This document shows, one piece after another, positions 1 through 64,000 of a stretch of 64,000 nucleotides of DNA (position 1 is the first letter of the stretch; each line of letters opens with the position of its first letter). The DNA is taken from assembly GCA_947561715.1 (NCBI GenBank), contig OX387197.1:22904266-22968265 (forward strand), in the 5' to 3' direction. This DNA comes from Ascidia mentula. Taxonomy: Eukaryota > Chordata > Ascidiacea > Phlebobranchia > Ascidiidae. A program made the position numbers and the translations under genes. The notes below the pieces were generated by a model. It made no database searches, was not told where the DNA came from, and saw only the letters and a list, made by a program, of their open reading frames with translations.

Positions 1-483
1 AAATCCACATTAAACAACATTTCCACAATAAACTATATGACGTATGCGTTTGGTAGTAATAAATGTTCCATTAGTTTGAATATTTTATCGTATGGACAAA
101 ACGTCTCTATTGTGACAGTATTAATAGCATGATGTGTGACTCAGTGACACGGAGCAATAACGTGTAGGCCATTAATGTCGCAACGGAGGTGGAGTTGATT
201 GGATCACAGGTTGTAACGAAAGTTGCTCACGTGCAAATGACGAAACCATATGCAGGAATGTACATATTTTTGTGAGCTGTAATAGATTTATGACATACAT
301 GTTCGAGCAGATGGTACAATTTCACTCCACTCGTATTGTTAGTAAGGCAGTGAATAAATAATCTTTCCCAAATTGATTTATTGTCAACCATGTGGGAGTA
401 TATCAACCTAGTCTATGTTACAATACGAGTTCAAAAGTTTTAAACAACAAACGATTACTTGGTTGATAAACTCTTCTTCGCAA
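1..483. other. Stretch with no recognisable gene
   Basis: AT-rich sequence upstream of the first lectin relic. No open frame with lectin, tail or transmembrane character was found on either strand. It may hold the 3' flank of a gene outside the window. Confidence 0.5.
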
Positions 484-960
484 TGGAGCAAAAATATGGA
501 CTGCCTGGTTTCCTGTTTCGTTATGAGCGCCAAAGCTTAAACCTGGATCCAGTTAAAAGGTGATGAGTATTAGATCGAATACAGTGCAGTCAGTTCTTAT
601 TGACACTCAAAGTGGATGTGCTCCAATAAATGCTAATGTAGAAACTGTTTAATGTAGAAAAAATTAAGTGCAACCGGTAGCATTTCAATTTCGGTAAGGG
701 TGGAAACTGCTAATACAAATAAGATATGCAACTTTATGCTGGATCAGATTTCCAATAATGTGTGTCGCCAAAACTTTCTCTGATTCTTTTACGTCGGTGC
801 TACGAGATTCATTGGCACCAACAGATTTCAGTAGACAGACGGGACAAGTGATGATGTAGCACAGTGTAGTTGCGGAAAGCGGAAGCAACCAACACTGGAG
901 GAAACAAGTGATAGTGGCTTGGGTTTAAAAACTTGTATGTTGCATGGTTTCTAAAGACCT
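484..960 (+). pseudogene. Decayed C-type lectin receptor gene (both CTLD exons)
   Basis: Positions 484-680 resemble the first CTLD exon of the neighbouring genes (signal peptide, EYxIEYSAVSS region, SGC cysteine) but carry in-frame stops and an altered core. Positions 790-945 resemble the second CTLD exon (YIGATR, FQWTDGTS and NNTGGN regions) and are also broken; the conserved NEDC cysteine cannot be read. No matching stalk, TM or tail exon was found before gene A starts. It is most like genes A and J. A dead host gene copy, not an element. Confidence 0.75.
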
Positions 961-2186
961 TTCCAAAGATAAATATATGTTGCCGTGTAAACAAAACTAT
1001 TGTTAATTCCTGCTAACAATATTAACAACAGTTTTCCAAGTTTTTCAACTGGACATTTGGAACAACGCATACATGTGGTTACCAAACAAAGTAGGTTTAT
1101 TTGGCAAATAAAGAAAATAAGCACTTAAAACTGAACAATTTCAGCTTTCCTTCACTGCGATCAAGCTATCTTTATAGTAATGTAGTGTTGAGAGTATTTT
1201 CAACCTATATGCCGGAAACAGCAGTGTCCTACACGCAAGTGATAACATACAGAGCTGGTAGGCCGTACACTGACAATAGATGCCTTAATGTAGACGGAAG
1301 TTGAATGATTGAAAGTTGTTGCACTATCTCATGTATTGCGTTAGTCTGTTTTCTGCCATGAAATTGTATCGCAAATCTGGACACTACGTTTATTCAGGGT
1401 GTTTGTAGAGTTACCTTGAAGTAACATTGCTTTTATAGTTTATCACCCGCATATTTTAGGCATATAACGACTTTCTGTGAAATGTAAATGCAGGTGACAC
1501 ACAGACCAGGTTCATGTGGTTAAGTAGGATAAAACATATTGGTGTTGTTGTGTTCTCCAGTTTTTGTGTTGTCAACAGTAGTGTGCCAATGCCTGCACAA
1601 TGGCGCTTGATCCCGCCTAGCCAGTTTGTATATGGGATTTTGTATAAAGCTGGCAAGTCGTTTACAGTGATGAACTAAAGGAAATTGGCAGTGATGTGCT
1701 ATAGATTATTTTAAACTTTATTAAAGCACCAGCACTTTACAAAAGATAAGCAATAAGACAGATATAAAAGTGTGTCACAAAAGGAATCCGTTCAGCATAC
1801 AAAAAAATAATAAAGAGGAAATTAGTGCAATAAATGAAGGTCTTGTTGTTGTGCGTAAATTAGGTGTTGTTTTTTTGTATTTTGGCCTGGTTAAGATATA
1901 ATTGGAACTATGTGACAGTTAAAGTGTCATGTCAAAACCTTGTGCATCCACCTCCACTTCCACAGCGTAACCGCTATACTTTCGCGGGGCTGTATGGTGT
2001 AACGTTATCTCTCCATATATAGTTATAAATATGACGTTTGCTCAAGCAGGTGTCACGTGTTTACCACGTCATGGCAAAATTTGACTTAAAGATACTTTCA
2101 CGTGGGTGGAAGTTAGTGCTATGCAAGTTTTGTCACCATTGTTTTACATTACCCTTTCAACAGTAATGAATCAACAAGTTCTAGTA
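961..2186. other. Intergenic stretch upstream of receptor A
   Basis: No lectin exon is visible. An open frame at about 1101-1304 ends in a short segment with SYTQV and a second tyrosine, which could be the tail of the preceding pseudogene but is too short to call. TATA-like runs occur near 2012-2030, about 160 bases before the chosen start of A, and could be the promoter of A. Confidence 0.35.
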
Positions 2187-5100
2187 ATGGAATTAGCTGT
2201 AGTTGTGATTTTTGTTCTTGAAATTTTGAGCCTAAAAGTTGGTGGTCAATCGTGGCAACAGTTTCAAAGTGAAGAGTATTACATTGAATACAATGCAGTC
2301 AGTTCTTATGCTCAAGCTCAAAGTGGATGTGCTGCAAGAAATGCTACTGTAGCAAATGTTAAAACATCTCAAGTGTTCAACTTCCTTATTGGACAGATAA
2401 GTGTAACAGGTAGATCTACGCGAAATCAAAAAAAATTAATATACAATTTTTGAAATATTAAAATTGTGTTTGCAGAATAATAAACTAATTTGGATCAGTT
2501 AGAACCAAGGTCCCCTGACAGGTTGTCGATCGCGCACCGTATTACCATATGTATTTCTGTGTTAAGTCAACACAGCGATCTTGCAAACAGTTTGTTCAAA
2601 AATAGAAACAAAAAAAGCGGTGTAGGTACGTATCAGGAAGTTCAAAAAATAGAAAGTATGAAATGGCTGGTCTTCAAAATAACGAAAAAATTTTAAAAAA
2701 ATTTTGATCAAACTAAACAGGACTGGGATGCTAAATCTAAAGGTGGGACTTTCAAAAAAACCTCTGGCTATGACACCGATGTGAGCGCTCGAACTCGGCA
2801 GAAGCAACTCGAAGCAAAAAATTATTTGGCAGAACAGATGGGCCGAGCCCTATTTAGTTTAATCAAATTTTTATTGATATTTTTTCGTTATTTTAAAGAC
2901 TGACCATTTTATACTTTTTATTTTTTAAACTTCCGTACGTACCTACGCCGCGTTTCGCGTTAAGAAACTGATGATACCTTTAGGCGAAATATTTTTTTCT
3001 AAACCTGAGTTGTTTGCAAGATCGCTGTGTTGAACTATACATACAAATACACTTGAAAGATTAAAATTTTGTTTTTATAATGTTTTGAGATTGAATCAAT
3101 ATTACCTAATTATGATAATTATCTATGTAAATAATAATTATCTATGTAAATAAATTTACTTGAAAAACGACACTAATATCTCAAAATAATGTAAACATTT
3201 TGTACAACAGACGTTCCCTACTCGTTTTACATTGGTGCTACGAGAGTCACAGACACCAACAAGTTTCAGTGGACAGATGGAACGAGTGTTGATGTAGCAC
3301 AGTGGGGTGGCGGTGTAGGGGAACCAAACAACTCTGGAGGAAATGAGGATTGTGTGATAATGGGTTGGGTTTATCAACTTGATTCAACATTTAGATGGAG
3401 AGATGTTCCCTGTTCATATTCCTCAAGATATATTTGTCAAAAAACTAAGATAAGTACGAGAACCTGTGTGACATGTTGCACCGATAATTATAACTTATTT
3501 CTTTTTGAATGATATATTGTGTCATCAACACCAAAAGATCCAAAGCAAACTTATTTATTAAATTTACGCTTATTTTTATGTCACTTTTGTACAGATTCTT
3601 GGTTTAATTTGCTGATTAATAAAGCATTATATTATTCATATGAATTGTTTCAGTTAAAACCCAAGTCTGCTTTTCGTTTAGCGACAACACAATCCATTAC
3701 AACCATTACAACACCGAAAAGCACCGCGGCTGAACTACTATCAACAGCCATGAAACTTTCTACTTCCATTAACAGTACGTTTAAAATGCAAAATATGGTT
3801 TGTTCTACAATCGTTTTTCTGAGGATGACGTTTTTTCCAATCTATCTGGCAAACTCGAGTTAACTGTTTTTCGACCCGCGTTGCCTTTTTTAAGCGCGGG
3901 ATACGCTTGGATCAAATCGGTATAATTTATCAAAGGCCCACCTAAACGATTTTACTGTACGTAAATTATCATGTACCTGCAGCGAAGTCAGTACGTTCAA
4001 AACGGTGATAGCGTATATATATTTTTGCAAAATAGTCACAGATGACGCAACGACAATCCTGAATGCACAAAACGAAAACAGTGCTGGAGCGACTAGTTCA
4101 CCAGTGGTTAATTCGCAGACAGAACTCGCAACAGATAAATTCGCAACAGGTAATTTATCACTTATAAAACATGTGACGCATCAGTTGAATAACTTGACAA
4201 TAGTTTTTCATTACCTTTGTTTAAAAAAACAGCCACATATGTTGCGACGACAAACCTGAATGCACGAAACGAAAACAATACCGGAGCGACTAGTTCACCA
4301 GCGGTTAATACGCAGACAAAACGGGTTACAGATAACGTTGCAACAGGTAATTCATCACTTATAACATATGTGTTGCATCAGTTCAATAACTTGACAATAG
4401 TTTTTTATTACCTTTGTTCATACACTTCAACATAAATAAATATATTTATATTTATACAGATACAAACATGATTCCGGAAACAAAACCACAAAATCACTTC
4501 CTCCATACAACGAGGGAAGAGCAAGGTACAATGTTGTGCTTTACAAAAATATTATAATAGTAATAATAAGAAAGAAGAGATTAGAACATATTTTTCGTAG
4601 ACCCTTTCTACACCATCCTTGTCCTCGAAACAGCGAAACTCAATTCGACATTGGAACAGACAACTAGTAACAACATGCCTGCAGGTATATTCTTGCAACT
4701 TATTATTGTTGTTCTCAATCGTGTACTTCAAGATTTGTTATTGGGCTTTTTATACTGTTTTTAACAGAATCATCCTTTTCGACATTTGTCCTTAACACAT
4801 ATCAGCCCAATGGCGAAACTACGACATTGGAACAAACAACAACACAAAGTATTTTAAGTATACAGAAATTTCGTATAAAAAATAGCTTTAAAGTACATTG
4901 ATGTTTGTTTACCAATGTGATCAGATTTGACAGCGTTAAAAATTAACGTAAAACTCATGGACATTCATACTGAGAAACTTTATAATACAGACCAAGACAT
5001 GATCACAGAACTGTTGCCAATCATCATAGCAGCCTCTGGTGGGTGTGTTGTTGCTGTGGTAATAGTCACTATCGTCCTGTTAGTTCGAAGGTGTAGGAGG

Positions 5101-5950
5101 TAAGAGTGTACACAGTGGAAACTTTTACAACACACGGTAAATTATTCGTTTTAGGTTGAAAAAAGCCAACATTTCTGGTGACGCTCAACATTCAGCCGAA
5201 AATGGTACAAGCATCTTGTTTGCTGGTATTTGCTGGCGTAACATTAGATTTTTGCAGATTTTTTTGCAATTTCGTGACAAGTTATTTAAAACGTTGAATA
5301 GTTTGGTTGCATTTAATGTTCATTAAATTTCTTCAGGTTTAGGAAATCGCGACTGCAAACCACAATCAGTTGACAATCCGCTGTACGTTACACAACAAGA
5401 AACTGCGTTCACGCAAGCGGAGGCGGCCAGCAGTCCAACAGACAACAACCACACGTACAGCGAAGTGAAAGAGGCCCACCAAACACCAGCAGAAACACTG
5501 AATCAGCCCAACGTAGGCAAAAGCCACTATGATGATGTCAAACCTCCTATGAAAGCGCACAGTTCTATACCACCCAAACAAAACGGAAATCAACCCATGT
5601 CTACTAAAAACGTTGCTAAATTGCAACATCAGAATCCTACAAATGACGACATGAACCCGTACGATGAGGTGAAACCACCGATACGAGCAGTTGTTGATGT
5701 CGACTTGTACGACCAGATCCAGAACACAGTGGAAGGCGAAGCTATGTACAGCGTTGTTGATAAATCAGGTGTAAAAAATGCAATGGAAGGCCATCAAGTT
5801 GAATCTGTTTACCTCTCAATGGCTCCACAGGTTGCAAAAAAAGAAAAATTCAAGGAAAGTAAAATACATGCTGGCAATGTCGAGGAAAGTGATGACGATG
5901 AAAATATTGCCGAGTTGTATTCTGTGGTTAACAAAAGCAAGGGTATCTAG
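2187..5950 (+). CDS. Receptor A: C-type lectin-like transmembrane receptor with long tyrosine-motif tail
   Basis: Predicted 596-residue type I membrane protein. Exons: 2187-2409, 3211-3453, 3682-3774, 4036-4149, 4233-4346, 4460-4525, 4601-4684, 4768-4848, 4991-5099, 5155-5204, 5337-5950. Signal peptide at about 1-21; the start at 2187 is preferred over upstream ATGs (2106, 2166) because it places the mature WxxF segment exactly as in receptor B. CTLD about 22-155 with the four short-form cysteines, WTDGT and EPNN; the usual WND is WRD, so calcium binding is doubtful. Stalk about 156-339 is Thr/Ser-rich and contains two duplicated 38-codon exons. TM about 345-370 is followed by RRCRR. The tail carries eight tyrosines in YxxV/I/M-like contexts (NPLYVT, TYSEV, YDDV, YDEV, YDQI, YSVV, SVYLSM, ELYSVV). 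Likely a cell-surface recognition receptor signalling through SH2 proteins; ligand unknown. The CTLD-exon donor near 3454 is the least certain junction. Confidence 0.82.
2567..3033. mobile_element. MITE-like element with long inverted repeats, in intron 1 of receptor A
   Basis: A 22-bp terminal sequence at 2567-2588 (TCAACACAGCGATCTTGCAA...) is repeated as an exact reverse complement at 3012-3033. Inside, roughly 100-130 bp on each side are also mutually inverted with mismatches (the segments around 2618-2710 and 2860-2955). There is no transposase frame. The structure is that of a non-autonomous DNA transposon or foldback element; target duplications were not recognised, and weaker inverted similarity outside the 22-mers means the true ends may lie slightly further out. 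Confidence 0.75.
4036..4346 (+). repeat. Tandemly duplicated stalk exon within receptor A
   Basis: Two 114-base exons, 4036-4149 and 4233-4346, plus the intron between and after them, repeat with a 197-base period. Both encode Thr/Asn-rich stalk (NARNENN and ATSSPxVN type segments). Receptor B has a single copy (10152-10262, 111 bases). Symmetrical phase 1 lets copies be gained or lost without breaking frame. Confidence 0.85.
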
Positions 5951-7114
5951 AAAACTGAAAATTCAGCAAGTAGAACATTTGGTAAACATAAATATTCACA
6001 GATCGAATGTAAATATTTGTTCCAGATTGTAATGGTAGTGACAACAATTACTATATTTGTCATGAACTGTGTTTATTCGTGAATTTTAATTTTTTATTTA
6101 GAGATATTTGTGTTGAATTCCGCAGCGTGCTAGCAGGATTTCCCAAACGGTTTTGGCCGCGGACCACAACATGTTTTTTTTTCTCGGCCCCCTAATCTTG
6201 CGTCATATCATTTTTCCCACGTACTCAGTGGAAAATATTACCAAACAATATCAACAGTAACGAATCATGTTTATTTACGGAGCTATATTGTGCCAGACAA
6301 ACTCTTCAGTCCGAGTACGTCACAGACGCGTAGTAAAATAAGCAATTGTGAACAACGTTGAAATCGTAAGATACAAAAATAGTGTAAGAACCATTAAAAA
6401 CTGGAGTAATTGTCCTCTATACGATTGTACACCTCACTCAAGTTATAAATAATCCGAACCGTCCTTGTTACATCCAACCTTGAACATTGGATCCATGGTG
6501 TTATATTGCGCAATATTGAGTCACATAAACGCAACTAACATTTAGGCTTCTTCTCTTATAAGAGTAAAGATGTTGTTTCGAGTTTTATAAATGTACGTGA
6601 AAACTGTATTGAGTTATATTATTTGCGTTCTGAACCTTATTTTAATCGTTATGTGCGTTTCTATGTATTGCCCTTGATCCAGTTATTACTTATGATTATT
6701 GATGTAACAATACGGATAACAAAGTCGTTATAAACCAAAAAACAAATTTACATTCAGGTGAGAACACTCGGAAACAGAAAAGTCAAAGTTAATATGCAAA
6801 TATTTCTTTCCAACATTTTCCAACATTTATTATTTGTATGCATTTGAACTAGATCGGTAGCTTTCCCACCGTGAACGATATTCGGATAAGCGTCATAGTT
6901 ACAACACTCTTTTGGTCGATTAAGATTTACATTTTACTTCACATTGAAAACCGTGTAAATCAAGGATGGGATAATATTTGGTTCACTTTTGTGCTTAACT
7001 TTTTGTAATTCGGTTTTAGGCAGACAGTTAAATACCAACTATGTGTATTGTTGCAAACTCAAACAAAAACAAAATATCGAGTTTGTTTTACGAAAAAAAC
7101 AAATTATTTCACAG
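5951..7114. other. 3' flank of receptor A, paralogous to the flank of B, with a transposon relic
   Basis: From about 6440 to 6965 the sequence matches the 3' flank of receptor B (about 11965-12485), showing that the A/B duplication included the flank. The A copy contains about 300 extra bases (6124-6439) absent from B. Those begin near 6134 with a sequence typical of hAT-family termini (CAGGATTTCCCAAACGG followed by GGCCGCGGACC). No coding exon was seen. Confidence 0.5.
6134..6439. mobile_element. Probable hAT-like DNA transposon relic
   Basis: Present in the 3' flank of A and absent from the homologous flank of B. The left end resembles the conserved terminus of many hAT elements. No matching right end or clear target duplication was found, so the call rests on that one end and on presence/absence between paralogues. 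Confidence 0.35.
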
Positions 7115-7800
7115 AATCGCAGTAAGAAAGAATTTTCGAAAGGAACCGAATCAACAAAAGAGACAAAATCGACAAAAGTAGCAGAATCAACGAAAGGAAC
7201 AGAGCAGATTAATCCGCTACAACAGAAAGTAAATTCCAATCAATTGGTGAAAAAACCTTCGTAAAAATAGCGACCGAAAAAAAATCAACTTTTTCTGTTT
7301 GACGCATATCACATTCTGAAAGCTAAGTGCAAAAATTATTTTGACCATTTTTTTTACTTTTAGTACCTGTATCTACAACTGTTGTTATACCACCCATCAA
7401 CCGAAAGTAGCTGGAACAGACACATATCGAGTTGTGACAACTTCATCAACTTTTCACATCCAATGCATGATATCATCTCTATTACCAGAAACACACGTTG
7501 TTAAAACGCAAAACAGCGGTATATTTTATGTAGGTGCCTGCACTGTATCAGCAGTTCCTGTACTTTCGTTGATCATCAACTTTGCTAGTTTCTTTGCCGT
7601 ATGTAAACTCCGGCAGTAAGTCATATTCGGTGTACCGGCTAAAACCCAACACAGTCTCACTTAGTTTGGTATCTTGTCCTGCAGAAGATTAAAAATATGT
7701 GACACAAACGCACAAATGAAGATGAAACACGAACAACAGGAAGCATCTTACTGTGAAATATCACAAAGAGCTTCCAGCAATTACGAAAATGTTAAAACAG
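7115..7800 (+). pseudogene. Receptor relic: stalk, transmembrane and tail exons without a lectin domain
   Basis: Candidate stalk exon 7115-7228 (114 bases, the same length as the repeated stalk exon of A) encodes a Lys/Thr/Glu-rich stretch with repeated ESTK. A TM exon ends at 7615 with about 20 apolar residues then CKLR. An exon at 7685-7800 joins it in frame, giving QRLKICDTNAQ, the counterpart of the RRLKKANISGDAQ juxtamembrane segment of A, and then carries YCEI and YENV motifs. No signal peptide or CTLD exon lies between the end of A and this block. It is either a remnant of a deleted receptor or exons used by a neighbouring gene. The juxtamembrane match makes chance unlikely. Confidence 0.5.
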
Positions 7801-8259
7801 GTACACTAGGAATTTCAGTGAAATTTGTTAGGTTTGCAGCAAAACTTTTATTCTTTGTGTATTGCATTTATGCCGCGAAAATGCGCATATGGTATTTTGG
7901 GTTAATCACTTCGCTCTCTCCGACATATGGGTTAATCTCTGACATATGTGAAAATCGGCTTTGGGTTTTAATTTCACATCGACGTTTTTAATAATCTGTC
8001 ATATTCGTATTTTTTCTCATTTCGTTTACATTATAAATACCGCACGGCCTTAAGCTAAGGAGAGAGAACGAGAACAAAGACACTGAGCGAAAAGGTCAAG
8101 TTACGCGCACACTTAGAAACATCGTGGGGAGAAAGCTGCATTGAGTGCTTATGTGTATTGAACAGAGTTTGTAGGTAGAAGTTCTGCATTAAGCAAAAAG
8201 TGTTCTTACAAATGAGTTATTTACTTTTCTATTACAGGTTTGTATTAACCGGGTCGGGT
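7801..8259. other. Upstream region of receptor B
   Basis: No coding exon recognised. A pyrimidine-rich tract ending in AG at about 8235-8237 lies 22 bases before the start codon of B. It could be the acceptor of a 5' UTR intron or of spliced-leader trans-splicing, which is known in ascidians. Confidence 0.35.
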
Positions 8260-11200
8260 ATGAAATCAATGGCAATTTTGAGCTTTGTTTTTTTAATTTT
8301 GGCTTTGGAAGTTAGTGGCCAAACCTGGCACCGGTTTAAAGATTACGAGTATTACATCGAATATAGTGCAGCCAGTTCTTATGCTCAAGCTCAAAGTGCA
8401 TGTGTTGCAAGAAATGCTAATGTGGCAAATGTTAAAACAATTCAAGTATTCAACTTTCTTGTCGGAAAAATAAATGTAACAGGTAAAGATTATTGCAATA
8501 TTACTGAACAGTTTGTTTATAGTCATTTTCAATTTGCACGTTTTTTGTACGTATGATATGTAGTCAGTACAAGCTAGTAAGCCGTAATGATCAGTGAGAT
8601 TCCATAATGACCAGCTGTGGTTTATGTCCAGTTTGGTATCCTGCGAATCGACGTTTACTGCAAAAGTAAAATTCCATGTGTCTGGCTAGTTAACCGACAA
8701 GATCATGCTCGTCACCAACCACACTGATGAGACCTGATAGGTCAAAAAAATGTGTGTTGGTAGTGTTTTGTGAATTCCGAACATTTTATTCGAATTTTAT
8801 CCTTTACCTACAGTACTTTTTACAATTGTTGTTAGGTTTTTTTGACCACAAACAGCTTAATGTGTTGTGTTTTCTACCACTTTTTGCTTCCAAAGAACGA
8901 TCAATGGTTTTGAATGTTATTTTTTGCAGTACAATTGTGCAATAAAGTATATTATTCACGATTTTCTGCAGATAATCCATACTCGTTTTACATCGGTGCT
9001 ACGAGAGTCACAGGAACCAACAATTTTCAGTGGACAGATGGAACAAGCGTCAATGTAGCTCAGTGGAGTACAGGGGAACCAACCCACAAAGGATTAAATG
9101 ATGAGCCAGAGAATTGTGTGATAATGGGCTGGATTTATGAACTTGATTCAACATTGAGATGGAGAGATGTTGCCTGTTCATATACATTAAGATATGTTTG
9201 TCAAAAACTGTGGATAGGTGAGACAATTTTTTGACATGCTGTGTCGATACTATATACTTCATGAAAATTTGAATGAGGTGTGTAGGGACAACAACATCAA
9301 AAGATCCAATAAATCAACTTTTACTATAACTGTAGCGTTTCGGCTCTAGATTTAACTAAGCTGCCTAAAACACCGGCACACGTCAGACTCCAGATCGTGT
9401 AATACAATGAACAGAAAACAAACAGTTACCAACACAGTCGCATGGTGGCACTCATGGGCTAAACGTTTATACATGGGATATCATTGAAACACAAACACTA
9501 CAATAACTATCTTTACTCTGTTTATTAGCAGGAGGTAACAGAGCCATCGCATCCAAAGTAGAACCTATTCACATTTAAAGTTATTCTATAACATTGGAAA
9601 TTCATTTATTCTCGATGTTTAACATTTGACGAACGTTATTTGGTACAGACACTTCTCGCCTCCTGTTCATTACTTATTTACAGATTTTTAGTTTAATTTG
9701 CTGAATACTAAAGCAGCGTAATGAACATATGAAGTTGTTCCACCATAAACAATGTCTGTTTTTCGTTTAACAAAAACAGAATTCACAACAATTCTTACAA
9801 CCCTGAAAAGCACCGCGGTTGAAGCAAAATCCACTGCCATGCGCTCACTTCCTTCTATTATAAAGAGTAAGTTACAAATATAATTTCTTCTACGATTATG
9901 TACGTTCTTTAAACATTAGGATCGGTTCCCCAAAATGGGTAATCTGATTTAGGACCTTTTTCTGGAGACGTTTTTTTCGATGTCTCTAGTGAACATAGGG
10001 TTCCCTTCTTGCCTTTGTCAAATGCCGGGTCGGCATCAAAACGTATAATTTACCAAAGGCCGACATAAACAATTTAGCGGTTGGTAAATGTAAATTACCA
10101 TGTACCTACATCAAAGTAAGTACGTTCAGAACGGTGATAGCGTATAGATAGCCACAGATTTAGCAACAAACCTCAATGCACGAAACGAAAACAATACTAG
10201 AACGACTAGTTCACCAACTGTTGATTTGGAAACAAAACGGTCTACAGATAAATTCGCAACAGGTAATTCACACATTAGTCGCATTTGTTCAATAACCTGA
10301 CTATTTACTTCTCAACATAAATTAAGTACATATTTCAACAGATACAAACATGAATTTGAGCACAGCGCCACTAAATCACTTCCTCCATACAACGAGGGAA
10401 GGGCAAGGTACAATCTATTACCAACATGCGTTTTGTAATAATAAAATAATTACAAGGAAAAGATTGGCATACACATTTTTGTAGGCCCTTCCTACACCAC
10501 ACTAGTCGTCGAATCCGCAAAATTCACTTCGACAATGGAACAGACAACTTCATACAATATGCCGGCAGGTAAATTCTTGCGACCATTTATTGTTGTTCGT
10601 GTACTTAAACATTTGTTAGTAAACATTTTATACTTTTTCAAACAGAATCATCATTTTCGACTTTGGTGTTTGAAACAAATCAGCCCTATGGGGAAAGTAC
10701 GACACGTGAAATAACTTAGTAATTTCTTAGGTTTAAACCACATTGTTTGTTTACCAATGTCTCTGTAATCAAACTTGACATCGTTTAAAATTGACGTAAA
10801 ACTCATGGACATTCATAGTGCTAAACTGTATTATACAGGCCAAGACATAATCACGGAACTGTTGCCAATCATCATAGCAGCCTCTGGTGGGTGTGTTGTT
10901 GCTGTGGTAGTAGTCACTATCGTCCTGTTAGTTCGAAGGTGTAGGAGGTAAGAGTTTACACAGTGGAAACTTTTACAACACACGGTAAATTATTCGTTTC
11001 AGGTTGAAAAAAGCTAACATTCCTGGCGATACTGAACATTCAGCCGAAAATGGTACAAGCATCTTGTTTGGTATTTGCTGGTGTAACATTAGATATTTGC
11101 AGATTTTTTTGCAATTTCGCGACAAGTTACTTAAAACCTGCAAAGGTTGGGATGCATTTAAAGTTCATTTAAATTTTTCAGGTTCAGAAAATCAAGACTG

Positions 11201-11795
11201 TAAACCACAAACAGTTAACAACCCGCTGTACGCTACACAACAAGAAACTGCGTTCACGCAAGCGGAGGCGGCCAGCAGTCCAACAGACAACAACCACACG
11301 TACAGCGAAGTGAAAGAGACCAACCAAACACCAGCAGATTCAATGAATCAGCCCAACGTGGGCAAGAGCCACTATGATGACGTCAAATTACCTATGAAAG
11401 CCCACAGTTCTATACCACCCAAACAAAACGGAAAACAATTCATGTCTACTAAATACGATGTTGAATTGCAACATAAGAATCCTGCAGGTGACGACATGAA
11501 CCCGTACGATGAAGTGAAATCACCGATACCAGCAGTTGTTGATGTCACCTTCTACGACCAGATCCACAATAAAGTGGAAGGAGAAGCTATGTACAGCGTT
11601 GTTGATAAATCAGGTATAAAAAATGCAGAGGAAGACCATCCAGTTGAATCTGTTTATCTCTCAATGGCACCACATGTCCCACAAATAGAAATAAGTCCGG
11701 AAAGTAAAACAGATGTTGGCATTGTCGAGGAAAGTGATGACGATGAAAATATTGCTGAGTTGTATTCTGTGGTTGACAAAAGCAAGGGTATCTAA
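8260..11795 (+). CDS. Receptor B: C-type lectin-like transmembrane receptor, tandem paralogue of A
   Basis: Predicted 549 residues. Exons: 8260-8482, 8972-9217, 9780-9866, 10152-10262, 10342-10407, 10485-10568, 10646-10705, 10839-10947, 11003-11052, 11182-11795. Signal peptide about 1-21, CTLD about 22-156 with the four core cysteines. The sugar-site tripeptide is EPT rather than EPN and the usual WND is WRD, so classical calcium-dependent sugar binding is unlikely. The stalk is about 136 residues, shorter than in A (one copy of the repeated exon). TM and tail closely follow A, with the same eight tyrosine sites (NPLYAT, TYSEV, YDDV, YDEV, FYDQI, YSVV, SVYLSM, ELYSVV). The third exon uses an acceptor shifted relative to A, because the A-type AG is changed here. 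Intron 11053-11181 (129 bases) is open in frame and could be retained. The small stalk exon 10646-10705 is the least certain. Confidence 0.8.
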
Positions 11796-12783
11796 AAAAC
11801 TGCAAATGCAGCAAATACAATATTTGAAAAACATCAATGTTCACAGATCGAATAATTACACTATTTGTCTTGAACTGTGTTTATTCGTGAATTTTTTTTT
11901 TAACATTGCGAAATATGTGTTGAATTTTGCAAAGTTATATTGTTTATAGTTTTAGAAAAAAATTAATAATCCGAACCTTCCTTGTTACATCCAACCTTGA
12001 ACATTGGATCCGCGGTGTTATATTGCACAGTATTAAGTCACATAAACGCAATTGACATTTAGGCTTCTCCTCTTATAAGAGTAGGGATGTTGTTTCGAGT
12101 TTTACAAATGTACGTGAAAAACTGTATTGAGTTATACTATTTGCGTTCTGAACCTTTATTTAATCGCTATTTGCTTTTCTATGTTTTGCCCCTTATCCAG
12201 TTATAACTTATGATCATTGATGTAACAATATGTACAACAAAGTCGTTTGTCATTGACTAAAAACCAGAAAGCAAATTTACAATTCAGTTGCGAAAAACTT
12301 GATTATACACGGAAACAGAAAAGTTAATATGCAAATGTTTCTTCCCAACATTTTACAACATTTATTATTTGTATGCATTTGAACTAAATCGGTAGCTTTC
12401 CCTTCGGATAAGCGTCATAGTTACAACAACTTTTGGTTGATTTAGATTAAGATTTTCACTCAATATTTAAAACCGTGTAAATCAAGGATGAACTGTCAAA
12501 AACAAAAAGTTGTTGACAAGGACTCTAGACGTGTATTTGGCAAGAAGATGCAAGTAAACAAACCTGACCGCATCTAATGATTATTGCTTGACAAAATTGT
12601 CATTATCGCTATATATTGGTTGAAACACCTTTGGTTATGGTGAAGGAAACATAGTATTTGGACTCGCCTACGCTTGTACGGAACGTTAGCTTGTCTGTGG
12701 GTTGGAACAAACGTTATGTCAGATTCGTTTTCAGCATGGTTCAGAAGGCAGAGCAATCGTTCCAAAAAAGCTCCTGAGTAGAA
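11796..12783. other. 3' flank of receptor B and upstream region of C
   Basis: About 11965-12485 is paralogous to the flank of A. Beyond about 12490 the similarity ends and the sequence runs into the promoter region of C. No gene recognised; the open frame on the minus strand at 12574-12765 has no supporting features. Confidence 0.5.
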
Positions 12784-15350
12784 ATGTTTAAAGACACGGT
12801 TGCAATAGTAGTGTTTGTATTTTCCTGCTTAGTTTTAAAAACCAAGCCCCAAGCATGGCATCCGTTTCAAGGTAGCGAGTATTACATCGAATACAGTAAA
12901 GTCAGTTCTTATGCACAAGCTCAAAGTAAATGTGCTGCAAGAAATGCTAATGTGGCAAATGTTAAAACAACTCAAGTGTTCAACTTTCTTATCGGAAAGA
13001 TAAATGTAACAGGTAGATGAGTGATAACCTTTTGAAGGGAAATATGTCTTTCCTTTTATAACACCCACTGCTCATGTTCGAAAATATCTCTATCAAATAT
13101 AATTTGATAACTTATAGTACTTAGACCAGTGGTGCCCATCACGTGGCATACGGCGTAATTGGTAATGGCACTCGAGCTGTTGCAAAAATTCACATGCCAC
13201 AAATTGTGATTTGTTGCACAGTCAATCGTTGTTCTATTCTATGCACAAAACAAAAACAATCGCAACAATTTACTTTTATTTCAAATAACATTTGCTTCTG
13301 TCTGACTGTGCCACAATCTAATATTCTAAGCGTGCGCACAGGTCAGCAGGTGGCTTTGACGTTGTTGAAAATTAGAATTAGTTAAACATAATTTACAAAA
13401 CGTTGGTACAATGTTTTGAGATACAAACCCTTATTTAGATGTTCCCTACTCGTTTTACATCGGTGCTACGAGAATCGCAGGAACCAACAAGTTTCAGTGG
13501 ACAGATGGAACAAGTGTTGATGTAGCACAGTGGAGTACAGGGGAACCAAACAACCAAGGATTAAATAAAGAGCCAGAGAATTGTGTGATAATGGGCTGGA
13601 TTTATGAACCTGATTCAACATTCAGATGGAGAGATGTTTCCTGTTCACACACATCAAGATATGTTTGTCAAACGATGATAACAATGGGTACAACCTACTT
13701 TATGAATTTAGTCTCGCTTTTGTAGACTAAATGCTAAGAAAACACAAACATTTAAATTTCAATATTTTCGGAAATTTTTTGGCAAAAATTAAATAAAAAT
13801 TGGGAATAAAAACAAAATCATATCTATCTTTAGACGCAAAAACTTCCATCACAACGACAACTGTGTCTGCAAGCAATGTAGATGAAAAAATAACAATAAC
13901 ATTGCATCAACTTTCAACTGTTCGACAAAGTAGGTTTTTTAATACAAAACCTAAAAAAGTTATGTCTTCGTTTTGTCCAACTTTTGTTGTATATCGCAGA
14001 TAATGCATTAAACACACAAACAAAGTTTTTTATTTCAGCTGTTGATATTGCAACCACAAGTTTGGAATTGCAACACAAGAACTATTCATCACCAACGACT
14101 GTCCCAGATAATGGTATTTATGTCGAAGAAACAACATTTGTAAACCGCAATATTACAGGTAAAGTATTTGAAATTGATTTGACATTTCCACTTTTTTGTT
14201 GTTTCTTTCCGTTTCTAAGAACCAACAGACGAGAGCACGATTTTCGATACAACAAAACTTAAGGGAGAAAGTCAAACGATCACATCTGGTATTTCATGTA
14301 CATCCTTATTAGTTTTTTATTAGATTAGTAACTAAAACTATATATTTAGCTTCATCCGTCAGCCAAACAGTGCACGAAAGTGAGCGACCAACTGACGAAA
14401 GTACTTCTGCAGAACAAGCAATATCACAAAGTATTTCAAATTATAGAAAATACGTAGATAGGTTAGATCTTGTCGGTTTCCGTAGCGTACATAGTTTTTA
14501 TTGTTGTAGGTGAAGGACGAGGTTCAGAATTGCCTGTTATCATAGCAGTATCTGCTATCTGCGCAATTTTTTTAATAGCTGGTGTCGTGACTTTGTTCGT
14601 TTGCAGATGTAAGAGGTAAAGCTTGTCCTCAAAGTCACAGAAAAGTTACTATAATTGTATGATTTTTTTGTATTTTAAATTTCTACAACAATTGTATTTT
14701 AGATTGCAAAAACTTGACATTCAAGGCAACGCTGAACCTGCAACAGAAAATGGTACAAATCCGTTTGTAACAATTTAACCGTATATGCTTCAGTACAAAT
14801 AGCTTAAAATGCAACATGTATCAATCTTTAGAATGACAACAATGCCTGTTTAGCTTTAGATGACCACAAATATGAACATGTATCCAATGACAACCCACTA
14901 TCCGAAGCATACGAGGAAACTGGGTTTAACCGACCAAAGACCCCTAGTATCCCCGCTGATGATCAAGTACACCAGGAAAACTCCGAAAACAGGCTGGAAG
15001 TACTGGAAGATAAGAAGCCACTTTCTAACGGTGGACCCGAGGACGAATTGAATGATCAAGCTGAGTCAAATCGTTATGACAAAGTTCACGAGGAAGAGGT
15101 AGGAGACGAATCAATGTACAGCGCTGCTGTCAAAACAAAGGAAGTGAGAGTCACGGCAGAAGAAACAAACACAAGTGAATCTGTCTACACGATAATGGCA
15201 CCACACGCTCCACAGCTGACAGAAGAGAAGAAATCTGAAAACATTGTCGGTGGCAGCAATGGACAAGATTATGATGATGATGGCGGTGACAATCCATGTG
15301 ATGTGTACGCTGTTGTGAGCAAAGCCAAAACCACCAAGAGTAAAGTATAA
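12784..15350 (+). CDS. Receptor C: C-type lectin-like transmembrane receptor with long tail
   Basis: Predicted 496 residues. Exons: 12784-13012, 13439-13687, 13834-13929, 14039-14158, 14220-14288, 14350-14430, 14510-14615, 14703-14752, 14860-15350. Signal peptide about 1-23, CTLD about 24-159 with EPNN and WRDVSC, a Thr-rich stalk on four small exons (160-281), TM about 287-310 followed by CRCKR. The juxtamembrane exon matches A and B in length (50 bases) and in its QGNAEPATEN-like ending. The tail is diverged from A/B but keeps the SVYTIMAPHAPQ block, VYAVV near the C terminus, and further tyrosines (YEHV, YDKV, YSAAV). The YxxM site suggests PI3-kinase recruitment. Third member of the A/B tail class. 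Confidence 0.82.
13127..13385. mobile_element. Possible hAT-like MITE in intron 1 of receptor C
   Basis: The left end at 13127 (CAGTGGTGCCCATCACGTGG) resembles the termini of the two hAT-like MITEs at 37063 and 53122 and is preceded by TTAGAC. The right boundary is not clear and no terminal repeat or target duplication was found; the end given is approximate. Confidence 0.35.
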
Positions 15351-17246
15351 CTTCACTTTTGCAAAAGGCATGCTACGTAAATAGTTTGTAACTACATGAT
15401 AACAATGAAATGGAAAAAAGACGTTGGCATTCCGCCATAAACTATTTTACCGTTTTCCCATTTCGGAGTAAAAGCTGTTCATTCAACTCCTGAATATGAT
15501 TTCCACTAGAAATTGTTTAAGATCACAAATACTACTTTATAAAAAGATTGGTTCGTTATACATTTATGGATTCTCGACACAGCGATTCAGTTGTAGCCAG
15601 CATTGTGTATATCCTTATAACCGTTCATTGCTTTGTTTGTGTCCATTTATCATTAATTACGCAAAACTATGCATTTTGCGTTTAAAATTAGGCGCATACT
15701 AAAGCCGTAAATACTGACTGTGTTCTCTATTTGCGACAAAAAATTTTTTGCACTAAAAAGATAATCGACTATTATAATGGAATCCTCTGTAAATGATATT
15801 GGTTATCTGCTAAGTTGTGACACAGATAAACTTTAAAACTATACGCTTGACTAGGTTTACAAAACTGTACAATATCATGACGTGAGCCCACAATAGTCAT
15901 GTGACTCTAAATTTTCTGTGGCGGCACGATAGCATTACGCAGTAAGCAAATATTTTGTTAAGAAAACAGTCATGCCATTAATACAATGAATGTTTGCTTT
16001 GCCTTTTTATGACAATAAATCGGAGTTGCCCAGGCACGTCGTGTTTAAACTCACAACAATGAAGAGTTTGTTTAGCACGAGGAATAATAAGCGCTATAAT
16101 AGTGGGTGGAATGCATCAGTCGCGTGTGTCAGAGGTGATGATGTAGCACAAGAAAAATAAACCAAAGGAATCCATTAAAACGACGTCGGGTGCGGGGTTT
16201 CACCAGTTGCAAAGTTTCGCTTAAGAAAAAATGAGCACTTTTGATATTTCAGTTCCAAATGCGACGTAAAAAACGGGTGTCACTGTCGAGCGTTGAAACC
16301 CAAAACAAAAACAAACATATCAGGTGGCAGGCGTTATATTCCTCGCAAATACAAACAATTATACAACCTTAAAACACAAATATACAACCTTACACTGCAA
16401 ACAAATGAAGCTCCTCAAACCCACATTTCGTGCGATTGTTTTGAAACGATCGAACGCTTGTTACCAATGATACGATAATTTGATTTAGCTTTACAGAAAC
16501 CGTAACTGCATTTTTTAAGCCATATAACGACATTATTCACGTTAGTTGTTTGCAGCCGGGCCATTCTACAAATGGGTGGCTATGACCTGCGAGCGCGACG
16601 TTCACGTGAACAAAATGCAGACCAATCTCTTTTGTGGCCTTGATAGTAATGACGTCATACAGTTAAAAATATGCAAAAATAAATTACAGCGTTGTTGTTA
16701 TGTCGGCAAGTATGATAATATGACATTGATAAACCTGTCCGTTGCTTACGTAAGTTATTTATATATAAATGTCATGATGTAACCATAGCAATTTGTCAGT
16801 TGTGATGTACCTTCCGGTCGTCTACCAACCAACGTCACACATTCTTTTACTTTTCGGCTCTCCAGGACAGTTTTGTAAATAGATTTACTTTTAGTGCCAG
16901 CAACAACGTTAAACCGTTTGGGAAAGTTGGCAGTGTTTTTTGGGAGAACTACTCGTCGCGTGTGTTTTTACTGAATGTGAATATCGCCTGGCAGATTGAT
17001 CACGATGAGTCTTTCGTTTATTTGTGTTTTTCACCATATTGTCCAAGTGTCAAAGATTTATAGGAAAATATATCATCGTAACTCGACAAATATATTATCG
17101 TAACTTGAGACCTAAAAAGTGGTGTTTCAAATGCACTGATGTTAAAATCAAAACTGCAAGGTATAAAAAACAGACTACTTGGTTTCAGGAAAAAAAGTTA
17201 GACTATAGTCTAAGTATACTTCCTAAAACGTTCTCCACCCAAAAAT
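15351..17246. other. Long intergenic stretch between receptors C and D
   Basis: About 1.9 kb without a recognisable gene. Several short open frames (for example 16293-16478, 16546-16782) lack signal peptide, lectin, TM or tyrosine-motif character. It separates the A-B-C tail class from the D-I class, so it may mark an old boundary between two sub-arrays. Confidence 0.5.
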
Positions 17247-19297
17247 ATGTACTCCGTCTATTTTTGCTTATTATCCTTTACGGTCGCCCAACAGTTTGCG
17301 GAGATCCAGTCGTGGTACACGTTTAAAGGACAGAAGTATTTGATAGTGAAAAGTAAAACGACGTTTTCGTACTCCGATGCACAGAGCAGGTGCATTCAAC
17401 GGGGTGCCCATCTGGCCGATGTCAAAACGCAAGAGTTGCTGAATCAGCTTGTTACGAAAATTGGAAATAATACTGGTAAAATAGTGCTTGTTTTTCAAAT
17501 GGTTCGCATTAATCAACAACCTTGGTTTTGACGTCTGATTTAACAATGTGCAAAATAAGCATCAACACATAATATAAATCTTATAAATCATAGACTGCTT
17601 ATACTAAGTTATACATGATTGCCTATAAATAATAAAAATGCTGCTGATATATTTTTGATAGCCAGCTTGTCAATTTTATCGAAAAAAAATTATCACGTAA
17701 CGATAAAGAAGGTACCCTTGTTTCTAAACATTTATCCAAATATTTTAATTTTAACCTAAAAACAAATCTGAAACTTTGTTTGTGTCGTTGCCATAAAAGT
17801 TAATTCTCCAATTAAGTTCAAGGTCCCGTACTTTTAAAACCACTGCAACCCTTAAAGGTTACCCACATTCATTCTACCTGAGTGGGACGAGAGATACAGA
17901 TACTAACATTTTTCGTTGGAGCGACAACACTGCTATAGATGGAAACCTTTGGGAGGTTGGACAACCTGACAATCTTGGATACATTGAGGATTGCGTGATG
18001 CTGGGTTTCAAGTCTTCCTTTAACCGTCACTTCGCCTTGCATGACGTCAGATGCACGGGATATCCATCACATTACATTTGTAAGAGGGATCAACAAGGTA
18101 GGAAAGGTTTAAATTCATTGAATAACAGCATTAAATGAGCAGAGAGCAAATCAACCCTGATGCAATCTTTATTTTGATGCCACTCTTTCCAAAAACTAAC
18201 AATTTTTAACGGTCGTCTGTACTTTATTCTTCAGCTTGTTGTCATTACAATTGATTTTATCAGTGAACATAGTTTTTTTCACAGTGAACACCGCTGAACA
18301 AATCAACGTCAGCACGACTAAAACACCTATGAATCGTGAATTTGTCTCCGAATTTTCTGCAACATCCTTATCCACCAGGAACGCGATGAATGCAACGTCC
18401 CCTAATCTTGTTTATACAAGTAAATGGGAAAATTTTTATTAATTAATACGTATAATACTCCTAGAGAGTTGTAATATAGATTCAAAAACAGCATTTCTTT
18501 TTGTTATATTTTTATTTAATCCCCACCTAATGTTAACGTAGTGTCTGTTACCGCGCTCCAGTGTTAAGTGCTAAGATTGTTTACGTAAAAATTTGTGTTT
18601 TTTTTAGTTGCCTTGGCGCCTTGGGTTATCGTTCTTTTGTGTATCGTAGCTTTACTGACAGGAACAAGTCTGGCAATGACGACAATGTGTTTGATCAGGA
18701 AAAAGAAGTAAGTCAAACAGTAAAACGTATCTTTATTCCACATTTTCTAAATAAAAGCAAGTCATATATTACCGGTTGTTTTTAGTGTTACGACGTGAAT
18801 TCCACTAATTTCCAATCTTATGATTTTCAAAACTAAAGTACCTGTTGTTTGTCTCAACATAAAATTGTTAAACGTTTTGTTGTGAACTATTTCTGTTCGA
18901 CTTTGTCTTGTGTGCTTACGAGCAATCAATGTAGAAAAACACTGGCAACAAACTTAACAAAAGATGAGGCAGAAACGGGATATGAAGTTCCAATTCCTGA
19001 ACAACAACAACATGATTACCATTATATCACTTCAGGTAACAATTTTCCTCTATGTGCTGCTAGTAGTAAAATGTTTTCCTAACGTAAATGGCTCCCGACG
19101 AATTCAATTTTCAACCACCCAGATTTAAAACATTGAAAACATCAGTTTAGTCCCCAACAAAACAATAATTCAGGCTTTGACTTGAAAAATTAAAACGACT
19201 TTTTTCAGTTTCCTCCGCGATTCCGTTTTATTCGTCCTATGTACATCCTATCAACAGTTTGCCCGAAGACGTGGATTACCTTGAAATAACAGGATAA
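17247..19297 (+). CDS. Receptor D: C-type lectin-like transmembrane receptor, short tail, QPD type
   Basis: Predicted 297 residues. Exons: 17247-17475, 17858-18097, 18285-18419, 18608-18707, 18935-19035, 19209-19297. Signal peptide about 1-19, CTLD about 22-156 with FRWSDNT and QPDN, the triplet typical of galactose-preferring CTLDs; the usual WND is LHD, so the calcium site is incomplete. A single stalk exon (157-201) is rich in Thr and Ser. TM about 204-228 (starting ALAPWVIVLL) is followed by RKKK. The tail of about 65 residues has YEVPIP, YHYIT, SYVHPI and ends in DYLEITG, the same C terminus as receptors G and I. An AATAAA lies at 19359-19364. Founder-like member of the short-tail class. 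Confidence 0.83.
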
Positions 19298-19978
19298 CTA
19301 AAAGTGACAACACTTACGTTTTGTTGTTTGCTTGCAAAATGCTGTAAATTTTATTCTGAATAAATTTATTCTGAACAAAACGGTATGGTGTAATGCGGCA
19401 AGATGTCTTTTATGTTATCGCCTTGTGATTCTTGGTAAAAAGATTTTCGACATACAAAAAACAGGTGAAAATAATCTGTAAATTTACTCTAGAATACCAA
19501 GATGAAGGGCTACTAAGTACTAGCAGTTGCTTGTTAGCAAGATAACATTACATTCATGTCAGCACCCATTATGTAACTTGACACATCAGTCAAATTGTCA
19601 GCGCAGACACAATTTAAACAAGTACTGTTCTAAACTGACTCAACCCTGACTTTAGATAGAAGATGAGTTTGAAAACGTGACAGCCGTAGTTTTGTTTACC
19701 GGAAGTCCTCGATCAAACTGCAACAGTTCGTTATGCTTCAAACTTCGTCTACACCAAATAGCAAAACGAGCCGTTCACACCAAATATAGCAGAAATACAT
19801 GAAGTAAACGCAATTCACGTTTTTCAGTTTTGCGTCATACATTTTATGAACCTCACAAGAAAATTAGTCGTAGCGAGGAGTCTGTAAACAAAACTGCGAG
19901 TTTATCAAACAAAAAACGCCTAATGAACGATTGAATCTTACGACAGGTATAATAAAAATTTTGCACTGCAAACTTACA
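19298..19978. other. Intergenic stretch between receptors D and E
   Basis: Contains the polyadenylation signal of D (19359-19364). No gene recognised. A CGACAG acceptor-like site lies about 33 bases before the start codon of E. Confidence 0.45.
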
Positions 19979-21523
19979 ATGGTAACACATTTGTATCGAG
20001 TTGTAATATTGGCAGCTGTGCAGCATTTCGTCAGTGGGCAGTCGTGGTATGTTTTCGAAGAAAATGAATACCTGCTTGGTCAGGCAGTCCCCTCACACGC
20101 TGCAGCTTCCGTAGAGTGCTCGGCATATAATGCCCACTTGGCCAATGTCAAATCATCAGCCGTGTTTAACTTTCTTCTCAAAACAATTGGAAACAAATCA
20201 GGTTGTATAATTGTATAAACTTTTATTTGAAATCAAATCACGTTGACCATGAAAATCATACAAGATGGACTTCGCATGTAGAAGAACATTTGTATTCATA
20301 AAAACCATTTGCTTGTGTTGAATAGCTTTTCCATTTTTAAAGCTAAAAAGCAGGTAAAATTAAAAATGCCATCGATATGCTTCTCATTGATTACAATTGA
20401 TGAAAAGGACGATGAACTATAAAGACCTTGATTTGTCCTTCACAGAGTATCAGCATTCTTATTACATTGGGGCGATGAGGACATCAAATCTAAGCAACAG
20501 TTTTTGGTGGACAGACGGCTCGATGGTCGTGGAAGGACAATGGGCTAGCGGACAGCCCAGCGATTTAAGGGGCTTAGAAAATTGCGTGGAAATGGCTGTT
20601 TGGCTCAACTACTCATGGAATGATATATCTTGTGATAATAGGATGGGTTATGTGTGTCAAAGGGCCTTAAAGACACCATGTACGTATCTATATCGTTAAT
20701 ACGCCTGCGTAAATTCTAGAATTATAGCCAATACGATTAATGACATTGTCATAAGGTAATCATATATGCTAGACAAATTTTGAAGTGTAATATTTAGTAT
20801 TTTTGGGGGGTTATGGGGGTGGTTGTTCGCAAGTTGCCAGAGGTTCCATTCAAAATCTGGGAAATTTAGGCACTTTCTGCCATTTCTCCCGGACACCGAT
20901 TTTATCATTAAAATCGCAAGTACGTTCGTCAAAATTCAGACGTCCAGCAACCCTATATCTTATCTTGCTTTTCAACATTTATGTTTTTTCTGAAGCCAAT
21001 AAATTATCAAATGGTTTCAGCCTCAGATTTGAACTTACTCGCCATCATTGTCCCGTCCGTGTTCGGTGCTGTGTTACTCCTCAGCGCTGCCGTAAACGTG
21101 ATCCTCTGCATGAACAGGAAGAGGTAAGTGCTTGACTGATGACGTCGGTCATAAAACATTCACGAAGTTCCGCTTAGAAAACAAAAATCCGGAAGTCTTC
21201 CGGCAACCGAAACACCCGACTATCAAGAACTTGAACCGACTTACGAAATTCCCAATCCGTTACCGCCTTGTCATGAATACGAAAACACCAACCAGCGCGG
21301 AGATCCAACAGGTGAGATTAATATGCGCATTTCGGGTTCAATTATCGAAGACAATATTCGGAATTTGTGGGATGGAATATTTCCATATCGAATATTTTCT
21401 GAAGCATTTTGTGTCACGTCTCATCACGAAAATCCTTTTTTAGATTTTGTTGCTGGTGCTACATACGTGAATGCCCATGGCAACGATGACAGTGAAGTTG
21501 AGTACATCGAAATAGACGAATGA
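19979..21523 (+). CDS. Receptor E: C-type lectin-like transmembrane receptor without a stalk
   Basis: Predicted 257 residues. Exons: 19979-20201, 20446-20679, 21021-21123, 21178-21311, 21444-21523. Signal peptide about 1-20, CTLD about 22-152 with FWWTDGS, QPSD in place of QPD, and a canonical WND (SWNDISC), the only member with that exact triplet. The CTLD exon joins the TM exon directly in frame, so no Ser/Thr stalk is encoded; no alternative stalk exon was found in 20680-21020. TM about 155-180 ends in NRKR. The tail has YQEL, YEIPNP, YENT, YVNA and YIEID, that is, YxxL/I sites plus two YxN sites of the Grb2-binding kind. AATAAA at 21871-21876. Confidence 0.82.
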
Positions 21524-22370
21524 CAAGATGAACGACCGATGAGCCGCGGATGTGTGTTCTAAACATAGTTGTGTAATTGCCCTGTTTATAGTCATTCATT
21601 GACAAAATAAGTTCCTTTTGACGTAGACGTAGCATCTAAGAATCATTTCGTAAATATATATGATAATTTGGGCGTATTTCCTCCTCGTTCTCATAGTGGT
21701 AATTTAAGTTTCAGCGTTTTCAGTCGTTCCATTATTGTTAAAATCTTACTGCAAAATCATTTTAACTTAAAACGCAAAAATTTAAACTTAAAACTAACAT
21801 TAAATCATGCGAGATTTTGAAAAGCAATTGTGAACCTTGTTCATCATTGACAATTATTGTGGATTTGCAAAATAAACTGTTTTGCTGCGGTATGGGATCC
21901 TGTTTTATTTTAGAACACATGTGATGGCATTTTATACTTTACTTAAACGACAGTTATACACGGGACAAACTAGTTTGCTCCCGAGACTCGGAAAACACCT
22001 TACGTTGATAAAGTTTTTCCTTTGACGTCATCGTACTTGCAGCGGAAACCACCCCTCTAACGTCATTAAACGCGTAAGCAAGAGTTAGAGTTAGTTGCAG
22101 CACGTTTGACTTGCGATTGGTTAATTGACAACGATCTTTTCAGTAACTTTCAGTTGTTGTAAGAAATTGTATGAAGATTTCAGGTGTTTAACTTTTGCAG
22201 TTCAGTTAAGAAAACAAAAAGTGTCCACGTTCTAGACAGAGTATTTTGTTTCGTTTAATTTATATTTTATTTCAAAAGTTAAACCAAAAGTAAAAAATAT
22301 TTGTCTGAGGCCTTATAAAACAACAGAATTTGTCATATTTTAGGCCCGAAAGAGACCAGTAGGTTACATC
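21524..22370. other. Intergenic stretch between receptors E and F
   Basis: Holds the poly(A) signal of E and the upstream region of F. A pyrimidine-rich AG (TCATATTTTAG, ending at 22344) lies 26 bases before the start codon of F and may be a 5' UTR or trans-splice acceptor. No gene recognised. Confidence 0.45.
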
Positions 22371-24736
22371 ATGTTTTGGTCAATTCTTCCAATACTGAGC
22401 GCGATGCAAATTGCAAATGCTCAGACTTGGCAACAGTTCAAAGAAATCGAATTCCTGTTCGTAACAGAGCCACCCGCCAAAACGTATTTTGAAGCGGAAA
22501 ATGCGTGTACTGCTCTAAATGCACATCTCGCATTCCTGAAAACTACTGCCGTTTCCACTTTTGTAGCTTCAAACATGATGGTATTTGCAGGTGATTTGTG
22601 ATTCAATAAACCGAATTACGATCGAAAACATATTTTTTGGTTTAAAGTCTGTGTTTCTAAGGTTGAATTTCTGTAGCTTGGGTAAAGTCATAATACATTT
22701 TCTGCCTTTATGGTAGCTTTGTTTTTTTGTGTCACTGTCAGTTTCATATTTTTAAAAATAGACGGCAAATAAAGGTAAAAGTATGGCGTTTACTGTGTAT
22801 ACTCGAAGCAAAAACAGAGCTGTTTTTGTCCATACATTACACAGAAGCGCCATACGACTATTTCATCGGTGCAAAAAGATTAAAGGGAACTGGGCAGTTT
22901 GTGTGGAACGACGGAACGAACGTCACGAATCCGCTGTGGGCCTCCGGGCAACCCGACAACATTGGAGGATTCAAGGACTGCGTTTCGATAGGTTACAGCA
23001 CGAAACTAAGAGGTTTAAGTTCGGTACTTGGTTGGTATGCCGTACCCTGCCCCACAAGCGGAAGATACATTTGTCAACGACTAATATCAAGTTTGTAATT
23101 TTTTGCCCAGTGTGTAATTGCCGGAGATTACGATAGTTTAAAACATGACTTTTCTATCAGCGACAATAGCGTCAGTATCCACTACAATTTTAACAACAGC
23201 GAAAGCCGTCAACACGATGACTTCCTTAACCAGTAATACAGTAAAGATTAAAACTACGTCAAAGAGCATTGTAACTCCAGGTAAGAAATCCCCAAGAGGG
23301 ATTTTTTGTTGTTGAAACAGCGTGGCCAGAATAAAACGAAAACGCATGAAACTAAAGCGCTTATTTCTACTTGCTTAGTTTAACAACCACAATTACAACT
23401 TTGTTAACATAAAAAAATACGGCAGAATGTCACATTGATAAGATAAGTCTGTGTTTATAGCTTTACTTAGCTACACAACGTTACCGTCACACACAAAAAT
23501 GACTCAAGAATGTCATGAGTTATCGATGTTATTACGGTGTCCGGTGTAAAAAATGGGGATCGGCCATAATATTATGTAATTGGTATTAACGCTGCAAAAC
23601 GTGACGCCGTTCATCCTTCAGGAGGAAGGGGAAGCGTTGAGTAAATTGAACGACGTCATCGCTTTGGGGACGGATCGTTTGTTCATCGCCGTCATTTTTT
23701 CACGATTCTAAAACATTCGGCTTCGTTTATTCATTATTTTTACGTAAATCATATTTGGAAAGAAACCCGTTGTTTGACACAAGTACCATTCAATGCAAAT
23801 AAAAGCTGCTTTAAAACCGGAAATTTTTTTGGTATACGCAAATACTCAACATAAAATGTATTCTTTTTGGTTCCAGGTATCCAAGTGACTACTGGTTTGC
23901 CAGCCGAAAATCAAACTTTAAATCTAAACCGCACTCGAATCCATGTTCTCCCGGGTAAAGGCAAATTTTTGTCAAGTACATTTGTCTGTCACAGAACCTG
24001 ACTGTTTTTTTTCTGGATAAATTTTTCGTTTGCTTCCATACCAGCTAACAGGTTTTGCTAATTTTTAGGCAACAGTGCTGCAAATTTGACAATAATATAC
24101 ATCGTCGTTCCTTGCGCGTTGGCAGTGATTGCCATCTTCCTGGCTGTTGTCTGGATCATGTGCCGGAATAAAAATAACACAAGGTGAGAAATTGTGTTGT
24201 GTGGCCAAAAGAAATGGGTTTTACACGAAGGCTTATGTTTTCTCCAAATTTGTCACACGTTAGGTTTACGCAAGCTTGTAGGCTACGCAGAAAATCACAT
24301 TCCTGTATGTATAAACCCTACAACGCGTTTAGAAAAACTAGGTGAATAGTTTGGTTTATTACAAACAGACAATGCAATCTAAGCAGGTAATAAATTTATC
24401 TTTGCATAACATCGAACTTTGAAATTTACAATTAGGAACCGAACTGGTTTGTTTTACAAATATGTTTTCCTTTTTAGCAAGAGCAGCAACACCACGTCCA
24501 CGAGTGTTCCGCAAAATAACATCACTGAACAACCCAAACCCAAGGCAATTTACGAAATTCCAATTGAAGCTCCGCAATACGATTACATTAAAACAGGTAG
24601 GATGTGGTTTACACCCTTAGATCGTCGATTAACTTTTGTTTACCGTTTTTGTTTAGGAACCGACGCAAACGACGCAGCAACTTACGTAAACTTACAAGGA
24701 AGTCCGGACCAGTCGGTGTATGAGAATTACGTGTAA
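22371..24736 (+). CDS. Receptor F: C-type lectin-like transmembrane receptor, short tail, QPD type
   Basis: Predicted 325 residues. Exons: 22371-22590, 22845-23090, 23161-23280, 23877-23954, 24069-24183, 24478-24596, 24657-24736. Signal peptide about 1-17, CTLD about 18-155 with QPDN; the WND position reads WYAVPC, so calcium ligands at that end are missing. Two stalk exons (156-221) are Thr-rich with N-glycosylation sequons (NQT, NRT). TM about 229-252 is followed by MCRNK. The tail has YEIPIE, YDYIKT, TYVNLQ and C-terminal VYENYV. The stalk, TM and tail exons have near-identical copies in receptor H, while the CTLD of H is unrelated to F beyond family level. AATAAA at 24994-24999. Confidence 0.83.
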
Positions 24737-25338
24737 ATAACGGGTTTACATCAGTTATTGGAAGCGATTAAGTGTGCATGGACCAGTAATAGCCTTGACG
24801 TGTTATGGCGTCACTTTCTGGTTGCGTTTGTTATAAAAAGTCCATTTTCATGGCTGCGTCACGCAAAAGGATCTCTCTTTTATTACTTGTTTTTTTTTCT
24901 TTGTACGCGCGATGCACGTTCTTTTATCTCTGTCCAACGTTTGAAATTTTTCTTAATTTATTTATTCTGTATCATAATACCACGCGCTAATGCAATAAAA
25001 TACTGCTTTTCAACTCATTGTACAAGTTATATCTAAACCTTAATGCAAAAACACGACGTCGACCATCTAACAGTAAGCGTTGGGGGGTTGATGAGGAAGT
25101 GGTGTTGGTTTGACAACATCCATAAGATGTATTTCATCGTTCGCTAGAACGCCCGGAAATTGTTAAGACCCAAGTCTTCCGTGCATAATTAGGAAGCTCA
25201 TACCATTAGCTTTTAGAGCTTAGATGAACATCAAATAAGGCCTTGGTTAATAACAACTGCATTCAATTGGGCTTTAATAAGTTAGAACAGCATTTACGGT
25301 CAGTCAGATGTAAATCACATCGCAGTTGCAGCAACATC
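24737..25338. other. Intergenic stretch between receptors F and G
   Basis: Closely repeated at 33270-33895 between H and I, showing that the F-G spacer was duplicated with its genes. No coding exon recognised. GTTGCAG lies a few bases before the start codon of G, so a 5' UTR splice acceptor is possible. Confidence 0.5.
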
Positions 25339-27064
25339 ATGATTTTGTATGCTACGATTATTGCCTTGGCGACATTGCAGCTTGCTAATGCTGAAGTGTG
25401 GTATCAGTTGGACGGACAAGAGTATATCGTGCCACTCGTTACCTCTCTCTCTTTCTCTGATGCTGAAGCCAAATGCAAAGCGATAAACGGCCACGTGGCT
25501 TATTTAAATTCAACAAAAATTTTTGATTTTTTGGCAGCGAAAATCACCGTTAATGTGGGTATGTGTCCAAAGTCTTCGTATGGTGCGCGATAACAGCCTT
25601 ATACGGTGTATGTTTAAATAGGCTTTAATCTACAACGTTTTTACATTGGAGCGAAGAGAATTATCGGCACGGATATATTTATTTGGACGGACGGCACAAA
25701 GGTTAATAATACTAATATACCGTGGACACAAGGGGAACCAAACAACTTGAACGGTGTCGAAAACTGCTTGGAAATGCTGCGAATGTATGGACTGACGGTG
25801 AACGATGTCATATGCTCGAGTCCGAAGCCATACATATGTCAACGTAAAATAAGCGGTAACTAAAGTGTTTAATTTTGTGTGCACTCAACCATGTCCCTTT
25901 TTTCGGAATCATGGTCTCGTCGCCAAGTGTAATGACAGAAAATTATAGGCTAGAATATGCAGGAATGCTTACAATTTCATTGGTTTTATACCACCGAACG
26001 ATTTACATTCAAAACCGAAATGACAAATACGTAAACTCGCACAACCGATATAAGTTTAACGGCAGCAATGGCAGTGGAACAGTTATGGATATTTATTTGA
26101 GCCACAAAAATTATCCAACGACACAACGGCAAGTGACGTAGGAAAATAATCCCATTTTCCGTGACAGGTCTCATGGTCAATCCCCGTTTAACCGGAATCC
26201 GAACTTCTGATCAAAACATAACTCCAATTATGGATGGGCCAGGTTGGTAAAATTTGTTTTGAGTTGTTTCAGTTGGCTTTCAGCGTATATGTCCTAAACA
26301 TTTCCAACAAACAGAAATAAATCTCCTAATCGTATGCCTTATTACCGAAGAAAACACGATTCGTCATCAAGGTTCAACAGTTTGGAAATGTTTGTGTTTT
26401 GTTTAGTCGGGAAGACAAACTTGACTCTGTACATCGCCATCCCATTTTCGTTGCTGCTGGTAGTGGTGGTGGTCGGCGCAGCTGTAGCCTGGGTGCTGTA
26501 CAGGAAAAAAGGTACAGCAGGGTGAGTCATAGACTTTAGGTTACTGTGATACATTTAGGTTAACGATCTATACGCAGTGGTTTGTAAATATGCTTAAAAA
26601 TCGTACTAACAAAGTTAAACTGCAATTCAAATTGGGTTATTTATTTGCAATCAAGTTTTTTTTTTAAATAAGAAAAAACCTAATTAAAACGTTTGAGACG
26701 CAGAGGAAAAACTTAACTTTCTAAAATGAAATTTAGCACTTGAACCTGGCCTGCATGTGTTTTCGGTTCTGTGCTTAAGTATTCTAATTTGCAGCACCAG
26801 GAATACCAGGGACATTCCTTCTACAAACGCACAACCCGAACAAGAAACAAATTACGAAATTCCAATCCCAGGACAAGTTCACCAATACGATTACATTAAA
26901 ACAGGTGAGGATTGAGTTGTAGCTTACAAATGATTGAAGTGGGTTTAGGCTGAATTACACCACTTGTTTCAGACGCCAGCTCCATAAACAGCGTAAGCTA
27001 CGTGAATGTACAGAGTGGTAGCATTCTAGAGAATCATGCGGATTACCTGGAAATAACGGGATAA
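25339..27064 (+). CDS. Receptor G: C-type lectin-like transmembrane receptor with complete EPN calcium site
   Basis: Predicted 281 residues. Exons: 25339-25558, 25622-25855, 26168-26242, 26407-26521, 26795-26904, 26973-27064. The start at 25339 is preferred over an in-frame ATG at 25243, because it begins directly with a good signal peptide (MILYATIIALATL). CTLD about 19-151 with FIWTDGT, EPNN, GVEN and VNDVIC. It keeps the EPN, the following Glu and the Asn-Asp pair, the full set of primary calcium ligands of mannose-type CTLDs. Short stalk (152-176), TM about 184-207 followed by YRKK. The tail has YEIPIP, YDYIKT, SVSYVNV and DYLEITG; VSYVNV fits the ITIM consensus exactly and contains a YxN site. 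Near-identical copy: receptor I. Confidence 0.85.
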
Positions 27065-27530
27065 CTACATTGATCAAAAATGTCCTCTATAATGGTTGAG
27101 TCAAACCCTAATGTGGTTGACGTGTTATCGTTGCTTCTATATATTCCCTTCACACGAAAAGGCCCGTCTTCCAAAGTTGCTATTTGGCGCACATGATGTT
27201 TGGCATGGAGAAATTTTCGAATCCTTTTACAAAATTTAATAACTTACCATATGTCAAGTGCTGTCATATATGCCTGATTAACTTACAAGTTCATGAAAGA
27301 AATGCATTGTTTGCGTTGAAAAGTCAATGGACTTTTGTACCTGTTGTTTGCCGTGATATGCAATAATGCGTTAAAAAGTTTTCATTCGTCGAAGATGTAT
27401 GTATACGATAATATGAGAAGGTGTGTGTATGGTAATGTGTGTGTTATTAACCACTACTGTCTAAAATCATAGACTCTATTTCACAATAATTTCAGGACCT
27501 GAGTCACAGTGGCAAGCTGAGGGCGTTGGA
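27065..27530. other. Spacer between receptor G and the following pseudogene
   Basis: Matches 35604-36090 downstream of receptor I with small indels. No gene recognised; it is part of the duplicated block. Confidence 0.5.
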
Positions 27531-28840
27531 AAGTAGCGTTGAACAACTACTCATGTTACATCTTTTTATCGCCGTCTCCTTACCGCCTCTAGCGTTCTCT
27601 AATATGTTATCTACGATAACTTCTGCGTGTGGTGACCTGAGACTATGTATGTGTGGAAGTAACGCAAGGGATTCGTTGTGTGAGACACTTATAAGTTTTT
27701 GGCCAATTTTTACGTTTGAATTAAGGCATATGTACCCTCCTGGGTTTAAGCAGGTCCAACTAGCCCTGAGAAATATTACCGTTACACTTACACAAGAGAA
27801 TTCGCGGGAAAACGTTTTCGCGTAGCTACAGGTTGTAAAAAGCCCAATCACTACATTGGCCACATAGGACAAGGTTAAATACAAACTGTTTACATTTACA
27901 TTAGTAACATATAATTGCTTGATCAAATCGATTTTGTTTGAAATATTTTCTCTCACAGAAGCATGAACGTCAAAATAGTAAACGTTGCGTTGACAGCTAC
28001 GAAGTTTGTTTGTGCTCGAGTTTGCGGACAAAGAGTTGCACGGACAGAGAATGTCATGAAACCAGAAATTTTAGAAACCTTTTTCGATGTTGAGTTCAAT
28101 GCGAAGCTAAAAACGGCGGTGTTACGCATGTAAACTCATTAAATGTTTTCCAACTTTTTGATTGTGAAAATCGTTTTGGGACCAATTGAGAGTGTCGCCT
28201 GTTGTACAATGTGCAATACCATAATGGGCAAACCCGTTGGTCAAAACCTTTATAAAGAGGGAAATTTTGTGCAACACCAAACAATCTTCATAAAGAGGGA
28301 AAAAATGCCTGAAATAGAAGCAGCAGAACTATTTTGGTGCTACCCCGTTTCGTGCTCAATCCCGCGGCCATACATTTGTCGGTGAACGAATATTGGTAAG
28401 TGATGGAATCAATCACTTCTCAGAACAGTAAATAGAAAGCTTCATAAACTTATGACTCAATATCTGCTGGTTTACAATAGAATTTTCAACTGTTTCGTTC
28501 AAGAAATGGCCAAGAAAATATCCTATGGGTTTCAATAGTTGGGTGTTTGCTGGTAATAAAGCTGATTTGTTTGGCAGTGATTGCAAAACTCCACAGGAAT
28601 ATAAAAATGGTAAGTGTGTGAATCATAGCAATATACATTAGTTTCAAAGAAATAGTCACAGAAATGTTTTAGATCAAAGTTTTCAGACACTCGAGGTCTC
28701 AGCAATTCGTGCCCCATCCGCATGTGGCCGTATGGAGTTGGAATACAAAATCCAACTTCCAACGCTTCAAACGGAGATTCGCACCACGACACCATAAGTA
28801 GGATTATCCAATTACACATGTCTGGATAGTTTTGTGACAA
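27531..28840 (+). pseudogene. Lectin receptor pseudogene 1 (G-like)
   Basis: A signal-peptide-like frame starts at 27553 (MLHLFIAVSLPPLAF). Positions 28087-28195 recall the GHVAYLNSTKIFDF segment of receptor G but are out of frame and stopped. 28310-28383 encodes a CTLD end (WCYPVSCS, then RPYICR). 28530-28610 encodes an apolar helix (GCLLVIKLICLAVIAKL) with a donor after it, and 28686-28797 a possible tail exon with EYKIQLP. The CTLD is disrupted, so no functional receptor is expected. Two relatives follow at 36090 and 39150; all three share the same broken CTLD core, so decay predates the duplications. Confidence 0.65.
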
Positions 28841-29079
28841 CTGTGCAACATCTTCGTGTTTGCTTTCGGTAGATATCGACCCAGTTGCACTCTATATATC
28901 ATTTATCAACGCACCAAGAGCTTCTCATTTCATGGCCTAGATTGATTTGATTACTGATTTTTGACGTACTTTGATTACTGATACATAAGTTTTGAAAAGA
29001 TTTAGAGTTTTTTTCTTTTGTTCGCCGTTATAATTCGCTTGCCATATATTCTGTTACAAAAGTTTGCGAGCACTACGTT

Positions 29080-29344
29080 ACTTTAATCTTAGAACTGAAA
29101 CGTTTTTCATTAGTTGGTCAGGCAGCAGGTTCAAAACGGTCATAGGTTATCTAGTCAGGCGCTCATATGAAGGTGATTCTCCGTGAGGAAATGCAGGTTT
29201 CAACTATATTATCCAGGAAATAACATTGAAAACAAATTTACATGTAGTATATGCAAAAACGCGGAACGCGACACCACAACAAACCAACAACCTCGCGCGC
29301 TTGATGACGTCACTGTACAAAATAGCCCTATGTAGGCGGGTACT
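29080..29344 (+). promoter_or_regulatory. Promoter-like block of a lost J-type receptor
   Basis: Nearly matches 40160-40415, the region upstream of receptor J, including GATGACGTCACTG (a CRE-like palindrome TGACGTCA) and CCCTATGTAGGCG. In J it leads to the TATA-like box and start codon; here it is joined directly to a tail-exon relic at about 29344-29351. Confidence 0.55.
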
Positions 29345-29930
29345 GTCACGTGTACAACAAACTGCCTGAAGAAACCCCAGATTATAACGTACTCCATAAC
29401 GAAAACATCACGAAGTTTGTTGGTGAATGTGCGTACGACGAAGTCAGAGCTTCAGGCGAACCTGCACAAACCCAATCAGAGGAACAGCCGATTTCCAGAC
29501 ATACGAGCAAGTTATGTTACCACATGAGAAACCGAAAAAACTACCCAATGATGACCGCAAGTTTATATCTGTCCGTGAAGTTGAGTTAGCAGAAAAATCC
29601 GCAAAATCCGGTTTAAGTTATATCGTAGTACGACAGAACGAGCCGCCTTGGTATTTTGTAGTCAAACGAGAGCAAAGAGGAAAAATGACCGACGAAATCG
29701 TCCAAGATCAAGAAAAAGCTGTCGTGGAAATCTGTGGGAGCACCGATATCCAGCACAGTGGGTAAGCACCCTCAAGCCAAGAGTAAAGGGAGGAACTCCG
29801 GCTATGAAGTAGCGAGAAGCTTTTCGAGGCAAACTTCAAAATGTGTGATGGTGGCTGACGAAATAATAGAGGAAGACTGCAAAGAGGTGGAAAGAAGAGC
29901 AACCTCGGTATACTTCGATGACGTCATTTA
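29345..29930 (+). pseudogene. Tail-only relic of a J/K-type receptor
   Basis: Matches the last exon of receptors J (42257-43042) and K (45419-46186) from the VYNKLP site onwards: YNVL, AYDEVRASGEP, later sites and the SFSRQTSKCVMV block. An internal deletion near 29470 (about 150 bases relative to J) shifts the frame. No CTLD, stalk or TM exon precedes it; a J-type promoter block is fused just upstream. The 3' flank (29990-30110) also matches that of J (43030-43140). It is the remains of a first J copy, removed by a deletion of what is about 1.84 kb in J. Confidence 0.75.
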
Positions 29931-30479
29931 ATGGAAATGGAAACGACAGTGAATCTACGAGGAACAACCATTTGTGACATTTGCTGTTACATGTTTCCAT
30001 AAATAAACATGCTGATATCATCTGCCAGTCTTTAGCTGGTCTGATGATAATTTACACAGGGTTTTGCCTTTTATTACGCTTTTTTGCGCTTTGGCATTTA
30101 TTGTCGTGTTAGCGTTAACGTACTCTCCCTGATGAAGGTCCGTTGGGTAACTAATAATTCCTCGACCGAATAAATAAGTTTTGCCAGAATAACTTTGACG
30201 TGAAAAAAACTTTGGCGATTTGCCAGAAGAACTTTACAATTTTTCTGTTTCTCTTATTCGCTCCACTTTCTACAAATTATGAGTGTTTATGTGTTAATAA
30301 AACGATAGTTGGAGGTTTATGAAAAAGGCAATTGTGGTGTCAAAATGATGAGAACTTTCAAAGTTTAACGTTTCATTGCAATAAAGTGTTGTGCTGAGGA
30401 ATGTTAAGCTTGCTTTGAAAAAACACATTTATAGTCTTCGTGAAACCAAGATTAAATTTGACAAGTATACACAGAATCG

Positions 30480-30632
30480 AACACTGTATCTAACGAACGA
30501 TAACCTGCTCACCTTGCGACTGTACGCAAATATAGCCTTACGTAGGTGAGGGTCTCCAAATATGTGGGTGTTTTGTATATACACCAAGAAGCCGTGTTTT
30601 GATGGCACAAGATTGTTTTATGGTAATAAGCG
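30480..30632 (+). promoter_or_regulatory. Conserved promoter block of receptor H
   Basis: The same block precedes J (about 40380-40488) and K (about 43590-43727). Shared features in order are an ACCTGCT segment (H and K), TATGTAGG-type and ATGTGGGTG segments, a TATA-like box (30574-30583; J 40428-40437; K 43671-43679), then a conserved GGCACAAGATTGTTTT stretch about 20-30 bases before the ATG. The TATA-like box sits about 57-60 bases from the start codon in all three, so transcription probably starts within about 30 bases of the ATG. Confidence 0.55.
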
Positions 30633-33269
30633 ATGGATCTTGCTTTGTTTCTTTGTTTTGTGATGTGCTTCTCAACACAAGTTACTTCCCGAACCTGGCA
30701 TCAGTTTAAAGGTTACGAGTATTATATGGAATACAGTAATGTCAGTAATTACGCTCAAGCTCAAAGTGGATGTGCTGGAAGAAATGCAAGTGTGGCAAAT
30801 GTTAAAACGACTCAAATATTTAACTTTATTTCCGAAACAATACGTGAGAAAGGTGAATATTTCCTTATCATATCTTTTGGTAATTTCTGGTTTACAACCA
30901 AAATGCGCATTGCATTTCACCAGTTAGGAGTCAAAGTATTTGGTAATATGTTTTTTACGTGCAACAATATGAGATACATGTTTGTAGGGTTTTCAAACCA
31001 TCCCTACGCATATTACATTGGTGCAACGAGAAAAACAGGCACCAACAAGTTTCAATGGACAGATGGGACAAGCGTAAATGTAGCACAATGGCGGAAAGGA
31101 GAACCCAACAACATTACAGGAAACGAGGATTGTGTGATAATGGGATACACTTTAGATTCGAATTCTGCATTTAAGTGGAGTGATGTTGCTTGCTCATACA
31201 AAACAAGATACGTTTGTCAAAGAATGATTGCACGTGAGGACAAATGTTATTGTTAAATGTAACAAATTGATCGTAAAGTGATGACTCTTGAAAAATTTTG
31301 TGAATTTGAAAGCAACTTCAACGACCACATTAAGCAATGCAAGTAAATTGACATCGCTTTCCATCACCTCCTCGAGCTCACCGAAAATCACTGGCACAAC
31401 AGCGAAAGCCACCAACACGATGAGTTCCTTAACCAGTAGTACAGTAAAGATTGAAACTACGTCAAAGAACATTGCAACTTCAAGTAAGAAATCCCCAAGG
31501 GGGGTTTATTGTTGTAGACATTGTGTAGCCGGAAATGAAACGCATGAAACAAAAGTTGCTTTATTGGACAACCACAATCACAACTTTTTTAACATAAAAG
31601 ACGAAGACAGAATGCCGTAATGATAAGATAAGTCTGTGTTTGTCTTTACTTAGCTACACAACGTTACCGTCACAAGTAAAAATGACTCCAGAATATCGTA
31701 AGTTATTCGATGTTATTACGGTGTCCTGTGCAAATAATGGGGACCGGCCATTATGTCATGTAATTTCTCATAACGCTGCAAAACGTGTCGCCTTTCATCC
31801 TTGAGGGGGAAGTGGAAGGGGAAGCGTTGAGTAAATTGAACGACGTCAGCGTCTTTGGGGACGGATCGTTTGTTCACCGCGGTCATTTTTTCACGATTCT
31901 AAAACATTCGGCTTCGTTTACTCATTATTTAAACGAGAATCATATTTGGAAAGAAGCCCGTTGTTTGATACAAGTACCATTCAGTGCAAATAAAAGCAGC
32001 TTTAAAACTGAAGATAATATATCAAAATTAAGCTAAACATTTTGGGTATGGAACCATTTACTTTATAGGTACGAAAAAAATATGTGGTAGAACCTTTATT
32101 CGTTGGTCCACTACAATAGATATACGCAAACATTGGTACATGTACCAGCATCGATACATAAGCTGCCGACCACCGGAACGCGACCATCAAATATTTTTCA
32201 TAAATCCACATTAACAAACACATTTTTTCGGGGGTGTGTTTCTCGCGGCCCAACACCAGGACGTGCGATGCAACCAAAATTCCTAGATTTACATTGCAAT
32301 CGACTTTTCCTTCCATAAGTTAGTACAGGTACTCGGTATTTTTAGAATGGTGCAGCCGCTACGTCGCATAACAAAGTTTAAATAGCACTTCAATACATCA
32401 TATGTGAAGTTTGTAAACCCTTCTGCTCATTATCCCTAAATAAATATTTAAAATAATGTTTCAAACAATCTTACACCCTAATGGGAGTTTAGTAGGCCTG
32501 CGATTGTCTTCGTTGTTCCCTTTGTGCTCACCTGTGTGATGTGCCGAATGGGGGTAATATGAAAGGTATGCATTCCTGTCAAATACACTTTTACCATTTT
32601 CACTCAAATATAGATAGAACGTTTGGCATAGACAAATGCTCAAGATATAAATAATATTCTTTTTGGTTCCAGGTGTCCAAGTGACTACTGGTTTGCCACC
32701 CGGAAATCAAACTTTAAATCTAAACCACACTCGAATCCATGTTCTCCCGGGTAAAGGCAAATTTGTGTGAAGTATATTTGTCTGTAACAGAACTGGGCTG
32801 ATATTTTTCTGAATAAATTTATCGTTTGCTTCCATACCAGCTAACAGGTTTTGCTAATTTTTAGGCAACAGTGCTGCAAATTTGACAATAATATACATCG
32901 TCGTTCCTTGCGTGTTGGCAGTGATTGCCATCTTCCTGGCTGTTGTCTGGATCATGTGCCGGAATAGAACGAGGTGAAAAATTGTGAAACTGGCAATGAA
33001 GACCCAAACTGGTTTATGTTACCAAAATGCTCCTTTTTAGCAAGAGCAGCAACACCACCACACCGAGTGTTCCGCAAAATAAGGTCACGGAACAACCCAA
33101 ACCCAAGGCAATTTACGAAATTCCAATTGAAGCTCCGCAATACGATTACATTGAAACAGGTAAGACGGGGTTTACACCCTTAGATCGTGGATTAACTTTT
33201 GTTTACCGTTTTTGTTCAGGAACCCACGCAAAAGACGCAGCAACTTACGTAAACTTACAAGGAAGTTAG
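30633..33269 (+). CDS. Receptor H: chimeric C-type lectin receptor (K-type head on F-type stalk, TM and tail)
   Basis: Predicted 330 residues. Exons: 30633-30852, 30988-31233, 31313-31483, 32673-32750, 32865-32973, 33041-33159, 33220-33269. Signal peptide and CTLD (about 1-155; FQWTDGTS, EPNN, WSDVAC) closely follow receptor K. The 171-base stalk exon is K-like in its first half and F-like after about 31395, and everything downstream copies F: TM about 246-269, YEIPIE, YDYIET, TYVNLQ. A TAG at 33267-33269 ends the tail eleven codons before the homologous F stop, removing the VYENYV site. Intron 1 (30853-30987, 135 bases) is open in frame, so a retained form is possible. Intron 3 carries about 600 bases not in F (about 32048-32650). 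Confidence 0.83.
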
Positions 33270-33895
33270 GACTAGTCGGTGTACGAGGATTACATGTAAA
33301 CAACGGGTTTACATCAGATATTGGAAGCGATTAATTGTGCATGGACCAGTAATAGCCTTGTCGTATTATGGCGTCACTTTCTGGTTGCCTTTGTTTTATA
33401 AAAAGTCCATATTCATGGCTGCGTGACGCAAAAGAATTTCTCTTTTGTTATGGTTGTTTTTCCTTTTACGCGCAATGCACGTCCTTTTTTGACAGTCCAA
33501 AGTGTAAAGTTTTTTCTTAATTTATTCATTCTGTATCATAATACCACGCGCTAATGCAACAAAACATTACTTTTCAGCACATTGTAAGAGTTATATTAAA
33601 CCCCAATGTTAAAAAAGCACGGCATCGACCACCTAACAGTAAGCGTTGGGGGGTTTATGAGGAAGTGGTATTGGTTTGAAAACAGCCATAAGATGCATTC
33701 ATCGTTCCCAAGAACGTCCGGAAATTGTTGAGACCCAAGTTTCCCGTGCATAATTAGGAAGCTAAACTTTTAGAGCTTAGATTAACATCAAATAAGGCCT
33801 TGGTTAATAACAACTGCCTTCAATTAGGTTTTAATAAGTTAGAACAGCATTTCACGTTAGTCAAATCTAAATCACTTCGCAGTTGCAGGATCATC
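33270..33895. other. Spacer between receptors H and I, copy of the F-G spacer
   Basis: Aligns throughout with 24737-25338, including the unused former end of the F-type tail just after the H stop. No gene recognised. Confidence 0.55.
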
Positions 33896-35603
33896 ATGAT
33901 ATTGTATGCTACGATTATTGCCTTGGCGACATTGCATGTTAATGCTGAAGTGTGGTATCAGTTGGACGGACAAGAGTATGTCGTTCCACTCGTTACCTCT
34001 CTCTCTTTCTCTGATGCTGAAGCCAAATGCAAAGCGAAAAACGGCCACGTGGCGTATTTAAATTCAACAAAAATTTTTGATTTTTTGGCAGCGAAAATCA
34101 CCGTTAATGTGGGTATGTGTCCAAAGTCTTCGTATGGTGCGCGATAACAGCCTTATACGGTGTATGTTTAAATAGGCTTTAATCTACAACGTTTTTACAT
34201 TGGAGCGAAGAGAATTATCGGCACGGATATATTTATTTGGACGGACGGCACAAAGGTTAATAATACTAATATACCGTGGACACAAGGGGAACCAAACAAC
34301 TTGAATGGCGTCGAAAACTGCTTGGAAATGCTGCGAATGTATGGACTGACAGTGAACGATGTCATATGCTCGAGTCCGAAGCCATACATATGTCAACGTA
34401 AAATTAGCGGTAACTAAAGTGTTCAATTTTGTGTGCACTCAACCATGTCCATTTTTTCGGAATCATGGTCTCGCCGCCAAGTGTAATGACATAAAATTAT
34501 AGGCTAGAATATGCAGGAATGCTTACAATTTGATTGGTTTTACCACCGAATGATTTACATTCAAAACCGAAATGTCAAATACGTAAACTCGCACAACCGA
34601 TATAAGTTTAACGGCAGCAATGGCAGTAGAACAGTTATGAATATTAATTTGAGCCACAAAAATTACCAACAACACCACGGCAAGTGACGTAGGAAAATAA
34701 TCCCATTTTCCGTGACAGGTCTCCTGATCACTCCCCGTTTAACCGGAATCCGAACTTCTGATCAAAACATAACTCCAATTATGGATGGGCCAGGTTGGTA
34801 AAGTTTGTTTTGAGTTGTTTTAGTAGGCTTTCAGCGTATATGTCCTAAACATTTACAACAAACAGAAATTAATCTCCTAATCGTATACCTTATTACCGAA
34901 GAAAACACGATTCGTAATCAAGGTTCAACTTTTTGGAAATGTTTGTGTTTTGTTTAGTCGGGAAGAGAAACTTGACGCTGTACATCGCCATCCCATTCTC
35001 CTTGCTGCTGGTAGTGGTGGTGATCGGCGCAGCTGTAGCCTGGGTGCTGTACAGGAAAATAGGTACAGCAGGGTGAGTCATAGTCTTTAGGTTAATGTGA
35101 TACCTTCAGGTTAACGATCTATATGCAGTGGTTTGTAAATATGCTTCAAAATCGTACTTACAAAGTTAAACTGTAATTCAAATTGGGTTATTTATTTGCA
35201 ATCATGTTTTTTTTCAAAAAAAAAAAAGTTTGAGACGCAGAGGAAAAACCTAACTTTCTAAAATGAAGTTTAACACTTGAACCTCACCTGCATGTGTTTT
35301 CAGTTCTGTGCTCAAGTATTCTAAATTTGTAGCCCAACGAATACAAGGAACATTCCTTTTCCAAACGCACAACCCGAACAAGAAACAAATTACGAAATTC
35401 CAATCCCAGGACAAGTTCACCAATACGATTACATTAAAACAGGTGAGGATTGAGTTGTAGCCTACAAATGATTTTTTGTGGGTTTAGGCTGAATTACACC
35501 ACTTGTTTCAGACGCCAGCTCCATAAACAGCGTAAGCTACGTGAATGTACAGAGTGGTAGCATTCTAGAGAATGATGCGGATTACCTGGAAATAACGGGA
35601 TAA
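33896..35603 (+). CDS. Receptor I: C-type lectin-like transmembrane receptor, near-identical copy of G
   Basis: Predicted 280 residues. Exons: 33896-34112, 34176-34409, 34719-34793, 34958-35072, 35333-35442, 35512-35603. Domain order as in G: signal peptide, CTLD (about 18-150) with EPNN, GVEN and VNDVIC, short stalk, TM about 183-206, tail with YEIPIP, YDYIKT, VSYVNV and DYLEITG. By eye the second CTLD exon differs from that of G at four of 234 bases, and the encoded protein there is unchanged; the first CTLD exon has a few changes (LHVNA for LQLANA, AKN for AIN). The stalk and juxtamembrane exons differ more. The gene looks intact and recently duplicated. Confidence 0.85.
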
Positions 35604-36090
35604 CCACATTGATCAGACATGTTCTCTATAATAGGTTGAGTCAAACGCTAATGTGGTTGACGTTTTATCGTTGCTTCTATATGTTCCTTTCACACGAAAA
35701 GGCAAAACCCGTCTTCCAAACTTGCTATTTGGCGCACATGATGTTTGGCACGGATGAATTTTCGAATACTTTTACAAAATGTAATAACCTACCATATGTA
35801 CCAGTATAAACAGCAAGTGTCATATATGACTGATTAACATTCAAATTCATGAAAGAAATCCATTGTTTAAGTTGAAAACCCAATGTACTTTTGTACCATT
35901 TGTTTGCCGTGTTACCCAATGCGTTAAAAAGTTTTCATTTGTCGAAGGTGTATATACGATAACATTAGAAGGTGTGTGTATATGGTAATGTGTGTATTAT
36001 CCGCCAATGCTGTCTAAAATCACCAGCTTTATTTCACTCCAATAAATTCAGGACCTGAGTCTCTGTGGCAAGCTGAGGGTGTTGGAAAGT
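35604..36090. other. Spacer between receptor I and pseudogene 2
   Basis: Copy of 27065-27530 with small indels; no gene recognised. Confidence 0.5.
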
Positions 36091-36198
36091 GGCGTTGAAC
36101 TACTACTCATGTTACATCTTTTTATCGCCGCCTCCTTACCGCTCCTAGCGTTTGCTAATATGTTATCTATGACAACTTCTGCATGTGGTGAGCTGAGG

Positions 36199-36272
36199 CT
36201 ATGTATGCGTGTCAGTGACGCGAAGGACTCGTTGTATGAAGTGTCCTTCGCGTCACTGCCACGCATACATAG
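36199..36272. repeat. 30-base inverted repeat (hairpin) with 14-base loop
   Basis: The left arm 36199-36228 is the reverse complement of the right arm 36243-36272 with one mismatch. Pseudogene 1 has only the left arm at the same place, so the right arm arose after the duplication and replaced local sequence. Confidence 0.9.
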
Positions 36273-37062
36273 TCAAACTTGTTACATTCACATTAGTAAC
36301 ATATATTTGCCTGATCACATCGATTTTGTTTGAAATATTTTCTCTCACAGAAGCATGAATGTCAAGCTAATAAACATTGCGTTGACAACAATGAAACTTG
36401 TTTGTGCTCGAGTATGTTATCGCGAATGTCATGAAACCAAAAATTGCTGAATCCTTTATGCGATGCTGAATTCAAATGTTAAGCGAAAAACGGCAGTGTG
36501 ATGTATGTAAACTCATTAAATGTTTTCCAACTTTTTGATTGCGAAAATCATTTTAGAACCAATTGAAAGCATCGCCTGTTGTACAATGTGCGATATAACT
36601 GCACATATAGGTTTGTCTGGACAGTGGAGGAAACACCAAATATTCTTGATAAAAAGGGGAAAAAATCCCTGAAATAGTAGCAGCAGAACAGTATTGGTGG
36701 TACCCCGTTTCGTGCTCAATCCCGCGGCCATACATTTGTCGGTGAATGAATATTGATAAATGATGGTATCAATTATATCTCAAAAAAGTGAATAGAAAGC
36801 TTCATAAAGACTCATTGTGGTTCTGACGTTTTATCATGGCAATATGGCGGTAAAATTAACTATGAATTTTGAATGAATTGTAATTGGTCTTGGTCTTACG
36901 AGTTAAATTTGCGGAATTGAATCGAAATTTTAACATGGCTAAAGGGGAGAACTCATACTGCACGACTGCCATTAATCAAAATTAAAAAAAAATGGTAAAG
37001 CGAACAAATACATCCTGTTGGTGTAAATAACTGAAATTAGTCTGTTATATTTTTGTGTAGAC

Positions 37063-37266
37063 CAGTGATTCCCAACCTTTTTGTGGTTGCGTACCACTTG
37101 GAGGAAACAAAATTGACGGGTACTACCTAGTTGAGTGTTACAAAGTAACCTAAGGGTAGAAGTAACAAACAGTAATACGAACTATATCCGCAAAGATGCT
37201 CGCGTACCATCTGGAATCCCGTCGCGTACCACTAATGGTACGCGTACCACCGGATGGGAAACACTG
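37063..37266. mobile_element. hAT-like MITE with 8-bp target duplication
   Basis: Ends are CAGTGATTCCCAACC and GGATGGGAAACACTG, imperfect inverted repeats. Flanks GTGTAGAC (37055-37062) and GTTTAGAC (37267-37274) form an 8-bp target duplication with one mismatch, the size typical of hAT elements. Internal palindromic GGTACGCGTACC type motifs; no coding capacity. Same family, opposite orientation, at 53122. Confidence 0.85.
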
Positions 37267-37584
37267 GTTTAGACTGCACTTACACAAAATCCAAAATCCA
37301 ACGAAATTATTTTACTGTTTACCACTGAAATGGTGTTGATGTCGTTGCTTATCAGATACACCTACAAACACCTTAGTTATTTTATCCTTACAGGCATAAT
37401 ACCTGCAGGTTTAAAATGGAATTTTTAACTGTTTCGTTCAAGAAATGGCATAAAAATAAGCTAGTTGGGTGTTTGATATATATAATAAAGCTTTTTGCTG
37501 ATAATAAAGCTGATTTGTTTGGCAGTGATCGCAAAACTCCACAGGAAAATAAAAAATGGTAAGTGTGTGAATCATAACAATATA

Positions 37585-38560
37585 GGGGAGACCGGGGATA
37601 CCTCAGACACGGGGATACCTCGGACCAGGTATTTTACGTCACAATTAGGTATTGTTAAGACACTTTTACAAAAGCTTTATGTCTCCATCAAACGTTAACA
37701 GGAACTTTGGAATTAAATCATCTCTGCTTAACAAATTATAATCGAAAAAGTCAATTTATCAGTGAAACCAAGTTTTTCAATTTGTATGTGGAAGGTTATA
37801 TATCTGTCACAGTTAATCAAAATGCAGTAATTTTGGGTTGATTGCATAATCAAATATGTATTCTTCGATAGGCCAATGATGATTTTGTATAACCTTTAAA
37901 AATACGGCCATAGTTTAAGAATTTCTATGTCGTCACGTGGTCGGGGATACTTCGGACATCATGTCAAAAAATCGCGGGAAGGCAATAATTTTTGAGTTTT
38001 ATGAAAAATTATCGGTCATAGCAGAGAATAAACAGAGGCTGGATGAAATGATTGAATTTTGGCAGTAAGAAAAAGCCCCAAAGATAAAAAATCATTTGTT
38101 GACTCTAAAATCTATAATATCTGTGCTACCGTTAAAAGTACACGAGTTACCCAAAACATGAACGTGTGGAAAGGTCGAAACGAGAAGTGGCCACGCCCCG
38201 ATTCCTGAAAGCTTTAATGATAGTTTATGCGCTAATGCCCCAATGCTGATATTGCGCCAAGTTTGATTTCAGTTATTTGTTAAATAAACAAAAAAAAACG
38301 TCTGTTAAAACTTGCTGTCCGAGATATCCCCAGTCACGTCCGATGTTACCCCGGTACCGGGGTGACTTCGGACATTTGAGACCTGTTTAAAAAATGGGCT
38401 GAATAAACATTTTTAGTGAGCTAAAACGAACGAAAAACCTTTTGTTTTTTGAGTAATGCTTTACTTCTAACAACAAAATAAAATTTAAGAATGTGGTTCA
38501 TAATTTAAAAAAAATATGAGCAATTTTCCCAAAACCGTCCGAGCTATCCCCGGTCTCCCC
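37585..38560. mobile_element. Non-autonomous DNA transposon with TA target duplication
   Basis: Starts GGGGAGACCGGGGATA and ends with its inverse TATCCCCGGTCTCCCC (imperfect beyond that), flanked by TA on both sides. The paralogous position near pseudogene 1 (about 28634-28637) is uninterrupted and has a single TA, so the empty site confirms a 2-bp TA duplication. Subterminal repeats of a CTTCGGACAT/GGGGATACTTCGGAC kind occur inside. No complete transposase frame was found. Superfamily is uncertain; TA duplication fits Tc1/mariner-like elements. Confidence 0.85.
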
Positions 38561-38890
38561 TACATTACTTTCAAAGAAATAGTAACATAATTGTTTTTGA
38601 TCAAAAGTTAAGTTTTCAGACACTCGAGGTCTTAACCAGTCGTGACTCATCCGCATGTGGGCAGTATGGAGTTAGAATACAAAATCCAACTTCCAACGCT
38701 TCAAACGAAGATTCGAAATACGACACCACAAGTAGGATTATTCAATTACACATGTCTGGATAGTTTTGTGGCAACTGTGCAACATCTTCGTGTTTTTTTG
38801 AGTAAATATCGACACGACTGGGCCTATGTATCGTTTATCAACGCACCGAGAACTTTTCATTTTATGCCCTTCAGCACCTACAAACATTGA

Positions 38891-39150
38891 TTGTTGTGTT
38901 GGTCAGGTAGTAGGTTCAAACCGGTTATAGGTTTTCTAGTCAAGCGCTCATGTTGAAGGTGATTCTCCGTGAGAAAATGTAGGTTTCAACTTTATTGTCC
39001 AGGAAATAACATTGAAAACAAATGTACATAAAGTTTATGCAGAAACACGAAACTCGACGCCACAACAAACCAACAACAACGCGCGTTTGATGATGTCACT
39101 GTACAAAATAGCCCTATGTAGGCTGCACATGTGGGTGCATTATACATGTT
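38891..39150 (+). promoter_or_regulatory. Second copy of the J-type promoter block, upstream of pseudogene 3
   Basis: Matches 40180-40435 upstream of receptor J (ATTCTCCGTGAG, the ACCACAACAAAC segment, CCCTATGTAGGC, CATGTGGGTGCATTATACATG) and then runs directly into pseudogene 3 sequence, without the GGCACAAGATTG stretch or a start codon of J type. Probably non-functional. Confidence 0.45.
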
Positions 39151-39830
39151 GGAGTTCGCGGACAGAGAGTTGCACGGACAGAGAATGACATGAAACCAAA
39201 AATTGCTGAATCCGTTTTTGATGCTGAGTTTAAATGAAAACTCATTTAACCTTTTCCAACTTTTTGATTGCGAAAATCATTTAAGAACCAATTGGCAGTA
39301 TCGACAGTACTAGAATGTGCAATATCATCATTGGCAAACCCCAATATCTCCTGAGAACAAGGAGATTTAACAGCACAGATAGGTTTGTCTGGACAGATGG
39401 GACCAATATGGATCCACATCTGTGAAGGAAACACGAAACAAAGAGAAAAAAATGCCTTGAAATAATACATGGGTGGTATCCTGTTTCGTGCTCAATCTCG
39501 CGGCATTTACCTATCAACACCGTATTTATTTGTTTTCGCAAGGATGATTACCGCTGATTTTAGAATTGAATATTCATAACTTTTTTGTTCAGAAAATGGC
39601 ACCGAAACAATTTGTGAATGGCTGTTGTTCTGTATTTGCCTGCTTTTATTTTTTTTCTGACTTTTTTGTAGTGATCGCTTTTCAAACACTCGAGGTCTCA
39701 ACAAGTCTTAACTGATCCGCATGTTGGCAGTATGCAGTGGGAATACAAAATCCAACTACCAACGCTTCAAACGAAGATCCGTACTACGACACCATTAGAT
39801 TATCCACCTACACACCTCATGGGTTGTATT
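39151..39830 (+). pseudogene. Lectin receptor pseudogene 3
   Basis: The shortest of the three related relics. 39210-39300 holds the decayed first-exon core, 39375-39410 a readable RFVWTDGTN segment of a CTLD second exon, 39470-39505 the WYPVSCS end, and 39720-39790 the tail-like EYKIQLP segment. Frames are broken between these pieces. The upstream junction joins a J-type promoter copy to the relic. Confidence 0.6.
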
Positions 39831-40488
39831 GTGGCAACTGTGCAACATCTTAATTTTTTTGAGTAGATATTGACCCGACTGCACCATGTGTATCCTACCT
39901 ATGGTGTCAGCAGCATGAATCTCCGCTTGAAGAGTTGTAAGTTGATATGCAATTTCAACGCCATACTGCACCTATCAACACACCGAGAGCTTCTTAGAGT
40001 ATGGCCTTTGGCACCTACGAGAATTGATTACTGATGCTTGTTTTTTCTCCATAAGTTTTGAAAAAATTTAGTATTTGTTAGTTTGTTCGCCGTCATAAGT
40101 CGCTTGATCGCCATATATTCTGTTACAAAAGTATGCGAACACTATATTAATTTAATCTTAGATCTGACTCGTTTTTCATAAGTTGGTCAGGCAGCAGGTT
40201 CAAACCGGTCATAGGTTATCTAGTCAGGCACTCATATGAAGGTGATTCTCCGTAAGGAAATGCAGGTTTCAACTGTACTGTCCAGGAGTTAGCATTGAAA
40301 ATAAACGTACATAAAGTTTATGCGGAAACGCGGAACGCGACACCACAACAAACTAAAAACATCGCGCGTCTGATGACGTCACTGCACAAAATAGCCCTAT
40401 GTAGGCGACTACTGCACATGTGGGTGCATTATACATACGCCAAGATGCCGTGTTTTGATGGCACAAGATTGTTTTGTGAGAACAAGCG
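39831..40488 (+). promoter_or_regulatory. Spacer and promoter block of receptor J
   Basis: 39831-40160 aligns with 28801-29080 in the first block. 40160-40488 holds the shared promoter block: a TGATGACGTCACTG palindrome (40371-40384), CCCTATGTAGGCG, ATGTGGGTG, a TATA-like ATTATACATA (40428-40437) and the conserved GGCACAAGATTG just upstream of the ATG. Functional status is inferred only from conservation upstream of H, J and K. Confidence 0.5.
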
Positions 40489-43042
40489 ATGGATGTTGTT
40501 GCGTTTCCTTGTATTTTGATGTGCTTCGCATCCCAAGTTGTTTCACAAACCTGGCACCAGATTGAAGGTTACGAGTATTACATCGAATACAGTGCAGTTC
40601 GTAAATATGCTCAAGCTCAAAGTGGATGTGCCTCAAGAAATGCTCACATAGCCAATGTTAAAACAAACAAGGTCTTCAACATTCTTATTGGGAAAATAAA
40701 TGTGACAGGTGAATGCCTCTTTCTTTTAGTTTTTAAGGCTAATATGCGTTTTGCAGGTTTTAATATCAACGATACTTCTTTCGCGTATTATACATTGGCT
40801 AGATAATGGCTTTGAAAAACTTACAGACGTTCCCTACTCGTTTTACATCGGCGCAACGAGAGTCACAGGAACCAAAAAGTTTCGGTGGACAGATGGAACA
40901 AGTGTTGATGTAGCACAGTGGCATGGAGTTCAGGAACCAAACAACGAAGGTGGAAATGAGGATTGTGTGATAATGGGTTGGATTTATTCACTTGATTCAA
41001 CATTCAAATGGAGAGATGTTCCCTGTTCATACACATCAAGATACCTTTGTCAACGTACTGTTTCAGGCAGGAAATGTCACTAACATGATCTTAACACCTG
41101 TCATAATAACTTACAAAAAATATGTTTTGTGTTCACATACTTAACCTATGAGATATATTTGGCAAAAAGTCAATCGAATAAAATTGATGTTTCAGCAATT
41201 TCGACTGCCACAGAAAGTTTCACAAGCAGCTTGATGTCGGTTTCCACACACTCATTGAACTTAATTGAGATGGAAACCAAAGATACAACCCGCACGATAA
41301 CAACGGACGAAACCATGGAAACAATATCAGAAGCCACAGTATACGAAAATGAAATGGGCGAAACAGCTGAAACAAGTGTTGCAACCAAAACTTACCAAAT
41401 GCAAACGGAAGAACCAACTTTAATAAATTTTGCAGTTAACAATCAAACTTGGATGACAGAATATGTTTCACCGATTGAAAATACATCAAACCGTGCATTT
41501 GTGACGTTGTTAAGTGTTGAAACAAGCTCTAAAACGTCAGGTAAGGTTTTCGCATTTTTGTCGTTTGCTGCGGCAAAAAAAACGTAGTTTAGGTAAAAAG
41601 TAGTTAACCTTCGGTTAATAATAAGCAGAGTATAGGTTAAATTAGGAGAAAATTGACAGAAAAACTATCTTTATTTGTATGTTTATTATTTTATTTATTA
41701 GGAAGTAAAACTGAGGCAGATATTATGAGTTACCTGTTTCCATTCATCGGTGCCTCAGCTGGGGGTGGCATTGTTGTCGGAATGTTGATCTTTGCTGCCA
41801 TTTTACTTTGCTGCAAATATTGCAGGTGCTCTAATATTTATTGAGTGGCAAAGTTAGTTTACAAACAACACCAACTCTATATAATGATATCTTTTTAGGT
41901 CCGTCAAGAAATGTAGCGTCAACGAAGGCCAGAATCTACGACAAGTTTCAATGAATCAGACCAACCAAAAAAATGGTAAATTGTTACAAATTGTAACCAT
42001 TATGTCAAGTAATGGAAAAGTAACGAGTGTAGAAACTGTACACAGTTTACAGCTTCTTTAAAATATGTGTTGAGAAAGTATTAAATAACAACAAAGCATA
42101 GTTTTCCTAAAAAGTGCTTTAATAACTTTTGATTTTACTGAAATTCAAGATCACTCAAGCCAAAGCGATGAAGAGCTTGCAGACCCTTTAACTGTGAAAC
42201 AGGAAGAAACCTCGTTAAACTCTTACAATTCCGACACCGAAACTCAAGAGAATCACGTCTACAACAAACTACCGGCCAGTGAAGATACCCCAGCTTATAA
42301 TGTACTCCAAAACGAAAACACTGCGAAGTTTGTTAATGAATGTGAGTACGACGAAGTCAGAGCTTCGGGTGAACCTGCGCAGACCGTTAATGACGAAAAG
42401 AATAAAATGTTCACAAACGACCAGACTGAATCGGAAGTGAGCATCAACCAATACGAACAAGTTAAAATTTTCAACGGACTTCCGCAACACGTAGTTAGCA
42501 CTAAGAACAATCCTCCAAAGCCAATCAGCGGAACAGCCGATTTCCAAACGTACGAGCAAGTTATGTTACCACATGAGAAACCCACAAAACTACCCTATGA
42601 TGACCGCAAGTTTATACCTGTCCGTAAAGTGGAGTTAGCAGAAACATCTGCAAACTCTCAAGTAGGCTCAAGTAATAATGTAGTAAAACAGAAGGGCCCG
42701 TCTCGGTATTCTGTAGTCAAACGAGAACAAAGAGGAAAAACGACCGACGAAATTGGCCCAGATCAAGAAAAAGCAGCCGTGGAAATCCTTGGAACAGCAC
42801 CGATGCCCAGCACAGTGGGTAACCAACCTCAAGCCAAGAGTAAAGGAAAAAACTCCGGCTATGAAGTAGCTAAAAGCTTTTCGAGGCAAACTTCAAGATG
42901 TGTGATGGTGGTTGACGAAACGATAGAGGAAGACTGCAAAGAGGTGGAAGAAGAGCAACGTCGGTATACTTTGATGACGTCATTTAATGGAAATGGAAAC
43001 GACAGTGAATCTATGAGGAACAAACATTTGTTCCATAAATAA
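40489..43042 (+). CDS. Receptor J: C-type lectin-like transmembrane receptor with a 320-residue tyrosine-rich tail
   Basis: Predicted 632 residues. Exons: 40489-40708, 40827-41066, 41196-41540, 41702-41825, 41899-41975, 42150-43042. Signal peptide about 1-19, CTLD about 22-153 with EPNN and WRDVPC. The donor after the CTLD exon appears to be GC (CAG/GCAGGA at 41067), which keeps phase 1; if unspliced, the frame ends five codons later. One large Thr/Ser-rich stalk exon (154-268) with several acidic sites and NQT/NTS sequons. TM about 279-305, Gly-rich (ASAGGGIVVG) and ending CCKYCR, possibly palmitoylated. The tail has YNKL, YNVL, YDEV, YEQV twice, YSVV, YEVA and C-terminal YTLM (PI3K-type). 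An AATAAA overlaps the stop codon. Confidence 0.83.
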
Positions 43043-43727
43043 ACAGTGCTGATATCATCCGCCAGTCTGTTAGCTGGTCTGATGATAATAAACACAGTAT
43101 TTTGCCTTTTTTCACGTTTTTTTTTACTTTAGTATTTAGCGTCGTTTTACCGTTTACGTACTTGCCCTGATGAAGGTCGGTTTGGTAACGAATGAAACGT
43201 CGACCGAATAAATAAGTTTTGCCAGAACAACTTTGACGTGATATTTAACTTTGGCGACTTGCCAGAAGAGCTTTGTAACTTTGACGTTACTCTTATTCGC
43301 TCCACTTTCTACACAATTATGAGTGTTTATATGTTATTCTATATTCACTTTTTTGCTTAACGGTGTTTTCGTTGAACCAATATATAAACAAAACGATAGT
43401 TAGAAGTTTATGAGAAAGGCAATTGCGGTGTTTAAATGATGAGATGACAACTTTCAAAGTCTAACATTTCATTACAATAAAGTGATCTGCCGTACAATGT
43501 TGAGTTCCACAACAAATCACTTGAGAAAAACAAAATTAAATTTTCCGTTTAAACCTAGACAACATTCGATACAAAATCTAACACTACATCTAGCGACCGA
43601 TAACCTGCTTATCGTTTGCCTGTAGGCAAATATAATCTTATGTAGGTGTGCTGTAAATATGTGGGTGTTTTATATATACGCCAAGAAGCCTTTTTGATGG
43701 CACAAGATTGTTTTGTCAGAACTAGCG
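43043..43727 (+). promoter_or_regulatory. Spacer between J and K with promoter block of K
   Basis: 43043-43260 matches the flank of the tail-only relic (29990-30230). 43590-43727 is the conserved promoter block (ATGTGGGTG, TATA-like TATATATAC at 43671, GGCACAAGATTGTTTT). No coding exon. Confidence 0.5.
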
Positions 43728-46186
43728 ATGGATCTTGTTGTGTTTTTTTGTCTTATGATGTGCTTCGCATCACAAGTTACTTCCCAAACCTGGGATCAGT
43801 TTAAAGGTTACGAGTATTACATGGAATACAGTAATATCAGTACTTACGCTCAAGCTCAAAGTGGATGTGCTGGAAGAAATGCAAGTGTGGCAAATGTTAA
43901 AACGACTCAAATATTGAACTTTATTTTCGAAACAATAAGTGAGAAAGGTGAATATTTCCTTGTCATATATTTTGGTAATTTCTGGTTTACAACCAAAAAG
44001 CGCATTGCATTTCTCCAGTTAGTAGTCAAAATGTTTTGGTCATATGTTTTTTACGCGTAACAATATGAGAAACATGTTTGTAGGGTTTTCACACCATCCC
44101 TACACATATTACATTGGTGCAACGAGAAAAATAGGCACCGACAAGTTTCAATGGACAGATGGAACAAGCGTTGAAGCAGCACAGTGGCATGAAGGAGAAC
44201 CCAACAACGTTACAGGAAATGAGGATTGTGTGATTATGGGATACACTTTAGATGCGAATTCTGCATTCAAGTGGAAAGATGTTGCCTGTTCATACAAATC
44301 AAGATACGTTTGTCAAAGGATGATTGCACGTGAGGACAAATGTTATTATTAAATGTAACAAATTGATCGTAAATTAATGACTCTAGAAAATTTTTGTGAA
44401 TTTTAAAGCAATTTCAACGACCACATTAAGCAATGCAAGTAAATTGCCATCGGTTTTAATAAACTCCCCAAGCTCACCGACCATCACTGGCTCAACCCGA
44501 AAAATCCCATCACTTTCGGAAACAACCATGGAAACAAGTTTATCTGCTGTCGCGGCCACAGTAAAAAGGATAGTAAAGGACGAAACGGTTTTAACAAGTG
44601 CTGCTGTCAAAATGTACAACATCCAAACAGAAAAAACATCTGCAAAAAATGTTGCATTTGACAACCAAACTTGGGAGAAGGATATTGTTACAACGATTAA
44701 AAGTGCCTCAAACAGCGCATTTTCGACAGGGTTTTTACGTGTTACAGCAAACTCGTTAACGACAGGTAATGTTTTTGCTTTTTTGTCGGTCTCTGTAGCA
44801 ACAAAAAAATAGTAAAAATTGCTTAGAACATTAGTTAACCTTGGGACGTTGTTAATAATCTATGTGGTATGGGTTAAATAAAAGAATATTTATTTGTATT
44901 TTACGCTTTTTGTTAGGAAGCAAATCTGACAGCGATATTGTAGTTTACCTGTTTCCTGTCATCGGTGCTTCAGCTGGGGGTGGCATTGTTGTTGGAATGT
45001 TGATCTTTACCGCTGTTTTACTTTGCTGCAAATATTGCAGGTGCTCTATTTGTTAATTAGCAAAGTTAATCTCACAAACAGTTCCCTACTATAATTTTTT
45101 TTTCAGATCAGTGAAAAAATGTAACGTCATTGAAGGCCAGAACCTACGTCAAGTTTCACGAAATCAGATTAACCCCAAAACTGGTAAATTATTACATTAA
45201 AACTTTAAGTCGAAAAATGAAACAAATTATCAACATACTAAATACTGAGTGTAAATCTAAACAAAGTATTATATTCAGTGCTTTAACTAACATTTGATAT
45301 TGTTAAACTTCAAGACCACTCAAATGAAAATTTCCAAGAGCTGGAAGACCCTCTGGCTGTGAAACAAGATGAAACAACATTAAACATATACACGTCCGAC
45401 ACCGAAGTTCAAGACAATCACGTCTACAACAAACTACCCGTCTCTGAAGAAACCCCACATTATAACGTACTCCAAAACGAAAACACTGCGAAATATGTTG
45501 GTGAATGTGAGTACGACGAAGTCAGAGTTTCGTGCAAGTCTGTGCAAACCGTCAATGACGAACACAATGACACGTTTACATACGAACAAACTCAATGCAC
45601 AGTGGGCACCAACCAATACAAACAAGTTAAAGTTTTCAACGACGTCCCACAATATGCGGTTAATGCTAAGAAGAATCCTTTAAAACCAATTAGCGGAACA
45701 GCCGATTTCCAGACATACGAGCAAGTTATGTTACCACATGAAACACGAGTAAAACTACCCAATGATGACCGCAAGTTTATACCTGTCCGTGAAATGGAGT
45801 TAGCAGAAGCATCTGCAAACTCTCAAGTAGGCTCAAGTCATAATGACGTAAAACAGAACGACCCGCCTCGGTATTCTGTAGTCAAACGAGAACAAAGAAA
45901 TAAAAACAACAAGGAAATTGACCCAGATCCAGAGAAAATTGACGTGAGAATCCTTGGAACAGCACCGATGGCCACAGAAAAACACAAGCAAAACCTTGAA
46001 GCAAACAGTATAAGAAAGAACTCCGGTTCCGAGGAATCGAGAAGCTTTTCGAGGCAAACTTCAAGATGTGTGATGGTGGTTGACGAAACGAAAGAGGTGG
46101 AAGAAGAGCAACCTCGGTATACTTCGATGGCTTCATGCCATGGAAATGGAAAGGACGGCCAATCATCGAGACACAACTATCTGTGA
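43728..46186 (+). CDS. Receptor K: C-type lectin-like transmembrane receptor, tandem paralogue of J
   Basis: Predicted 631 residues. Exons: 43728-43947, 44084-44329, 44409-44765, 44917-45040, 45107-45183, 45315-46186. The start at 43728 is chosen over an in-frame ATG at 43713, because it matches the starts of H and J. CTLD about 20-155 with FQWTDGTS, EPNN and WKDVAC (Asn of WND replaced by Lys). The 357-base stalk exon is Thr/Ser-rich. The TM is the same Gly-rich helix as J, ending CCKYCR. The tail of about 315 residues carries YNKL, YNVL, YDEV, YKQV, YEQV, YSVV and YTSM. CTLD and promoter are closest to H, stalk and tail closest to J. AATAAA at 46413-46418. Confidence 0.84.
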
Positions 46187-47118
46187 CTTTTAATTCCGGA
46201 CGTTTTTACGAAATATACAATGCTAATATTACAGACTGTATAACCATGTCTGATAATGACAAACTCGATGATGTTTGAAACGCTTGGAAATGTTTGTTCA
46301 GGATTGTAGCTTAACCGTTCCTCTTATTCGCTCCAGTTTCTATACAGTTATTAGTGTGTATATGTTATTCAAGCTACTTGTTTTGCTAAACGGTGTATTC
46401 GTTCTTGTATTAAATAAATTGTATAAACAAGTTGTAGCTTTATGTAAAAGGCAATTCCGGTGTTTAAAATATAAGATCTTGCGTAACATTTCATTGCTTT
46501 TCATTTGCGGCAGTTAGACCACACTACTAGACCAACATTTATTTCCATGAGGTAATGCGGTAACGCAATAGTTGTTTACTAGAGCTTGAGAGCAGCTTCC
46601 TTGTGGCAAAAATAACCGCGGTATGACATTCCTGTAGGCGGATATATTTATGTACAACAAGTTCCTCATACGAAAACGCGAACTGATAAAGCAACAAATC
46701 ACTATCCTTAATTTAGATCAGCATTATACATGTGCAAGGAAGTAGTACTAAATATGAAGAATCGGCGTTCTTGAACCACGATACACCAACTAACCGCAAT
46801 CAAACAATAAACATAGTACTTGAACAATAGTTGTGATAGTAGTGCTTAACCATACACAAACGTCCACATGCACTTTGGATAATGTAAGTAACGTACAACC
46901 GTTTTGCGAACTCCATTTTCCTCAACAGAGCAAGAATTTGCAGAATGTTGCCCAAAGCGGTAATTTGCATACCGCTAAGCTGGAAAGATATTGCTGCGCC
47001 CTTCGTTCTGTGCTGTACCATCGTGTTAAGACAGATTGCTGTAGGCGACAAAACAGCAACAAAACAGAGGCTTTAGTTTACCAAGGACCACAGTTATGTT
47101 GGGTTGGTTAATGTTGAT
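46187..47118. other. Intergenic stretch between the lectin array and the TSP1/EGF genes
   Basis: Contains the poly(A) signal of K. About 47030-47075 (AAACAGCAACAAAACAGAGG) recalls 56445-56470 upstream of gene M and may be part of the shared promoter of L and M. No gene recognised. Confidence 0.45.
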
Positions 47119-50100
47119 ATGCGTGCTACAGGGCTGTTGATAACGTTTGTTCTCGTTCTGGATATATCGCAAGGTGGGTTTGCAGCATGAAATACTTTTT
47201 AGCAGATTTCCGATCGTTAAAATGGGACTTAGTATATACACAGTTGCTAGTATTTCCTTATACAGTTGCAACTTACTGTTAAAAGCGAATGTTTGTTGGC
47301 TGTTTGTTGATATATGTTCTATACTTTATAATAAGTTAACCAACAAATAGTCCACATGTGTATGCATACACATGGACGCGCAATTCAGTTTGAAAGCATT
47401 TGTGAAGTCAATGTTTGCAGCAAGGCTCAAGTAGGTGGTGAAATGCGTTTCAGCTTGGTGTGTATATTTACAGGTTGCCATGAGTACCGTCACGTGAGAA
47501 CGAAACGTCAAAGTAGCTTCGGCGACCCGAGCAGGCGTGAAGCAGAGAGCACCAAGAAGTTACGCAAATACTTTACAACATGCATGGGCGTAAAGGTAAA
47601 AATATACAACCGGTACGTCATAGCACCCACAGCACAAAGGGAGATTTATTTCTGTTTCGAACGTTGAAAATAGTGGCTAGTGGTTAAAATTATGCTCAGT
47701 GAAAGCACAGACAATACGGAAATCACTAAAATAAAAGACTTATATTTTGTGTGCACGTTTATTGTTAGCATTTGCCAAACGACGTCTCCACTCGTCATTC
47801 ATGCTGCAATCAATCAAACTGTGTTCTGTAAAACGTCATTAACTTGGTGTTAATCGTATCATCCGTAACTTTCAAATTTTCTCCTTTTCACCCTGAGGCG
47901 TTTTGCGCGGTTTCTATACCAGTAAATTTCTTGACCACAAGTTTTTCCATTTCCGCATAGATCGTGATTGAACTATCTCCGGTATTTCATAAAATCCACC
48001 CAGTAATTAACATGTTTCATGAAACTACTGCGTTTAGGTTGGATCCATATGGACTTGGCGCAGTGTTGTGGATTATGCGATACTTGATACATTTTGGTAC
48101 CAAAACTCGGCAGAGTCCAACTGCAGGTAAAAACAGAACTTACATCGGTGTTACGTTTTATTGTCACTTGATTCAAACTGCGTAAATATGACATGTGATA
48201 TGTATTGAAACCCGTTGCCTGGTGATGATCTATGTATAATTTATATATACAATAATATGAATCACCTTAGAATGTGTGGGTCCAAACCACGGGTTAATAT
48301 TTACCGTATACAAATAATGCATTGTTGTTGCTCTGTCTTTAAGCTGTGAACACATAAAAATGGCCTGCTTACCCACGTATGTTTGCACAAATTATTGCCA
48401 ACCGCATGAAAAAACCCATCATTTTATTTAGCAAAACGGACAGGTGAATCCCCGTCGTGAAGCTGGTTGTTGGTCTCGATCGCACACAAACAAAATTTTC
48501 CTTTCACGCGTAGTTTCCAAACTATTTCAAAACTAGATCATGTAGATAACAAATAGAGGTCGTGACATTAGGGTGTGTCGAGTTTATCGGTCCATAAATA
48601 TGCTATATCTTCCGCTGAAGTCACGACGGAATGACCCAGTCCGACGTGGCCCTCCTGCTCTTTACATTAAAACCCTCCTTCTCTTGACATTACAGCAGGA
48701 ACAGTGATGAAGATTCTTCCGGATGTTGGAAGACAAGACTCGGAGGTCTTCTGGAAAGACGTTCCGCTCTGTTTGCTGCTGCTGAGAGCTGCATCGACCA
48801 ATTTTCCAGAGAAACGACCTTCAACAGGAGATACCGTAAGTTAATGGAAAAGCAAGGTCTGCATTCTAGATGCGTTGACAGATTCTTTGCGGGACTATTC
48901 CTTGTCTTAGCAAAATGTTTTTTATGTCGTGTTTCATATTTGCCTATGACAAACATTTTACAAAATTTGCCATTTTGTAGTACGTTTATACTCGTAGTTC
49001 AGATGTGAGACTTTCTTTTATTTATGGCGGTTTGTAATATACGGTAATAAATCATATGTTTCTTATCAGGTCGACAAGCTGATGATCAAGTTTCAACAGG
49101 TAATCATTTCCTACCCATACGATTCGGTAGCATTGTTTCGACAGAAAGCTTATTAAACTTTTCAAAAAATTATACAGTACCACCACATAAGCTTTTTAGC
49201 TTATTTGTTGCGATTTTTGCAGACTTTTGTCGCCCACCCCGCAACGAACCCTTCCGACCTAACTCAGAAAAAGTCAAGTCTTACTCGCTTTGTGGAAAAA
49301 CAGAAGAGCAAATACCTCCTTACAGAAGTGTTGTAGATTTTCCCTCGGTTTTGGAGTTTGTTGGCGATCACACTGTATGTGGGTGAGTCGGTTGCAACTT
49401 AAGTTTTGCGGCTCAAAGTATGCTGTGGTTACTGGGGCACAAGTGGCTTTTTGTAATTAACTTGTTGCCAACCCCTGCTCTACCATGACTTCGTGGTAGC
49501 CGATGTAATGTTTTTTGAATAAAACTACATGAGGTGCTTCAAAAAACCCTAATTTATCACAACACCTTCTTGTCTCGACAGAAGTGAGTTGGCAGACTGC
49601 GATGCGGGCAATCAGGAAACAATATCTGCTGGCGATCCTGACGTTGCAAAATGGCCGTACCGATTTGAGGCCATAACCAAAAATGAATCTCCCTTCAAAC
49701 CAATCATCGTCTCTTGCAATGCTCAGATATATCCCTTGAGTACTGGAAGTAAGAACACATTTTTTTGTCATATACATTTATCTAATAAACTGTGCTTCTA
49801 TCAAATGACAAATTATAAACTAAAATGAAAAATATTCATTGGGTTTAGGGTGTGTAGAACACATGGGTCTATTTTTTAGCGTGGGGGGCTTGGAGCGATT
49901 GCACTGTGACGTGTGGTGGCGGAACAAGAAGGAGGACTCGCCAATGTAACGACGTGAAAAACTGCAAAGGCAGCGAGCAAGAAAGTTGTAACGAAGATTT
50001 ATGCAAGTATGTTTTCAAAGTTCTGCATCCAATTTAAAGGTTTGGCATTAACCAAGAACAAACCAACATGGGTTTCTTTAGGTAGTGTTTTTTTACTACT

Positions 50101-53100
50101 TTTTAAATTTATATTTATTCAAACAATGGTTTAGCGTCCAGGGGGACAGGATCACAAATGATACCGCAGTGTTTTTATGTAACGGTTTATGTTACTGGCA
50201 GTTAATAAATTAGCCATTAACAGCCCGTTCGATTAACTTCAGGGAATGTCGAATATCGACTGTATCCAGGAGAAATTGTGGAGCTGGGTCGACATCGAAG
50301 CAACAGTGCCTTTCCCTGTAAGTAGCGAAGCCTAAATAACGTATAGTAGCCCACTATCTATGAATTAACGCAATTATTGTGTATTTTAGCGGATGCTGTC
50401 ATGACGGGGGAATTTGTTACCGAAGCGAAGGTAAGTGCTCCTAGTATTGGGCGCCATCTAACGGATACAAAAAAATTTTTATGCTCACGCGTTTGCTGAA
50501 TAGAGAAAAACGTTCGCGCTTTTTTCAGTTTCCAAACAATCAGCTTTATATGTTTGGTCGAAAAAGCCCCTAACAATAGAATATGCCCAGGCAGTCTTAA
50601 TGACACAGAAAGTTTATCTTCCACGCACATGGGGAATCAGTGCAGTGAACTGGAGAAAGAAACTATTAAATCTGAAACTATTCAGATCCTACGTCGTTCG
50701 ACCCACCAAACTTTCAAGCTACTTCATCTCCTGATTTAAATTTCGGCGGCGACGACGGGTTTCCTGGCACCCGAATTAAACGACGGTGCAGTAAAACTAA
50801 ACCATGTGGAAGTTCCCGGGCAGGTGACGACAGGTAGGTGCTGGCTCATGGATTTAAATACATCTTTCAAGGGTAAATATAGTTAATGCTCGCGAATTCC
50901 TTTGCGTTTTGTGCGTGTCATTTCAAAAAAGCAAGTTATTATTTAGTAAAAGCTACCTGCGGGCAAAATAATGTTGCAAAGCCCAGGTGAAGTTACAAGT
51001 ACCATTTAACTTTTGTAAGGGTATTTTTTACATAACTCTATAAATGTCATTAAGCTGTTGTGTCTGAAACAAAAACACCGGCCTGTAAGTGAGACTAAAA
51101 ATCATGACCGCATCCAAGGCCATTCTTCTCTTATCAAGCTATTAGGACTCGGCGAAAAGAATATTATAGCGGTCAAGTTACAGTGGCATGCGTTCTTTTG
51201 CAAAGAGACTTTCTGCCTATGCGAGACATGTATGAACGATAATAGCTTTCATGATGTTACAAGTGTGGCTGTTTATTCCCTGTTGTGGTTGCCAAGGTTT
51301 TATTGACTATTCCACCAACTAATCAGTCTTTGTTTTCTCAGCATCTCGTGTTTACGGGCGGGTTGTTGTTGGACTTCAAATCGATGTACAGCGTATATTT
51401 GGACAAGTAAGTAAATTCAATAGCTACTTTTTGCGTGAAGTTGTTTCACAGACAGGTTTGCATATTACAACTATTTATATTACCAAGCGAACTAAAAGAA
51501 ATTTTACAAAAACTTACGTCGTTGTTTATAAGAAAAATGTACTACTCCTTTTATTTAACTTACTAATGCTCAACACAAAAATCTTGCTAATGACAAATCT
51601 CACTAACACTGCTTACCTGCCACCCAATATTCTGTCCTAACAAGTTTTGTGAGCGCATAGTTCTTGTTTGCCCTACTGCGGAAATAAAATAGTAACTTGA
51701 TACCTTTTGTTTGTAGTCGTCGACGAAAGAAACAACTGTGCACCAGGATTCTCCAACCCACCCGCCTGTAGAGGTTCCAAGCTTTAATTTTACTGACTTT
51801 TTTCAATCTTGCTGTAAACAGTTAATGGAGAATTCGCAAAGGAGGCAAAGTTTCACAAAACATGAACGTATAGGCCTAACGTAAACGTATTTAAGAACAA
51901 ACTGCAGTCATTTCAGGAAACTTGTGCCTTCTTGTTTATATTGTTGCAATTCGCCGTGTCAATCTCTATAACTATAACTTTCTGGAGTTGCAATACCCTT
52001 TAATAGATCCAAACAGACTGCTTGACAACTTTTTTTTTCGCATTTTGCGGTTTTCAACAAAATGCGTATATCACACCGTTGATTTAAAACATCAACAAAA
52101 ATTCGAAGACAGGTTCAGTCAAATTTAAGTTTCCTTGTGTTTGTCTGTGTGCTGGTTGGTATATATTTACTTCCCAAGTGGCGTGTTGTTGAATATTCAA
52201 CTTGTGTGTTTTGCTGCAGATATCAACGAGTGTGCGTCCAACCCGTGTCCACATCCTTTGATTTGCAACGATCTCATTAACAGTTACTCGTGCTCTTGTC
52301 CACCAGGTGTCTCTTCTCCTCTCTGTGCCAGTAAGTATGTTATAACACTTATCTACTAGTGGGCCTATAAATGTTAACCAAATTTTGTGCGGTAGTGTAT
52401 GAAGTTCAGTGATATTGTATTCCCAATTTTAAGTTTTAATCCCTTAAACAAGAATTTACTTGTTTTCTTGTACTTTAACATATAGAACACCTTTGAACAG
52501 TAGAAAAGCTGTAAACAAAACTACACAGAAAAACAAGAAAAAACAAGAAAAGCCAATTTGGGACAAAGACTTTGATGTTATAGCTAATGTATCTGTCATT
52601 ATATTGACTTATTACTGGCGAGTTTAGATCAAATTTGGAGTGCCTGGGGACAGTGGAGCCCGTGTTTCCCGTTGTGTGGACCAGGAACACGAACACGGAC
52701 ACGAGTCTGTTTACAAGTTCCCTGTTCCGGATCTTTGTCAGAAGGACAAAGTTGTGTCAACTCCGGTTGCTGTAAGTCTCTGATTACTGGCAATGAGGTT
52801 CTTCAAACCGTGACTTTATTAATTTTATTTTAAAAAATAAAAAGATGAAAAAGGGCATTTTTTTGCACAAAGTTCCGCTAAGCACATGAACATTAAGAAT
52901 ATGAATGAAATGGATGAACTACTATAAAAACGGTCAAGCGCTTGGTCACCACAGGAAAATTTATTTTCAGCGAATGACCCGTGCTCACCCAATCCGTGTC
53001 ACACCTTCGCCCAGTGTTCTGCAACGACCGATTCATTCACTTGTGCGTGCAACGCTGGCTATGGTGGAGACGGGTTTATTTGTCAAGGTAAAGTGTACGA

Positions 53101-54559
53101 CCACAGAAAAATAATCTAGGGCAGTGTTTCCTAACCGGTGGTACGCGACGGCATGTCAGGTGATATGCGAGCACCTTTCCGTAATTAACGGATATAGCTC
53201 AAATTTAAAAAATCGTGAGTGATTTCAAAATTTTCGTTACTTCATCCCCTACGTTACTTTGTAACATTCAACTGGGTGGTACCATCGAAGTCGTTTTACC
53301 TGCAAGTGGTACGCAACCACAAAAAGGTTGGGAATCACTGATCTAAGGACAAGATTATCTTCGAATAATGTACATGCTTCATGGCAACTAATTTTTTTAA
53401 TTTCTCAAAAACAAATTTTGAATTTAACCTAAACGTACGTTGGCCTATCAGTGTATTTATTGACATATCTTGTACGCTGCAGAAATCAACGAATGCTTAT
53501 CCAACCCTTGTCCGACTTCCTTTACTTGCACCGATCACGTCAACAGCTACTCTTGCACACCCAATGTCAATAGTAGGTTATCCGTTATTATAAAACATGG
53601 TACAAGAACGTGGAAAACTTGCAAAAACGTGGAAAAATTTTCGCCCCGCCGTAATGTCAGAGGTTTGCCAAAATTGAAAAGCACGACTATTTAGTAATTT
53701 ACAAAAAATTATGTTCATATTATATTTGCGCAACCCCGGTAGCTCTATCAGATACCAAGCAGTTGTTTGGCCATAGCGCGCTCCACGGTGGTTCGTCTCT
53801 GTCTATTTGGTACCCAACCGATCCACGTTGACCGACCAAGTGGATATCTGTGTGCCTGCTAGTGTAAAAGCTAGCGAAGTGTCACAGTCAAAAGCTGTAC
53901 TGACGAGACATAATCTATTTATCTCACCGAATATTTTTGTGTAGGAGACTGCACGACACTACCCCCTTATTCGCACGTATCTCGTTTTCCTCCGGTTTGT
54001 CCGTGTGCATACACGTCGGGATCCACTTTCAACTACGGGTGCACTCGGTCTTGCCATGTATTGCAAGGCGGTACTTCTTCTACATGCAATAACGGCGTGT
54101 GGACAGTGCCTTCAACCCCACCGGTTTGTCAATTGAATGCAGGTTGGTCCCAACACCAAATCTGATACAATCGGCCGAAACACGGTCTTTGCGATACGTA
54201 AATGACTCTTTCGAAATACAACGAAAACATTTCACAGACGACGCCATGTTTTTTTGTGTACTTTACCAACATCCGAGCTACGCTGCCATTAATGTATTTT
54301 AACTGCATATCGCAAATTTGTTTAGTACTGAAACACATTCTCTTGTCCAGTTGTCAACGGTTGTATTTTTTCTCCAGATTGTCCCTCGGTCACATTACCT
54401 GGTTCACATTCAACTCCGCCGGCTTGTGTATCGGACATGGTACAGTTTGTTTGCATCAATACATCCCAGGTTATCATTGGGCCTTCTATTGCCACGTGCC
54501 TTGCTACCGGCCTACTGAGTTTTATACCAACCTGCGTTACGCCTGTGCCCAGAAAGTGA
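47119..54559 (+). CDS. Gene L: secreted mosaic protein with TSP1, EGF and CCP domains
   Basis: Predicted 705 residues. Exons: 47119-47173, 47474-47595, 48038-48126, 48696-48835, 49070-49099, 49223-49382, 49582-49748, 49880-50006, 50243-50317, 50390-50430, 50686-50833, 51342-51406, 51717-51773, 52220-52330, 52628-52771, 52971-53087, 53483-53572, 53945-54142, 54378-54559. Signal peptide about 1-18; unrecognised Cys-containing region to about 254 on six exons; TSP1 about 255-296 (WGAW, CTVTCGGG); Cys-rich linker to about 425; calcium-type EGF (DINEC, CNDLINSYSC); second TSP1 (WSAWGQW); second EGF; a truncated EGF lacking its last cysteines; two CCP/sushi-like domains to the C terminus. No TM segment or GPI signal was seen, so it is probably secreted or in matrix. 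It might act in adhesion or complement-like recognition, but no function is assigned. Confidence 0.8.
53122..53340. mobile_element. hAT-like MITE with 8-bp target duplication, in an intron of gene L
   Basis: Starts CAGTGTTTCCTAACCGGTGG and ends GGTTGGGAATCACTG; reverse-oriented relative of the element at 37063. Flanks ATCTAGGG (53114-53121) and ATCTAAGG (53341-53348) form an 8-bp target duplication with one mismatch. Absent from gene M, whose intron there is unrelated. Confidence 0.85.
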
Positions 54560-56508
54560 ACGAGTCACGATCTGACTGTAAAATTAAGTTGTAATTACAT
54601 TATATGCCTTGTCTTAAATACATTCTCAACAAAAATATTAAAAAGACAAATTAAAAAGACTTTTTTGTTATTGTTGTTAGGGCCCCATGATGTGATTGTA
54701 AAAGCGAGCGTAGAGGTTACCATTGTATGACCATTTGTGTATGTTCCAACTTCGAATTTAGGTTGATAAAGATTCTGCTTCATATTCTTCCAGTGCTGAA
54801 GTCAAGCAAAGTTTGGGAATGAACGTCATTTTGTACGCATAAATAACCGCAAGAAATCGTTTTTATGATTAGATCGCTGAATCATAGATGCCCATATAGT
54901 GAATAGCTTATTAGTTTTCTTTTTTGCCTTAGTGGCTTATAGATAGTTTCTTAAACTTCACTGCATTTATTATGTGTGTTGCCTTCGACTCAATTTTCCT
55001 TGCTTCAACACCAACCCTGGTTACATGGCCAAGTCGACTTGAGCATCAAGTCGACTCGTGACCGGGTTACGTGATTTTTAAATTTGACGCGCGAAAACGA
55101 CGAATTTACATGGGGCTTTTAAGTCAGCGTAAGTTGAGCTGTCTCGGGCTGACAGGCTGTAAATTCAGACTCTGTACTAAATAAATTATCAATATTTCTA
55201 ATCTAAGCATGCAGAGAAAAGTTATTGGCAGTTAGTTTACGCCTTTAAAGGCTTGCTGCAAATTGGTCCTTGATTATAATGTGAGTTTACTTTGCCACAT
55301 ATATAGTAGATGATTTAACTGGAAAGCCTGCTGCAACCCATTTTTAAATTTCTGATTAAACTAAAAGGCTGCATTTTCCTGGAATGTGTTCACAACAACA
55401 CCATGGTAAGAGTATTCAAGTGAAAATTTCATGTTTACATATATGAATTATCTCTGTCCTTCTTCACAGGATCCTTTTCAGAAGCACATCCAGCAGCAAA
55501 TGAAAACAGTTAACACAAGTGTATGGCTGTGCTAAGCCAAATAATAGTTTCAACAACAAAAAATCGTTCTTTTTGTGATGGAAAATGTACATGGCATATC
55601 AGTAGGGACACGAGTCTCATATTTTATATACATTATTTTTCTTTCAAGCAAGTGTCAGCAATCCTGCAATGCATTTGTTTCCTTCAGGTCTCCAAAATGC
55701 AACTTAGGTCCTCAAAACGAATGTTGCTTTTTTGTATCTTGATGCTTGTACAATTCATTTAACACTTGCGCAGTATTTATCAAAATTAACTGGAGTAAGC
55801 ACATCCCTCTAGCCCCTGCAGCATAGAGCATACTCACGTAGTTGTACTAGAACTAGTTTATTACTTTTAATGTTTATTGTAAACAACAAACCCTAAACGC
55901 ACTACCTCACAAATAAATTACCTAAACCTAACTTCTTCGCGGCACTGGTAAGCTGACTTAATCGCTTTAAGGTGTCCCGTAAACCACTCTCCGCGTCAGA
56001 TCGAAGGCTGAGACGGTATAGACGCTTGCTTTTTTCTCTTCTCCGAAAACGAGAGAGTCGGATCGGCGAGTCAGCTTCGAAGCTGTCTTAAACCGTCATG
56101 CAAACGGAGTTACTGATATCATACTGTAACTAAGATATCAGGCGGATAAATAAATTCAGACTTTCAGCCTTGGGCCTTAGACGTATAGCTTGATGCAAAG
56201 TTCAGATACATCGAGAAGCCAGAGCATCGTTTCACGTAGACATGCATAATAATTAGGACAAGTAAAACGTGCAATTGCTGCGTCAGATCTGAAACCTTTC
56301 AATACTGTGATAACATTTCAAACCACAGCACACTTCAGAATAAAATATGCCACAAGCGTTGATGTAAAACGTTGAAACAAACCGTTTAGCTGCATATATA
56401 CCTTCGTCCGGCACCACCACGTTACATTTCATAGTTGTAGGCAAAATTAAACAGCAAAAAACAGAGGCAAGTTTTGCAACGAACGAGACGTGTGCGTTTG
56501 AGTAGGAT
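54560..56508. other. Intergenic stretch between genes L and M
   Basis: About 1.9 kb without a recognisable gene. A short inverted repeat of AAGTCGACT lies near 55031-55056 within a segment (55015-55120) that begins CCTGGTTACATGG and could be a transposon end. 55870-56100 is more GC-rich but shows no frame or RNA fold I can name. About 56440-56508 resembles the upstream region of L. Confidence 0.4.
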
Positions 56509-59500
56509 ATGCATACTATTGGTTTGATAATAGCGTTACTTTTAGTCTTTGATGAATCTGAAGGTAGGTTTTCTTTATGAAGTGGGTTTAGTTCAAAGGT
56601 TTATAAATGTCTATCACGCAACATTTGATAAATTTTCTTCAATGTGTTTCACGTTGTGTTGCTTAACGGTGTACAAAAATGATTATCTGTTGGCTGTTTG
56701 TTGATTCAACTGTTACATGTCACAGTTTATAAGCAGTTGTGATGTCAAAGTTTGCAGCCAGCCGAAAAAGCCTGAGGTTGTACATTTGCAGGTTGCCATG
56801 AGTACCGTCACGTGAGAACAAAGCGTCAAAGTATTTTAGGCGACCCGAGCAGGCGTGAAGCAGAGAGCACCAAGAAGTTACGCAAATACTTCACAGCATG
56901 CATGGGCGACAAGGTAATAATACATACTTAGTCTACGTCCATGCCACTGAGACGATCTCGTCACAACACATAGGGCATTTGGTTATTGCTTGCTAATTTC
57001 AAACCATAAGTTGTTTGAACTGAAACCTATTTGAAGAACTTTGTTGGCGAAACTGGAATCAGTCCAACTATTTAGATTTTACGAAAGTCATAAAAAGGTC
57101 GCTATTGGCAATGTCTTGCCCTGAGGGACCATAGTCGCGGCTGATTTATTAGCGATAAATTCCTCCATCGAATTTGTTTTGCAAACCGCAATTCTGCATA
57201 GCTCGTGAACGAATTTTATTCTCTCAATAATTTCATCTTGTTTATGAAATTGGTAGAATGTTTTTAGGTTGGTTCTATATGGACTTGGCGCAGTGTTGTG
57301 GATTACGCGATACTTGATACATATTGGTACCAAAACACGGCAGAGTTCAACTGCAGGTAAACCACTGACATTCCAGAGAAACATCGGTGTAACGTTTCTT
57401 ACATCATCGCCTTTATTATGTGCAATGTATTACAACTCGTTGCTTTTGCCGTAATTGAAAGTGTTGAAGTGGTTGCTGTTACCCCTGTTTATTAGCTGGA
57501 TAAACCTGCATTAAAACAAATACCCAAGTCTCCCGATTACAGTTTTAAAGGTTTATATATAGGTCATTTATTCAGATTAAAGTGAAACGACGTTTAATGC
57601 AACGTGGCCCAATAATTTCATGCAGAAAGCTGCGAGTGAAAGTGTCTATTGCGACAATACGGCTCTTCTAACACTAATTAAACACAAAATTATATTCATC
57701 GAAATGTATCTAGTTTAGAAAAATTGTCGACGGTGCACTCTTGAGAAAATAAAAACCTTCCTGCTCTCGACATTACAGCAGGAACAGCGATAAAGATTCC
57801 TCCGGATGTTGGAAGACAAGACTAGGAAGTCTCCTGGAAAGACGTTCCGATCTGTTTGCTGCTGCTGAGAGCTGCATCGACCAATTTGCCAGAGAAACGA
57901 CCTTCAATAGGAGATACCGTAAGTTACTAGAGAAGCAAAGTTCTTGCCAACTTTATGGATAAGTTAAAATACAACACATTAGCGCACAAAGATTCTTTGT
58001 GACACAACATTCCTTACTTATTCAAAACGCCCTACATTAGTCGTGTTTTATGCTTGCATGAAAAACAGTTTACATATATTATTTGTATTGTTGATAGTAC
58101 TTTCACGAGCATAGTTTAGGTGTGAGATTTGGATGACGCTTTGCAACACACGAAATAAGCCGATGTATGTTTTTTATCAGGTCGACAAGTCCAAGAAGCA
58201 ATTCAAACAGGTAACGATTTTTGTGACGATTCGGCGGCATTTCATATCGTTATTCGGAAACTATCCCAAACCTTTTCAATAAACACTGTGTTGCTACCAT
58301 TCAAGTCCTCATCTTCTCATTGCTGAATTTTGCAGACTTTTGTCGCCCACCCCGCAACGAACCCTTTCGACCTAACTCAGAAAAAGTTAAGTCTTACTCG
58401 CTTTGCGGAAAAACAGAAGAGCAAATACCTCCTTATAGAAGTGTTGTAGATTTCCCCTCCGTCTTGGAGTTTGTTGGAGATCATACTGTATGTGGGTGAG
58501 TCGATAAAGGAAGAGTTAGCGTAAAAGCAAATGGGATCAATGGATTGATCATTTTTGTTGGGTTCTTATGTAGGGTAGTATTAAGCTTATGTTGTTAACA
58601 AAAAGTATTGAAATATGGAAGCACAATACATTACACCGTTGGTCAGTTTACCCCTTGAATTGTGGACTTTGACGTAATAAATTCAGGAATTATTTGACCC
58701 CTGTAATACACTAGCTTCGTAGGTTGTGTTGGGTTTCCGACCTTCGGTGTAAGCCTTATAATCTTCATTTTTTAGTCAATGTATTGAAAGGTTCAAATAT
58801 TGTATGAATTAATATCATTTACTTCTGTTACCTACAGAAGCGAGTTGGCAGACTGCGATGCGAGAAATCAGGAAACAATATCTGCTGGCGATCCTGACGT
58901 TGCAAAATGGCCGTACCGATTTGAGGCCATAACCAAAAATGAATCTCCCTTCAAACCAATCATCATTTCTTGCAATGCACAGATATTTCCTCTGCGTACT
59001 GGAAGTAAGAACACGCTACTTCGTTGCTAAAGTGTGGCGAGTAGAACAAGGAATTGTAGTAAAGATTATGATGAAGTAAAAGCATTGTAATTAAAAACTA
59101 TTGCAGTATAAAAGTTATTTTAATAGTTGTGTGCGGTGTTTTTAAGTTCTGATAGTGGTGTGCTGCGCTGCCTGGCTCATGGGTAAATTTTATTTGTCTT
59201 TTTTAGCGTGGGGGGCTTGGAGCGACTGTAGTGTCACGTGTGGTGGTGGAACAAGAAGGAGAACTCGCCAATGTAACAACGTGAAAAATTGCAAAGGCAG
59301 CGAGCAAGAAAGTTGTAACGAAGATTTGTGCAAGTATGTTTTCAATGTTCTGTTTGCAGTCTAAAGCGTTAGTTAGAAAATATAATGGCTTCAATGACTT
59401 TTTCAAAATGTTTTCAACATCCATTGGAATAAACAACCTTCTTGCCTTGCTGCGCGACAATAAAATCTTTTTGTCTTGTGGCGGTTCAAGTTTGCAAAAG

Positions 59501-62500
59501 ACTAAATTAAAGTCGTTTTTCTAAAAATCCATGTTATATTATTGTCAGCTTGGCAAATGATGCTAATTTTTTTATCAGGGAATGTCGAATATCTTCCGTT
59601 TCCAGAAGACCTTGCGGAGCTGGATCGGTAACAAAACAACAGTGCCTTTCGCTGTGGGTAGCCTCAATGACGTAAACTGCAGAAATTAATACAAATATTG
59701 TGTATTTTAGTGGATGCTGTCACGCTGGAGATTTTTGTTACCGAAGCCAAGGTAAAAGATACGTTAATCTATAAGGTGCTGCCCAACGAATACTAAAGAC
59801 TTCAAATCAAGAGAAGAGCGTTTACGCTATTAACAAATCTCAAAAGAACGGTTTAATTATTAGATTTCAACACAAAACCTTAGTGAATAGCTGATAAACC
59901 ACGAGGATATTATGCTTGCAATTATCAACCAAAATTAAATAACCTTCATATCTGGGATAAACACTACTGAAGAAAAAGACATCAAGAATTCCTATTCTGT
60001 GCATGTTGCATAATCAGTATCTATAAAGGAAACTTTTTGCTTTGTGGATGCAGCTCCGACGTCCTTCGACCCGCCAAACTTTCAAGCTACTTCATCTCCT
60101 AACTTGAATTTCGGCGGCGACGACGGGTTTCCAGGCACCCGAATTAAACGACAGTGCAGTACAATTAGACCATGCGGTAGCCCACGGGCAAGTAACGATA
60201 GGTAGGCTCTGCCATGTGTTTATTTTTGTGAAAATAATGCTATCTACGTACATGCCAAATGCATGGGCTTATGGCGTAAGTGTTGTATCAAAGCTATCTT
60301 CCAAATGACATAATCTCACGACCGTCTAACAACGGTTGAGGTCCGGCAGATAGCATAGGTTATAGTACAGATTACGCGTCGTACATTTTCACTTGCTTCA
60401 GTGACTGATTTTAGTATAATATAAGACACATTTTGTTGCTTTCTTCAAGAGTAATAAATGTTGCATTGCTTAGAACGTCTTGTCTAAAAGCGGGGTGCTG
60501 TTGGAATTTTAATCGTTGTAAAGCATACACGTGGATAAGTAAGTAAAAAACATATTTTTTATTCCAATGATTTGTACATGGAAACAACTTGACCAAATAA
60601 ATTGAAATGTCATGCAAATCGCTGGAAAATAACGATATAGCTTATTAGTAAATACTAAAGATATCGTCTATTAGGTAAAAACGTTTTAACAAAATTCTCG
60701 TATCTGCAGTTAAAATTACCAACATGAAATTTTTAGTCATGGATCTTAGAGATAACTGTGCGCCAGGATTCTCCAACCCACCAAGCTGTAGAGGTCAGAT
60801 GTCTTTTTGTTTTGTTTTGCAATAGTACATAAAACTATAATGAATTTTGTAAACTTTGTGCCTTGGTTATTAATGTTTGGAGCCTTTTATAATCGGAATT
60901 GACTAATTAGTACAAGTGAAACTAAGTTCCTACCGTAAATTAAAAAACTTTAATATACATGTTGCACAAACAATGAGACTACTCTCTTTTTGCTAAAGAC
61001 ATCAACGAATGCGCATCTAACCCCTGTCCATCGCCCTTGATTTGCAACGATCTCATTAACAGTTACTCGTGCTCTTGTCCACCGGGTGCTGCTTCTCTCT
61101 GTGCCAGTAAGTATGTTATCACACTTATCCAAACATTAAATAATAATCTTGTAGTGATATTTAGTCTTATCATATACCATTTGGATTTGCCCTCATCCTC
61201 AAAAAACATTAAAATATATCTAGCGGTAGACGAACGGTCCAATCAGCCAGTTTAACGTCGTCGTCAAATAGACACAGTGATCTGTCACTAGTATATGTTT
61301 AGTGTGGGGTTCCTGGGCGCAGTGGAGTCCGTGTTTTCCGTCGTGCGGACCTGGATTACAAACCCGAACAAGAGTTTGTTTGCGAGCTCCTTGCGCCGGT
61401 CCTTCCTCGGTTGGTCGAAGCTGTTTCAACTCCGTTTGTTGTAAGTCTTTGAATACAGCCCATGAAATAATTGTGTCAAGTAAAGACTGTAATAATTTGA
61501 TCATGAAAATAGGGATTGAATAGTTGCCAAGACCAAGACCGTCAACGGGAGAAAAATTTCTGAAATGTTTGTTACTGGTGCCGTACAGCCTTGATCGTTA
61601 AACTGATATAAATATTTGCCAAAAATTCTGTCACCATATCGGCCTAGCGGGCATACATAGCATCGAACATTTATTTTACTTTATACGACAGACCCTTGCG
61701 CAACCAATCCGTGCCACACAAATGCCCAGTGTTCTGCAACGACAGATTCATTTACTTGTACATGCGATGCCGGATATATTGGAGATGGATTTACGTGTGC
61801 AGGTAAAAGGAAACTGACACAGAAAGTTACCAAATTTGATTTTTAAGCCGAATCTTTTAAAGAAATACAGTTGGGCATTCATTGTCTTATTATGCACCCT
61901 ATTTTGGGTCTGTCCTCTAATAAAACACAGGTAATTCTTTGTTTCACAGAACATTTAACGCCTTAATTAGTATTGGAAGTGTGTTAGTTTCATAAGTTTC
62001 TCATATGCGATGAACTAAGCAGGCACAAAATACAGGTTGTGATTTCGAAAAAAAACAACTTATTTTACTCTTTGTGGCAGACCCGTGCGCAGCCAATCCG
62101 TGCCACACATACGCCCAGTGTTCCGCAACAACAGATTCTATCACTTGTACGTGCACCGTGGGATATATTGGAGATGGATTTAATTGTGCAGGTAAAAGGG
62201 ATCCGACAGAAAAAAGTAACCCGGAAGAATTCTCTTGATTCGTTATTCGAACAACATATCTTGTATGGCAACACTTGTTTGCAAACGTTCCGAAAACTAC
62301 GAAACATTCGAATCTAACCCCACCAACCCAACCCCTGACCAGCTTTATATCTTTGCAACGACCTAAAGCCGTTAATGGTCATACTTAGCCGCTCGGCATA
62401 TCTCCCCTCTTATTGCAAGTAAGTATGTTATCACCTAAATCTAATTATCAAAAGGATACACCAACCTGGGGCAAATTATTTCTAGGGATGCAAATGTGCC

Positions 62501-63756
62501 GCTGCCAGCGTCTTTTCATACCTCGTATTTAAGGTTTCCCTCGTATACAAGATTGTCATATCGCTGTGTTAAGGAACATCAATGACCCTAATTAGTATCA
62601 TTTTAAATCAAGTTTAGAGAACCTAGGGACAGTGGGGTCAGTGTATATTTGCATTTTATGAATCCAGAACACGAAGCGAACAATGTTTATTAAGGTTACT
62701 TGATAGATTCTGTACCTGGATGGCAGGCCTTCGTTAAAACAGGAATATTTGTTACACATATTTGCTTCAGCCTTCCCATTTCGATTTTGTCAAAATATTC
62801 TGTCCTACAACCTCATGAACGCAGGCACAGAATACTGGTTGTGATTACGAAAAAATCAACTTATTTGCTTTCAGTGGCAGACCCGTGCGCACCCAATCCA
62901 TGCCACACAAGCGCCCAGTGTTCTGCAACGACAGATTCATTTACTTGTGCATGCGATGCCGGATATATTGGAGATGGATTTAATTGTGCAGGTAAAACGG
63001 ATCTGAGACTGAAAAATAACATGCAAAAGTTTCCTGATTCATTTTTGGAGTTGGGCCAAATCATTTACGGAAATACATGTGACGCAGTCATTGTGTTATT
63101 ATGCACCACAGGGTTTGTCCTATATGCAAAAAGATTGTTAATTCTTTGTATCACACAACAATAAACGCCACAATTACTATAGTTAGTGTATTCATGTGCA
63201 AGTTTTTTATAGGCTGTGAATTTTAATAACAGCCATTTATTTTACTTTATACGACAGACCCTTGCGCAACCAATCCGTGCCACACAAATGCCCAGTGTTC
63301 TGCAACGACAGATTCATTTACTTGTACATGCGATGCCGGATATATTGGAGATGGATTTACGTGTGCAGGTAAAAGGAAACTGACACAGAAAGTTACCAAA
63401 TTTGATTTTTAAGCCGAATCTTTTAAAGAAATACAGTTGGGCATTCATTGTCTTATTATGCACCCTAATTTGGGTCTGTCCTCTAATAAAACACAGGTAA
63501 TTCTTTGTTTCACAGAACATTTAACGCCTTAATTAGTATTGGTAGTGTGTTAGTTAATAAGTTTCTCATATGCGATGAACTAAGCAGGCACAAAATACAG
63601 GTTGTGATTTCGAAAAAAAACAACTTATTTTACTCTTTGTGGCAGACCCGTGCGCAGCCAATCCGTGCCACACATACGCCCAGTGTTCTGCAACGACAGA
63701 TTCATTTACTTGTGCGTGCACCGCGGGATATATTGGAGATGGATTTAATTGTGCAG
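56509..63756 (+). CDS. Gene M (partial, runs past the window): paralogue of L with expanded EGF array
   Basis: Exons visible: 56509-56563, 56792-56913, 57268-57356, 57779-57918, 58181-58210, 58336-58495, 58838-59004, 59207-59333, 59579-59653, 59711-59751, 60054-60201, 60474-60538, 60737-60793, 60999-61106, 61303-61440, 61692-61802, 62081-62191, 62881-62991, 63258-63368, 63646-63756. The first thirteen have exactly the lengths of the L exons. Signal peptide, unrecognised Cys-containing region, TSP1, Cys-rich linker, EGF (one codon shorter than L), second TSP1 (CFPSCG, keeping the O-fucose-type Ser that L lacks), then five 111-base phase-1 EGF exons of the NPCHTxAQC kind ending GYIGDGFxC. CCP domains as in L may follow outside the window. 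No stop was found; the last coordinate is the last visible exon. Confidence 0.8.
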
Positions 63757-64000
63757 GTAAAACGGATCTGACAGATTTCTCTTGATTCGTTATTCGAACA
63801 ACATGTCTTGTATGGCAACACTTGTTTGCAAACGTTCCGAAAACTACGAAAACGAAACATTATATTTGCATTTTATAAATCCAGAACACGAAGCGAAGAA
63901 TGTTTTTTAAGATTACTTGATAGATTGTGTACCGCGATGGCAGGCCTTTGTTAAAACAGGAATATTTTTTACACATATTTGCTTCAGCCTTCCCATTTCG
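61692..64000 (+). repeat. Tandem duplication of EGF-exon block, period about 1566 bases, in gene M
   Basis: EGF exon 61692 recurs at 63258 (1566 bases on) and 62081 recurs at 63646 (1565 bases on), with introns nearly identical as well; the sequence after 63850 again follows that after 62640. The second unit lacks about 350 bases (counterpart of about 62306-62650). EGF exons at 61692, 62081 and 62881 are themselves older copies of one another. Confidence 0.88.
62300..62700 (+). pseudogene. Decayed EGF plus TSP1 exon pair inside gene M
   Basis: 62310-62425 resembles the EGF exon at 60999 with its following intron start (GCAAGTAAGTATGTTATCAC) but is stopped and shifted. 62616-62680 resembles the start of the second TSP1 exon (CTAGGGACAGTGGGGTCAGTG against the L sequence) and then breaks down. 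A dead internal module of the host gene, probably skipped as intron. Confidence 0.6.

Follow-up and report, generated by a model that had tools for sequence, protein, structure and literature searches.

How did a lectin-receptor gene come to carry the head of one neighbor and the tail of another? The question is raised by gene H, which lies in the window (the whole 64,000-nucleotide stretch of DNA that was analyzed, containing no N). Here the genes follow one another as F-G-pseudo-J'(relic)-H-I-pseudo-J-K, all on the + strand, an order given by the initial annotation and borne out by self-BLAST. Four genes frame the problem:

22371-24736, + strand: gene F, 7 exons, 325 aa, probable donor of the 3' half of H
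30633-33269, + strand: gene H, a chimera, 7 exons, 330 aa, with a K-type CTLD head (EPN) and an F-type TM and tail
40489-43042, + strand: gene J, 6 exons, 628 aa
43728-46186, + strand: gene K, 6 exons, 631 aa (spliced model), probable donor of the 5' half of H

The F model is open, with canonical splice sites and intron phases 1,1,1,1,2,1, and its layout comprises a divergent CTLD head (QPD), a Thr-rich stalk, a TM segment and a tail with the Tyr motifs YEIP, YDYI, YVNL and YENY. The tail of K is long and holds many YxxL/V motifs. The spliced H model is open across seven exons, with canonical splice sites and matching intron phases, and its tail ends at a stop codon (33267-33269) that comes 10 codons earlier than the F stop. 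The two tail types, F and K, cannot be aligned with each other. At E <= 0.001, genome searches matched the F-type tail only to F and H and the K-type tail only to J, K and the J' relic, and the H and K tail searches did not find each other.

The heads tell a different parentage. In DNA, H and K agree at 93% in lectin exon 1 and at 90% in lectin exon 2, and in protein at 81% and 85%, respectively; the best match of the F lectin exons to any gene is 55% (exon 1) and 58% (exon 2). The Pfam model PF00059 (C-type lectin domain; cut-off 22.6 bits) recognized the H head at 61.8 bits and K exon 2 at 53.1 bits, and K exon 1 alone scored 13.8 bits, under the cut-off. The calcium/sugar motif of C-type lectins is EPN or QPD, plus WND. 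In a motif reading from sequence only, EPN occurs together with WSD or WKD in H and K, and F has QPD but WYA.

Trees, and the mosaic painting described below, used 45 genes in which both head exons could be paired; 54 of 64 exon-1 and 49 of 60 exon-2 source matches covered at least 75% of the query, and 6 of each contained in-frame stops. The exon-1 tree gave (J,(H,K)) with support of 99/95, and H+K with 100/99. The tree of exon 2, a short exon, gave H+K at 88/66, with F attached to them by a very long branch (91/88). None of the five groupings put to AU tests was rejected: for exon 2, J+H+K (p = 0.36), H+F (0.42) and all cluster rows but H and K (0.49); for exon 1, H+F (0.20) and all cluster rows but H and K (0.28). 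Because the exons are short and no grouping was rejected, we did not use the trees as main evidence, and the case for H as a proposed K-F hybrid rests on identity and colinearity instead. The initial annotation had set a grouping of the H CTLD with F against its own account; the H CTLD is 90-93% identical to K, and no H+F pair appears in the best trees.

We located the change of parentage within the stalk, using these features:

23161-23280, + strand: stalk exon of F; the portion from 23193 onward recurs in H
31313-31483, + strand: stalk exon of H; 31313 to ~31395 K-derived, the remainder to 31483 F-derived
31395-31400, + strand: recombination joint; best placed between 31395 and 31396, which correspond to K 44491 and F 23193, with CAAC common to both at 31397-31400
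44409-44765, + strand: stalk exon of K; its initial 83 bases, up to 44491, are found again in H

The best single breakpoint in H falls after 31395, and positions 31394-31400 all lie within 2 log units of it because K and F share CAAC there. A model of K followed by F was better than one of K throughout by 452 log units, and better than one of F throughout by 508. Mosaic painting, in which each paired gene was compared with the others, found the same switch between 31395 and 31396, so that two approaches agree with the initial annotation that H is K-like to about 31395 and F-like beyond. The switch is sharp, lies inside the Thr-rich stalk exon and keeps the reading frame, K and F being in the same frame across the joint; the introns on either side of the stalk exon are in phase 1 in all four modeled genes (F, H, J and K), as read on the sequence. 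H thus has the make-up of a hybrid gene: a 5' part from one paralogue, a 3' part from another, and one sharp breakpoint.

On the 5' side, K is the parent. The promoter, signal peptide, stalk, TM and tail of J are related to those of K, and the J CTLD exons are nearer to other cluster genes. H and K differ in the head by a dS of 0.124; the J-K distance is three to four times as large (dS 0.39 in TM plus tail, 0.50 in the head). Since J, the more distant gene, already combines all these K features, the upstream region included, K can be taken as parental.

The joint in H is also the junction of two tandem copies of a longer segment, whose parts are as follows:

23193-31395, + strand: copy 1 of the duplicated segment (F3'-G-pseudo-J'-K5'), from self-BLAST and the divergence table
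31396-44491, + strand: copy 2 of the duplicated segment (F3' of H-I-pseudo-J-K5'), from self-BLAST and the divergence table
25339-27064, + strand: gene G in copy 1, partner of I; ends read from sequence
33896-35603, + strand: gene I, copy-2 partner of G; end read from sequence
27882-28938, + strand: degenerate "pseudo" stretch, with a lectin-like end signature CYPVSCSIPRPYIC near 28340-28385, assigned by eye; its copy-2 counterpart is 36274-38870
28984-30059, + strand: J' relic, in which the upstream sequence of J is fused to a portion of its tail exon; exons 1-5 of J are absent

Self-BLAST of the window showed that 23193-31395 is colinear with 31396-44491 except for indels. Positions 23193-28938 and 31396-38870 align in six blocks of 79.5-91% identity with indels between blocks, which bears out the annotated similarity of the sequence after H to F-G-pseudo; 28984-29353 matches 40050-40421 at 87%, and 29467-31400 matches 42516-44496 at 83%. 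The similarity between 29080-31395 and 40160-44510, the absence of which the initial annotation had held to be fatal to its account, is therefore present. Its colinearity of the sequence before H with J-K is real, but the start it gave at about 29080 was too late, as the whole of copy 1 is colinear with copy 2. The copies now differ in length (8.2 kb for copy 1 and 13.1 kb for copy 2). J' equals J minus ~1.83 kb (40421-42253) and ~0.13 kb (42385-42516), and copy 2 has an extra internal duplication (38613-39147 versus 39679-40436, 82-86% identity).

These relationships point to one event. We hold, at a probability of about 90%, that H arose when the stalk exons of K and F were joined in one unequal exchange or in an equivalent tandem duplication. 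An ancestral array F-G-pseudo-J-K would have had its K stalk exon joined to its F stalk exon in this single step, and the segment between the two points would have been doubled. The joint would have created a new in-frame gene, H, with the upstream region, signal peptide and lectin head of K and the transmembrane segment and tail of F. Afterwards, copy 1 would have lost most of J, copy 2 would have gained its small internal duplication, and G and I would have been homogenized. The single unequal crossover of the initial annotation accounts for the gene order and for H, but the J' deletions and the copy-2 duplication must be added as later events, and the exchange need not have been a homologous crossover.

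Divergence beside the joint is as a single event predicts: K2P is 0.131 on one side and 0.132 on the other (226/1895 versus 73/605 differing sites, p = 0.94). The segment between the breakpoints is thus tandemly duplicated with equal divergence on both sides of the joint, and divergence is lower further right. Block means range from 0.07 to 0.18 over the duplicate, and F3'-G beyond the first block (291/3591 sites) has diverged less than the K side (p = 6e-6). Because divergence is non-uniform, later conversion must be added to the account. G and I differ at 80/1783 sites over 25393-27192 (4.5%), compared with 107/957 and 77/488 sites in the remainder of their block, and were therefore probably homogenized after the duplication.

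Conversion could also be proposed for H itself, a K-like head having been copied onto an F-like gene without duplication of a segment. Exon-confined conversion looks common in the array: J exon 2 has a dS of 0.19 to four other array genes whose introns do not align, versus 0.45 to K. However, H is colinear for kilobases with the left flank of K and the right flank of F, introns and intergenic DNA included, and conversion would have kept F's own flank to the left of H. We rejected conversion as the origin of H on this two-sided colinearity, and give it hardly any credence.

A further alternative is that two divergent haplotypes were assembled in series, making H an assembly artefact. Highly heterozygous marine invertebrates are prone to such false duplication. 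Against this, the window has no N, the blocks diverge by 7-18% with indels up to ~2 kb, and the joint lies at a 4 bp microhomology, in an exon and in frame, for which an overlap-based assembler has no reason. The F segment, moreover, is on no other contig (one haplotype seen), and the genome search found no further long copy of it: its non-self matches were the H copy, in three pieces, and two 82-base matches (77%) in the G and I tails. The best non-self genome match of the K 5' segment was H (83% over 1.9 kb). We consider an artefact very unlikely.

Since CAAC is all that K and F have in common at the joint, we cannot describe the exchange as homologous. The same products would result if a tandem duplication had arisen through microhomology-mediated or replication-based joining instead of a meiotic crossover, and we regard this variant of the main explanation as fairly probable. 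Among the K/F stalk offsets, 6.6% have a run of at least 4 within 5 bp; around the joint 15 of 40 bases match (mean 11.1), and 13% of offsets are equally good. A longer identical tract may nevertheless have been eroded by later mutation (~12% of sites near the joint), and the position of both ends in stalk exons and in frame is compatible with either mechanism.

H might also be a decaying, functionless chimera, in frame only through recency or chance. Its tail has lost the last 10 codons of F, and dN/dS gave no signal of purifying selection, with intervals that include 1 on both halves: 0.65 (0.33-1.75) for the head and 1.71 (0.72-6.4) for the F-derived part, a stretch aligned by protein with its start 3 bases off on the F side of the joint. 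Its seven exons nonetheless remain open with canonical splice sites despite ~12% divergence near the joint, and its head retains the EPN and WxD residues, so that we think decay somewhat unlikely.

The initial annotation had further suggested that low-complexity stalk exons are points at which lectin heads are swapped between tails. There is a second stalk-exon recombinant, U32292 (C1:22443215-22443236), ~490 kb away. In a breakpoint scan of 45 genes that counted an unaligned base as a mismatch, lectin exons 1 and 2 accounted for 15 of 24 switches, and stalk exons contained 2 of the 24, where 1.2 were expected. With 600-base flanks, stalk exons held 3 of 18 (1.1 expected), two being the same U32292/U42430 region and one H. 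These counts are not independent because several rows record the same event in sister copies (U73749/U116539, U92981/U142538, U60467/U83683/U133185), and stalk exons were called automatically, with doubtful calls for, e.g., E, G, I, U52613 and U92981. A stricter triplet scan, with both donors aligned, gave five events (three in exon 2, one in exon 1, one downstream); it missed H and U32292 and was replaced. The stalk may serve as a hinge, but it is not the principal one. A broader proposal, which we regard as rather doubtful, is that Thr-codon, phase-1 stalk exons act as frame-safe hinges in a germline combinatorial system, where conversion would remix heads and stalk exchange (H, U32292) would move heads between tails. 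If it were true, receptor repertoires and head/tail pairings would differ among individuals.

Most likely, H would see roughly what K sees and signal via F-type tyrosines; K and H would then form a pair with a common head and different tails. As in paired receptors, a near-identical ectodomain stands on two different tails. The strict ITIM consensus is [I/L/V/S]xYxx[I/L/V]. The K and H tails have only looser YxxL/V/I motifs, their tyrosines being preceded at -2 by H, P, C, N, Q or A. NK-complex receptors (KLR, Ly49, CD94) are type II, with tail and TM before the lectin domain. In the array genes, by contrast, exons run lectin domain, stalk, TM, tail behind an apparent N-terminal signal sequence (by eye); they encode type I proteins whose lectin domain is N-terminal, unlike the lectin-like NK receptors.

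Titles and abstract openings searched, a scope mostly outside subscription journals, held no report of this array. Among three proteins matching K at E <= 0.001, the best was an uncharacterized sea-squirt protein, Styela clava LOC120344945 (E 8.8e-15). Like K, it has, by eye, Thr-rich stretches, a CTLD, a Thr-rich stalk, a TM and a long many-tyrosine tail, at just 31% identity over 21% of K.

The joint between K and F preserves a head/tail swap that can be placed to within a few bases, and both parental genes remain beside it; vertebrate systems offer close comparisons. For chicken BG genes, one account invokes unequal crossing-over or deletion and hybrid genes (PMC4046983). That family, like this array, is a tandem, same-orientation immune family whose 5' and 3' ends have separate histories; unlike it, BG genes encode an Ig V-like domain, lie in a region next to the MHC and, as described there, are scrambled in the middle, whereas here one joint is mapped. 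In human KIR, homologous receptor genes in the same orientation recombine to give duplications, deletions and hybrids, with inhibitory or activating tails (PMC6558367); these have Ig domains and known population haplotypes, compared with lectin domains and one haplotype seen here. The same head-to-other-tail idea appears for NK receptors, some of them C-type lectin-like, in which an existing head was joined to another signaling tail (PMC1193534). Hybrid receptors are thus already known from KIR and chicken BG, and what is new is the setting, a type I lectin-receptor array that is probably tunicate. Which lectin head stands on which signaling tail in each individual, and could such pairings serve self/non-self recognition? 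H raises these questions by extending the mode of vertebrate NK and BG receptors to a type I lectin-receptor family, probably a tunicate one.

The spliced models of the lectin-receptor genes F, H, J and K are all open with canonical splice sites. They share one exon plan: a signal-like start, a two-exon lectin domain, one Ser/Thr-rich stalk exon flanked on both sides by phase 1 introns in all four genes, a transmembrane exon and a tail.

Spliced models of the four receptor genes
F: 325 aa; tail motifs YEIP, YDYI, YVNL and YENY
H (30633-33269): 330 aa; head from K, membrane and tail exons from F, with a shortened tail ending 10 residues before F's
J: 628 aa; long tail with many YxxL/V motifs
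K: 631 aa; long tail with many YxxL/V motifs

The initial annotation had attributed H to one unequal crossover between the stalk exons of K and F, and we recovered both the switch and the layout that this entails. A likelihood scan along H placed a single breakpoint in its stalk exon (31313-31483), best after 31395; positions 31394-31400 lie within 2 log units because CAAC, the only K/F identity at the joint, is common to both genes. The single-breakpoint model beat "all K" by 452 log units and "all F" by 508. Mosaic painting of 45 paired lectin genes (34 from C1:22410001-22610000, 200 kb of neighbouring array on the same contig, and 11 from the window) put the H switch at the same place. In self-comparison, the tandem copies 23193-31395 and 31396-44491 are colinear except for indels and meet inside the H stalk exon, as expected from one exchange. 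A two-sided colinear match of such length would not arise by chance. Across the genome (195.8 Mb, 79 contigs), the F part of H is copied in F only, apart from two matches of 82 bases each, at 77%, to the tails of genes G and I. At E <= 0.001, the K tail matched J, K and the J' relic and nothing else, and the F tail matched F and H alone.

Divergence between the copies is equal on the two sides of the joint (p = 0.94): 226/1895 sites differ to the left (K2P 0.131) and 73/605 immediately to the right (K2P 0.132). Further right the copies are closer (291/3591 sites, p = 6e-6 versus the K side). Divergence there is lowest between G and I (80/1783 sites over 25393-27192, introns included); the rest of the G/I block differs at 107/957 and 77/488 sites, and block means past G are 0.11-0.18. 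We infer that the lower divergence reflects later homogenisation, with G and I probably homogenised by gene conversion after the duplication. The J' relic (28984-30059) is J without about 1.83 kb and 0.13 kb, and the second copy carries an extra duplication at 38.6-40.4 kb. The single exchange is therefore upheld at the joint, but later changes (homogenisation, J' losses and the extra duplication) are also needed.

At 6.6% of K/F stalk offsets, the two sequences share four or more consecutive bases within 5 bases; around the joint itself, 15 of 40 bases match (mean over offsets, 11.1). The joint is compatible with microhomology-mediated joining, or with a highly ectopic crossover whose traces later changes eroded. 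In K, F and H alike, the base following the joint starts a codon, so the reading frame is kept wherever within the shared bases the break fell.

J and K have in common the upstream region, signal peptide, stalk, membrane segment and tail, at dS 0.39 in the transmembrane segment and tail and 0.50 in the head; the H-K head distance is smaller (dS 0.124). Since K's layout is present in the more distant J, K's own combination predates H. F's combination is less well polarised because its head is very divergent. When the tandem copies are merged, the order becomes F-G-pseudo-J-K and H disappears. The exon-2 tree supported H+K at just 88/66 and drew the long-branched F to this pair (91/88), and AU tests rejected none of five groupings. 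Both H and the duplication were seen in one haplotype of genomic sequence.

Thr-codon stalk exons had also been suggested as recombination points. A second clear stalk-exon recombinant, the array gene U32292, lies about 490 kb from H. Its match to U42430 ends 251 bases past exon 2 and its match to U60467 starts at 274 bases, with a 22-base identical stretch between the halves in a Thr-codon stalk exon (C1:22443215-22443236); sites in exon 2 are mixed. Whole-genome searches gave different best partners for the left (U42430, 95%) and right (U60467, 94%) halves. To the right of the switch, the two parental sequences remain alignable (78-83% for U32292 versus U42430 or U70759), so tail type was probably left unchanged. 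A dispersed repeat of ~170 bp, with copies at 87-97% on many contigs, lies 3' of this stalk exon (C1:22444501-22444671).

Just 2 of the 24 switches in the 45 genes fell in stalk exons (1.2 expected), versus 15 in lectin exons 1 and 2 (3.1 expected), with 5 downstream and 2 upstream; longer flanks gave 18 switches, of which stalk exons held 3 (1.1 expected) and lectin exons 7 (2.9 expected). These counts are mutually non-independent, and stalk exons were called automatically. Switches between or within lectin exons were also painted in U28475, absent from the 24, and U17306, found in the switch scan too. J exons 1-2 (40489-41054) are nearer to genes elsewhere in the array, whereas its upstream region and signal peptide resemble those of K. 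For exon 2, dS is 0.19 against four other genes of the array and 0.45 against K, and introns are unalignable, which points to exon-confined conversion. Lectin exons thus look converted over hundreds of kilobases, and stalk exchange is one real route among several.

The window (C1:22904266-22968265) sits within a very large cluster of genes encoding C-type lectin domains. C1 22.4-27.7 Mb holds most of the 150 lectin exons scored genome-wide, a lower bound drawn from 770 candidates. In C1:22410001-22610000, lectin receptor genes are densely packed on both strands, many of them mosaic, and a 20-kb block is doubled at 96.5% (C1:22496453-22516391 and 22546032-22566005). The stalk region of gene A (4029-4418) contains a tandemly repeated 197-bp unit (85% match) and appears to have grown by internal duplication. 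By eye, the A and C tails (5327-5947, 14832-15347) carry several YxxV/M/I tyrosines (TYSEV, MYSVV, LYSVV, VYTIM, VYAVV). Beside the array, 60977-63161 holds EGF-like-looking stretches, also by eye (CASNPCPSPLICND..., CAPNPCHTSAQCSATTDSF...), flanked by repeated DNA (61668-62304 and 63234-63851, 95%).

In C-type lectin domains, EPN or QPD together with WND makes up the calcium and sugar motif. The H head keeps EPN and WSD; the F head has QPD without WND-like residues. By sequence, the best solved-structure matches of both K and F included mannose-receptor-family domains, alongside CLEC4-type domains for K and CLEC4D/E domains for F. H would put a K-like head on an F-type tail, making K and H a pair with a common head and different tails. 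Selection analysis of H gave no signal (dN/dS 0.65 [0.33-1.75] in the head, 1.71 [0.72-6.4] in the F-derived part).

Of the three proteins related to K at E <= 0.001, the best match comes from Styela clava and is uncharacterised (31% identity over 21%, E 8.8e-15); by eye it has, as in K, Thr-rich stretches, a lectin domain, a Thr-rich stalk, a membrane segment and a tyrosine-rich tail. The array is therefore probably from a tunicate. The available portion of a tunicate immunity review mentions CD94-like lectins but no lectin-receptor array like that of H and K (PMC5465252). The K/H pair resembles vertebrate paired receptors in plan. The receptors modelled here differ from NK-complex receptors in their type I topology, and K and H lack the strict ITIM consensus; there are therefore no grounds for assigning them to the NK complex or for calling them inhibitory or activating. 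Events of this kind are already known: recombination yields hybrid KIR genes (PMC6558367), chicken BG hybrids have separate 5' and 3' histories (PMC4046983), and nonhomologous recombination is described as joining tails to different NK receptors (PMC1193534).
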